Origin: Clavelina lepadiformis
Lineage: Eukaryota > Chordata > Ascidiacea > Aplousobranchia > Clavelinidae
Reading direction: 5' to 3'
Length of the DNA stretch: 64,000 nt
Assembly: GCF_947623445.1 (NCBI RefSeq)
Contig: NC_135240.1
Span: 6,262,001 to 6,326,000, forward strand
Position 1 is the stretch's first letter, and each line of letters begins with the position of its first letter. The notes under the pieces were generated by a model, which was given only the letters and a program-made list of their open reading frames with translations, made no database searches and had not been told where the DNA came from. Of this stretch, positions 1 to 64,000 are shown in pieces. Made by a program: the position numbers and the translations under genes.

Positions 1-1790
1 ATAAAAATATTTCCCGGACGAGCCCCATAAAGCAACAAGTAAAAACTGGTAACAACTGTTTATTCACTGACGTCTAAACGGGGACGCATTCAGTACAACC
101 GCAAAGCTAGAATGAGGCTACAGCGACCAGAAAATCACCGCGTACGGCTTAATCAACACTCGAAGCGTGGTTTTTCACCAACCGGCTGTGCTTCAAGCAA
201 AAAAACAAAAGGTTGTCACTGTTTCAATGGAAACAAAATCGTACGTTCACGTTCCAAGTTATTTTTCACAGTTTATTGTTTACTTATAACTTAAATGTAA
301 TAACATGGTGACTGAAATCTAATCTAAATTTAACTTTGAATCTAAATTTAACTCCAATTAAACTCTAAATCAACGTTTTGCATACTCATTCTCCCACCCA
401 AGCCGCCTATCTTCAACTATGGGCTGCGCGGCCTACTTAGAGCGAAATAGTCGCTCTGAAAACAGAATGAGCTGACAAACGAAAATGATTCAGAAATTAA
501 GTGACAAATATTTGCAAAACACCCAGGGGCTTGTTGCTTTACGTTGGTAACATATTGATTAAGACAATTTGGAATATTTAAAAAAATAAAATATTCGATA
601 AGCAAAATTTTATGACATAATAATACAATCACTGTAAAAAGCTGACCTTTGATCACGACAGGTGTTCCCGCCCATTGCGTAAATGTTTGTTTCAACAGAA
701 TTCGAAGTATTTAACATTGAACAGAACTTAATATTTGAAAATAAGTTTATCACCACCAGTTTATAGCCAGTTGAATTGTAAATGATTTACTCGCAATTGC
801 GAAATGGTAATACTGTACTTTAAGGTTTATCAAACTTTTCCACATGACGTGCTTACCCAATCAGATTCCGTGCTATATAGGTAGGTAGATATAGAAACAA
901 TATATAGGTAGGTAACTATACAGGTAGGCAGACTAGTAGGTATAGAAACGATATCTAGGTATACAGGTATATGTTATATGTAAACCGAAGAAAGATCTCC
1001 TAATTTACAATGAGAAGCGAAATGTTGACGAAAAAGCTATAAGTTGTACTAGGCCACAAGCAAAACTAGAAAGTAGATGAAATGAACGTAGATGCCAAGT
1101 AGATCAATATAGTTTATTTGTAGACTTTCAAATGTAGTGAAAATCGTGCTTTGTAATGGACATGAAACATAAAAATAACTAGATTTAAACATTTAACTTT
1201 ATTTCTTTACAGAAAAAATTCTTTCAAATTAACGTCGACAAACGTAAATGGTCTAAGACATAAATTAGATTACGTAGAGTTGTTAACTCATGCGTTTCAA
1301 GTGGTAAGTATAGAACAGTGATTGTCAACGTAAACATAACCGAAGAAAACGATGAAATTATAACACTGCGAGGATAATCCACGTTAAAGGAGTGCAAAAA
1401 AAAAGCTCAATGCTCAAGTGAAGCTGAAAATAATTAATTGAATGAAGCATGTTATGAAAATGGCAGATATTGATGATATTAAACGTGTAGGAATCTGTTT
1501 GTACAAATGCTCTCCTGTGTCTTATATGTTATAGGTCACTTTTGTTCAACCGTTGGCAAAATAACTGAAATAAATCGTTTGTAAAAATTGTGAAGTGTAT
1601 GGATCATGGTCTTCTTCAACATACTTTTGATATCACCGAAATTGAGCAGAGTTGTGTTGAGTTTACGTTTTTGAATGCTGCCCGTTTCTTGCCCTCCAGG
1701 TCCTTCTCTGCCGTAAAACGTTTATTAATTGTTTTTCAGTTTAAATAAAGCTCTACAGCTTACGTGTTGATTAAAATTATGGAAAATATG
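1..1790. repeat. Copy 1 of a 2 kb direct duplication
   Basis: This stretch matches 10395-12464 almost base for base from the first nucleotide to a shared ATGGAAAAT near 1780. The other copy has about 240 bp (11234-11470) and a short piece near 11920 that are absent here. Contents in order: primer-binding-site-like sequence, an LTR-like segment to about 838, a GGTAGGTA-rich low-complexity patch (about 880-970), then sequence running into the start of an endonuclease reading frame that survives only in copy 2. A short segment near 1225-1300 also reads like the start of an APE-type endonuclease (TNVNGL) and ends in a good splice donor. No intact gene is seen. Confidence 0.85.
31..838 (-). mobile_element. 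LTR of an old LTR retroelement (copy 1)
   Basis: On the minus strand this ends a few bases before a TGG-initiated 16-base match (12-27) to the proline-tRNA-type primer-binding site known from retroviruses. A polyadenylation signal lies about 30 bases inside the LTR end. The internal region would lie to the left, outside the window. It is a broken fossil whose right flank is shared with the copy at 10424-11233, so the two arose by segmental duplication rather than as the two ends of one element. Confidence 0.55.
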
Positions 1791-3251
1791 GACAATGTGT
1801 TTTTACAATTTTAGAAATCCATTACTTTCAGATTTTAGGTTTAGGTTTTCAGAATTCAAAATATCCGGGTTATAAAAGAAGATTTCAAATCCCAAATTTA
1901 GATAATTACGTCCATTATTCTGGAGACGAAATTCCGAATGAAATTAAAATTTAATATTTCCGCCAAGTGGATGATTTTCAAGTTACAGTGGGTGAAGATT
2001 CGCGCAATCTTCATTGCGATTTTCCACATGTCTTTTGTTTTTTCCCATTAACTGTGCGGAATGTGCAGCATCAGGACATGTAAGGCAAACACAGCATCAG
2101 AGTAAAGGCAAGATTAATTGCATGTTTTGTGCCAATGTGATAAAATTGCTTCGTAGACCCAAGGTCATCTCGGAGTCTTGCATGACACGTACGCCTATGA
2201 CCAGCGTCTCCAATTAAGCGTTGGTAGATTTTTTATCTTCTCTTTGGACTAAATCCTTTAAAGGTACACGGCGCTTACGTATCATGCTCTACGTATGAGC
2301 TCCTCGGAAGTTGAGGGGTCGCGTGCATCATGTGAAGAATTGTTTTTGATTTTGATGTGGGAAAGCTGATAGAAAGTTGGTCGTCAATTTCGTATTTTAA
2401 ACTCTTAAGCCCTAAGTCAAAGGTGCCGAAAGTTTTAAGCGTATAGACCTCATTGCAATAACCTTATGCCTTGGCGGGATGCAAACAATTATGTTCAAAT
2501 ATTGCATCTCAAAAAAAGTTTCTCATTAAAAGCATGACTTATCGGCAAATGGCTCACCAAATCTGCTATAATATCTATTTCCTCGCTTTTTGACCTTTTG
2601 AACTGGTAAACCCGATTGAAACACCATGTGAATTACCCTGGGTTATTTCATATGAAAAAGATTGGCTAGGGGATGTTAGAGGTATTAACTTATAAGGCTG
2701 AGTAAATATCACTCAGGGAATTCCCGGTTTGGTAAGGTAGCCTGCTGTATAGGTGGCGTGTCCGATTCTGTTGCTTCTAATCATCCGAATACAGGATTTT
2801 AGCTCGTAGCGTTTGCATCAGCCTAAACAGCCAATTTCAACCACCGCTATGCAGTGTGTGATATTATCGTTTTGTCTGATGTCTTATTTATGCTTTATGA
2901 ACTTCTTTTGCTTGTGGATTGCATTCGTGAGATCAGTCACTTTTATCTGAGCTCTTGGCCTTGTAAATAATTACGTACCCAGGAAAAGCCGCCATGAAAT
3001 CTTCCATGCTGTGGAAAACTTTAGAGTTCGCGTGGTATCTGCGGCGCGTTGCATAAGTTAATTTTGTTTTACATGTGAAAACAAAGTTTAAAATAATTAA
3101 CTAGAAGAAAATACAAACTGAATTATTGCATCCACATGCAAGCTCTTTCACATTTTACGTCGCACGTTACGCTGACTACAAATAGTGACGTCATATCGAA
3201 CACGTCCAGTGCCTGGGATTCAAACCGCCGTAAAATAGGAACTAAGCAACA
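1791..3251. other. Intergenic, no gene recognised
   Basis: Only short open frames occur, such as a 67-codon frame at 2014-2217 with no family resemblance that I can see. No splice-supported gene, tRNA or terminal repeats were recognised. Confidence 0.5.
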
Positions 3252-3270
3252 TACCGTAAAACCTCTATTT

Positions 3271-5360
3271 CCGTGGTTCCCAACGCATGGGTCGCGACCC
3301 AAAGTTGGGTCGCCAGGTTATTGTTTTGGGTCGCTTGCTTTTTAGGCATATTGTATCTTGAGCGAAAAATTACAATAAAAAAATTGAAAACTTGAAGAGA
3401 TCACAAAACTTGAAAATATAAACTCCAAGACATGAAGCATTTTATGTCGTGAAATGAGAAAGCTGTTCTGTGTGACGCTTGAGTAATTTCGCATCAGTTG
3501 CATTTTGTCGTACAAAGAGCTCCCGCAGTGAAAAATTTTGAGCGCGTCGTGTGAACTTATTTCATGCAATCCGCAAATGATCCAAACTGTGTGAATAAGA
3601 CTGTTGAATTTTTTAAGAGCAAGTTGAAATCGATTCAAGATCAAAAAAGTACTGTTAAGTTAAAACAACCGTTGCTGTTTACTCTTCGTATGTTGCGGCC
3701 TATCAAATTGCTATTAACACTTCGTGCGGCTCTTGAGACATATTTTTTGCAGCAACGGCCTTTCTGTGGAGAAAGCAACGAGTCCACAAAGCATTTGGAA
3801 CTTCGTCTTTGATTCGTTTTACCACACCAGACTTGATGCCAGTACAAGCTGCTGCGCCATCGGTGCAAATGACAGCACATTTATCCCAAGGAATGGAATA
3901 CTCCGTAAAGAAATAATCCAACAATTGAAAAATATCTTCACCTTTGGTGTGCAGTTTTAGCGGTTTGCTTCATTCATACAGCTTCATTGTTGATAAAGCT
4001 GATAAAGACGGAAAGTTGGGGCAAACATTCAATGTCGGCAGATTCATCCAATTGAATGGAATAAAAGGGAGACTCCTTCACTTGGATAAGAATCAGCTCA
4101 AGAACATCACCAGCCATGTCTACTTTGCGTCTTTTCACTGTGTTGTTGGATGAAGAAATTGCATTTAACTTTTCACTTTCTTTTTCACCAATCATTATTT
4201 TTACTACTTCTTTCATAACTGGCATTATCAAATTCTCACCATCTGTAGTTTTTCTGCTTATGAATAATGTTGTGCAGTGTGTAAACTTCATCAAAGCAAG
4301 GTCACTGAATCAGCGTTTGTTTTCGTTTTTGTGCACTGACACGGATTCGGATTATCAAGCTCTGCTGCTGCACACGGAAGTGCGATGGTTGTCACGAGGT
4401 CGTGTCTTAAAGCGAGTTTGTGGTTTACGGGAGGAGATCGCTATCTTCCTGAAGCAACACAACTAAGTAGGATTAGCCGAGAAGTTTTTGGAAAGAAAAT
4501 TTCAACGCAAAAGTTCCTTACCTTACCGATATATTTGACTGTATGAATTCTCTAAATTCTCGCAATTGTTTGACGGTGATTGATCACGCCGCCAAAGTTT
4601 CTGCTTTCCACAAAAAACTTGTACTCTGGAAAATTTATGTCACTAGAGATGAGCACGATATGATTCCTGAGCTAACGCAATATATTTGTGGCAAGGAAGT
4701 TGATATCAAGCAAACTATAATTTGACACTTGGAACAACTTGCCCAAACGTTTGTGCACTACTATGGTGAATCTCCAACACCTAATAGCCAAAATGATTGG
4801 ATAATTGATCCATTTGCTGGAAAGGACCTGTCTCAACTTCCCATCCATGTAGCAGAACAGTTTATGGACATGACAACAGAAGCAGCAAATCGTATTCCTT
4901 TTGCGTCCTTCAAAGACAAATACCCCAAATATTCTGCAAATATTCACTTTTGGGCTTCCATGCACAAAGTGTATCCCATAGTTTCAAAATATGTGATTCC
5001 ATTTGCAACAACTTGGCTTTGTGAGACTGGATTTAGCGCCATGTGTGCATTGAAAACTAAACAGCGAAACCGTCTGAAAGTTGAAGTCGATATGCGGCTA
5101 TGCTTAAGTAAAATAAAGCCTCGATTTCAAAAACTCACTGACAGCAAGCGAGCACAGTTATCTCATTAGTGTGATATATGAAGTGATTTGTTAAACATAT
5201 TAATTTCAGAAAAAATTGCTGGTTTTGAAGTGCTGTGTGTTTGCAATGCAATCTTGTATAACTTTTAAAATCTTACGACAATTTACTTGGGTCGCAAGAT
5301 TTTATAAATCTGAATTTTTTAAAAAAATGGGTCGCCTTAAAAACGAGTTGGGGACCACTG
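3271..5360 (+). mobile_element. hAT transposon, ZBED5-like, with inverted middle
   Basis: The ends are the terminal inverted repeats CCGTGGTTCCCAAC and GTTGGGGACCACTG, flanked by a perfect 8-bp target duplication CTCTATTT (3263-3270 and 5361-5368), which is diagnostic of hAT elements. Transposase-like protein is readable in three blocks. A short N-terminal part is on + near 3590-3660 and a C-terminal part is on + from about 4255 to 5169. The middle (about 4294 down to 3690, with DESAD and CTDGAA motifs) reads on the minus strand. The element therefore carries an internal inversion and cannot encode transposase as it stands. Confidence 0.88.
4729..5169 (+). pseudogene. hAT transposase C-terminal (dimerisation) region
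   Basis: This 146-codon open frame contains the hAT C-terminal block: KYVIPFATTWLCETGFSAM followed by KTKQRNRL. That is the part which in ZBED5/SCAND3-like transposases forms the dimerisation segment. An adjoining + strand frame at 4255-4465 (VNFIKARSLNQRLF and HTEVRWLSRGRVL) supplies the preceding conserved block. Stops separate the frames and the catalytic middle is inverted, so this is a relic of a plain DNA transposon. Confidence 0.8.
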
Positions 5361-5800
5361 CTCTATTTCACCGCCATAGCGCTCTATTTTTCAACTCTTG
5401 TTTAAAAGTGGCGTTCTATTAGAGGTGACGTTCAATTAGAGGTTGGCGCTCTATTTTTCGACTAGCTGGTCAGAATTTTGAAATAAAGTTTATTAATGAA
5501 AAGAAAAAACACCAAACACATTTACCGGTATATACAGGTAATTAGAAAATATACTAATACAATTAAATAATAATATAGTTATCAGTAGAGACCTGCTAAT
5601 ACAATTCCGCCGCTAAAAGTGGCGTTCTATTAGAGGTGGCGTTCAAATAAAGGTGGCGCTCAAATAGAGGTTTTATGGTATATTTAAATTTCATATTTTC
5701 TCTATGCTTACTTCACAGCACTATGATTAGCAATCAGTGTTTCTCACGAGTCACGTGTTTTGTGTGGAAAGATACAAACTTTATAGGGACTTCAATCGGA

Positions 5801-5811
5801 GGGAACTCCCC
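5801..5811. promoter_or_regulatory. kappaB-like palindrome upstream of CRD-1
   Basis: GGGAACTCCCC lies 194 bp upstream of the CRD-1 ATG. It is close to, but not a strict match of, the Rel/NF-kappaB consensus GGGRNWYYCC. It gains weight because comparable sites occur at similar distances in front of four other family members. Confidence 0.45.
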
Positions 5812-6004
5812 AAGGGTTTTTTTTTTAAATTTTCATTGACGGAAAACTTTTCTATAGATTTAGCAGACATCTGGGAACAGTATTTCAAGTCTATATGTTT
5901 ATCAACGTCATATTCATAAGCTTTTAGGCAGGCAGCCAGGAAATATACCGTTGAACCCGTCAAAAAGGCACAGAAAGAAGACAGAAATCAAAAAGAATAT
6001 CACA

Positions 6005-7977
6005 ATGAGAACGTTGCTTCTTGTATTCTCTTGCTTCTTCTGTTTGCTTAATTTAACCGGTACAGTCAACGCCAAAACAAGGTAAGATTCCGAAAACGTT
6101 GATTGTTAACCGCATAGACATTAACATTATGTAATATCTATCCCTAGTATAGACCTAAATCTTGCCTTAATCATGTTCATCAAGTACAAAGCACAGCTGG
6201 GGAAATACAGAAATTTATTTCTGTCAACGTTTCGTTAACCCATTCAGGTTAGCTTATACAGGGCAATGGGAAAAGTATTTCATCAGTTATGATTTGTGTT
6301 TGATGTTATTATACATGGTGGCAACTGTAGCATGTTTAATCACGTTTGTTTATCTATTATTGAATTCTATTCATTATTATTCTATTTAATTGATACCTAT
6401 TTAGCGAAAGAAGAACTTTGCGTTTGCGAGAAGCCGTAGAGCAAGTTGTATCAGAACATTTGCAATCCGATGCATTTAAAGCTTCTATTCTTCAAATCGT
6501 TGCGGTAAGTTCTGTGCTGGTTACATTGAAGCTTCTAGCAGTGAAGGCTTAATTCTAATTAGTAACTTTACCTGAACGTGAAGGAGCGCTTAGGATAAGA
6601 AGTCATGCGTGTTTTTTGCGATAACTTTCTGGGTTTTTAAAGGATCTTTTTAAAGGGTCCAGTTCAAGCCGATGTCTTGTGCCAAGTTAAGTTCGGACCG
6701 TTCTATTACTTCAGCTACACCGGGAAGTGTGAAAGTTGTTCAGTCCACTGCAGTCCACCTACAGATGGAATGAGAAAAGAATGCTTGGAACACTGCAAAG
6801 ATTTTATGACCAACCAGGCTATGAAAGATGAGCATATGGTTTTAAAGTCCGATATCAAGGTTGGTGCTAAAACCTCATTTTAAACATTGCAAGCAACATG
6901 TGAAATAACATGTCGGAGTTGCGCAACCGACTTATTTACTAAAGGATTACGTCTTCTGTCAATAATTAATTGCTGCTGTGATAGCCGTTAACAAACAATT
7001 ACTTCATGTATATAGCCTTTGATAAACGCACTTTCCTGTAGAGATGAAGGTACCAGCGTTTCAATAGGCCTTGACGAGAAGCGGAAATAAAAATCAAAAC
7101 ATGGACGAAATGGTTTTCAATTTTGACTTACCCGCAGCTAGTACAACTACCTAGTAACAATCAAAATCTTAAAGCAAATACGTTTTAACTGAGATCCCTG
7201 GCGTGTGTACAATACATCACATTTTACAGAAACTTGCCCTCAAATGAATTTACAGTAACTAGAAAATTCAATGTAACGTTGTAAAGTAACAACAGCAAAT
7301 ACCGTAGTTAAGGGAGGGCGGGAAGAGTTATATACGGTAAAAATCCAATAGAACCGACTTTTAACCTAAGCATTTAAACTGTTGCAACGAAACTCCTTTG
7401 CCTCAGGTTGCGTTTAGCAATATTATATGGATAGTGGCTATAGACTACTAGGCCTACATAGAAATGGAGATAGTGGTTCTTTTTTAGAAGAGCTGCTAGT
7501 CTAATTCATCTGTTTCAACTTATATAATCTTCAGAAACTTGAAGATGATTTTGAAACGACAAACGAGAGACTGGATGAAGTAGAAGAAGATTTTATAGGA
7601 AAGTTCTATGGACTCCTGTCAGGATTTGTACTTGTGGTTTTGGTTATTGTCGTCATCATTTTACTTTTTGATCGTCACGTGAAGCAAAAGTAAGTTGTCT
7701 CATTGTCAACGATGTCTTGTTGGCTTAATAATAACTAATTATAAAACTTTTCTAAACCTTAATTAATGATACAGCAGTAAGATAAGATTGTGCTTGTGCG
7801 TGATAACTACCAACACGGATGATATTTTCATAGTTTTCCAAGTTTCTGTAATTTTGCAGGTATGCCAGGCGCCCTCCACGTGACGTCAATCCAACCGGGG
7901 ACAACGATGAAGGAACAGGTTTGAATCCGGGATCTCAATGCTCTGGAGATTCTGGCTTGGGAAATCAAAGTGTGTAG
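6005..7977 (+). CDS. CRD-1: BCMA/TACI-like single-CRD membrane protein
   Basis: Five exons: 6005-6081, 6405-6504, 6656-6859, 7535-7689, 7860-7977, with intron phases 2, 0, 0, 2. They give 217 residues. Residues 1-22 are a signal peptide (MRTLLLVFSCFFCLLNLTG). Exon 2 carries the family segment ending SDAFKASILQIVA. Exon 3 holds one Cys-rich module, C68-x15-C84-x2-C87-x3-C91-x10-C102-x3-C106, with FGPFYYFSYTG before the second Cys. A charged stalk (128-147) leads to a TM helix (about 151-172), then a basic stop (RHVKQK) and a 40-residue tail ending NQSV. The spacing resembles the BCMA and TACI CRD2 modules of the TNF receptor superfamily, so a receptor role is inferred. Poly(A) signal at 8476. 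Closest paralog is CRD-4, with identical sizes for exons 2 to 5. Confidence 0.88.
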
Positions 7978-8481
7978 AGGAGTCTACATGTCTACAGTTG
8001 CAACACTTCCATCTTTACACTGCTTAAACCTTGACAACTGTACACTTTGCTTGGGATGGTTTTCTTCTTGTTGAAGTCTTGTAAACCTTGTGTAAACGTG
8101 TGTTAAGGTTTTCTGAAGATTCCAGCATATGGTATTAACTGTGCTTTATTTCACTTTTTATTTATGTATAAAAACGTTTTTAGTTGTAGTTCCGTTAAAT
8201 ATGAAAAGTAGTTTTCCGGCATCAGGTTAATTATTTTTGTACACACTTTGTTTATGACTTTCTGTGATGTGAGTATTTTATAATTTTATGCACAATATTC
8301 AAACCAGCGTAATACAATCCATGCAACGGTGCTTGTTTTAATTATCCAGCAACTTTAAATGTTGACTTACAGGCGATGAATTTTTTGTTTTCTCAGTGCC
8401 TGTATAGGGTATGAAGTGTAAATTTTCCTGGCTTTAGTGAACAAACTGTGTAGATTTATGCACTAAATTTATGGCAATAAA
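7978..8481 (+). other. Probable 3' UTR of CRD-1
   Basis: The stretch runs from the stop to an AATAAA at 8476. The segment at 8283-8330 (ATTCAAACCAGCGTAATAC) recurs after CRD-2 near 19807, so the two UTRs share ancestry or a common inserted piece. Confidence 0.5.
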
Positions 8482-9000
8482 CTTCTTTTACTTGTACACT
8501 TAAATAAGCACAATAAATATATGTGCTTGTGCACTCGATGGACTCCAACGAAGCTCCGGACGAATTTCCCTGGCACGTGGCGAGAACCAAAGAACTTAAG
8601 ACTATGAGACTAGTTTTAATAACGGACAAAGACACGCAAAAACAAAGTGTATTCGTCTTTTACCAAAACAAATGCATGAAACATAGCACATTTGTCGTCA
8701 CCCTGGGAAGCCAACAGATATAAAAACGTTTACCTCAATCGCTCACCGTTTATCACAATACCGGTAACTAGGTAGGTTCAACAGTTCACTCACTTTGCTT
8801 TTAACCTCACACACCTCACTTTCAGCATCGGTGCAGCCAATATTGACTTGCCTGTAAATTCTTCTCACAGTCGAGGAACCAATTTCATGTTTGTTCCGAG
8901 TTTATGCCATGACTGTGCACTTCACTCGTAGTGCTACACATGATACTAGGCGAAAAGCCGATGACGCAATCCTGGTCTTAACCATCCCGTTAAGAATTGT
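8482..9000. other. Intergenic, no gene recognised
   Basis: Short open frames only (for example 8523-8723), without a recognisable domain or supporting splice pattern. Confidence 0.4.
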
Positions 9001-9133
9001 GCTGAATTGGAACAAAACAAAACAAGATTTTATAGAAAATTTAGATGAAGTTTGGGAAAGATATCTAGTTGTTGGTTTTATGCTTGCATTATTTTGTTGT
9101 TACATCGAGCGTCAAGTGAAGCGAACTCATAAG
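9001..9133 (+). pseudogene. Possible relic of a CRD-family stalk/TM exon
   Basis: The frame reads TKQDFIENLDEVWERY, then a hydrophobic run GFMLALFCCY, then ERQVKRTHK. This parallels CRD-1 exon 4 (DEVEEDF, the TM run, DRHVKQK), which also ends in a basic stretch just before the splice donor. No partner exons were found around it. The similarity is short and partly compositional, so this is a weak call. Confidence 0.35.
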
Positions 9134-9136
9134 TAA

Positions 9137-9442
9137 TCTTTTGATTATGATACATTTTTCTATTGTTGATGGACGCAACATTTATGGAAAAATGTAATTA
9201 GCAACCAACAGTTTTAACGCCGTATAGCACCTGTCATAAGGAATAGATTTTTTAAGCCGACTGTGAAGTTTTTAAACCCGAAACTCATTTTCATCTTGTA
9301 TTTCAGAAAAATATTGTTTAGGGCAAAATTTTACTTGAAATGGATTTTATAAGAAGTCTTCAAGTTCTATTGATCATTGATGCTGTCGTCAGTTGGAATG
9401 CTCTGGTCGATATCAAGTCATTTAAGTAAAAGTAGATTAGCT
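9137..9442. other. Intergenic, nothing recognised
   Basis: AT-rich sequence with no open frame or repeat that I could assign. Confidence 0.4.
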
Positions 9443-10351
9443 TTAATAATGCAGTAATGCAGTCTTTACTAGAGTGATCGACTTACTAATAACTGGACCG
9501 TCCCTAACCAATGTTATAGTGCTTGATGCTTCTACGAGAGGTTTCACATGAGGTAAGCGGATACATTTCTGGAACACGAAATAGTCAAGTGCTCCTTCAC
9601 CAAAAGCTTTGCCAGGTCTGTAGGAGAGTTCTGTGTTTGATTGTCTAACCCACATATCAAGATAATTTCGAAAGCGCACAACGAACTATCCTTGGCTTTC
9701 GTCAATTTCACGATTTCCTTCCGGAAACCTCAGCTGATACCCGTGCTCGGTGATGTTGTACCGTCTCAGCAGCGCCACCTTCAGACAATCGAAATCCAGA
9801 GGCCTCTATCGAGAACCTCAATTAGACATCCAGGGCTTGCTTTTCCAGAAAGCAGTGCGCTGAAGTGGTTCGCCCACGTTGTTTCCGCCATTGCGTCACA
9901 GCGGCGAAACTTTCGAGCCTGAGTACTGAGTTTGTCCTTGTCATCGACAAGAGCAGGTAGCTCAGGACACTTCGAGCGAGGGCGGACGGCCGGGACATTC
10001 TCGTCACTCGTCTCGCTCATCGTTTGTTCTTGGGCTTCAATCTTCTTCTTTTCTATTCTTGTTATTAGCAGTTCGAGTTTGCGTTTAGCTTTTTGCTCGA
10101 CAGCTTTCTCTTTCATCTCGCTTGGCATTGTCATCTCTCTCTTCGGTTTCTCATTTAAGTTGGGTTTCTTTTTCTTCGGCATCTGTTTGGCCTCAACCTG
10201 TGCAAACCGTAATTTCTCTCTCGTATCAAGCAACTTTCGCTATTCCTCCATTCAAAACTTAGTCTTTTCTTTATCATCTAACTCTTTCTGTTCAGCAAAC
10301 TCTTTCAGTTTCTTTAAATTGTTTATTTTCCTCAGCCTCAGCCTTGGACGC
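9443..10351 (-). mobile_element. gag-like relic of an LTR retroelement
   Basis: On the minus strand a Met-initiated frame near 10351 (MASKAEAEEN) begins a charged, lysine-rich region. It is followed by blocks resembling the SCAN-like gag domain of metazoan LTR retroelements (ALLSGKA, LRRYNITEHGY, RFRNYLDMWV). The next piece upstream is a primer-binding-site-like sequence (10405-10420) and then an LTR (10424-11233), the layout expected for the 5' end of an element on this strand. It is broken with several breaks and ends abruptly on the left. Confidence 0.65.
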
Positions 10352-10394
10352 CATATTGGTCAATCGACCTCACTGATAACGAGTGACGTCAGCA

Positions 10395-12464
10395 TAAAAA
10401 TATTTCCCGGACGAGCCCCATAATGCAACAAGTAAAAATTGGTAATAACTGTTTATTCACTGACGTCTAATCGGGAACGCATTCAGTACAACCGCAAAGC
10501 TAGAATGAGGCTACAGCGACCAGAAAATCACCGCGTACGGCTTAATCAACACTCGAAGCGTGGTTGTTCACCAACCGGCCGTGCTTCAAGCAAAAAAACA
10601 AAAGGTTGTCACTGTTTCAATGGAAACAAAATCGTACGTTCACGTTCCAAGTTATTTTTCACAGTTTATTGTTTACTTATAACTTAAATGTAATAACATG
10701 GTGACTGAAATCTAATCTAAATTTAACTTTGAATCTAAATTTAACTCCAATTAAACTCTAAATCAACGTTTTGCATACTCATTCTCCCACCCAAGCCGCC
10801 TATCTTCAACTATGGGCTGCGCGGCCTACTTAGGGCGAAATAGTCGCTCTGAAAACAGAATGAGCTTGCCAATGAAAACGATTCAGAAATTAAGCGACAA
10901 AATTTGCAAAACACCTTGGAGCTTATTTCCTTACGTTGGTAACACATTGATTGAGACAATTTGGAATATTTAAAAAAATAAAATATTCGATTAGCAAACT
11001 TTTATGACATAATAATACAAATACCGTAAAAAGCTGACCTTTGATCACGACAGGTGTTTCCGCCCAGTGCGTAAATGTTTGTTTCAACAGAACTTGAAGC
11101 ATTTAATATTGAACAAAATTTATTATTTGAAAATACGTTTATCACCACCAGTTTATAGCCAGTTGAATTGTAAATGATTTACTCGCAATTGCGAAATGGT
11201 AATACTGTACTTTAAGGTTTATCAAACTTTTCATGGGGAAGGCAGATGTGAAACTCATATGACCAACCAAATATAAGCAATCGAAAAGTTATCAATCATC
11301 ACAATGCATAAACTATAATACCAAGGCCCTATTTGCAAAGTTCCCATTATAAACGTTGTGAAGTCAGGGTTTACAAAATCTGTTTCACCCTTGTGGTTGT
11401 TATTTGCGACGTGACGTGATATTGAAAGTAATCTTTCTCATAAAACTGATCACGAGTTGCTACTGGATCACATGACGTGCTTACCCAATCAGATTCCGTG
11501 CTATGTAGGTAGGTAGATATAGAAACAATATATAGGTAGGTAACTATACAGGTAGGTAGGCTAGTAGGTATAGAAACGATATATAGGTAGGTATACAGGT
11601 GTATGCTGTTATATGTAAACCGAAGAAAGATCTCCTAATTTACAATGAGAAGCGAAATGTTGACGAAAAAGCTATAAGTTGTACTAGGCCACAAGCAAAA
11701 CTAGATAGCAGATGAAATGAACGTAGATGCCAAGGAGATCAAAATAGTTTATTTGTAGACTTTCAAATGTAGCGAAAATCGTGCTTTGTAATGGACATGA
11801 AACATAAAAGTAACTAGATTTAAACATTTAACTTCATTTCTTTAAAGAAAAAACAGAATTCTTTCAAATTAATGTCAACTAACGTAAATGGTTTTAAGAC
11901 ATAAATTAGATTACATGAATATTTAGAGCCATAATGGGGTATAATGGCTGTAAATTTTTTAACTCATGCGTTTCAAGTGGTAAGTATAGTACAGTGATTG
12001 TCAACGTAAATAGAACCGAAGAAAACGATGAAATTATAACACTGCTAGAATTATCTACGTTAAAAGAATGAAAAAAAAACGTCTCAATGCTCAAGTGAAG
12101 CTGAAAATGATTAATTGAATGATTAGAATATGGCAGATAGTGATGATATTAAACGTGTGTTGGAAGTTGTTTGTTCAAATGCTCTCCTGTGTCTTATAGG
12201 TTATAGGTCACTTTTGTTCAACCGTTGGCAAAATAACTGATATAAATCGTTTGTAAAAATTGTGAAGTGTATGGATCATGTCTCCTTCAACATACTTTTG
12301 ATATAACCGAAATTAAGCAGCGTAGTGTTGAGTTTACGTTTTTGAATGCTGCCTGTTTCTTGCCTTCCAAGTCCTTCTCTGCCGTAAAAAGTTTATTAAT
12401 TGTTTTTCAGTGGAAATAAAGCTCTGCAGTTTACTCGTTGAATAAAATTAAGCAATATGGAAAA
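10395..12464. repeat. Copy 2 of the 2 kb direct duplication
   Basis: Near-identical to 1-1790. It carries the LTR (10424-11233), about 240 bp unique to this copy (11234-11470), the GGTAGGTA-rich patch (about 11505-11600) and the region leading into the endonuclease ORF at 12457. High similarity over mixed element and flanking sequence points to segmental duplication. Confidence 0.85.
10424..11233 (-). mobile_element. LTR of an old LTR retroelement (copy 2)
   Basis: An 810-bp segment with TG and CA ends, preceded on the minus-strand side by a TGG-starting primer-binding-site match at 10405-10420. A polyadenylation signal lies close to the inner end. The gag-like relic follows at 10351 and below. 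Only this LTR and the gag-like part are visible, so the element is broken. Confidence 0.55.
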
Positions 12465-13416
12465 TTTTATCCTGGTGTCCGCCAACGTGAACGGCCTCGG
12501 ACGCAATTCGGATCTCTTGAAAGTCTTCTTATTTTTGGGTCAATGTTTTATTCATTCACTGTTTTTGTGCGTGCAAGAAACCCATCTGCAAGAAAACCAC
12601 GCAGAGGATTTTTCATCGTTGATTGAACATTTGAAAAAATTAAAATATAATTTATATTTCAACAACGCTGAAACATGTGACAGCAAAGCAGGCACAGCAA
12701 TTTTTGTGAAGAGCGACCCAGCAGTAACTGACATGGAACATAAAATCATATGTAAAGGTCGTATTCAGTCGCTGAACTTCTCTTATCACGGAAAACCTTG
12801 GACATTGATTAATGTATATTTAAAATCCGGGTCTGGTCAAACGCAACAACGTACAAAACAAATAAAAGAAATCCATGACCACCTTAAGGAGAAATCGTCG
12901 AGAAATTTCATCATTGCTGGAGATTTTAACTTTGTCGAAAATAAATTGGACACAAGATGCAAAGACAACTTTCGACGAGGTTGTGACGTCAAGGCGTGGG
13001 AAGATTTAAAAAGAGCGTATAAACTGCAAGACGCATATCGTGCTTTACACCCAAATGATGAAAAATACAGCTTTGAGCGGGCCGAAGACTCAGGTCGGCG
13101 AATAGATCGCATTTATACGTCTGGAAATGTGAGCAACGATATCATTGAATGTGGTTACGTGGATACAAATGTGGATACATGCGACTATAAAAAGATTAGC
13201 GATCACAAATCAACGTATTTAGCGATGACAATGCAACAACATGCGTCAAAACAAACAGCTGCAAAGGTAATTAGGCTTATAAGTACAAACACCATCAGTG
13301 ATCGTTTAAAACAAACGTTAGTCAGAAATTTATTTGGTCATTGTAGCAATAAGTCATCTAATCTCGGATTGTATTTATTCGACTTGTTGCGTAATGACGC
13401 GTGTTATTTCTTATAA
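12457..13416 (+). mobile_element. LINE-type APE endonuclease ORF, no reverse transcriptase
   Basis: This 319-codon open frame has the apurinic-endonuclease motifs of non-LTR retrotransposons in order: SANVNGL (residues 8-14, metal/active-site Asn), CVQETHL (38-44, catalytic Glu), NVYLKSG, IAGDFNFV, GRRIDRIYTS and SDHKSTYLA (catalytic Asp-His pair). The domain appears complete and free of internal stops. The usual reverse transcriptase is absent; the frame stops at 13416 and a 169-bp tandem array begins 130 bp later. It may be a truncated LINE or an endonuclease-only derivative. In duplication copy 1 similarity ends at the same ATG, so the ORF is absent there. Confidence 0.85.
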
Positions 13417-13543
13417 ATAACAGGATCGAGAAAAGAAGCGTTAAACAGATCTTTCTAACATTGGCATGGACAATCCAAACGACGAAATGCGACAACCAAA
13501 CCCAAAAACATTCAAAACACAACAAACGAAATGGTAGAACCCA

Positions 13544-14557
13544 ACCCACGGACTTGCAGAACCCAGTCCATTGTATTTCAAAACCAATTCCCGGAGGATT
13601 GCGTTCTGATTTTCGGTAGATTGGGCCCTGAGTTTCGGAGGGTTGACTGTGATACCAACTGCAGGATACAACTGCTGGTATTGGCGCAACAACGGTTCGC
13701 CAATGTCAATTAACCCACGGACTTGCAGAACCCAGTCCATTGTATTTCAAAACCAATTCCCAAAGGATTGCATTCTGATTTTCGGTAGATTGGGCCCTGA
13801 GTTTCGGAGGGTTGACTGTGATACCAACTGCAGGATACAACTGCTGGTATTGGCGCAACAACGGTTCGCCAATGTCAATTAACCCACGGACTTGCAGAAC
13901 CCAGTCCATTGTATTTCAAAACCAATCCCCGGAGGATTGCATTCTGATTTTCGGTAGATTGGGCCCTGAGTTTCGGAGGGTTGACTGTGATACCAACTGC
14001 AGGATACAACTGCTGGTATTGGCGCAACAACGGTTCGCCAATGTCAATTAACCCACGGACTTGCAGAACCCAGTCCATTGTATTTCAAAACCAATCCCCG
14101 GAGGATTGCATTCTGATTTTCGGTAGATTGGGCCCTGAGTTTCGGAGGGTTGACTGTGATACCAACTGCAGGATACAACTGCTGGTATTGGCGCAACAAC
14201 GGTTCGCCAATGTCAATTAACCCACGGACTTGCAGAACCCAGTCCATTGTATTTCAAAACCAATTCCCAAAGGATTGCATTCTGATTTTCGGTAGATTGG
14301 GCCCTGAGTTTCGGAGGGTTGACTGTGATACCAACTGCAGGTTACAACTGCTGGTATTGGCGCAACAACGGTTCGCCAATGTCAATTAACCCACGGACTT
14401 GCAGAACCCAGTCCATTGTATTTCAAAACCAATCCCCGGAGGATTGCGTTCTGATTTTCGGTAGATTGGGCCCTGGGTTTCGGAGGGTTGGGTTCGATAC
14501 CAATTGCGGGATACAAATGATGGTAGTAGCGCAACAACGGTTCCATGGATCGTAACC
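13544..14557. repeat. Six-unit tandem array, 169-bp period
   Basis: Units begin at ACCCACGGACTT at 13544, 13713, 13882, 14051, 14220 and 14389. The first five differ by only a few bases; the last diverges in its second half. The unit has no stable ORF of its own: the 79-codon frames repeated at 169-bp steps are by-products. Its position just after the endonuclease ORF suggests a LINE 3' region or a local satellite. High unit identity implies recent expansion or homogenisation. Confidence 0.95.
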
Positions 14558-15980
14558 GGGGATCCACCGTAAGTTGAACCACGATTGCAGGTATGTTTGC
14601 ATATGCTGTATGCTCCAGGTTATAGGCCTACTGGGGAAAGGTCCTGGATTACCAAAAAACCTTAACGACCACAGAAAACTACCTCCAGGGTGTGGTTGGA
14701 AAGTTTCATTTCACATTATCGCTTTTACAGTTAATCACAAAATTTAGGTAAAAACGCATTCATTTTTATAAATATTGTTTGACGCATGCTCTATAAGTTG
14801 AAAAGCATATCAAGCCATCAAAATAACTCCTACTTGCGAAGTGCGGAATACGTTGGACAGAAATTTATTGAACTTTCAGAAGATTTCAATGGTGTTTACA
14901 ATACAAGCACAATAAAATCATTATACTCTGAGTCGTACATTTCTATTTGTATTTATGTACTATTTTGTTTTCAGTTGAAAGTTTACAATCGTTATTGTAT
15001 TGCTCTTGACCAGGTAGGGTAAGTGTTACCTAACACTAATTTAACGATAATCTTCAGCTTTCCATTGCGGTACCTATATTGCAGAAATTAGCTATTTAAA
15101 AAGTAAAATCGACCAAAATTCAAACTTATAAACAATCACTCGATTTGACGTACACTTGTGCCACCATGCAGCGATAAAATGCAAGAATTCAAAAACGAAA
15201 AACAATCGGTAAAAATCGTAAAAAGCACAATCTCTTCTCAAAATCTTTGGCAAGACTAGTTTTTGTTATTGATACAGAACCTACCGGTTTGATAAGGTTT
15301 TGACTAGTTTTGTTGTTCATACAGGACCCGCCGGTTTGATAAAAGCCTGTTTCGAATGTCATGCAGTTTTACATGATGTAGTCTTACATGATCCACAGAA
15401 GGAAGATCGTTTGTTTTATAAGATACCCATCAAAACAATCAAGCAGATGAGCTAATTTAATACCGGAAAAAACGGCTGAAGGTTTCACAATAAAGATGGC
15501 AATAGTTGGCCTTTAGATACTATAAGGTGCTATAAGTTATGGGAGCATACTTCCACCGTAAACACTTCTTTAATGGATACTTTTCTGAGAGTTGTGTAAT
15601 TTTATTAAAGCGCAGATGTTTTAATTTGACTCTTTCTGTGTGTTTTGTGGCGTCCGACAGCTTCACTTCAACAGAAGGTTTAAAAGAAAAGGAAGGAAAT
15701 TTAAATAAATTATAAAGTACGAAAATTTTTGATTCAATAAATAAGCATAATAACGAATCCTACAGATTTTTTCAATTACACAGAAATATGATCCATGATT
15801 ATTCGAACAAACGTTAGTGGGCGCAACAGAGTAAATAAATAAGTAAAAAACTTCAGAAGTTTACATTTTTACCGATTTGGGTTTCCTTTTGAGATGGAAT
15901 GCATTTTACAAATTTGTTTTTCTGGCGTTTTTTTTGAAAGTCCATTTTCGATAAGTTTCTCCATTGCGCAAGCACTAGAA
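14558..15980. other. Intergenic, small tandem duplication only
   Basis: The only structure noted is a roughly 48-bp imperfect tandem duplication at 15253-15342 (GACTAGTTTT ... CCGGTTTGATAA). The open frame at 14786-15022 has no recognisable product. Confidence 0.45.
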
Positions 15981-16156
15981 CAGGGATGTCCAACCTGCGG
16001 TCCGCCTGAGATTTTTGTGCGGCCCGCTAGTCATTTTCACTCCAAAAGTATGTACTTTATGCACCCATTTTTCTTGAAATTTAATAGGTTCTGCGGCCCA
16101 TTGAATTATTTCAAGTGACAATGCGGCCCACTATAATAAAAGGTTGGACATCCCTG
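15981..16156. mobile_element. Small non-autonomous hAT element (176 bp)
   Basis: Perfect terminal inverted repeats CAGGGATGTCCAACC and GGTTGGACATCCCTG. The flanks CACTAGAA and CACTAGAG are a 7-of-8 match for an 8-bp target duplication. The interior has the CGGCCC-rich motif typical of this MITE class. No coding capacity. Confidence 0.9.
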
Positions 16157-17813
16157 CACTAGAGTGTAGGCCCGCAAAATGCGCAGATATGCAAACCGAC
16201 GTTATTTTGGGCGACCTTTATTCACAGTGCAGCATCTTAAGTTATGGAAAAGGTACAAATAGAAAAAGGACAAAAAACCAACGGGGAATCCCCAAGCCAC
16301 GACCTAAATTTTCGTTGTTTCGTAACGTTTTGAAATTTTAATCAAATCAACACGGAAACAAAATCAAAGATATCGCAAAAAGATCGTAACGGATAAAATA
16401 TGGAAACTTATTGATTTGGTGGACTTACTCAGGCCATTTCGAGCTTATTCCATCGATGACTTTACTTTGTTTTGGATATAAAAATGAATCTTATTCAAAC
16501 TCCACCACGCGTGCTAATGCTTGCACATTTCATCATTCTCTGAGTTCTATTTGAACGAAATCGAGCATGAACATGAGCATTTCGGTTTAGCAACCATGCT
16601 CAGTATTTGTAGTTTGGGAACTTTTAACATTTAAACACTAGTGCTCAATAAAATACATACAAGCTATCACTTTTTAACAAATTTTCAACGTTTAAAACGA
16701 TTTTTGGCGTTGAAAATCGTTGAAAAAAACGTTTAATGTTTCCTATTTTTAATGTTGCACCAGTTTCGGTTACGTAATGCCGTATTTATTTGTCAACATA
16801 ATATAACACCAACACATTTGCTTATATAAGTTAATTTGGCTGTTTACTTTTCTCGAGAGCAATCCCAAGTCGTCAAGAAATGCAGCCAAGCATAGACAAT
16901 AACAACCCATGTAAATTTCGTTATTGTCGAAAGATTTATGATGCAATAATACTTCAATACTCGATCCTGATATGAGGGGACATTCGTGTAAGTGACCCCA
17001 GAAATATTTCAATTTATTTTCAAAACCTGCAAGAAAATGACAACCGCGGAACAAAGATGAATCAGAATCCAACCAAAGATGGGAGACTGACATAGTTTGA
17101 CCAACTGCGTCACAAATTTTCTTTCATCAGTCCTGATTGCAAGATAGTTCAAACGTTAGGTGCCGCTCTCGAGCAGTGTAATTAACCTGAAAAAAAATCG
17201 ATGCTTCGCAAAAGGTTTCCAACCAGGCTAATACCGGCCTTATGCCGCTGATGTTTGTTGTTTTGTTTGTTTTGTGTGTGCCAGCTTGGCTTTAAGGCTT
17301 TAACGCGTAACAAAACCAATGGCGTATTCCTAAAAAGGAAGTGAGTGTTTACTGTCAAGCGAGGGATGTAGCAGTGTATATGTTTAATTCAAACAAAATG
17401 GTAATAAAATGAAAAAAGCAAGAAAAAATAAAATACCGCGATTCTTCGCAATAAAAAGTGGGGTGACGGCGATTCCCAGCAAGCCCTCTCCAATGCACCA
17501 CCGAAATAAAAATATCCGTAGTTGTCCCGACCGGTGACTACGTTCTGTTGACATATGAAGTCTATGCCTTTATCGACGGTTTATTTACTGCTCTGTAACC
17601 ACAGAAACTAACACAACACCGACGTTGAACCGACGTGTTTCCGACAACTTCCAAGGCACAGTATATCTGCAAGGTTGTGACGTATTGACGTTTTTTTGTC
17701 ATTACAATGGTTCTTGTTACACTGGGTTATTTATACATCATGTGATTATGGTCTACGACTCTACGTGACGTTCAGAACAAACGAAAATCCCCTTAATTTG
17801 GGAATAGCTCACT
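16157..17813. other. Intergenic upstream of CRD-2
   Basis: No gene recognised. A 107-codon minus-strand frame (16770-17093) lacks family features. The part nearest CRD-2 has several G/C runs, including GGGGAATCCCC. Confidence 0.4.
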
Positions 17814-17824
17814 GGGGAATCCCC
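17814..17824. promoter_or_regulatory. kappaB palindrome upstream of CRD-2
   Basis: GGGGAATCCCC is an exact match to GGGRNWYYCC, 145 bp before the CRD-2 ATG. Related C-rich half sites lie close by (AAAATCCCC near 17784, TTTCCCCC near 17832). Confidence 0.55.
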
Positions 17825-17969
17825 TTTCTAATTTCCCCCAATCGCCTCTTGCTTGTGATGAAGCAGCTAACAGTTGAGATAATAAGAGATGCATGATGGC
17901 ACTTCTCGCATTCAGTTTTAGCAGTTGTGCATTTTGTTCACTTGAAGTAGGTCGATTTCAATCCCAGCC

Positions 17970-19413
17970 ATGCAGTGGACGAAGTTTGCGATGTTGTCAC
18001 TTTACCTAATATCTTACGTATGCGTTACGTCAGCAACTGAAACCGATACAAGGTATGTTTATAAAGATAGCGATGCTGAAACCTAAGGCTTAATGTTGAA
18101 AAAAAAACGGTTTGTTTGAGTATTTTAGCTCAATCCTTTTCTAATTAGCGTAATCGTGAATTTTTACATCGCAACAGTCTTACGACCGCATGTCCGGATA
18201 ATTGCGTCACTACAGACTTCTTCAAGCAGTCAGCATTTACCGGCTTTGTTTTCAAGGCAGTTCAAGTAAGTTGGGTTAAAGCACGAAATGTGATACACGA
18301 GCGTCAAAGTAAGCGTACATTTACACTATACTACTGTTAATTTTTGTTCCAAAGTCTTTCCAGCAAGCTGACCTCGACTGCAAGGCTGCAAATGGTATTG
18401 ACTTTTACCTGGCTCCAACCGGTTGTAGGGATTGTGCCGTTGACTGTAACCCAACCTCTAGCAGCTTTCAGGTTGAATGTTTGAAAAACTGCCGAGGTTT
18501 TATGGAGAAACAGAACCTAATCAACGAGTTACAAGAATCAAGAAAACTGATTGAGGTCAGTTGCTTTTTAAAAGGTTGGGGTAAAGTTGATGTAGAATGA
18601 GATAGGGGTAAAGTTAGCTTTGCTATGAAGTAACACGACTGTTATTTCCAGGATCTCGAACAAAAACTCAATGCGACTCAAACTAGCCTTGAGTCTTGGC
18701 AGAATGATGTTATTGCTTTACAAGCAAACGAAAAAGTAAGCTAATAAACTACATTTACAAGGCACGTGTTGCCTCGCATGAGCCTCGCGTTAAAGTGACG
18801 TCACCAACGCAAATATTTATTTTTCTTCTTGTCTCGATGTAAAGCAGACACTGTTATGTGTTGTTGTATGTGTACAAGACGCTTTAAAATTTACTTCATG
18901 CCAAATTAAATTAAGATCAATTTCTTTTGTAGTCGTATCAACGACAATTGCAGTTTCAAAGCAACAGTTGTAGTGAGACCGCTAATGATGTGAACGACCT
19001 GCAAAGTACAGTGACAATTTCCACTGGAATTTCTATCGCTGCTCTGGTCTTGACTTTATTTATATTCGGTTGTTCTTGGGTTCGTTTTACTCGGTATGAG
19101 CACCACGCTGATAAAAAGTAAGACACTCATTACGAGCATAACTACCGTACATAAACACAGCAGACGATTTCAACCACTTATAATTTGAGCAAAATGTTGT
19201 ATTTTGATCAGGTATCAACCAAAGGTGCAGCAGGTTGATGGAGATGTAAGATGGGTCGCCGAGACAGCGGAGGAAAAAGAAAAACTTCGTCCAATTGTCG
19301 ACCAAGACAGTGACTCAGGAACCGGCGGGAGCAGCCAAATTTTTCAAAATGATTTCACAAACCCTGGCTCAGAAAGCAATTCCGCGACGCAAAGCGTTGC
19401 TCAAAGTGTGTAA
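17970..19413 (+). CDS. CRD-2: six-exon BCMA/TACI-like membrane protein
   Basis: Exons 17970-18052, 18178-18265, 18355-18555, 18652-18735, 18933-19117 and 19212-19413 (phases 2,0,0,0,2) give 280 residues. A signal peptide (about 1-23) is followed by an exon-2 segment with an extra Cys pair (ACPDNC) and TTDFFKQSAF. Exon 3 holds C66-x14-C81-x2-C84-x3-C88-x10-C99-x3-C103 with NGIDFYLAPTG. The C-x14 spacing equals that of the TACI CRD2. Exons 4 and 5 encode a predicted helical stalk and a TM helix (about 179-202). The 66-residue tail contains TAEE, a minimal [PSAT]-x-[QE]-E match to TRAF-binding motifs, and ends AQSV. CRD-3 has identical sizes for exons 3, 4 and 5. Poly(A) signal at 19974. Receptor function is inferred from fold pattern and topology. 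Confidence 0.88.
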
Positions 19414-21998
19414 ACAATGTAACTACCATTGAGTGTACAGTGTCAAAATATAGGCAAAGACCGTTTTTTGCTTTACAGCTTTGAAATACTTTTTCAACTA
19501 AACTTTATGATTGTCATTGCGCTGGGCGCGGTTCTGTTTTCTACTTTCTTGATAAACTTCTTTTTAACTGTTACGCTGATTTTACGATTTCCTCTTTCAG
19601 CGAGGGAATTCATGGTATGAATGTGCACAACAATAGTAATCGTTTCCACCTCTTTAACGGTCATTTTACCTTTTCACGTCACAGGAACCAGTAGACAACT
19701 GTCTATACATAATGCACAGGGTATAGGGAAAATATAGCCTATACTATAGGCTATGTTTTCTGGTCATAATAACTTTTCAATACGTTACTTTACCTCGTTT
19801 GGCACCATATTCAAACCAGCGTAATACACAATCCAATGGAACAGCGCTTGATTAACTTTTGAAGCAAAATTGAACTGTTATTTACTGAGCATGAGTTAGT
19901 TGTTGGGTTTGCTCAGTGCGTTCACAACAACTTCGTGTCTTTGCTGAGTACATTTTGTTGGTTGCAAAGCGGAAATAAACTTTATTTGCATTCTTGTGAA
20001 TATCGTTTGTGAAGTAATAAAATTGAAGCGAGATATAGCGGTCGTAAATCATTGCTATGACGTAAACACATACGCAACTCAAGCATTACGTCACGACGGC
20101 TGGTGAAGTCCCAGAGAAAAAACGTCTTAGTTTCGAATAAACTGAGGTTAACTAAGAAAAATTTCAAACATTACTTGCGTTAAAAGGTTGGATGTCTACC
20201 AACCCGCTGCACATCAAAAAGGATGACGCAAGACGCTGAAACCATCCCGACAACTTTACGAGCGCTATAACCGAGTGGTAACTTTCCATCAAAGAAATCA
20301 CGAGGGCGATAGCATGTGACTTTAAAACGTCACTTCCTGTTGTTAAGTGAGATGCGCGAAGAACGCAGATGATCAGAGAAAAGCAACAAAACATGTTTAC
20401 AGATATTGCAACTGCCCTAAATTATGTGGAGCGCCATTGCCTTTACGAAAATAAAGACTTTTAACAAGGCGGTTTGTTTCAGTTAACAATGTTGTGTAGG
20501 GTTTTAAACCAAAGAACGATTACTCATAGCTAGTTTTGCGTAAATAAATCGGTGAACTATCGGTGTCTTAAAATTCTTCTCTGCCAACGTGAGTGTGGTA
20601 GATTGAATAAAACCTACAACCAAGTATAATGAAACACAAATTTATTTCTTCTGCATTTGCCGTCTTGTCTGTACTGTTCGGTTTTCATTTTCACAATCCT
20701 TTCTCAGAAAAGTTTACAATGGATGAAAATTTGTCACCAACCCAGCAGCCCGCAACGCAACAGAGGGATAACGTTTTATTACACGTTGTTAAGCTCGAAG
20801 TTTGAAACAAACTCATTTGCTCTCGAACTCTTCTGGCATTTCAAGGAAATATTTGTGTAATTTTGTGAGATTTCAGCGGAATGTTTTAGGCCAAATTTAT
20901 TATGACGACGATTACAGACGTATAGGGTTAAAGGTCGCAACGGGATAAGTGAAAATAAATGTCCATAATAAATAAACCAACAGTTTGTCCTGTGCAAACT
21001 GTTTCAACATTGACTACCTTTGGTCTCTGATAAGTCAATTTTAAGGAAAAGCAAAAACAATGAACGCAATATCGAGATTTACAAACATTGGAGTTTATTC
21101 AGAGGAGAGCCCACGTATGCCCTATACCAAAGATGCTCATCATTGAAAACGAGAACTCTACGGATATGCTCGGTGACGTCTTATTGTTTCCGGTCGTGTC
21201 TTTGCAGACAGGAGTTTACTCACTGGTTCTCGGTTGAACTATTCAATTACTTTTACATAATTGGTGGATAAGAATAAAAACAAAAACCAAATTCAGGTTT
21301 TGAAAGAATGACTGATTACGTGAAAAGTAACCACAAAATAACCGGAAATTCCAGCCATTTTAGCCATTTTTGCCATTTTTGCCATTTTTGCCATTTTTGC
21401 ATTCAGTCTATGCTGTTACGTCGTTAAAATTGCATTTGACGTGATAAAAATCTTTAAGGAGAATTATAGCAATTGCAAGGCGAAATGTTAAACTTAATTA
21501 AACTGCTAGTCTGATTTTAGCCTAGCTTACTAACTCTTGCTGTATTGCTTCCTAGCAACACAACCTGGAAAGAAGACGTGTTCCGTGTCTAGAATTGTTT
21601 AATTTCTTGTTTGTTTATTATAAGGTACCTGTACCGAATAAGGCCCACCTAACACTTTTTTGAAAATAACTCAAGAACCATAAATGAGAATAGACTGAAA
21701 AATCGTATTCTATTAGTGAGGGTATATGACTACAACATATTAAAACCACAATACCTGACAACCCCCCAAAAAATTTTATTACTTTTGGTTTGGTAAAACA
21801 AAGCCCTGCTGTTGCATTGAGCGTTTTTTACAGCAATTTTGGACAAGTTTTGGAGCGTACAGCTTTAAATCGGAATAACCAGATACTTTAGAACAAATAA
21901 CTCTGTATTTTAATGTACGATGCACGTGATGGAAAACGCAAATGAAAATTTACGATGTAATAGAGTTCGGTTAGCTCCAAACACTTGTTGCCTTAGCT
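19414..21998. other. CRD-2 3' UTR and intergenic
   Basis: The first 570 bp run to the AATAAA at 19974 and include the piece shared with the CRD-1 3' UTR. Beyond it no gene is recognised. A run of about five GCCATTTTT units sits at 21354-21400. Confidence 0.5.
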
Positions 21999-22596
21999 CA
22001 GGGGTCGGCAACCTTTTTCACTTAAAGAGCCATTTTAACCGATATTCCACAAAATAAAAATCACTGGGAGCCGCAAAACTATTTTCACAATAAAACGAAA
22101 ACGACACTCTGTAACAAAACTGTCATGTGTCGCATTTATAAAAGCAGTTAATTCAGTAAGATTTAATTAATGTGATTTAATTAATGTGATTACTATAATG
22201 TGCTCAATGAGATAAAGACGCGAGTGTTCTTCTGTTTGTTTCTACTGTAGCAATAAAATTAATAAGAGCCGCATCAGAAGGATGAAAGAGCCGCAGGTTG
22301 CCGACCCCTGCCTTAGCTGGATTGGGGCGAAAACCGATGATGGCTACAGATGCATAAAATTTGGCGGTAGGCGATATGGCGCACACCGGCTTGCTTATAT
22401 GCTACTGGTGAATCAGTCGCCCATACCGCTTACCGGAAAACTTCACGTAAGTCACGCGTGCCATCACCGTCTTTGTGTCAATCCACACCATTTAAGTTTG
22501 GAGCCAGCCGAAAATAACAACGCAAGAAAGCGCTGCTTGCAAAACCAGTTTTGCTTTGGCCATGACAAGTTTAAAACGTGCATGTTTTGGCCTTAA
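21955..22596 (+). pseudogene. His-Me-finger (His-Cys box) nuclease ORF split by a MITE
   Basis: Downstream of the MITE the frame reads LSWIGAKTDDGYRCI, then RRYGAHRLAYMLL, then HVSHACHHRLCVNPHHLSLE and NNARKRC. This is the pattern of the zinc-binding-loop region of I-PpoI-type His-Cys-box homing endonucleases (Pfam zf-His_Me_endon). The frame up to the MITE at 21998 (NRVRLAPNTCC) continues in phase after 22310 once one 8-bp target copy is discounted. The open part ends at 22596. The family often travels with mobile DNA; whether this copy was ever host-used is unknown. Confidence 0.7.
21999..22310. mobile_element. Non-autonomous hAT element (312 bp)
   Basis: Inverted ends CAGGGGTCGGCAACC and GGTTGCCGACCCCTG, with a perfect 8-bp target duplication CCTTAGCT at 21991-21998 and 22311-22318. 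The interior repeats the AGAGCCGC motif near both ends. It interrupts the nuclease frame. Confidence 0.93.
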
Positions 22597-22599
22597 ACT

Positions 22600-23420
22600 C
22601 TACTTCACACGATAATTACGTGAGTCATTTTTATAAGTCTCCGTTACTGCACGCTCCTCGTGTTGTTTAAATCTCCTACTTTTGCAGAACTTTTGTCGCC
22701 TTCGAGCTGCCGGAGTGTCTTTCTTCAATCCAGCCTGGACTTGTTCGGTCTGCTGACCAGCTAAGCGTTTCGTTGCTGGACAACCCACTTGTGAACCAAC
22801 GCCGGAAACTGCACAAGCCCTAGCTATACCACTGCCCAGTCCATTATTGCGGCACATCACAGCCAGGTGAGCTCGCCCAGGCATCGTTCTTTGAAAATGT
22901 TGACCTTTTGGCAAAGTCTTTGACAGTGTAGCGTTAACACTTTCAACCTTATTTGTATTTCTGCCAAAACGTATTCTTGACAGAATTGATTTATTGGAAT
23001 ACTTTACTATTGCCCGCTTACAAGTTAGATTCGCCTGCTTGTCAAGCACAATTCGCACCCTGCGTCTGTCCGAAGTTATTGGCTGTTCTTTACCGCGACA
23101 GACAAATCACAACCGCTGGCAGTCGCTATGGTCACCTTGTAGGTAGCCCAACATGGCGTCAGCTGCGCCGAGCAGTTTTGCGGCCATTGCATCGATGTCA
23201 TTTCCGTGTTTTGATATGCAGGCTTTGTATTCAGCGAAAAGTCTGCTTTGACACTCCAATGCAAACTTCTTTCGGGATCGCGCCGCTACGGTTCTCGTCG
23301 TGTCTCTTGCCGGTATTCTTGCAATTTTATTTGTTAGACTGTCACCAATATCTCTGCGGAAGTTGCTTTCAAATTGTTTTAATTTTCAGTTTCTCGAGCG
23401 CTTCCGCGAAGTCCCTGTAT
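22600..23420 (-). pseudogene. Transposase-like relic, family uncertain
   Basis: A 152-codon minus-strand frame (22600-23058) contains RFGRNTNKVESVNATLSK, then LPKGQ and MPGRAHLAVMCRNNGLGSG. This resembles the C-terminal part of metazoan Mutator/Kolobok-like transposases (N/E-S-x-N followed by a PK motif). A further minus-strand block to about 23420 (ALECQSRLFAEYKACI, LGYLQGDHSDCQRLCFVC) looks like the preceding region in shifted frames. Stops and shifts make it a relic. Family assignment is from memory and is tentative. Confidence 0.5.
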
Positions 23421-23439
23421 AACGTGACAAAATAAATTG

Positions 23440-24712
23440 TTTTTGCGCCACCTAGCAGCAAACGATCTTCTTTGCGTTTCCATTGAAGATTCAGCTCTTT
23501 GAGATAATGATGACGGCAATCGCTCACATATCGCTTATTTACTGTCCTTTAAGCGAAAAAGAGTTGCACGTGATAGTCAAGTCGGCTTGACAATTTGCCT
23601 TTGAAGGGTATGTAGTACCATTTTGAGCAGTTTTGAAACGGCAACACGGCGATTGTGACGAAGGTCGCATGCAAGACGTCATTATATAAAAAGTATAAAT
23701 GGTTCCGGTCCAGTGCGCATGTGACCTTAATTTGTGATGGTTTGTTGTTGTTATGGCGTTTGCTGAGTGTAGGTTCAGGCTAAAGTTGACGTTTTGTGTT
23801 GGTTCAAAATTAAGGCTTTTTGGCTGATGTTTTTGAAAAGTTTAAGGAAAAAGTTGTTTAAAAGTTAAAGCATTTGGTGTGAGAATTCCAGATACGATAA
23901 TTTGCTCAAAATACTGCATTAAGTCCTTTTATCCTACATCTCGGCAAATACAAAAATTCAGCGAGGTGACCGGGCTTGTTTAGAAGCAAGTTCAAATTGC
24001 AAAATGTTACTTTGCATTGTTTAAGATAGGGCTTCGGATGGGCCTACAGCCCCTTAAGTACGCGATTGTCTCAGCCTCTAAAATTGCTTATTAGCGTCAT
24101 CTAACGGAAGTTTTTTTTAGCGATAACTCGAATATATTCCTTGGTATCTTCTGTACTTTATTCTTGCTCGTCTTAGTCGCAGGAAAGTTTTTGCCATGTA
24201 AAGCATCTCATTCGTTTCCCCCTTTTTATGCAACGTTACACAAACCATTCGTGATTCGACCAACTGCTATCACGTGATTATTGGAATCGCAAGTTTGGCC
24301 AAAACAATGTTACATGTAGTGATGAAATGTTTATTTTATTAACTACTACTTGAAGGCGGTACACCACATTGTAAAGTACCATTCGTTTACTGTTGATCGT
24401 TATGCAGTTCGACATTTACAAACTACCAGAGATAATCATTTAAATACGTAATTTATTGAAAACTTTTGCATGTGTGATAGTTTGTGCTTGTTATGGTTCG
24501 ACGTCACCCAGTGATTTAGAATAATTCTGGTTCTTCGGTGGAATCAGAGGAATTCATTTGGGCTGTAACAAAAGAAAATTTCCCAGCTGGGGTTTACCCA
24601 ATATTTTGATTACCCTTGGGCAAATTTTAGGCGTAGGCAAAGTTACAAAATCTGATTCTCAGTCTCACAAAATCATTCTTACTTCTTGATTTGGCATCAA
24701 GTTTGCTTCTTA
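23440..24712. other. Intergenic, nothing recognised
   Basis: No splice-supported gene, repeat with clear ends or RNA gene was seen. Confidence 0.4.
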
Positions 24713-25455
24713 ATGATTTTTTTACAACAAGCGTTACGAGTTCTGACATTTTGCCTTGTGATTTTAACCGGTCTGGCCGATTCTTTGCCTAGGTACGAAT
24801 GAGTTTGTAATGAAAAGTGGTATATGGTACCTTAACCTGTAAGGTTTACCCACTTCACTACAAAGTCTGTTTACTTGTGTATATCTTAACAGTGAACTTT
24901 GATAGACTTCAGCAATAATAACACAGGAATGACAACTGTATAATCTGATTATATTGAAGCTTCTTTGAACGAATACATTTAGATAGAACATTGGGACAGC
25001 TACATAATAAAGTCGACCACTTTCTAGGGTTGACTTAGTAGACTGTAATGCATTGAACAACTATGAATAATAACACACACAATATAGGCATGCACGACAT
25101 TTTTGTCACGACTTAATACGATAAGCAGAGAGTAATCGATTACGTAACGCAATGCTTTGCTTTGCCGATTTCCGTAAACAAGTATTCTATGCGGCATTCG
25201 ATTTGCAAGCAATTTTATAATATCATCACAAGTTGCTTAAATAATAGAAAAGTTTAAACCCTTTGAAAACACAGACAAGACCACGTTGTTAACATTTAAG
25301 CTTGGACGTAACCACTTACCAAAAGTACTTTTTGTTTGATCAATATATTTTTCTCTCAATTGCAAAGTCTGAACAGATCCAAGATGGCAATCACGTTTCG
25401 ACGGAAGATTTTCTCAAAACAGACGCTTTTAAAAAATGTTCTTCGAGTTACTGAT
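24713..25455 (+). pseudogene. Orphan exons 1 and 2 of a CRD-family gene
   Basis: Exon 1 (24713-24792) encodes a signal peptide (MIFLQQALRVLTFCLVILTG) and ends in phase 2 at a GT donor, as in all six family members. Exon 2 (25377-25455) is nearly identical to CRD-4 exon 2 over GAAGATTTTCTCAAAACAGA and on to the GTAAG donor. It is shortened and has a 2-base loss in the A-run that shifts the frame. No Cys-rich exon follows; an inverted duplicate of DHRS1-like sequence begins at 25543 instead. This looks like a seventh gene destroyed by that rearrangement. Confidence 0.72.
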
Positions 25456-25542
25456 GTAAGCATAGGCCCATAAACATGCTTGCTTAAATGTCCACATCTG
25501 TGTCATGAACAATTAACTGCTGACATCTGGCCTATTGGAAAA

Positions 25543-25968
25543 GGTGGGAAACAATGTTCTGTATTGTATTTGGCATACGAGGATATTTAAGTCTTGTTTA
25601 TTCCATGCAGGTTATTCAAGCAAGTGCAAACATTGCCCTGTCAGCTGATTGTAGATGTCATGCTGGACATACCTGCCAGCATATGGGCGATGCACTTTCC
25701 CTGAAATTCGATGCTTTCGCTGCAGTCTAACATCTGTCTGCAATGGAAAAATACAATTTAACTGCACGTGGTGTTGTACCTTTTACTATTTTAATATGCT
25801 GTATAGTATAATATAATTTATGTATAGCATAATAACCAATATTGCAAGGTTAAATGATTTTAAGCAAAATGTAGCCAGGTCACTACAATTACATCATTCT
25901 TACACTTGCTCGTATTTCGTTTAATGCTTGGTCATCATCGTCTTTCTCAATAAACTTTGTCATTTTTA
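25543..25968 (-). repeat. Inverted copy of DHRS1-like exon/intron sequence
   Basis: This is a near-identical reverse complement of 28600-29028 and includes antisense copies of two short DHRS1-like exons. The inward-facing copies flank 2.6 kb that contains the 5' part of the dehydrogenase gene. Confidence 0.92.
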
Positions 25969-27236
25969 CTTTTGTCTCTTTCAGCCATTGTTTTATGACG
26001 CGTGACCTAAATGATAATGATTATTGTCCTTGTGCGTCCAAATTTAATCAAACATTTTATGGGTTACCAGGCCAGCACGAATTTGACAATTGTGTGAGGC
26101 GTTGGTTAGAAAGTCGAGGGAATTGTTGGAGTCGTTTGACTAATCTATAAGCCAAGTTATTCGTTACGGCACAGCTGTGCAGTGCTTTGTAAGTAGAATC
26201 GCCTTTTTCAGTTTGTGCCGTTAGTTCGTTGTACGACGGGCTTACAAACCCGCTCACAGTTAACTGTTGCAGCAGTACAGCTGATGCAGTATTATTATCA
26301 ACATCAGAGAAAGTTGTCAAGTTTGCAAGAACGTCAGGATTTAAATCCATGTATAAGATGTCTGTGCAAGAAAGTTTGACCTGGTCTGCAAAGGTGATTA
26401 GTGCATGTTGTTGTTGTTTATTATTCGAAGCTAAATTACCAGAGTCAGAGCAGATGAAAACGTTTCAATTGCAAATATTTATGTCTATGGCCAAGTTGTT
26501 GTGATCTTACGTCAAATGTAGATTTTACTTTTACTCCTTTATTCTAGCTGTTAAATTGTTTCTCGAATAAGGCGCACTGTAGTTTTGCATTGTAAGGAAT
26601 AATCGTACTTGTGTTACCTACACCGAGGTATGGCTGCATTTGGAAACTTTTCAAGTGAAGCTTTATGACGTAATTGTCTAGTATCAACTGCACAAAGAAA
26701 GTATGACTGTGACAACGTTAAAACTGTAAAATCATATCGCGCTGCAAAAAGCCCACGAGGAATATCGCTTGCATCGCGCAAAAATAGACAACACATTGTG
26801 TTGCTGAAGATAAGCAAATAATTGGCCGAAATTTTAAAGAGGTTTAATTGATAACTGTTGGATTAAGTAACTTTTATTCGCTTTTTACCACATCTTTATA
26901 ACAAGAAACAAGGATAAGAATTCGCAAGGAAACAAGCTTCATTGGAACAGACAACTGGTTTTCTTGTAAAATTCTAGTGACTGATGCCAAAAAATTAGAT
27001 AAATCTTTTGCATTTGTTGCTGAATATTAGATGTTCAACTGTGATATGAGTCGGTTTTGCCAAGAAACTACTATGACATCACACTAGGCTAGTGTACTAC
27101 CATAAAATAACGAGCGCTATGATAGCAAATGGTCCGTAATTACTTGCGGTCGTGTGGTAGCCTATGCATAAAATAGGTAACTAATTTTTGAGTTGGGTGC
27201 AGCATTTAATTGATAGGCAGCACATAGCATTCCATC
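25969..27236. other. Intergenic upstream of the DHRS1-like gene
   Basis: A 97-codon minus-strand frame (26057-26350) has no recognisable features. No regulatory element was identified with confidence. Confidence 0.4.
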
Positions 27237-29490
27237 ATGCCTGATCTAAGCAACAAAGTTTGTCTTGTCACTGGCGCTTCGAAGGGCGTTGGCCGAGGCA
27301 CAGCGCTCCAACTCGCATCTTATGGAGCGACGTGTTATATTACTGGGAGGGAGTTGGCAACGTTGGAGACTGTTCAAAAGGAGGTATGAGTCGTAAAAAT
27401 AGCAACAATATTAATATAAATCTACCGTACCTGTGTTTTGTTGATAAACATTTACGACGATATAAGCTATTTTGTTAAGACGATTTAACAAGAAAAGACC
27501 GACACTTATTTATAGGGCTGCCTACAACTGCTGAATAAAACTTTAAACTAAACCTATTAAAGCTTAAATTGTGTTGTCATGAATGTATCATTGTGCAAAC
27601 AAATAAAACTCTGTTGCTTGTTGTCAGGCAGAAGACCGGAAAAGTAGTGGCAGGATCATCCCTGTGGAATGTGATCACAGAAATGATGAAAACACGAGGA
27701 GAGTTTTTGAGACAATTTCTGTCGAACAAAACGGACAACTCGACTTGCTGGTCAACAATGTTTTTTCTGCCATGCAGGTGAACTTTTAAAGTTACTTCAA
27801 TTGGTTTAACGTCATGTTTTTGTCGTAAAAAGTTATTCAAAAATAAGCTTAAGTAAATGTCTTGGCTTATAACTTTATAGTACTGGTGGGACAACTTCAA
27901 CGTTGATTTTTATGAACCTGGTACATCGGCTTGTGGTATCATCAACAAAGTCGGAATGAGGTTAAAGAAAACAGATGCAGTAACTTTGTCGAGTTTTTGT
28001 CTCAAATTTCAAAATGTCATCTCTTTGTTTCTTCATCTAGAAACCACCACTACTCGTCCGCACTCGCAGCAGGTTTGATGATTCCCAGGAAACGTGGATT
28101 GATTGTTACTGTCAGTCCGGTCGGCAGAAAAATATATTTATTGCGTCTTGCATCTGGACTAAGAAATGCTCTGGTAAGACTGGTTGTTTCAAAGCACCTT
28201 GCTAACCTGTTTCGTGATCTCTGCTTCTATTAGCTGCAGCCAATGTTCCCGCAGTTAGTAGTTTTGTGCCGGCAGATTTTGTGGGGCTCATGTCCCATAG
28301 TTTGCAAAGGTGCGTTGATACGTTTTAATCGAGTTTATTGGGTAACAATTTCTTGTTATCACATGGTCATTGACGAAAAACCACGCAGATGATTACAGCA
28401 TGATCTAAGTTTTGATGCTTAGACGTGTGACGTCATCAATCATAATAAAGGAAACTTTGGTTCAAACCAGGATATCAGCACAAATTATTGAGGCTGAGAT
28501 TTTGTTATTAGAAAGATTACGTGGCAAAGAATAATGCCGTGAACTTGAGGACAAACAACGTTGCTTTTGCGTTTTTGTGGCCAAGCATCGTATTGACCGA
28601 AAAAATGACAAAGTTTATTGAGAAAGACGACGATGAAGACCAAGCATTGAACGAAATACGAGCAAGTGTAAGAATGATGTAATTGTAGTGACCTGGCTAC
28701 ATTTTGCTTAAAATCATTTAACCTTGCAATATTGGTTATTATGCTATACATAAATTATATTATACTATACAGCATATTAAAATAGTAAAAGGTACAACAC
28801 CACGTGCAGTTAAATTGTATTTTTCCAGTGCAGACAGATGTTAGACTGCAGCGAAAGCGTCGAATTTCAGGGAAAGTGCATCGGCCATATGCTGGCAGGT
28901 ATGTCCAGCATGACACCTACAATCAGCTGACAGGGCAATGTTTGCACTTGCTTGAATAACCTGCATGGAATAAACAAGACTTAAATATCCTCGCATGCCA
29001 AATACAATACAGAATGTTGTTTCCCACAATTTCATTCAGATCGTTTTAAAGTTAAACAACAATTTGTTACCCTTGTGATGTAATTGGCGTCTTCTTTTTA
29101 GCAAAGTAATATTGGAATAAAGTCATTTTAATATTTGCAAAATTTAAGCTAAAACCCAGCAACAATGAAGTCAATTTTCAGCACTCAGCAGCTTGTTTTA
29201 TTATTTCAGATGAAAATATCATGAAGAAGTCCGGACAGATTCTTCTAACAACCGACTTGGCTGAGGAATACAATTTTGAAGACGTTGATGGTAAATTTGT
29301 AACTTTCACAACATTTTCTTTTTAATTTCGACCAATCTTCACCACTTATTCTTGTTCAGGGAAATCTCCTTTGAGTGAACAAAGTTTAAAAATATTGACC
29401 AAGATTTATGGCTGGAACAGTTTGTCAAGTTATATTCCATCCTGGCTAAAACTTCCAAAGTATTTCTACGACATGATGCTTTGTAGCTAA
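27237..29490 (+). CDS. DHRS1-like short-chain dehydrogenase, probably inactive
   Basis: Recognisable exons: 27237-27383, 27628-27777, 27881-27960, 28041-28173, a partial one ending 28665, then 28845-28898, 29210-29290 and 29360-29490. Exon 1 has the NAD(P)-binding signature VTGASKGVGRG; exon 2 has LDLLVNN; the C-terminal exons match DHRS1 closely (KKSGQILLTTDLAEEY, FEDVDGK, SLSSYIPSWLKLPKY). The region that should hold Tyr-x3-Lys (DHRS1 has PYGVGKAA) reads LRLASGLRNAL, so Tyr and Lys are missing. Sequence between 28174 and 28606 aligns only in scraps. Frames are otherwise open and splice phases agree, so it may be a pseudogene or a non-catalytic paralog. Strand and context match the CRD genes, but no functional link is evident. 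Confidence 0.75.
28600..29028 (+). repeat. Source copy of the inverted DHRS1 segment
   Basis: Partner of 25543-25968 in opposite orientation. Here the sequence lies inside a gene whose exons continue on both sides, so this is likely the parental copy. Confidence 0.92.
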
Positions 29491-30887
29491 ATCAGTGCTA
29501 ACGACATGATGGGCATGAAAGAGAAGCAAAAGAATTAACCCGAATCCGTCTGAAGCAGTATTATACTAAGCAGAGCCCACATGCCATTTATGTTGCTTTA
29601 CGCATCAGTGCATTCATATTTCGTGTAATGATTTTACTAAAAAATATGACAGCACCTGAGTATAAGCCTAATCCTTTTTGTAGTAATTTTCTCTCAGAAA
29701 GCGCGACTGGCATCTTTTGCTGCCTGAGAACTTTGCTGATGTTTTGTTTTATGGCATCAACCGGCAAGAAATTTTGTTGCTCTAGTTTTGAAAATATTTA
29801 TAACTTCTGGATGAAAGTTAGCAACTTCACATGGCAAAGTTTTTATTTTGCAAAAGAAACCAAACAAAACCATCTGTTCGACGATGATTTGGAACTTTCC
29901 GGTAATGCATCATCATCATGATTAGGTCCTAAGTCATTTTGCGGCAGTTGTAGGTTAGGTGCAGCTCTTGCTTCGGTTTTGCTTTAGATACTTCATGTAT
30001 CTTTAGTTTAGACAAATGTATTGAACAGTTTTTGTTGTGTCTTAGGTGCAGTTTTTTTGGCAGTGATTTGTAATTAGTTCATTTCCCTTTTCAGAATAAG
30101 CTAGGTCTGTGTTCAGATTTTTGCCTTACTTTACTACAATAAATTTTAACTTGTACAATAATGCGTAATTTACCTACTTGAGTTCTTCATATGTCAAAAT
30201 TTGTCAAAAAAAGTTTTTTAATGTCAAAAGTTGTCAAAATTTTCAATTTTTAGGTGAAACATTTTCGTTGTTTAGGTAAAAAAATAATCGCCCTACTCAT
30301 CCGGTGTAAATTACAGGACGTAATCGACGTAGAGACGGTGGTCGGAAGTAAACCTTGTACATTTTTCTCAAATACTTTGTCCGCTCCAAACACAGAACAG
30401 GTTCTATATTTTCTGCGGTGCCGTAGTGAATGTGCAATACATTTGGTTCAATTGCGATGTGTGTTCTTAAGTAAATCTAAACTAATGTAAGCCATTAGAG
30501 TATTAGACAGATTCACTTAAAGCAAAACTGATTTTGTTTTTGCGACTTTGGTTTCATCACCTAAATGAGCTTAAAATGGTCGGAAATAAGTCCATCAAAA
30601 CAACAAGTTGTAGTATTTTGCCGATATACAAATACTTAACTAATATAATTACAACCTTGGCTTTATTTCAATGTTTTGATTTCGTTTCTACGTTGTCATC
30701 ATCCCATTGATGTTATTGAAATGGGAACTCATATAACTTACTGTAGAATCTATTGACATATAACTTCTGTAGAATCTATTGACATATAACTTCTGTAGAA
30801 TCTATTGACATATAACATCACGAGCAGATTTAGGATGCGTACGTGACAAACATCATACGTCACAACAACATCATAAAAGGAAAACTT
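29491..30887. other. Intergenic with a small tandem repeat
   Basis: AATAAA at 30139 may serve the DHRS1-like gene. Three 26-bp units (ATATAACTTCTGTAGAATCT...) lie at 30731-30809. The open frames here show no recognisable domain. Confidence 0.5.
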
Positions 30888-30898
30888 GGGGAAGCCCC
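30888..30898. promoter_or_regulatory. Degenerate kappaB-like palindrome upstream of CRD-3
   Basis: GGGGAAGCCCC, 174 bp before the CRD-3 ATG. One position departs from GGGRNWYYCC (G where Y is expected), so it is weaker than the sites of CRD-2, CRD-4 and CRD-5. Confidence 0.35.
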
Positions 30899-31072
30899 GA
30901 AGCCTTAGTTCTTTTTGTATAAGGCACTGAACCGTTACAGCTATCTAATAGTTGTTAACGCTACTTGCTCAGTAACTTGTAGAATGTAGATCAACTTTTT
31001 TGTTCGCGTAGAGTCGCAGTAACCGTTGAACATTTGTGCTTAGCTTAGTCAGATTAATTTCAAGTTACAGAC

Positions 31073-32496
31073 ATGCAGACAATGGAACATATTTCATTGT
31101 TGTTTTGCCTTACAGCTTCATACTTATGCGTTTCACAAGTAAATGGTGCTTCTGGTAGGTAAGTAGCCTAGGTTTAGTTGCTTTCAGTTGTTAACTAAAT
31201 TGTTTTGCTTAAAAGCGATTTAGGCTGTTTACACTGAGCAAGTTTTTTTACACTAAGCAAGCAAGTCTTTGTGCAGCTATGAGCTCTGTTGATAATTTTC
31301 TTTTCTGTCATAGCAACACTGGTGGGACTTGCACCGGCAATTGCGTCACTACAGACTTTTTCAAGCAGCAGAATTTTACTGACCTTGTAGCGGAGATAGT
31401 ACAGGTAAGATAACTAAGATGAAAGTTGTTAACAACTTCTAAAAAGCAACATACTTTGGCGCTAATATCAATCTTTGTTTTAAAGTCCTCCCAACAAGCT
31501 GATCTCGACTGCAAGGTTACAAACGGTACAGACTTTTACTTTGGTTCAACCGGATGTAGGAATTGTGCCGTTGACTGCACTACATCCTCTAGCAGCTTTC
31601 AGGCTGAATGTTTGAAAAACTGCCCAGGTTTTACAGAGAAACGCTACGTACGTAAAGAACTAGGAGAAGCGGCGTGGCGGATACAGGTCAGATATTCTTG
31701 CCTTAGAATGAAATAAGTTAGGTGTTGGAACAGAAACCTTAATCAAGTAACACGACTGTTGTCTGCAGCAAATCAAAAACGACATGTACATTTCCGGGTT
31801 CAGGTATTCCAATTTAAACAACGATGTTGCCTCTTTACGTCAAATCCAAAATGTAAGTTAATAGGTCCTGAATGTCACAAGGCATTTGAATTTATGATGC
31901 TTAGGTCTATCTTCAGCTATCTACACAGTGACGTATACTATGTATGGTTATTAAAGTGAGTGCATAACGCTAGCTATAATCATTTGGCTTCTGCTTAATT
32001 TTCTTTTCGTATTTGTTGTTGAGGAGTTAAATAAATATGACAGCTATACTTAAATCAAAAACAAAACTCGTCATTTGTGTATTTGCAGAACTTGCAGCAG
32101 CAATTAAGTCGTTTAGCGAAAGAATTGAATCAACTACAGACCGAACAAGAAAAGGACAGGAACGAATTGACGACGGTGAAAAATATTTCCATCAGTTGCT
32201 TGGTTCTAATTTGCTTGGGATTCATCTGCACTGGGATTGCCTTTCGCTCGTTCAGACGCCACGCAGACAAGACGTAAGTACATGGAAGAAGACCCGAAAT
32301 CTAGTTCCAATCGCCGACTATTTAAACCAACATAGAAGTTAAACAATGATGTTTTGTTCTGAACAGTTATAGAACAATCGAATCTAGCGCACATCAGGCA
32401 GAAGAAGAGAGATTGTCTGCTGGAGCGGATGAAAGACGAAATCTTCGCAAAAACGCGGACCAGGACGAAGACCACGGAACTAGCGAAAGCTTGTAG
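31073..32496 (+). CDS. CRD-3: six-exon BCMA/TACI-like membrane protein
   Basis: Exons 31073-31158, 31314-31404, 31486-31686, 31769-31852, 32089-32273 and 32367-32496 give 258 residues with the same phases as CRD-2. Signal peptide MQTMEHISLLFCLTASYLCV. Exon 2 has the CTGNC pair and VTTDFFKQQNFTDL. The Cys-rich module is C68-x14-C83-x2-C86-x3-C90-x10-C101-x3-C105 (NGTDFYFGSTG). Residues 155-185 (LQQQLSRLAKELNQLQTEQE) form a heptad-like coiled coil before the TM helix (about 187-206). The 42-residue acidic/basic tail contains AEEE, a minimal TRAF-type match. It lies tail to tail with cholinesterase 1, whose stop is 665 bp away. CRD-2 is the closest paralog. Confidence 0.88.
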
Positions 32497-33160
32497 ATGT
32501 TACGAAAACAATAGTGGTACGGCGATACCCCACTCTAAACCAAAAAAACTCCGACACTCAAGAGTGTTCGCCGAGAAAGCGTTATGCACTGTCGTGAAAA
32601 TGCTTCTAAATTAATCAAAACGTACGTCAAGTGTTGCCATTAAATTATCGGCAAAATATCCTGGTTGACGGATAATAGATAATATCGATTAATACTAAAT
32701 AGCGCAGGATAATAGACAACCACAGTGGAACAACGTTAACGTGTTTTACTGACTTTTTGAACTGTCAAATCCTTAAGAGAATTAGCTGGTTATGTCTAAC
32801 GAACTTTATTTCAATATGGTTTAGAAAACACTGTTTGACTTAAAACTATTACGGACATTGTGGAAAATTAAAAAAAAAAAACATTACAGCGGGCGCTCAG
32901 CACATGGTCAGTAGAAATACAAAAGCTTGCGTGACTTGTACGTTAGTAATCAGAACAACTGTGTAATGGGCGATGGATGATTGCAGGTTACCTAGAGCTA
33001 ATCGTTTAGATTCTTACTCAATACTTCTACTTTTTAACCGTACACGTCCTATTTTTCTTTAAAAAACGTTTTTCGGTAACGATCCTTAAAACGCCATTAG
33101 CAGGGCTTGGTTTTATGCAGTGATTTTTATTTTGTCAGAAAAAAATTAGGTAAATGAAGA
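32497..33160. other. Convergent intergenic of CRD-3 and cholinesterase 1
   Basis: No gene. A minus-strand AATAAA (TTTATT at 33126-33131) lies 30 bp past the cholinesterase stop. An A-run is present near 32870. Confidence 0.5.
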
Positions 33161-36039
33161 TTAATGATAGTAGTGCGAGCCATCGTCGGAAAAATGTTGA
33201 AAAGCGTGGGTCCAGGTATCCATGGAATTCAACCACTTCTGGAATTCGATTCTCCACTTCGCTTTGACAGTATCAATCTCACCTTCACAAATCGTAGTTA
33301 ATATGGAACCACTAGTCGAAATTGACTTAAATTAGACTTACTTGTGGCGAACTCGAGGGCGGGAAGATATTTCTCCCAGAAAGCGCAGTAGAAAGCCTGA
33401 GGGGCCGGGCTTCTCATAATGTCGCCGTTCTTTGTGATTTCCAAGTAACCTTGGTCGATTTCGTGAAAGACTGGCCAAATTATCTGATGCTGGTGTCCAT
33501 CTGGCTCGGCGTGGCGGTGCAAGTGTCCATCTGGCTCGGCGTGGCGGTGCAAGTGTCCATCTGGCGAAGCATGTCCAGCTGGTCCGTTTGGATCTCTGTG
33601 ATATGACGTAATAAATGACAGAAATAACGAGAATTAAATAATCATGGTAAAATGAAATGTTTAAACCGACTGACCCGAATTTGGCAAAATTTGTCCAATA
33701 GTGAACCATTCGGTGCGATACTTCACGGTCGTCGTCATTGTAAATGCTGACGAAAGGGACACCTCCCATCATAGGAAGACCAAATACCAGCTCTATCTCG
33801 TAGCCGTGCATGACGTCAGCCCATTGTGGCCAGGGATTGGTTGAGAGGCGGTAGGAGAGATGATACATGAAGACATTCTTCCCAATTTGTGAATGGAGCC
33901 TGAAACGATAAATACGAAATTTTTCGTAACAAATACAATGAGCACAGCTGAGACGTGCAAGCTAACGGAAAGTGCGAGACCTACTTGGACAATCTTATGG
34001 TGGGGCAGCGGAAATGAAAATGGTCGATAATGTCGTTCAAAGCATCTCTGAACTGCGCCAGATTGGAAGGGTGCTCCCAGTCCATGTACATAAAAGCTAC
34101 GGAAGCCTTCCCCAACTCGTTGGTTCGTAGACCGCACTTCTCTATTCCTTTGTTGTATTGGAGTCTGTGTTGTGGTGGATAAGACAGCGTCAGTGCTGCT
34201 TGCGTTAGTTTGAGTAAGGAGCCTATAGTAACTTACTCGGTTATTAAGCTGTCTGTACTTATGTTGTAGCCGGGAACGGAGTGAAAGTTGAAGTAAGATC
34301 CCTCGTTTGAATTGAAGCCAACAAGGATGCCAATTTCGCCGTGTTTGCTCTTTTTGACCATCTGGCATATATTTTCAAAAAAATAAAACAAACTTGAACG
34401 AAATCAAAAAGTTAAAACTTTGAGTTCAAAATTTGTTTCACCACCACCTCTTTCGGATCCTCCGGAAGAAAGTCGGTCCCGTAAACCGGAGCAAAAGGAA
34501 AATCGAACATCTGTGACGTAAACCATGACGCGGAAAAGAGATCATCAACATCCTTGGATCGAAGACATTCCAGCATGATCTCGAAGTCTGTTGTTTCGCA
34601 AAAGAGTCGAGACGCCAAAAGTTTAGTACGTTCTAAGGCTGTGTCGAGACTAACGGCCGCCCACGGTGTCAGCGCATTTCCACTTTGTAGAATCACTCTG
34701 TAATCGGTCCATGGTCATTGCCTTGCTGGTGAGTTATATTAAACCAAATTTACCTGTTAAAAAGTCCACTGCTAGATGGCGCCAATGTGTGAAGAGAAAT
34801 AGACGCAGCGCCAGTACTTTCCCCAAATAACGTCACGTTGTTAGAGTCACCGCCAAAGTCTCTGATGTTTTCCTGAACCCACTTTAGCGCCCACTGCTGG
34901 TCCAGCATACCCACATTGCCTGGAGCCGATTTACCGAGGGGCGGGAGAAAACCTAGGGGACCCAGCCTGTAATGACAGACCAAGACCATAAGCAAACTAT
35001 GCATTATACTCGGGTACGGATACAGACGGAGAGATTATGACCAACAAATTTCAGGTCGTAATTTGACAACCTGGTCACTTCAAAAGACAAATCCCAGTCA
35101 AAATGCATTCACCTGTAATTGAATGAAACCACGATCACGTGCCCAGCCGCTGCTAGATATCTTCCGTCGTAAACCCGAAGTGCGGAGGTTCCGCTGAAAT
35201 ACGATCCGCCGTATATCCAAACCATCACAGCAAGGCGGTCTTCCTCGTGGTGGTCAGGGGTCCATATGTTCAAAGTAAGACAATCTTCGCTTTTACGGTT
35301 GGGTGCATTCCACATTTCCGCCCCTGAGTAAAGACGGGTTTTGTCACAATATGATTTATAAATCTTGAGCGGATAAACCTTACTTTTGAGCCAACTAAAA
35401 CTAAAACAAAATTTGTAAGCAATTTACAGTTATTACCGAAACCTTTTTAGGTAATTGGGCAGCTAGTACCAGAAAAGTGCTTGCCCAATATGTTCATATT
35501 GTAACAGAAACAACCTGGAAACCCTGAGAAAGTAGTGTCGTCTTGATGGAAGCAAGAGGGCCCGAATTCGCTGGCATTCAAAGCCTGTTGCCACGGTGAT
35601 GGGGCTTCTGGGGCCGAGAAACGTTCTGGAGCCACCGCGAATGGAATTCCAAAAAAGGATTGAACTGATTGCGGCTCTCCGTCGACATGAACGCTTTGTT
35701 GTTTACCGATTATTTCACCATACCTGGAAAAAGTTAAAATTTCAAACGTGAAGCGCTGTTTTGTTGAGTAAATCGACATTAAACTGCGGCAAAAGTGTTA
35801 TACCAGACAAAGAATTTGTGTTGCTTGTGTGCTTGTGAAGCTTGAAGTAACTGACCATTACCTCACAAGGCTAGAGGTCACTAGCGCTATTTATAGTTTA
35901 TTAGAACAATAGTGGCAATTATGACGTAATGTATTTACTTGGTCTGCACATGATGGTGACGAAGATGATGACGAACAGAATGAACATATTCCGAAATGAA
36001 AGTGAACACAACAGCAAGGGTAAGTAATTTGTGAAACAT
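33161..36039 (-). CDS. Cholinesterase 1 (AChE/BChE-like), with T-peptide exon
   Basis: Ten exons on the minus strand, from high to low: 35939-36039, 35515-35723, 35113-35323, 34754-34966, 34448-34697, 34237-34361, 33985-34164, 33675-33899, 33342-33595, 33161-33282; 629 residues. Signal peptide [19 protein letters not shown]. Conserved: choline-site Trp ([13 protein letters not shown]), nucleophile Ser in GESTGAAS, acid Glu in SNEGSYF, and His in [14 protein letters not shown]. All three triad residues are present, so a secreted hydrolase is expected. The oxyanion motif is IYGGSYFSG: Ser replaces the third Gly. The last exon encodes an AChE T-type amphipathic tail ([15 protein letters not shown]) lacking the terminal Cys. 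Exon 9 carries a duplicated 30-bp His-rich unit absent from cholinesterase 2. Confidence 0.92.
33493..33552 (-). repeat. Two 30-bp coding repeats in cholinesterase 1 exon 9
   Basis: Two identical 30-bp units encode [10 protein letters not shown] twice, preceded by a partial third unit. The paralog reads directly from [11 protein letters not shown] to HQLIWPVF. The net difference in this exon is 75 bp, so the frame is kept. The insertion lies in a surface-loop region before the C-terminal helix. Confidence 0.9.
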
Positions 36040-36890
36040 ATTTCTGCACGAAGGTATAATTGTTAAGCATTAGCAGGCGAGCAAGGTGATGCCTCAAGTT
36101 ACTCATCAACGCGATTTCTAAAGAGATCTATACAACCGCCAACAGACTCCAGAACACTGTAGCCATCGAAAGGTACACTAGCAACTGCAACCAGAAATGC
36201 ATAGGTTTCAATATCCATATATTCTTTAAGCTAAAAACTTAAGAGTCGAACGCCGCAAGTTTAAGCTGCTACCCAAAGGCGGACTGTTCTGTCAACATTT
36301 CCACTACAAACTTGCTGATGGCTGCATTTATCCAGCACTTAAACAAATCTATCACACGCCTGCAGCTAACTTCGAAACCACGTGGCTCGTGTCATAATGC
36401 CCATTTGTCGACTGCAGGAACAGAGCAGTGAAAAGAACTTATAACAAAGTTCCTGTTTCCTCGCAGCATTAACTTCGCAATTAAAATAACTCAGCCCTCG
36501 CAAGATGCAGCCTTTCTCTACTAACTGCGCTTCGCACGCTTATCAGCTGATTACTGCATTCACTACACGTTTCAGTGACGTCATAATTAAAAAAATTTTA
36601 GGACATTTTGATCTAATTGAGCAACTGAAACAAGCTGCACTAGTTAAGGAATTTATTTTCAGGAAAATATCGCCGGCAAAGTTATTTTAAACGACTCAAC
36701 ATTAGAAGCGTTCTGCAAAATGTATTTTCATAACTCAGGAAACTTTGCTAGAAATGTGATTGCGTAACTCTTGTTCCTACAATAACAATAATAATTTAAT
36801 TGGTATCACAAACAAGAAGTTATCAGAACTACCTTTGGGAAAAATGTTGTCAGATAATTATGAGCATACAGTATATACATAAGCACCCAC
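36040..36890. other. Region between cholinesterase 1 and CRD-4
   Basis: The genes are divergently arranged (cholinesterase 1 on minus, CRD-4 on plus). The part 36246-36552 is a clear duplicate of 44031-44346, upstream of cholinesterase 2, and shares AAGTTTAAGCTGCTACC and TTAACTTCGCAATTAAAATA. These are likely shared cholinesterase upstream sequences carried by the duplication. Confidence 0.7.
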
Positions 36891-36900
36891 GGGAATTCCC
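36891..36900. promoter_or_regulatory. kappaB palindrome upstream of CRD-4
   Basis: GGGAATTCCC, a perfect symmetric match to the kappaB consensus, embedded in the longer palindrome CCACGGGAATTCCCGTGG, 219 bp before the CRD-4 ATG. Confidence 0.55.
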
Positions 36901-37119
36901 GTGGTATCACCTTATTACTGTCCAGTTCGATGGACTAATTTTGCCTAGTCATAGCACCAGTGGGGAAATGTTAGGCTGTGGCAGGGTAGGCCTATATAGA
37001 CTCTTATAGGTCTATATAACAAGATACATGTGACCATGTGAGCATCGTAAAGTCATTTCTGCTTCTTGCTCTCATCGAAGTCTATTATACTGTAAACGTG
37101 GAGCCTTGACCACTTTGCA

Positions 37120-39030
37120 ATGAACTTAACAACAGCGTTTGTGTTTGTTGGACTTGTAAGTCTGACTGTAACAGTCAACTCCAAGCCAAGGTGAACATTA
37201 TTATCATTTGATTTAAATGACGTAAAAATTTAAAGCTATAGCCAGCCTGTCAGAAAGTTAATATTTACGTCAGACACTTTATTAAACAACAAACGTTTCT
37301 ACTAACCACTTCCAATTTTTAGTGGAAAAGCCAGAGCATTGGGAAAAGTAGCAGAGCAAGTTTTGGCCGAAGATTTCCTCAAAACAGACGCTTTCAAAAA
37401 AACTGTTCTTAGAGTTATTGATGTAAGTAGAAAAATGCTTACTTGTTATAGGCCTAACTAATTCATGTTAAAACACTAGTCCACACATTAAATAACAATA
37501 GATTTTGGAAACATGTTTTTAGAGTTATTGTTGTTAGTATCATACATGGTTATTTCTTACAATTCAATCAATGTTTTCAACTCTTAGCATGATACACTAT
37601 GGTCTACAATTATACCTTTATTAACTTGTGAAATAATAGTTTGCTGATATAACAATAGTTATAATAGATTAAATTCATGCATTTGTTTTAAGACTCGCAA
37701 ACAGAAAGACATAGATTGCCAAGCAAAGTTCGGGCCGTTCTATTACTTCAGCTACACTGGAGCATGCGAAAGTTGTTCAGTCCACTGCAGTCCACCTACA
37801 GAAGGAATGAAAAAAGAATGCTTGGAATACTGCAGAGATTTCATGACAAACCAAGTTTTAAAAGATGAACAGATCATTTTGAAATCAAACAATAAGGTAA
37901 AACCATTTGTTAAAAGTACATCCAGGTAAATATCATGCGTTAAAATTCTAAGTTGCGACACAAGTAAACTTTCATTTTCGTAAATCATTAACAGTATATG
38001 TCGAAAATTGATGCAATGAAGCCGTCTTTCGTAGGCTACTGAACAAACTGTTTACCTAATGACAAACCCTATAAAGTCGCTTCCCATTGTTACTTGAGTA
38101 GTTTGATAGTATTTGATTTGTGATAGTATTAGGTTGGTAATTGCTTCCGTTGGTCAGAATTTTGTCAGTTAACTAGACTAGATCAGTTGATCTGGATATT
38201 TAACCTGGTTGAATTACATTGAACCGATTGGCAGAAACTAGAAGATGATCTTGAAACAACAAACCAGGAGCTGAACGAAGCAAAAACTGACTTTGCAGGA
38301 AAGTTCTTTGGGCTTCTAACAGGATTTTTGGTCTTGATTTTGCTATTGATCGTCTTCCTTGTTTTGTTTCTACGTCACGTGAAGCAAACGTAAGTGCAGC
38401 ACGAACCTAGGACCTAGGTAGCCTATACATATAATATATAGTCTTATGGTGCTTCGAACGTCTTGCTAGGTTGCATGCTTCAAAACTAATATTGCCATCA
38501 CGGGTTTTGTGCAATTAGTATAGAGTCTGTAATATTACAGCACGTTGTTTGTGCCACTATAGACCTATAACGTTGGTTCCCAAAGTGGGTTCTGCGGACA
38601 TTTGGGGCTCCATTAAAAGTGCCAAGACTTCTGTGAAACAAATACATATATTGGGATAATCATGTATTGAACATATAATATCCAAATTATCTAGGTATAT
38701 GCAAATTACATTACAATCTAGTTGCATTAAAGCAGACATTTATTTGCTCCTTAAATATCTCCCACTCGAATCATTTGCTTATTCTGTGTTCCTTGGAAGT
38801 TCGAAAAATCCAGATGGGTTTCGTGCCTTGAGAAATTTGGAAACCACTGGCCTAAAGATTAACCAAAACATAAGCAGTTGTAGGCAACCTCGCAGCTTCT
38901 TGTATTTCGCAGATACGCAAAGCGTCCTCCACGTAATGCCAACCCATCCGGAGACAAGACAGAAGAAACCGAAATGAGTTCAAACACTCAGTGTTCTCAA
39001 GACTCTGATTTCGAGGATTCAGACGTGTAG
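37120..39030 (+). CDS. CRD-4: five-exon BCMA/TACI-like membrane protein
   Basis: Exons 37120-37190, 37323-37422, 37693-37896, 38235-38389 and 38913-39030 give 215 residues; sizes of exons 2 to 5 equal those of CRD-1. Signal peptide MNLTTAFVFVGLVSLTVTV. Exon 2: EQVLAEDFLKTDAFKKTVLR. Cys-rich module C66-x15-C82-x2-C85-x3-C89-x10-C100-x3-C104 with FGPFYYFSYTG. A charged heptad-like stalk (126-146) leads to a TM helix (about 149-171) of almost pure aliphatic residues and then RHVKQT. The tail is acidic and Ser-rich, ending EDSDV. It lies between the two cholinesterase genes. Poly(A) signal at 39308. Confidence 0.88.
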
Positions 39031-40377
39031 ATCCAAGCGTATAAATTTATTGTATCTCGTTCGTCGTTATACATTTGATAAAATGTGCAATTTTGAAAAC
39101 ATTCCAATGTACAGATTTGGATTTGTTTTTTATATTAGATTTATTGACTGTTGTAAACATTTCCACAATAACCTTTGTCGGTGTTACTGTAAGTTTTTAT
39201 GTTATTATGCAGAATATTTGTATATTTTTTGCAGTCAATACACCAAATGCAGATAGCAATGTTTTTTTTTGCTCATCCAAGCAAACAGTAAAAACGGCGT
39301 GAACCAAAATAAATGATACATCTGTTAAAAGGGGTCAAATAGGGTCAAAGGAGTCAAATAGCATATTGCAGTTTCGACCGAAAAGTAGAATGTATGAGCG
39401 AGAAATACTTTCAGGCTGAAATTACCGCGGCTGACGAATTAAAAAAAAGGGGAGTGAGTTAAACTGTTGCGAGCAAATTATGACGACTATTGCTGTTTTC
39501 ATTCAATTTGGGAGCGGTGTCATTCAACTGTTCTGGCTATTTCAGCTTTATATTCGTTACTAATCATTAGCCAATAATAATACCACCACTAGACTAAGGG
39601 AAGCTTCTACATATTTCAGTGTGTAAACTAAAGCGCTTTTTCGGCTCATGCAACTTGCCGCTAAGTGACAGCAAAGCGCAGAGCACGGAATATTAATTTA
39701 TTTAATACATAACGTGTTTAAAAAAACAGAAAATTTTTTAACTTACGTTAAAAATGTACAGATTGTACATTTACATTAACATTTCAATGTACTGAATCAG
39801 CACAAAATTTACTGACACAGTTTTCTACGTACTAGTGAAGTGAAGCGTGACTCCATGAAGTTACCTAGAAGATATGCCTACCTAGAAGATATGCCAGCTT
39901 TTTTTAACTACATAGTAAAGTAATTATCAATTATATTAATAATCGCATAATGCTTGTAAAAATAAATGAAGAAATTCTATAAAAATTTACAGGTCAATTG
40001 TTTTGTTTCCATGTTTCATGGCGGCAAAATATTAGTTACTTGACCAGGTCAAGGCTGGTTGCAATACCCCTTATCTTTTGCCATCGAAACATGGTTTTAA
40101 CTATTCGCAGTGAAACACTATGATGTAAATTCCTTCGTGTTATTTGGCCTTGAAAAACTGGGTATTAATAAAAGGTGAGACATCGTTGTTTGAAGAATTT
40201 TGAAGCGTCCAAGAATCGATGATGGAGTTTCCTACAAGATATGCCTACGTAGTTATATTTGAAAATAAGTTAATTGTATTAATGAAAGTCAATCTCAGAG
40301 CAGCATAATCAACTCGGCTCAATGTTGGCGTTCTGCCATAAAACGTTTTGAAAAAAAAAAAGGAAAACTGAGAAAAA
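39031..40377. other. CRD-4 3' UTR and convergent intergenic
   Basis: AATAAA at 39308. A short duplication CTACCTAGAAGATATGCC occurs twice near 39864-39895. No gene recognised. Confidence 0.45.
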
Positions 40378-43300
40378 CTAATGGATGTGACATCGCTGTT
40401 GGAACGATATTAATGCGTGTCTCCAGGAATCCATGGAGTCCAACCAATGGTGGAAGTCCATTATCCTAATCCTTTCGACATGGTCAATCCCACCTTGACA
40501 AATCATATCATTTTACATGGAAACACTAGTCGAAATTCAATCGTGCTTGTGAGTAATCCCCTAAACCGGTCTTACTTGTGGCGAACTCGAGGGCGGGAAG
40601 ATATTTCTCCCAGAAAGCGCAGTAGAAAGGCTGAGGGGCCGGGCTTCTCACAATGTCGCCGTCTTTTGTGATTTCCAAGTAACTTTGGTCGATTTCGTGA
40701 AAGACTGGCCAAATTAACTGGTGTCCCTCTGGCGCGGCGTGGCCGTTTGGATCTCTGTGATATGACGTAATAGGATGAAACGAGAGAACCAATGACAATT
40801 TAAAAACTGAAGGCAAACTAAAATATTTAAACCGACTGACCCGAATTTGGCAAAATTTGTCCAATAGTGAACCATTCGGTGCGATACTTGCCGATCTTCG
40901 TCATCGTATATGTTGAGGTTAGGGGAATGCCCAATCATAGGAAGACCAAATACCAGCTCTATGTCGTAGCCGTGCATGACGTCAGCCCATTGTGGCCAGG
41001 GATTGGTTGAGAGGCGGTAGGAGAGATGATACATGAAGACATTCTTCCCAATTTGTGAATGAAGCCTGAAACGACAAATTCAGAAAATATCTGTGTGATA
41101 AATAAACTGAACATGGCTGAGATGAAGATGTGAAAGTGGTGAAAATGAAAGCTTGTGAAGTAGGTAGAGATACAAGTAGAAACAAGTTCACTAAACCTGC
41201 AACATCGGCAAATCAGTTTCAATTTAACCAACCTCAATATGTAGTTCTGCGCATCAAGCAAGAAACGATTTATACTTTGAAAACGAGCTTACAGCAATGA
41301 AATAACTAAAGATACTGGTACCAACTTACTTGGATAGTCGTATGGTGGGGCAGAGGATGTGAAAATGGTCCACAATCGCGTTGAGAGCATCTTTGTATTG
41401 TCCTGGATTGGAAGGGTGTTCCCAGTCCTTGTACATAAAAGCTACGGCAGACCTTCCCCATTCGTTGGTTCGCAAACCACACATCGATATACCTTTGTTA
41501 TACTGGGATCTGGGTTGTGGATTAAGCGGTTGTCAGCGATCTTTGAAATATTTTCTTAGGTTAACTAACACGCCGTCGACAACTTACTCGGTCGTTAAGG
41601 TTTTTGTGCTGGTGTTGTCATGGGAATTCCAGAAAGAATTAAAGTAAGATCCCCCGTTTGAGTTGGAGCCAAGGAGGATGTCGATTTCAGGATGTCTGCT
41701 CTTGTTGACCATCTGAAGTATAGTAAAAAAAGGATACGGGATCGATAAATTCAAATTAAGTTGAAAATTTTGTTTCCGAAAGAGATCCACCTCTTGCGGA
41801 TCCTCCGGAAGAAAGTCGGTCCCGTAAACCGGAACAAAAGGAAAATCGAACAACTCTGAAGTAATCCATGACGCGGAAAACAGCTCATCAACATCCTTGG
41901 ATCGAAGACATTCCAGTATGACCTCGAAGTCTGTTGTCGGGCAGGAAAGTTTAGTGGCCATAACTTTAGTACGTTCTAAGGCAGTGTCGAGACTAACGGC
42001 CGCCCACGGTGTCAGCGCATTTCCGCTTTGTAGAATCACTCTGTAATTGGTCCATGGTCATTGCCTTGCTGGTGTGTTATATTAAACCAAAATTACCTGT
42101 TAAAAAGTCCACTGCTAGATGGCGCCAATGTGTGAAGAGAAACCGACGCAGCGCCAGTACTTTCCCCAAATAACGTCACGTTGTCAGGGTTACCGCCAAA
42201 GTTTTTGATGTTCTCCTGAAGCCATTTTAGCGCCCACTGCTGGTCGAGCATACCCACATTGCCTGGAGCCGATTTACCGAGGGGCGGGAGAAAACCTAGG
42301 GGACCCAGCCTGTAATAACAGACCAAGACCATAAGCAAACTATGGATGATTCTCGGGGACGGATACTTAGAGATTATGACCAACAACAATATTCAGGTCG
42401 TAATTTGACAACCTGGTCACTTCAAAAGAAAAATCTCAGTCACAATGCATTCACCTGTAATTGAATGAAACAACGATCACGTGCCCAGCCGCCGATAGAT
42501 ATCTTCCGTCGTAAACCGAAAGTGCGGAGGTTCCGCTGAAATACGATCCGCCGTATATCCAAACCATCACAGCAAGGCGCTCTTCCTCGTGGTGGTCAGG
42601 GGTCCATATGTTCAAAGTAAGACAATCTTCGCTTTTACGGTTGGGTTCATCCCATATTTCCGCCCCTGAGTGAAAAATCTGTTTCATCACAATATTCTTT
42701 ATTTGGTTCATAAAACATCTTTCAACATAGCTAAAAAATTCTTGTTTTGAGCCAAGCAAACTTTTGGTTTGTTGTTTTGAAATCGTGTAAGCAACCTACA
42801 GTTACCAACTGCAACAAAGATGCAAACCAAAACTATCAACAGGCCCTTACTAATTCTGAAAAACCAACCTGGAAACCCTGAAAAGGTAGGGTCGCCTTGA
42901 TGGAAGCAAGAGGGTCCAAATTCCGTGGCGTGCAACGCCTGTTGCCATGGTGATGAAGCTTCAGGACCAGAGAAGCGTTGTGGAGCTATCGCGAATGGTA
43001 TTCCCAGAAAGGCTCGAACCCCATGCGGCTCTCCGGTGACGTCAACGGTTACATGCTCTCCAATTACGTCACCATATCTGCAAAGCGCGATTGTAGCTTA
43101 AATGCCTTGTTTTTATACTTGTAGTCGGACTACCGACTTTGGTGGCCGTATGCACAGTTCTCACTTGTAGCACAACCTAGTGGTCATGCCACCGGTCGGT
43201 AGTCCGACTAGAGATGGCAGTACTTTGTATGCAGAGACCTCACTACACGAGTCTCGGAATAACTAGTGCAGTTTTCTACCTTTCTATGTTTGTTGCCAAG

Positions 43301-43903
43301 CAACAAGTTATGAGCAATACACATTGTTACATCATAACATTTCCTGAGCGTTCAAACAACCGTGAATATAACAACTTTGGCACATCGATGAATGAACTTT
43401 GACATATCGATGAATGTCATGTGTGCAAGTACCCCGCTTTCCACTACTATTGCGTAGTTAAGGCAGAAAACTCTTTGAAATGTTTTGCTTTAGAATTCAA
43501 CTCTTAGCTCCTAACTAGACATAAAATGCAGTGATTTACAAAAACTTGATTGTGATAAAGACGGCGTTTAGCTGAACCATGGTCAATACATGTGCGTCTA
43601 TGCTTTAACTATGTGTTGGAACTTATAGATAACTCCTCCTTCTAGACCGGCCAGTACTGGCAAATCCTATTGTCTCAGACATACGCATCCTTTAATTAAT
43701 TAGATCATAATGTCAATTATAACGTAATATATTTACTTGGTCGACACGCGAAGACGGTTGATTTGTTGATGGTCGAGATGTTGATAGGTGGCATGTTGAT
43801 GGTTGACATGTTGACGATAAGAAGAAGCCTTATAAAATACTAAACCGACAAATGTTAAAATAAAGAATCCAGCCAATATTACGAGCGCAACAACGCCTTG
43901 CAT
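40378..43903 (-). CDS. Cholinesterase 2, catalytic Glu replaced by Gly
   Basis: Ten exons, high to low: 43737-43903, 42869-43077, 42455-42665, 42097-42309, 41791-42040, 41588-41712, 41330-41509, 40841-41065, 40576-40754, 40378-40493; 624 residues. Exons 2 to 8 have exactly the sizes of cholinesterase 1. The N-terminus ([20 protein letters not shown]) is a long hydrophobic segment, a signal peptide or signal anchor. Choline-site Trp ([13 protein letters not shown]), Ser (GESTGAAS) and His ([14 protein letters not shown]) are present. The acid position reads SNGGSYF, where AChE has DEGSYF, so the triad lacks its Glu. The oxyanion motif is again GGSYFSG. The last exon is a diverged T-type tail ([14 protein letters not shown]) that keeps a Cys (QQRCHIH). 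Probably low or altered activity, perhaps a binding or adhesion role. Confidence 0.92.
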
Positions 43904-45270
43904 TTCTGCGTGAAGGTAAATATTAAGCAGCAGCAAGTTGGTGTCGTAGGGTTCTTATTAACACGACTTTTGAATACGCAATTGCATCCAGTTCTAAATT
44001 TCTTTACACAAGCACTAAACTTGAGCTTCGAACACAGCAAGTTTAAGCTGCTACCTTACGTCTGACTGTTCTGTCAACATTCTCACTACATATTTGTTAA
44101 TGATCCTGGCTGCATTTATCTAGCGCCTAAACAAAACCGTCACGCGCCTGCAATTGACTTCTCTACCACGTGGCTTGTTGCAGCAAAATGCCCATTTGTC
44201 GATTGCAGAAACAGAGCAGTGGAAAGAATTTATAAGAAAATTCCTGTTTTCCTCACAGCATTAACTTCGCAATTAAAATAACTCAGCCCTCGCAAGATGC
44301 AGCCTTTCTCCACTAACTGCGCGTCGCTTTCTTATCAGCTGATTGCTGAGTGGTGTCATAGTTAAGAGAAATTTAAGAGGTCTAGTTCTGACAAACTTAT
44401 TAAAAGACGTTGCATTAGTTAAAGGTCCTCTGCGATGGAATCTTCAGGTCATAGTGTTATTGCAAATAGTTAAATGCTTGACTTTCTTGTGCAGTGTTCT
44501 GTGTTCTGGTCATGCATCACTAACTTTACTTTAAAAGCGAAGTTTGCTTGTTCTTGAACTTTCTCTTTGAACAATTGCATTTTTTATTATATAACTTATT
44601 ATGCTTTTTATGCATTTGTAGATAACTTATAAAACAAATCACAGCGGTTTTAAGAGCTGTTACACATCTAGGCTGTCCTCAATTATTTAAATAATCAGGA
44701 AATTAGGTTAGCTTGTGCCGCTTGCTGTTGTCCTTACACATAGTCTTGCTCACTAGGCGGCGTGAAGTAGTCGCAAATGTATTTTTCAATTTTGTTCCGA
44801 TATTGTGTATGTTGGCTGATATTTTGACCATTGTATCAGGTGAAAAAAACGCAAGGTGTCGCTGTGGGGTTGATGTTGATGACGAAGTTTTAACAAATCA
44901 GGGTGCCGCAAAAAGTGCCGTCCGCATGCGAATGATTACGTTGCATTCGTCACGCATCATTGCATTAGTGAGACAAGTGCGTCACTTTGAGCGGGTTACT
45001 GCATGTAGGACAAATAAAAGCAGAATGCACTAAGTGAAGTGAACTTTACCTTGAAGATTGCTTTTATTTTTCTGTTTTTGCTAATTTGTATTTATTATTT
45101 TTATGATGTGTTTTAATAAAAACAAAAACAATCAGAGTGTTGTTGAAGAAGGTAAAATTAAAAAATAAATTACAGAAATATCATTCAGTCTTCCACTTTC
45201 CACTGTAGCGATAAGTAGCCCACATTTCATGGGTTAAATTGAAACAAAATGACCGCGATGAAGCTTTTGA
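43904..45270. other. Cholinesterase 2 upstream and intergenic
   Basis: 43904-44346 contains cholinesterase upstream sequence, with 44031-44346 duplicated at 36246-36552. Beyond it no gene is recognised; no CRD-type gene follows as CRD-4 follows the other copy. Confidence 0.55.
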
Positions 45271-46005
45271 GTTTAAACCATAGATATCTTATATATAATA
45301 ACTAGATATCCAACTCTCGCTGAAAAGTGAAGCAAGCCTGCGATGACACATGCGCCCAAAAGCGTTGGGAGGGAGTGAGAGAAAGGCTAAAAGCCAATTG
45401 TAAATTAGTTCTGTATAGGCCTAATTCTATTGAAGTTTTTCGAAAAGCCGAGCTGTTTGCATTGCGCTATCACCGATTGTTTTTGTAAATATTTGTATTT
45501 TAGCTGTATCAATGAGTAAGCTTGCCTAGGCTAATTGCCTACCGATACCGTATAGGCCTAGCATAAGGCAATGTGGTTGCCCTTCATTTGAGTAAGAGTT
45601 GCATGATCCAAAGCAAATGATTGATACATAAATAATTTCTTTCAACAATTTATTGCCAGAAACATCCTACCATTCGCACAAACTGCTCGCTAATGATACC
45701 GGTACGGTACGGGCCGTTCCAGTATCTGGGCCCATATTTAAACGCCAAACACCCTTTAACTATGCAATTGAGCTTTAGCAATATTGCTTAGCATCGTCTG
45801 CATCAAAAAACGTCTTTCCATTTCATAACTATTTTCCAATGTCACATAATCTTTTCATATGTTGCATTCAACACATATACGCCAGAGCATTTCTGGTCGC
45901 ATGTGTTGACAAAATGGCGGACCCATACTGGCTTCACTTCTTAAAGCGCAACCGCAAGGTAGTTGGATATCTAGTTATTATATATAAGATATCTATGGTT
46001 TAAAC
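45271..46005. mobile_element. 735-bp element with long terminal inverted repeats
   Basis: The ends are inverted copies of at least 42 bp (beginning TTTAAACCATAGATATCTTA at 45272 and its complement ending near 46004). Similarity continues inward (GAAGTGAAGC ... ACACATGCG on both sides). The interior has no transposase. It looks like a non-autonomous DNA transposon; a TTAA or TTTAAA target is possible but cannot be told apart from the repeat itself. Confidence 0.82.
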
Positions 46006-49000
46006 GCGATTGCCCAGTTGTTGTAGAAGGGGCAGTACCGAAACCAGTACCATCGGTACTTTCGGAAAAAAGTACCGGATCATTTTTTCAAAAAATTCTA
46101 GTCGGTGCTAATACTCATTAGTTATAAAGTGCTATTTTAAGGTTTTGAAAAGTAAATGTTTTCTCAAGTTTTACCTTCATTAAAACTTATTGCTAATTTT
46201 AGCTTAGACTGTTCTTTTTTTATCTACAAATGTTATATTAAGTAACAAAGTCACATACTTCAAACGCTACGCCGACAAAGCCTACAGTAAGTGCTTTAGA
46301 TACTTGTGGTGCTTTCAACGTGCTTTTCTAAACCATTGATTAAAAAGTAGCAATTGGGTCATTGGTCTCACTTTTCTAAACCGACGCTCTGTGATATAGC
46401 ATCGCTCATATATCTGTATATCTCATTTGGCAGAAAGTAAAACGTAAGTTGGGCGGTTAAGCAACGCCCGATTAAGGAATGGCCATTTTGAACAAGCTTT
46501 GGCCTCCAACGATGAATAAATGATGAAATCAACGAACAAAAAAACAAGTTGAACGTAAGCTGCCAAAGCATCAAACTTGTGTTACTATCTCATCACTACA
46601 AAACACGCTTAGTCGTCACTTCCGATAGTCGAGACATGATTTAGGCAAAGTGACACGTTCCAGTTGTGGATCAAAACCCGTCTAACGGTGTTGCAGAACC
46701 AGTAGAGCGTGCAGTGAACTAGTTTGTTGTGAAGGAAGCTCCCTCAGACCAAACTCGTTCTCAGCGCTTGCTGAACATTTTCTCTGATGGGTCTAAAACT
46801 GTGCGCACACGCGGTCGTAACAACAACCCATCGAGCCTATGCGCTATAATTTTAAGAAAGGGGTTCGATCTGGGTCAAGTAAAAACATTTTGATTCGGTT
46901 CAAGATTTTTCAACTATCATTTTGCTTCGGATTTACAGTAGATATAGCGTCAAAGTACTAAACACGGGATAAACAAACCACACCAAGTTGGTGCACTTGG
47001 ATTGTATTTGAGGTGTAACTCGATTCGACGCATTTTACCATTGTCAAGATATTAATAGAGAATATTTTTTATACGCGTTTTAGCCAACAACTCGCTTTCG
47101 AAAATATTGAATATTATCATATTTTGAGTGTTTTAGTTTATATGCTTGTTGTTATATTTTTTTACGCGGACTCTTATTTTACAAATCGCTCGCTTGAAGT
47201 AGGGATTCCAAAGTTGGTTGTTTTTTACTGTTTTCCAAATTAACTACAATTATTACCATCCTTTTATTTGCGGCATTAGGCTAAACACCATATTAGTATT
47301 ATCTACATGCATAATACAATAGAGACCGACGCTACCTCTTTGTAAATACATTTTGCACTGAACCTTTTGCAGGTTTTCGTGCATTTTTTCGCAGACCACC
47401 GATGTTGATCTTAAAAATGACGTAATTCTTATCGTTGTTTCTCAACTTGGATTGACGACGTTACTTCATGAACGATTTCATTTTGATTAATGACAAAACA
47501 AAAAGGCGAGTCTGCTTCTTGGAGCCTCCAGGTTTCACACAACTGAGCTTCCTACAATGAACGCATGAATGGGACAAAAGTTAATAGAATGTAAAAGTTA
47601 CTCAAAGTGAAATTATAGTTAATTAGGAGAAATCACTAAAAGAGCCTTACAGCAGACAAAGGGAAGCTATGCGACGTCACAGCACAGATAAATTAGGCGA
47701 CACTAAAAGCAACAAGTTAGAATCTACGTCACTTTGGTGGAGGAAAAAATTCGTATACGCTGCATTCTACTCGAAATAATCGTAATGGCGCAAGATATGG
47801 AATATGTTATAAAACATCTCGAAACGCTGCTTCGGTCAATCATGTCTAAATGGGTCCCTGCCCTAATCATACTGAGGAGAATGAGTAACCAAAGCAATAA
47901 CAATTCTATTCAGGCTACTTCTTGACTTGTTATAATGGTATGTTGCTGAAATAACCGAAACTCAAAATTCTTATGAAATATCGACAATGTTTTGCGTTCA
48001 TTGCTATCGTATTCTGTATATGCAGATTATTGCGTGAAAGCCTACGAAGGCAACTCCGTTTAAATAATTTCATAAACCGACGTCATGCTGGCCCACATTT
48101 TTAATGCAAGACCATGGTTCATGAGGGATGTACGATACGCGCAATAACACACTCTATAAACTTTTTAAACGTTACGAGCGTGCTAATTACAACACAAACA
48201 ACATGAACTTCAAGTCTAGAGGTCAACCAATGGCAAAATAAACAATACCGAGCTCCCATGGAAAATAAATACAACAGCCGTTCGCCCAGGTAAGGGAGTC
48301 ACCGGTAATGCCAAATAGTCAAGAGTGTTGCAAGAGATCAAACATTAACGGACGTTTTCCCGACCCCCAGAAATAACTAAAGACTCAGCAAATATCACCT
48401 CAAAGAACGTCATGCTGGCCAATCAGGGAACACATGACTCGCTGTGAAATTAAAGAACTACCTGACACTTGTAACCACAACTTCTGCGAATCTATCGTGA
48501 TGCAAAAAGAAAATAATGGTTAGGAAACTGCCTTAGTAATAAAAGAAAAATGTCATTTTACAGCAATTGGGATTAAGTTTCATGTGGATATAGCCACAGC
48601 CCACAGGTAAGAAAAGAAAATCATAAGCCAACGTTTAACACTTAATATGATATCGGATTTCCTTTATCAAGTCATGCTACAAACAATTAAAATCAGGGTG
48701 TGACGAATTGCTGCTTTTTGGGTTTGGATAACAAACCATAACCGGCTTAAACCGGTTCTTTTCTTTCTGAATTTTACTTCTAATTTTCGTTTTAAGCAAG
48801 TTTCGTTGAAAGCAGCATCAGCGAAATTATCGAAACGTGACCAAATCGAAACTTGATTTTACGAAAGGCATCGCTGTGGATGGAACATATTTTAACAACA
48901 TATTTGTTGTTTGCATTACATACATTAGTCAGGGACGCCCGCAGAATATTTCAATGTGGTACCGGTGCGCACTACAAATGCTACGTCAAGATATTTAAAC

Positions 49001-49208
49001 GTTTCGCTTTAAAATGCAATGTCGAAGTTCAAATTAATCCTACTTGATAAATGATACGTGTGTATACTCTGTGGGTGCCCATGGTAGCCTGCACTAATTC
49101 AAATCTAATACACGAGTTCTGTTCAAAAAGTATCCGACCTTTTTTTTTTCTCCCCAAAAGTAGCGCCACTAAGTAGCGCTAAATTTTTTCACTCATTCAA
49201 ATCTAATA
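46006..49208. other. Intergenic, no gene recognised
   Basis: No splice-supported gene. Some motifs recur upstream of CRD-6 (AAAATTCGTATACG near 47746 and 53065; CATAACCGGC plus AACCGGT near 48739 and 52512), suggesting old duplicated flanking sequence. Confidence 0.4.
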
Positions 49209-49531
49209 TACCCGTAAAACCTCTATTTCACCGCCACCTCTAATTGAACGCCACCTTTAATAGAACACCACTTTTAGCGGCGGAATTGTATTAGCAGGTC
49301 TCTACTGATAATTATACAATTGATTAAGTTTTCACAATCTAGCAGTTAAAGCAGCCATTTAAAAGATACCAACCAACATACCGGTAGTAACAATGCAGTA
49401 TCACGTTACAATAAGCAGCAGTAAAATAGAGCGCCAACCTCTAATTGAACGTCACCTCTAATAGAACGCCACTTTTAAACAAGAGTTGAAAAATAGAGCG
49501 CTATGGCGGTGAAATAGAGGTTTTACGGTAA
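49209..49531. mobile_element. Palindromic MITE, intact copy
   Basis: Ends CCGTAAAACCTCTATTTC and its complement near 49511-49530, with internal repeats of CCACCTCTAATTGAACG. It is the same family as the interrupted copy at 3252-5680. It lies about 220 bp upstream of the CRD-5 start codon, just outside its putative kappaB site. Confidence 0.85.
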
Positions 49532-49602
49532 ACTTGGTTGGCACGTTGACAAGTTTCGTTACCAATAACCACAAGAGAAGAGATTTAAGGGAATTGTGAA
49601 AC

Positions 49603-49614
49603 GGGGTATTCCCC
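49603..49614. promoter_or_regulatory. kappaB palindrome upstream of CRD-5
   Basis: GGGGTATTCCCC contains GGGGTATTCC, an exact match to GGGRNWYYCC, 135 bp before the CRD-5 ATG. A second kappaB-like sequence, GAAAACTCCCC, follows at 49621-49631. Confidence 0.55.
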
Positions 49615-49749
49615 GTGACAGAAAACTCCCCGTTGCGCATTTATAAACACGAATTCTCCCTAAACTGGTTCATTCTTCAATTAACTCGAGTGCAGGTAAA
49701 GCCAAAAGGCGTGTATTAGCCTGTAAAGTACGAATAAATACATACAGTT

Positions 49750-51311
49750 ATGCAACTTTCCGGTTCAGCTGCGATTGGTCTGTGCTGCCTTTTGTGTATC
49801 CACTTCGCTGTGACTGCAGCAGTTGACGAAGACACGAGGTAAGTTACCTTGTACCGCAGATAACGAGGGTTGTTAATTTTCGAAACACGTTTCGTAGACG
49901 TTGATCAGAAGACGTAACGTCTCACTGCTTATGCTCAGCGATTATGACAACACCACCAATACTTGTCGAGAGGGATGTTTGACGGAGGAATTCTTGAAGC
50001 AAACCGCCTTCGACAACGCTGTCTTCAGAGTTATTGCGGTAAGCTAAATTCACCTTCGAACCGCAAATTGACTCCAATGAAATGTTGTACAGGATACTAA
50101 AAATTTACAGGCTGTGCAAGAGGCCGACCTACAATGCAGACTAAAACATGGCATCGACTTCTACAACAGCGGGGCTGGCTGCCGAGACTGCCAACAAGAC
50201 TGTAATCCTCCATCTAGAAGTATGACGAAAACTTGCTTTCAGAAATGCGGGAGTTTTATGGAAAAGCAGAAGTTGACAGACGAATTACAACAGCTGAAAA
50301 CAGAAAATGCGGTTCGTTTTGTTGTTTTCGAGTGTCTCAAACACGATCTCACTAAACATTCTAGTAATCGCTTATACTGGGTTCTTGATCCCAAGTTTAA
50401 GTTACCCAGTTTATTGGTGAAACAAACATCTTTGTTGTGTAAATAAGAACGCAAAGGAACCATCATAATTGTGGTTGTCTTATTTTCAGATTCTTAAAGA
50501 GCAACAAAACGTTACAGCGACAACTGTTGTGGCCCTTGCGGAAAGCAACAGAAGTTTGCAGACACGTCTTGAGGTTCGTGTTCTCATAAGCGCCTAAATT
50601 ACGTCGAAAATATTACCAAGGTAAATATTTGAACCTAAGCACCGCTTTCATGTCTGCCGTATGCCACTTACGTAGGTTGCGGAAAACCAGCTGATTTCAA
50701 CTATCAGTGACTTCAACCGATTAAGCAGCAAACATGAAACCGACCAACAGCAGTCGCAGTCTACGTCGGGAAGTTGGCATATCGGGACTGTAGTGGTTGT
50801 AGGCGTATTGTTTGCCTTGATCATTGTCGTGATTGTCGGCGTTATAGTCAGTCATTTGCAGTTAAAGAAGTACGCGCGCGAAACGTAAGTGTTTCTTTTT
50901 TGTTCCTTCGTGACGTTCTTAAAATGATGGTAATAGCTGGTGTTAAGAGTTTAGTGTTTTGTGGTTTACTTTTTCAAGCCGGCGCTCTTAATCAACTATT
51001 GCGATAATTTGATTGGTGTATATAGCTTGTTTAAAAAAACTTAACCGCGTAACCGGCTCGGTTAACACACAGCAGTGTGCTATGAAGCATACCGCCATTT
51101 AGCCTGCGTGCTCCTTCACATTTTTACCGCTTTGCAGTAGCCCGTGCGTTTGGTGGAAAAACCGTTTTCAGCGCTTAATATCTTTAATAGGTTTAGACCC
51201 AAAGAATCAACTGCTCAACATCCCACCACCGACCAATTAGCGGCACAAGAAGAAAACCAACATTTATGCAACGAAAATGGAAACGCACATGACAACCCGG
51301 CGCAAACTTAG
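49750..51311 (+). CDS. CRD-5: six-exon BCMA/TACI-like membrane protein
   Basis: Exons 49750-49838, 49939-50038, 50111-50311, 50490-50573, 50676-50884 and 51191-51311 give 267 residues. Signal peptide MQLSGSAAIGLCCLLCIHFA. Exon 2 has the Cys pair CREGC plus EEFLKQTAFDNAVFRVIA, combining CRD-2/3 and CRD-1/4 features. Cys-rich module C72-x14-C87-x2-C90-x3-C94-x10-C105-x3-C109 (HGIDFYNSGAG). A Gln/Ser-rich stalk leads to a TM helix (about 194-216). The tail contains AAQEE (245-249), matching the minimal TRAF motif [PSAT]-x-[QE]-E in two registers. Exon 5 is 24 bp longer than in CRD-2 and CRD-3. Poly(A) signal at 51840. Confidence 0.88.
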
Positions 51312-53532
51312 ACCGGTTTGGACCAGTTCGTACAAGCGTCGGCCTCAATACGTTTCACGATCGAATGTGCGCGAGACGTCACATCTCAATGTACGTCACT
51401 AGATAATTAGTTTGAAGTCAACAGTTTGAAGTCAACGAAATTTTAGCAGCTCGTTATTTATTCCAACTTTGTCGCTGCTTCCATTACACTGACCTCTTTC
51501 GGTAACATAGAAACACTCAGCAACAACACTCAGGAAGCACTAAATAGATCACTCATAACAATCCATTTGAAGCTATTTTTACATATTTGTTCTTAGTATT
51601 CCGCTTTAAAACCTTTGTAGTACAATATTTAAAACTTTGCATTCCTTATACATCTTGAGGAAATTTTGAAAATGAGGTTTATCTTGCTGTACAGTAGATA
51701 ATGAGCTACTGTTCAGTTGTTTTAGTTCCCAGTGATGTCGTTTGAATTTTAACAGCATTGCGTTTGTTACATGTTATGTCATGGTGATGAACGTGTTTTG
51801 AAATATTTATGTTTATTTTATGAAATACGTATTTTTTGAAATAAACTTTTTGGATTTGAAGCGGTTACATCAAGTTATTTCGTCCAGACTCAGCAACCAT
51901 TGGTCTGTGTTAGGCTGTTAGGTCCCAATGGCCAACTTGAGGTCAGCAGATTGGCCATTGGTAGATAAGATGTTTTGCCGTCTGGGAATCCAATCCACAT
52001 TTGGAGAATGGGGGGTCGGCAAGGCCCCAGCAAAACATGCCACTGATAAAAACAGGGCGATTGAGCCTAACCCAACCCTTTCCAGGCTGATCTAGTCCGG
52101 GTGGGAGTTTGGTGTTGGACTGTGTTCGCAGGCTGCTGGGAGGGAAGGGAGTTCAACTGAGGGCGTTACAAAAGATGAAAGGTTTTGTCGCCCCGACAAT
52201 GCAAAATAAGTTGCCACGTGAGAGCGTGCTGTGCTCGAGCGCTCAGAAAACACATCACTTTCGTCAACAAAAAATATTCCATCAAACATATCGGCTCCAG
52301 CTTAAACCGAAGCTGCAACAATAAAATATAACAATGAAAAATTTCCTAAATTATGCATTTGAGACAAAAAGTCACGCGCGTGATAGTCGAGAACAATGAG
52401 CGTCATAAATTATACCTTAGCGCTTTAAACATCTACCCTTCAACAAGCCACAAATATAGCCTCAAATCTCGATGTGGTCGAGAGTTGATTCTTAGATTAA
52501 CTAACAAAGTCATAACCGGCAGCAACCGGTCCTTTCTGGATTTACCATTCATTTAATTCTTTTAACTGCGAGTGTGTCTGCTGTCTATACGTCAGTTAAT
52601 AACAACCCAAACACCTTACTGGGAAAAATATAATGTCGCTATTTTAAAGAGGCCCGCATACTAAATAGCTTATTAGCCTATAACATTCTTAAGTTCAGCA
52701 GCATATTGGAGGAAATTGATGTATTGAAGAAATCAAAGCAATTTTTAGACCGTGCAATCCTTCACCCTGTTGCGAACAAAACGTCATCACAATACACAGA
52801 TAAAATTTCCTCGGTAATATCGGCCAGGTTTAGACGAATCCTTTCAACTGGTTTCACGGACGAAGCAGCGTGTTAGAAAGTGGAACCTGATGAAAAGACG
52901 ATAAACAGCCCATAATAGGCTAATTCAAGGGAGGAAATGCATAAATTTGAAGGGAGACGTCACCGACAACAAGTAAAAGCACGACACAAACATATTTGTC
53001 TTAATATGAAACTAAGATCATGCAAGTATGTCGCAACGATTAGCTTCGTCGTTGGTTAACCAAAAATTCGTATACGACGTAACAATGGGGAAATGTAATT
53101 CGCGTACGTGACGGGGAACAGGTAATGCAAAGTTATGAGATACCAACAACCATATAGAATTGCTAGCTATTGTATTACATTCAAGGCAGTAGCCACTGGT
53201 ATTAAAATCTAACGCGACCCTTAATTGATGCGCACGAACCGTTGTGCAATCTGTGCATTATTCCGGTTACGTCACTGGTCAACGACCCCGGGTTTTGCCC
53301 GTAATTTTCCATTATTGACCGGCGACAATTTTTGACAACACCGTTAGCATATTGCAGTTATTTATCGTGCGCGAAATAAACTGGTTTCAACCGGTCGGAA
53401 GAAGAAAATCATCAGCTGTTGTTTTACGCGACAGCTACGTCTGCTTTCCTGCTGACGAAAAAGAAATTTCCGAAACATTATCCGTTGTCTTTGCGAATTC
53501 GACAAACTCCTAAGCAGTTCAAATCACGTGAT
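51312..53532. other. CRD-5 3' UTR and intergenic, with a GC-richer patch
   Basis: The UTR runs to the AATAAA at 51840. The patch 51880-52230 is clearly GC-richer than its surroundings (GGGGGGTCGGCAAGGCCCCAG, GTCCGGGTGGGAG) and may be an inserted element or SINE-like sequence; no ends were found. The rest holds no recognisable gene. Confidence 0.45.
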
Positions 53533-55111
53533 CACGTCACCTGATCGATCTAGATCTAGCTCGCTCTAGGCAATGATATGATAAAGAATGATATTTAATT
53601 GTGTAGGTAAGGTGCCGTGTATACAACTTTGAACACGACAAAACCGCCTCAAACTACTACAATCGGAGAGGTAGTTTGTTTCAAAAACATCATCACGTCA
53701 TGATAATCATAAACACCTGCAAACGACTGAACAATCGTTCACATATTGTGTCAAAATAAGACGCTTTCAAAACCTTTCCAACCAAGTTTGGTAGAGACAG
53801 AATGTGCAGTTGGCATGGTTTTGTTGGAAAGCTGGTATTACGTCGTAAACGTTACGTCATCATGCTCGGAAATGTGTGTAGAGTAACAGGTAACGGTTAG
53901 CATACGCGGAAAGATTGGAACCTCTGACTGAAATAAATAAAAAGATCTGTAACTCAACAATCTGATTCTTAAAAATACTCGATCGCTCTTTTCTTGGTTT
54001 ACCAGGCTGCGGTTGATGCAGTTTAAGTAACATCGATAACCGACATTAGGCTTAGATTTGTTTTTCTATTCAGATATTTTTGAGGCTACGTCGAAAATAT
54101 CTCTCACATTTTTCTGCTGAAATTAAAACAACGTCACCAACAAGAATCGGACGCTCATTGGTATTGAGCAATAAGATCAGACAAGTTTGTGAACATTTTA
54201 ATGGAGCATAATCTGTACTTTTCCACAGACCACGCGAAACAGTCATTGCTAGGCACGTGTTACACCAAACTATTGTGATGTGACAGGAAATCATTTAACG
54301 ACGCAGCTTTCACAACTAAACATATCTGAAAGTTACCCAAGCGTCCCATTGTAAACAGTCTGAAGTCCAAAATTACAAAATCCGGTAACTTTCCACTACG
54401 AGCGATGTGTTTCTACGATATAAGTTTCCGTTTTATCAACTCGTGGGTTCACTTGGGTTGTAGTTATCACGAGGTAAACCAACAGCTACTACTATACTGG
54501 CCGCGCTTGCGTTGCACTACATCGTAATTTGCAGCCAAATGATATGTTTGCAGACAGGGCCAGCATTAGGCCAATACGAGCGATGCGACTGCGTTTGGCC
54601 AAGCGCTGCTTTGCACAAAAACGACAATTTAGCTTCTAATTTATTTTATTCTATTTATGCTATTTCTCAATTTGTTATTGAAAGAGAATATTTTGGCGAA
54701 AATTTATCACAAAGCAAAACTTTGATCGAAGCTGGTTTGTAGATGGTCGATATACGTCATCGTTATTATTATTATTACGTAAAGCTATTCAAAATTTGCA
54801 AGGGGAGCCGACATCAGTTCGTGCGTTGGTTCCCGCGCTTTCTAATGCCGGCCCTGTATGTAAGGCAAGTTTCTAAAACGTTATTATAATTGTAAGGGAA
54901 CAGATGTTTTGAGGAATTTCTTTCAAAATACGTTTTGCCGCAAACATTTTTGGTTTTTAGATCGTAGTTAACAATTGTAAACGGTTCGTTTGAATTTGGG
55001 CTGTGCAAAATACAGCACCTACTTATAAGCGGGATTGAGATTTGTAGAATTATTGCAACAGGAAATCAACCGAGAACCATAGTTTGCGAATTCAAGCATT
55101 TTTTTATTTTC
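53533..55111. repeat. First unit of a 1.6 kb tandem duplication
   Basis: Landmarks in order match 55231-56897: CACGTCACCTGA, TTAATTGTGTAGGTAAGGTG, a long block at 54293-54400 (TTAACGACGCAGCTTTCACA..., CCAAGCGTCCCATTGTAAAC), ATACGTTTTGC and ATTCAAGCATTTTTTTAT. No gene is seen in the unit. Confidence 0.75.
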
Positions 55112-55230
55112 TTCGCCACGGATTTCGCGTATTCTTGGCAAAATATTTCATCCATTTTTTGCTTGTCTGTTGAATACAAGATCCAATAACAATTCCATTG
55201 TTTTCACGAGTTCTGTAAACTCCAACAGAT

Positions 55231-56897
55231 ATGACATTACGTCACCTGACCGCTCGAGACAATGCCCAGCCAAGCAGTGATTCTTAATTGTGCAGGTAAG
55301 GTGCCATGTTTACCGCTTTTCACATAACTAAAACTTTCCACTTCAAAGTAATACAATCTGAGCAGTTGTTTGTTTCAAAAACCATAACCACGTGACCTAC
55401 ATCGGGTTATAAACATCTATTTTTACAAGGAAAGAGCATTTGGGAATTATATTTTCTCTCAACAAGCTTTGGAAACTTGTCGACCAAGTTTAATGATATA
55501 AATTGATAAGTGCGCCGTTAACGTTCCCCTAGAAAAAGTATTATGTTCTGGAATCAAATTTTACCGCGAAAATAACAGACACGGCCTATTTGAATACGGT
55601 AAAGGTGCCTCTGACTGATACTTGATTGCTGGGTTAACAACAAATATTGGATGCCGATTGATAATGGACAATAAGATGAAGCAGCTTCAGTAAAGGAGGA
55701 GAACCTGTACTTTTCCATGCGATCACGCAGGACTTTATTGCTAGGCACGTGTTACGTCAGACTATTGTATCGTGTCAGGAAATCATTTAACGACGCAGCT
55801 TTCACTACTAAACATATCTGAAAGTTACCCAAGCGTCCCATTGTAAACAGTCTGAAGTCCAAAACTGCAAACTCCAGTAATTTTCCACTACGACGGATGT
55901 GGTTCTACGATATAAGTTTCCATATTATCAACTCACAGATTAGTTTGGTTGAAGCACTTACGAGGTAAAGAAGTGACATACGAAGCTACTAGTATGCCGG
56001 TCGCGCTTATGTTGCCGCATTGTGATGTATTATGCAGCCGAGCGGACCGCTTTTACGGGTAGTTTTTGAAAATGTTACTATGTTTAAACCCTATTCTAAC
56101 TAGGCTTGGCTTCTCCCGCACACTGTCATAGCAAAACGTGGCGTACAGTTGCATTGTTTGCTGTAGAAACTTGAAATTTGGTGACTTTTCCTAAAAAATG
56201 TTCAGCTATCTGTCCATGTTTGTTTGATAAAGTTGGATTTTGTAATTTTTAAGATATTGCGATATTTTCATAATTTTCCTCTGCTTTGCTCTGCTCTCCG
56301 CATTGAAGCGTATTACTCATTTACGCACCAATAACTCGACTAACTATTCTCTTTCGTTCTCTTCTCGCGGTCAGCTGGTTTTCCGCACAGCGGGGACGCG
56401 GCGTAACAAGAAGAATTTCTAGAAATGTGTCACTTTTAGAAATACTTAATTTACACTAAATTCACTTTCTTTAGTTTTACAATTATGATGTATACAGGAA
56501 GCCAGATGATTTTTCTACTAACCTGTCAAAATCCGATCAGTTTACGACATATAGTTTTCTAGTAATTAACGATTGAAAATGTGTGTGCGGGGTCGGCCAC
56601 ACCTAGTTTTTTAGTAAACTCGCGAGCCTGGTTAGGATAGGGTAAAGGGAATTGATGTTTAAATACGTTTTGCGACAAACACTCCTAGTTTTTCGATCAC
56701 AGCAGCTGGAAATAGTTCAAACAAGTTCAGATCGTGGAAACAAACTGCTCCTGTTATAAGGTGTAATATTTCCAGCATGAATGAACACCAAAACTGAAAT
56801 AGAAATTTTGAGTTTTCAATCATCTTATCAGCCAACATACGAACATAGTTAGCAAACGTTGTTAATAAACTGTACATTCAAGCATTTTTTTATTATT
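55231..56897. repeat. Second unit of the tandem duplication, upstream of CRD-6
   Basis: Direct repeat of 53533-55111 ending about 60 bp before the CRD-6 ATG, so it contains the presumed CRD-6 promoter. No full kappaB palindrome was found here; only a GGGAATT half site near 56647. Confidence 0.75.
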
Positions 56898-56959
56898 TTA
56901 CCATAGATTCTGTGTATTGTTTCGAAATAATTAACAAACAACAAACCACTTAAAGCAAA

Positions 56960-58661
56960 ATGCATTGCATGTTGTTATTTGTGTTATCCTACGTGTGTCT
57001 GGCGTCTGCTGGGACCAGAAAAGTAAGCAACAGGTAAGTTTGACAATTTTAGTAGTCACTCCAATTACTGTACATGTGGCGTAAACTGCAATCAAACGAG
57101 GTTATATATAGAGTCAATTGGATAGCTGATAATAATCAATTAAAGTTTTGTCGTCATTTAAAATATGAAACATCAGTATTCAACCTAATTCTGAAACTTT
57201 ACTGCAGTGATCCGACGTCCAACCAAATGTTGACGAAAGATTTTCTGGAAACGACCGCGTTTAAACACACCGTGCTTTCCGTTGTCAAGGTATGAAAACT
57301 TGCTCTTGTTTCGATATTAACATAGGGCAGCTTTATTAGAAATGCGCATGATGTGATAATGAGACCTTTGTTTGTCACAGGAAGCCACAGACGCCGATGT
57401 TGAATGTAAGCTGAAGAACGGGCATTTCTTTTACTTTAGCTACACTGGTCGTTGTGAAAATTGCGCCCTCCACTGCACCAAGCCTACAGACGGGATGGCA
57501 AAGGAATGTTTCTCTAAGTGCGAAGATTTTATGATCCAGCAGAGATTGCAACAACAAATTGCACTAAACGCTGTTCAAATAAAGGTACGAACGACAAACC
57601 TCGTTATAAATTAAACGTGCGTTGAGTGCCAGAAGTCAATACGAGTGACGTCATCACGCTGCTAAACAGCCGCACTGTGTGCAGCTTGCAACATCCGGGG
57701 CTTCCCCATTCTCAAACGTACCGGTCAGGAGTTGCCCATAGGTTATTTTAGCCGGGTTGTTTTCGGTTTTAAAACAGATTCGAACAACACTAACAATCTA
57801 GTTCTGACGTGAACCCAACTGAACTTTGCCGCCTCCTTATTTTCAGGGGCTTCAGGAAGAATTGGCGTCCACCCAAAAAGATTTGGAAAAGTCAGAAAGA
57901 AAAATTTCCAGCATGACCCTCGGTTTCTTCGGGATTATCGGATTCGTTTTTGTTTGTGTCATCGGAGTCGTGTACGGAATCGTGACCTACGTCAACAGGA
58001 AGTACGTAATGATGGATGTTACATCTGGTCTTAGTCTTGTAACACAATATGTATCAGACCACTGCGCCAATTAACTTAAACGACTAAGGATCAAGCTTGT
58101 ATGGCAAGCAAGCCTGGTGCTTTTTTGGTCCAAAAGCGTATTTATAATGACGAATAGGTTTTGCACAACCACAATAAGATTTACACGGGCAAGTCGCTTG
58201 ATGTGAGTGCAAGTCGTGAATTTACTCGAGTAAATATGGAGCAGGGGTAGAGACCCTTCCAAAAATACATTCTTGGCATTCGCCATTACATTCATGTTTA
58301 CAACCATAAGTGTTACAGAAATTCGGGCTTTTTAACGGGTCTCATGGTTGTCGATGTTTCACCATGCGGGTGACGTCGTTTATCGATTTTTGGGAAAGAG
58401 TTTTAGACTGGAAAGTTAGGCCTATACGGCAATGACGCATTCGTCTGTCGTCACATCGCGGTAATTATTTCACAACCTCTTAGTTATTGAATGTAAGAAT
58501 ATCTTGTACCACCGGCAGGCGCATAACTTTTGTTTATCTTCCACAGTTTTTCGAGACGGCCGCCAACAAACATCCATCCGAAAGGTGATGACGTCAAATT
58601 TTTCCCACATCCAGAAGACGACGCCGGATACGAAAGCGTCCAGGTGATCCCGAATGTATGA
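56960..58661 (+). CDS. CRD-6: five-exon BCMA/TACI-like membrane protein
   Basis: Exons 56960-57033, 57208-57289, 57381-57584, 57847-58001 and 58547-58661 give 209 residues. Signal peptide MHCMLLFVLSYVCLASA. Exon 2 is 18 bp shorter than in CRD-1/4 but keeps MLTKDFLETTAFKHTVL. Cys-rich module C61-x15-C77-x2-C80-x3-C84-x10-C95-x3-C99 (NGHFFYFSYTG). A charged stalk leads to a TM helix (about 144-166), then VNRK and a tail beginning FSRRPPTN, aligning with YARRPPRD of CRD-1. The tail has GYESVQV, a YxxV motif that might act in endocytosis or SH2 binding (inference). Exons 3 and 4 match CRD-1 in size. Confidence 0.87.
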
Positions 58662-59165
58662 CCCATCCGGGGTTAGAAATCCTTGAAAACTTGATTGGAA
58701 AGTTTACCTTCTTTCACAAAGTTCAACGACCTGTGACTGACATTTGTATGGTGTGAAGAACACCGCTTGTTGTGCAATGTCGTGTATTTTGCGTTCACTT
58801 AGTGGTGCATTTTTTCGTGTTTTATTTCGCTCTTTCACATTCTTGATCCATTTTTTTAACACTGTTGAATTTTTGACCTGTGACATGTATTTTATTATGA
58901 TTTTGCATTTATAAGAATATACAAATATAAACGTGTCCAGATGTTTTGTTGATTAATCTAAAAATACCAGACTTCCTCTAAATACCAAATATCCCGGAAG
59001 AAATCACCGAAGTTATTTCAGCTTGTCTCTAAGTCAAACCTCAAAGGCTTAAAAATGTCATAAATGTAAAAATTAACTGTGGGCATTTAGCCGAGCGATT
59101 GACGCTCAGTAAAGAATCTCTGTTATCAGAGTATAGCTTAGGCCGAAAGTGTAAATAAGTTAAAA
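58662..59165. other. Convergent intergenic of CRD-6 and the Ig receptor
   Basis: No gene recognised. A 60-codon minus-strand frame (58704-58886) is lysine-rich without features. Confidence 0.4.
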
Positions 59166-62100
59166 TCAGTTGCTGGTAAAACGATGGTTACATAGCCCCA
59201 CGTCATAGAGATCCACTTCGTCGACCGCATCATCAGAAGGTAAAAGAAATTCCGCCTCGTCACGTGGCCCGGCCCGGGGTTCAATGACCTTGTGTCTGTG
59301 AATTAATAAGTTAAAAACAAGTTATTATGACGACATAAACAATTTTAACAAAAGGAACACTTTGTTTTTCTGACGAGAGGCACATTTTACCTTAACAAAC
59401 CTGTTTGAGCTGGTATACACCAGTTGAAATAACCAGTATAAGCCAGTTTATACAGTAGCCTACAAAAAAAACTGGGGTTTCACCGATTGCAAATCAGGGT
59501 GACTCGGCAGATTTTGTAACACGACGTCATAGACGAAAAGCTCCATAAATGGTTAAAAACAAAAGTAAGCGAAGAAAAGTCAATACCTTTTCAGTAGGCC
59601 CTTTCGCTTTCTGTGTGAATGACGACTAGTAGTCGGTTGATCAATTAATGGCGAATCCTCTCCGTTCTTTGCGACGAGTTTGTCTTTTTCGGTTCCGGCA
59701 GCGCCACCTGACGGTCTCGTTTTCCTACCACGCTGTTTTTTCCCTTTCGTGCACCTGCGTGGAAATCGATAAAACTGGATTTCGGAAAATATTAACACCA
59801 GCTAGTGATTTGTATAAATCAATCATAAAAGACTAGTAGTACATAACTATTGACCATGCCCAGAATGATCAGGTTTTAACGTTAGAATTAGAATAATACA
59901 CATTTGCACCTAAGGTTGACACATAATGTCTTATGACTACGACCAACAAGAAATGTTTTTTTCCTGCCCACAGCTACAACACAAAGACCCATTTGACAGA
60001 AGCAGGGCCAGAATTGCAACATATATGTTTAGTAGTTAGTCCAGCATTTCTGACAATTATGACATCACAAGTTACCATATCACGTAACGCTGTTACTACT
60101 GTACACGTAATATTTATTCAAGGAGCTAGTTAACACATGCTCGATATAGCACCATATAAAAGAATTGGTCGCGTTTAAAGTTTCAAAAACTTAAAGACGT
60201 GACACGGTCACGGTGTCTTCAAGCTGTTTAAAGGGTATTAAGTGACGTAACAAGTCACGTTTGTAAAACACAATGACTGCGTTAATCATGACGTATCACA
60301 TCCGTGTTTATGCTATAACCTGGAATATGAAAGAATATGTCTGCGTTCAAACTAAGTTCGGAAGCTGCAGCACTGCCGAAATATATGTCCATCTCTAACC
60401 TTCTGACGAGCCAACATGTGACCATTATGACAACACAAGCACCGGAAACAGATCCCAATACAATGAAGACAGCCTGGCTTTTGCTGACCTCTAGCGACTG
60501 TTCAACAGACAGCAGAAGGTTGTCGACGGAGAGAAGCGAAGGACTGATTATATCTGTGGTACAGGTACAACACTTAGCTGTAAAGTTCAACGACTTTTGT
60601 GCAAAGTCGCCATTCTAGCGTCCAGTGCAAACCACGAGAAAATGAGCTAAGTGTCATTAAGTTACCTCGGTGTATAACCGCAACCACGTGATTTACAAGC
60701 AACCAATGAACGTCGTCGCTTTTTATAACACAAGAATATACACCCGAGAGTTCCTTGCTGCCATCTGGCGACGGTTTCAAAAACAAGTTCGAGCGAATAA
60801 ACTTCTGTTGCTTTTTGGTGGTCACTTGAAATAAAGCATTGTCCTGAACCTAAACACAAAACGAAGGTTATGAGTCCGTGGGAATTGAAACAACGGTATT
60901 GTAAACCATATGACAAGGTGGCGGTTGACCACCGCGGTTACTTCCTAAACCCCAATGTAAAGACACGCAGTAGAGCCAGTGTAGAAAATGATGGGAGTCT
61001 TTTACTCACTTTTCAGATGACGAAAGAGAAAATGGTTATGCTCCAGTGATTTTAAACCAATAGACGGGCAAGCTTGGTGGAGCTTTTCCCACCAATCAAA
61101 AAAGAGACCCTATCTTTCATATTCTGAATGGTGACTAAACAGCTCGACCGAAATTGGCAACTACAAGTAATCACTGTACCGGTAAATCATCTTTTAACCA
61201 GGATATAGTTGGTGCTATCGTGACGTCACTGCTGAATGGAACTTCGCAACTAAGAATTCTATCTGATGATTTGCCATCTGGTTTGTTCTCATAGGTTGGT
61301 TTGAAGAACCAAAATTTTGTGGCAGCTGCAACATGAATTCTGTTACTCTCTGTGTGGCGTTGTAACCAATATAAACGTTCGATATTCACCGAATTACCTG
61401 GTTTGCTTGTGAAGAGTGATGTTGGCATGTTTTTGGAGTTAAGCAGATCCTTATCTGCCATCGAGAACTCTACCCCGTTCTGCTTCACGCTGTACACGAA
61501 CCCTAGAAATGATTGCACGTGCCGCTGGCTGGCGGTAGAGGGAGTCGAATTGTCGTGCTGAAACTTTTAATACGTCAGTGGGTCAGGGTTTACATCAACC
61601 GGTCAATATGGGTGATATTTTTAACAGCTAAGTTTAAGTTAAAGTAAAAGTTATGACGTTTAAACCGCAATTGATGTTTCAAAAACAGGAATATTCCAGC
61701 AAAATTCAAGAAAAATAAGCGACGGCTGCAGAAAAATATGTCAGCATTCCAGCGCTTACGTGTCTTGCACCTCCAATGATGAGAACAGGACCAGGGACGG
61801 TGTCTTCCGTTACTGGTGGTATCTTTGTGCTATGAATGGTCCCATTGTTTGATTGTAGCATCATCTCACCAGCCCTGTAAGTGATTGTGACGTCATCAAT
61901 GAATTATTTGGTCAAGTATTAAGTATGTCATTTCGGTGTGGACATTCTGGTAACCCGGTAACGTATTTGAAAGCCCTGATCGTGCAAGTTTTAAATCCGT
62001 TAAAAGTATGCGGTTCTACACTCGGCTTTTAGTGCTTAGTTCATTTGAAATATGATACGTGGCTTACGTCATCTATTCCGTATAGCTACACTGAGACAAA

Positions 62101-63803
62101 TAAGTTACTTGCCGCCGTAGATTTTTCAAAATTCTGGCATGAAACAATTTTACTCCTTAACTGCGTTTTACAACACACCTAACTCGTTAAGAACGTACTT
62201 GACATATTTGCCTCATTAAAAATTTTACCCTGGCTACGGTCTTGGTTACCAGAATCTTAACAAACCTTTAACAAACTTTTAAACCGTATTGGCAGCAAGT
62301 AATGAATCAATCCGTTAACTCGTAATCATACAAAACACAAAAATCACTCACCGCCTAAACTGTATAACCACAGTATTCCAATGTCGGAATTTTATGTTTC
62401 TGTCACTTTCGGTTATATGAATTTTCCCGCCATGTGTTGCCATGATAAGTTTGACTTGCACCCCGTCTTCTATGGTGAGTTTCCACTGACAAGCTATGTC
62501 GGTTCGACCTGCGAAAAACTTTGAAAAGCTACTGAACGAATACCTTAAGCTCAGCGTACTAGGGCGTACTACATAGGACTCAAATTTTCGAAAAGGGTTC
62601 CAGGTGGATTTAACCCAGGAAGACTAAACCCAGTACGACCCAACCACAATCTGTGAGTTAAAGAGTCGTTGGGTTGAACTGTCCTAGGTTTAATCGCACA
62701 TTGGCTGAATTGACCGGCCACCGAGAAAAATGGTCCTAGCTAAAACTACAGTGAAGCAATATGGTATGAGGTGATATTTTTTGCCAATTTAACTTGTCCT
62801 CTTAATCTTACCCCTATTCCATAAAATGATCGCGTCTTTAATTTCGGGTTTGAACACAATCTCCAAAGTCGAAGCGTCTTCTGCTATTATGTCGTCAGCC
62901 TTCGTGCTTTGTACGTCATGCTTAGGGGGTTCAAACGAGTCCGTCCACCATTTGAGAATAAACGGAATGTACACCCTTAATGCATAGGACATTAAACGAC
63001 ACATGGATATTATGCTGTATTGTTATAATGTCACCAGACTTTGGTTAAGGATTTCGCCGACCTGTGAGTGCCGTCAAAATGGGGAAGTACCGCCTCCTCG
63101 TGACCCATGCTTACGTCGCGATGACGAAATACGTCGACCCCTGACGTTGTCATGGGGTCGGTCGGCAACTTGACTTCAGACTGGGCGGGTTGAATGAAAG
63201 AAAAACTGACAAAATTCACTCGCAGTACGGCCAGGTAGCCTGCAGTTTGAAAGACAGCTGAATGAGTCAGATGCAATTATGTACAGTATTGGCCGTGGGC
63301 CACTACAGGGTGTAGTTAAGTACAACTATGTTGCTTGACGTGAGATTTAAAATTCGGATGTGTTTTTTGTGAGTACCCCGCTTAAAAATAAATGCTATAC
63401 TTTTTGGCCATTGAATTCCAGAATTTCATCCTAAATGTAGACGAACGCATGTCTTAAGTACCAAGGTTTCCAATAGCGTAACTACATGGCAAGAATATAA
63501 GACAATAATCTTAATCCAACCTCTGAAACTTTCGCCTTTGTCTAAATCCTTTCCGACCGTGATTCGTCCTTTCAGCTTGGCCAGGATAGCTCTCGTCTTA
63601 CCAAATAAGGAAGCGGCGATTGACTCGGGCAGCGAATGTTCGATCTGATCAATCATAAGTTGATACCACGTGGCGTTGCTTTCACTCCTCGCTGCGGCAA
63701 GCGGCGAGTCGCGTAAGACTTCTTCCATATTTTCACCGTCGTTCGTGCGAACGCTGACGAGGTTACTGACAATAAGAAGGCGAACTACGTTCCACTGACT
63801 GAC
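59166..63803 (-). CDS. Ig/LamG-like single-pass receptor, 5' end incomplete
   Basis: Exons, high to low: 63521-63803, 63062-63239, 62812-62975, 62352-62508, 61760-61874, 61180-61557, 60666-60849, 60400-60553, 59587-59754, 59166-59295; 636 residues visible, all phases consistent. There is no start Met with a signal peptide; a possible further exon ends at a donor near 63985. N-terminal exons are unrecognised (WWTDSFEPPK). Then comes a LamG/concanavalin-like stretch (HWNTVVIQF ... VPGPVLIIGG ... FLGFVYSVKQNG), followed by one Ig domain (ILSCEVPF, ISWLKDDLP, SGVYSCVI). Next are a TM helix (AVFIVLGSVSGACVVIMVTC), a basic stop (KGKKQRGRK) and an acidic tail with DLYDVGL. Probably a cell-surface adhesion or recognition receptor. 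The family is not identified. Confidence 0.78.
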
Positions 63804-64000
63804 CTGTAGTAATAATAACTTAAGTCTTTTGTTGGTAAAGAGAAAATTATTTGCGTTTATCCTCGCCAGGTACTAGTCACTAGGGTTGATTTACTTTGTT
63901 TTAGGCCTTTGTTATATTAGCAGGATCGCGTTCAAGAATTCTGACCAATTTAGCATACCAATACAAATTTCGACAGTTACTTACAAACGATCAATAATAA
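63804..64000. other. Intron and possible upstream exon of the Ig receptor
   Basis: On the minus strand a good donor (GTAAGTAA) occurs at about 63984-63977, preceded by ATTATTGATCGTTT at the window edge. It may be the end of the preceding exon, but too little is visible to be sure. Confidence 0.35.

Follow-up and report, generated by a model that had tools for sequence, protein, structure and literature searches.

A nine-gene ascidian cluster of candidate single-CRD cell-surface proteins with a TNFR-like build

Vertebrate B cells are steered by BCMA (TNFRSF17), TACI and BAFF-R. The six cysteines of BCMA and of TACI CRD2 follow C-x12/14-C-x2-C-x3-C-x6/8-C-x3-C, with Tyr or Phe ahead of the second cysteine. 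Drosophila Grindelwald carries a signal peptide, as does Fn14, and a single transmembrane (TM) segment; we know of no gene array of this receptor. Another small disulfide-rich module, Kunitz/BPTI, has the pattern C-x8-C-x15-C-x7-C-x12-C-x3-C with G-G-C and N-N-F motifs. In the published Grindelwald fold, two antiparallel helices follow a beta-hairpin, and the cysteines are spaced C-x3-C-x11-C-x3-C (PMC8024323; PDB 6zsy, 6zsz, 6zt0); many, rapidly changing TNF ligands are among what has been reported for tunicates (PMC12843592). We analyzed a window of 64,000 nucleotides from the ascidian Clavelina lepadiformis, for which a preliminary description had claimed six plus-strand genes encoding BCMA/TACI-like receptors. 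TNF-type ligand exons (TNF domain; places include C9:1927763 and C4:9562485) and ordinary TNFR exons are encoded in the same genome.

All six genes proved real. The rebuilt models each form a single open frame with GT-AG boundaries at all introns, and they fall into two classes, arranged along the window in the order A B B A B A and all on the plus strand. Class A comprises G1 (6005-7977, 217 aa; exons 6005-6081, 6405-6504, the Cys exon 6656-6859, the stalk and TM exon 7535-7689 and the tail exon 7860-7977), G4 (37120-39030, 215 aa; exons 37120-37190, 37323-37422, Cys exon 37693-37896, 38235-38389, 38913-39030) and G6 (56960-58661, 209 aa; exons 56960-57033, 57208-57289, Cys exon 57381-57584, 57847-58001, 58547-58661). 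Class B comprises G2 (17970-19413, 280 aa; exons 17970-18052, 18178-18265, Cys exon 18355-18555, 18652-18735, 18933-19117, 19212-19413), G3 (31073-32496, 258 aa; exons 31073-31158, 31314-31404, Cys exon 31486-31686, 31769-31852, 32089-32273, 32367-32496) and G5 (49750-51311, 267 aa; exons 49750-49838, 49939-50038, Cys exon 50111-50311, 50490-50573, 50676-50884, 51191-51311).

The count of six is incomplete, however, since genome searches placed nine copies of the family, all on one contig (C1, 5.966-6.320 Mb), of which the window holds six. The others, U3 (C1:5965980, minus strand), U1 (C1:6196837) and U2 (C1:6256328), lie outside the window and were modelled intact. Repeated searches recovered the identical nine exon-3 places, and non-self exon-3 matches within the nine genes ranged from E 5.5e-40 to 1.8e-5. 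Judged from sequence, the kinship of these exons is beyond chance, and the nine-gene cluster with its tandem duplication can be regarded as established. Two further matches, both weak, were set aside: C1:21733338 (E 0.024, query 18-64, internal stop) and C6:17030669 (E 0.44, query 95-183, mostly stalk, within an 1831-residue frame). Upstream of G1, a first-exon relic (2849-2897, plus strand) has the sequence type of the first exon in the U1 model; the span that holds it, 2564-2897, matched L031 at 86.9% in a DNA comparison. The first exon of U1 itself is changed. Downstream of G1 lies a possible stalk/TM-exon relic (9011-9124, plus strand), with weak matches at E 2.3 and 0.81; a stretch resembling it adjoins U2.

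Each protein has an N-terminal hydrophobic stretch, a single TM segment (mean Kyte-Doolittle 2.3-3.5) and a short tail, as judged by hydropathy. The architecture claimed as common to the six genes varies. In the nine-gene set, the six class A genes have five exons each and the three class B genes have six, with an additional stalk exon and a longer stalk. Exon 2 of class B also carries an additional Cys pair, C-x3-C. The intron phases are shared and follow a 2,0,0,(0),2 scheme, with 2,0,0,2 in G1, G4 and G6 and 2,0,0,0,2 in G2, G3 and G5. A signal peptide had been called unusual for this receptor type, which Grindelwald and Fn14 contradict.

The cysteine pattern was described correctly. Class A shows C-x15-C-x2-C-x3-C-x10-C-x3-C, class B differs in a first loop of C-x14, and C-x3-C-x10-C-x3-C is present in all nine proteins. 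The six cysteines are invariant in 9/9, together with D6, G14, Y18, G23 and F50, and consequently leave no covariation from which disulfide pairing could be read. The reported FY motif needs rewording: column 17 of the alignment is aromatic in 9/9, and the pair in columns 17-18, counted back from the second Cys, occupies -8/-7 in class A, as Y-Y or F-Y, and -7/-6 in class B, as F-Y. Among five regions, exon 3 was the most identical in 7/12 gene pairs and had the lowest dN in 8/12, and its omega was 0.16-0.37 in the eight of 12 pairs with computable dS. These sequence comparisons indicate that purifying selection acts on the six-Cys exon; exon 2 is conserved in part together with it. Omega could be computed in only part of the cells, many being without a value, and the only two values above 1, for exon 2 in G1-U2 and for the stalk in G1-U1, rest on 6 and 7 changes. 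Omega by region in the 12 gene pairs gave no case for diversifying selection, and none in the head.

In seven of the nine proteins, no more than 34 of 500 shuffles attained the home-made heptad score of the stalk, against 50/500 for G4 and 119/500 for G5. A mostly coiled-coil-like stalk, as previously proposed, is predicted. The tails measure about 40-85 residues, and Pfam scans of five of the nine proteins at full length found no recognised tail domain, death domain included. A loose TRAF2-like motif occurs in all three class B tails, but also in 24-28% of the shuffles of each, and in none of the six class A tails.

AlphaFold models of one class A and one class B head, resting on shallow alignments of nine rows, reached pLDDT 86.6 and 89.7 and agree in the order of elements: a beta-hairpin, then a helix-loop-helix. 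Both place the first Cys inside a helix and a helix at about residues 27-31. In the predicted protein, the first Cys lies in a helix of the head, which further contains a short beta-hairpin and a disulfide-rich helix-loop-helix and leads into the stalk, the TM segment and the tail. None of the 34 Foldseek matches of the class A model was significant (all E >=3.2); TACI (1xu1) took ranks 2 and 4. The class B model gave five matches, nothing relevant and no TACI, and the class A model reached a best E of 0.99 against a viral structure library, with none informative in the best 50 of 113. Structure comparison with the BCMA/TACI CRD, suggested in the preliminary description, thus recovers the order of elements but no significant fold match, a helical first Cys, and TACI for one of two models.

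How well does the TNFR identity hold? The six-Cys spacing is of the BCMA/TACI/Grindelwald type, with a first loop of x14/15 versus x12-14 and a fourth of x10 versus x6-11. Compared with BCMA/TACI CRD2, the array lacks the D-x-L ligand motif, its fourth loop is longer, a stalk is added, and there is no Pfam match. Grindelwald likewise lacks D-x-L and shares one small CRD, the hairpin followed by helix-loop-helix (predicted here), C-x2-C-x3-C-x10/11-C-x3-C and an aromatic residue 8 before the second shared Cys (Phe46 in Grindelwald, class A here). Grindelwald differs in having eight cysteines and an X2 hairpin with two bridges, where the array head has six cysteines, in lacking the N-terminal helix that bears the first Cys in our models, and in a linker to the membrane shorter than the array stalk. 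Profile searches did not support the assignment. No TNFR, TACI or BCMA family appeared at E <=10, with HMMER filters discarding most matches above about 0.1, in whole G1-G5, in the nine exon-3 modules or in the nine exon 2+3 pieces. Genome scans with TNFR_c6 (PF00020) and TACI-CRD2 (PF09305) listed nothing within the cluster, and TNFR was absent from a PDB profile search with exon 3, where Kunitz domains came out on top. The Pfam matches that did occur were rejected as composition matches: in whole G1-G5 the families were for the most part coiled-coil or TM ones (E no better than 5e-4, all below the curated cut-offs), while the exon-3 modules gave four families (best FAZ1_C, E 0.0033, in one member) and the exon 2+3 pieces five (best FAZ1_C, E 0.0052, in one member).

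In hhalign, the array scored 28% against BCMA/TACI and 58% over 24 columns against six CRD sequences, an alignment in which Grindelwald and Fn14 each have their last Cys out of register with BCMA/TACI; it scored 8% against Grindelwald alone and 2% against Fn14 alone. Known pairs gave 38% (Grindelwald with BCMA/TACI) and 7% (Fn14 with BCMA/TACI), and Kunitz against BCMA/TACI 0.9%. Cys-fixed shuffles equalled the 28% in 18/200 cases and the 58% in 11/200, and much of the TNFR score comes from Cys spacing. In single-sequence tests, only two of the six TNFR CRDs, at 11/500 and 2/500, stood above shuffles; the rest were at 60, 99, 123 and 207 of 500.

Resemblance to Kunitz domains exceeded that to TNFRs in sequence searches and in the shuffle test. 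The best PDB sequence match, at E 0.003 for exon 3 and E 0.006 for exons 2+3, was the TFPI Kunitz domain (1irh); BPTI variants followed at E 0.16 and weaker. In class A, the likeness comprises the x15 loop, the terminal C-x3-C and, in the hairpin, the letters F-Y-Y and T/I-G-x-C. Against 12 Kunitz domains of the same genome hhalign gave 18.7% over 19 columns, reached by 0/200 Cys-fixed shuffles but confined to the hairpin. Singly, three of these domains stood out (0-3 of 500 shuffles) and nine did not (49-468 of 500); TFPI, chosen as the top match, gave 0/500. The first Kunitz Cys, G-G-C and N-N-F are missing in the array, which has one extra Cys. Pfam returned no Kunitz match for whole G1-G5, the exon-3 modules or the exon 2+3 pieces, none of the 40 places listed in a Kunitz profile genome scan lies within the cluster, and no Foldseek match of the shallow nine-row models (34 class A, 5 class B) carried a Kunitz description.

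We tentatively read the nine genes, six of them in the window, as a lineage-expanded type I cell-surface family that uses its single-CRD head in a TNFR-like manner, and give this somewhat less than an even chance. That the family is receptor-like and TNFR-like in build is suggested rather than shown. This reading spans descent or convergence and overlaps with a narrower one, the preliminary claim that the proteins are divergent TNFR superfamily members by descent. Descent would fit the hhalign scores, which lie within the range of remote TNFR pairs, the presence of TACI among the top fold matches of one model, and the column-17 aromatic with its Grindelwald-like position in class A. We nevertheless consider it rather unlikely, given the silence of the Pfam TNFR-type profiles, the shuffles that equal the scores, four of six CRDs not above shuffles, the absence of TACI from the class B matches, a helical first Cys unlike the TNFR hairpin module, and no clear TNFR signalling motif. 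What stands of the original identification is the spacing, the aromatic and the predicted topology.

A doubtful but serious possibility is that the head has a fold particular to tunicates, without kinship to TNFR; the exon-2/3 helix and the stalk helix would grip the Cys head between them, and it would bind no TNF-type ligand and serve adhesion, self/non-self or gamete recognition. The lack of a convincing Pfam or PDB-sequence family match, the absence of significant fold matches for both models (for class A, viral structures included), the helical first Cys, the joint partial conservation of exon 2, and the linked tandem family with its changed U1 first exon would all suit it. Agreement with Grindelwald and BCMA/TACI in spacing, aromatic position and predicted topology argues against it. 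Recognition families of this kind often show diversifying selection, whereas the head gives no sign of it. It is improbable that the head is instead Kunitz-derived, an ex-inhibitor turned receptor head whose first Cys disappeared and in whose loop a new one arose, with expected disulfides C9-C32, C25-C43 and a new pair C28-C47. The TFPI match, the class A hairpin letters and the shuffle result favor such an origin; the missing hallmarks, the match restricted to the hairpin, the nine domains not above shuffles, and the absence of the cluster from the Kunitz scan and of Kunitz from the fold matches weigh against it. The rival disulfide maps differ, a TNFR-type module being expected to pair C9 with C25 and C28/C32 with C43/C47.

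Under the TNFR-like reading, the head would bind ligand as a compact module, in the manner of the single-CRD TNF receptors Grindelwald, BCMA and TACI. The stalk may hold receptors in dimeric or trimeric form, and clustering might let the tail recruit cytoplasmic partners. As copies arose and their stalks, tails and first exons diverged, a receptor set would have formed around one conserved head. A limited literature search (titles and abstract starts) found no published description of such a family. It is quite unlikely that a non-vertebrate chordate expanded minimal Grindelwald/BCMA-like receptors into a nine-gene cluster, with a coiled-coil stalk pre-assembling the receptor; if true, the TNF system would include a novel receptor architecture, confronted with a rapidly changing tunicate TNF ligand set. 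If the heads are not homologous to TNFRs, the genes would represent a family of cell-surface proteins whose small disulfide head is uncharacterised. If they are, a tunicate single-CRD array would bear on the origin of the BCMA/TACI/BAFF-R receptor type and on which receptors meet the many tunicate TNF ligands.

The six plus-strand genes G1 to G6 (6005-7977, 17970-19413, 31073-32496, 37120-39030, 49750-51311 and 56960-58661) were rebuilt exon by exon, and each yielded one uninterrupted frame of 209-280 residues. A script check of the gene models flagged no introns without GT-AG ends. Intron phases are 2,0,0,2 in G1, G4 and G6 and 2,0,0,0,2 in G2, G3 and G5. The proteins share one layout: a hydrophobic N-terminus, a piece encoded by exon 2, a single six-cysteine exon (exon 3, the predicted head), a predicted stalk, one hydrophobic predicted transmembrane segment and a tail. 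The six genes of the preliminary description were borne out and the observation could be extended, with six intact models in the window and nine in the genome.

The window covers 6262001-6326000 of contig C1 (NC_135240.1). We searched the genome (209,060,895 bases, 95 contigs) with exon 3 of G1, G2, G5 and G6 and with the whole of G4 and G2. All six queries converged on one set of nine exon-3 places, every one of them on C1 between 5,965,980 and 6,319,584. Since the search scores only the best candidates, the family has at least nine members. The gene models of the three members outside the window, U1 (C1:6196837), U2 (C1:6256328) and U3 (C1:5965980, minus strand), are likewise intact. Two extra places were weak: C1:21733338 (E 0.024) contains an internal stop, and C6:17030669 (E 0.44) is mostly stalk within a long frame. 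G1 and U1 have DNA blocks of 1.8-2.5 kb in common at roughly 90% identity, as do G1 and U2. U1 differs from G1 and U2 in its first exon; upstream of G1, at about 2849, a copy of the U1-type first exon persists. Duplication therefore appears to have been followed by exchange or loss of first exons. A direct repeat of two blocks (840 bases at 95% and about 1 kb at 88%) flanks G1 at 1-1796 and 10394-12465; it may mark either the ends of a duplicated unit or a mobile element.

The window also contains two carboxylesterase-family (PF00135) genes on the minus strand, one on each side of G4 (33201-36556, with matches in one ORF, and 40412-44348, with matches in three), which lie in duplicated blocks of 79-86% DNA identity. 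An endonuclease/exonuclease-type ORF, LINE-like by kind (12442-13416, plus strand; PF03372, with PF14529 below its cut-off), sits immediately ahead of a tandem repeat at 13543-14543 (period 169 bases, 5.9 copies, 96% matches). The plus-strand ORF at 22216-22596 matches zf-His_Me_endon (PF05551, E 2.9e-9), a zinc loop of the homing-endonuclease type that is, to our knowledge, unexpected in an animal genome. On the minus strand, 60282-61566 holds two ORFs. One has a likely transmembrane segment and the other includes a part that is Ig-like by eye; neither had a Pfam match at E<=0.01.

The nine genes form two classes. Class A (G1, G4, G6 and U1-U3; five exons) has C-x15-C in the head, and in all six members the tail exon starts with [YFI]-[AS]-[RK]-x-x-P, followed by P-x-G-D. 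In class B (G2, G3 and G5; six exons) the head has C-x14-C, exon 2 carries a further C-x3-C, and the stalk is encoded by one more exon. D6, C9, G14, Y18, G23, C25, C28, C32, C43, C47 and F50 are invariant in all nine heads. Of the 36 possible gene pairs, 12 were compared over five regions, and exon 3 had the highest identity in seven. The exceptions were the three comparisons among G1, U1 and U2, which are recent copies and in which the tail was higher (in G1-U2 the first exon too), G3-G5 (exon 2 0.37, exon 3 0.36) and G1-G2, where tail and first exon ranked above exon 3 on short alignments. Among the more divergent class A copies the head is the most conserved part. Exon 3 had the lowest dN in 8/12 pairs, and its omega was 0.16-0.37 in the eight pairs with computable dS. 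Exon 3 dS fell below that of the other computable regions in G1-U3 (0.59), G4-U3 (0.63) and G2-G3 (0.58), which hints at gene conversion of this exon; G1-G4 showed the opposite (exon 3 1.10, stalk 0.59).

The array had been described as BCMA/TACI-like single-CRD receptors of the TNFR superfamily. Such membership failed the profile test. No TNFR-type Pfam family was found at E<=10 for whole G1-G5, the nine exon-3 modules or the nine exon 2+3 pieces, and the genome scans with PF00020 (16 places, eight over cut-off) and PF09305 (three places, none over cut-off) missed the cluster. Kunitz domains, which the array head resembles in its hairpin, are a rival that the preliminary description had not weighed. 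None of the 40 places of the Kunitz family PF00014 lies in the cluster. The nine-sequence exon-3 profile matched 12 PDB sequences, led by TFPI Kunitz chain 1irh (E 0.003), which came up again when exon 2 was added (E 0.006); no TNFR appeared in either search. By hhalign, the array reached 28% against BCMA and two TACI CRDs, with the last five cysteines in register, and 58% against six CRD sequences (BCMA, two TACI, Grindelwald, human and frog Fn14), an alignment in which the last cysteine of Grindelwald and Fn14 is out of register with BCMA/TACI. Grindelwald alone gave 8% and Fn14 2%. Judged by TNFR controls in the same set-up (BCMA with TACI 90%, Grindelwald with BCMA/TACI 38%, Fn14 with BCMA/TACI 7%), the array scores much as genuine but distant TNFR pairs do. 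With 12 Kunitz domains encoded in this genome it reached 18.7% over 19 columns; Kunitz controls gave 0.9% with BCMA/TACI and 1.2% with the six CRDs.

When cysteine columns were fixed and the other columns shuffled, the real hhalign probability was reached in 18/200 shuffles for BCMA/TACI, 11/200 for the six CRDs and 0/200 for Kunitz. With single sequences, cysteines again held, the real score was reached in 60 of 500 shuffles for BCMA, 123 for TACI CRD2, 11 for TACI CRD1, 99 for Grindelwald, 207 for human Fn14 and two for frog Fn14. Three of the 12 Kunitz domains stood at 0-3/500 and nine at 49-468/500; TFPI, chosen as the top match, gave 0/500. As far as these sequence comparisons go, the TNFR resemblance of the head is mostly one of cysteine spacing, and the Kunitz resemblance is residue-level and restricted to the hairpin.

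AlphaFold models of exon 3, built from the shallow nine-row alignment with exon 2 left out, agreed with each other (class A first, pLDDT 86.6, pTM 0.64; class B first, 89.7 and 0.68). They predict a helix at 2-13 carrying the first cysteine, then a short hairpin followed by two helices, a short one at 28-31 (27-31) and another at 37-46 (36-45), and finally a long helix that runs towards the stalk. The predicted order of hairpin and helix-loop-helix is that of the published Grindelwald fold (PMC8024323), which has C-x3-C-x11-C-x3-C where the array has C-x3-C-x10-C-x3-C; however, the first predicted helix stands where a TNFR hairpin module would begin. Foldseek against the PDB returned 34 matches for the class A model, none significant, with TACI from the APRIL complex at ranks 2 and 4 (E 3.7 and 5.7; TM by target 0.49 and 0.51). 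The class B model had five matches, no TNFR among them, and neither list included a match described as Kunitz. Taken together, the TNFR reading is partly supported as regards a build like that of single-CRD receptors: the predicted element order fits, but the fold comparison is without a significant match.

When the stalks were rated by a home-made heptad score, 0-50 of 500 shuffles attained the real value in all proteins but G5, for which 119/500 did. Whole-protein Pfam scans of five proteins recognised no domain in the tails. A loose TRAF2-like motif, expected in about a quarter of the shuffles of each tail, occurs in 3/3 class B and 0/6 class A tails. By analogy, the head would bind a protein ligand in the manner of single-CRD TNFRs, the stalk would pre-cluster the receptors and the tail would recruit partners.

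TNF-domain exons were found at five places in the genome, two over cut-off. Seven TNFR_c6 places (five over cut-off) lie within about 350 kb at C6:19891736-20238119, suggesting that ordinary TNF receptors form a cluster of their own. A 2026 paper (PMC12843592), whose main text does not contain the words Clavelina and BCMA, reports that tandem duplications have given tunicates as many as 14 genes for TNF ligands. It would be plausible for the receptors opposite these ligands to change as well, and the array would be a purely hypothetical part of that change.
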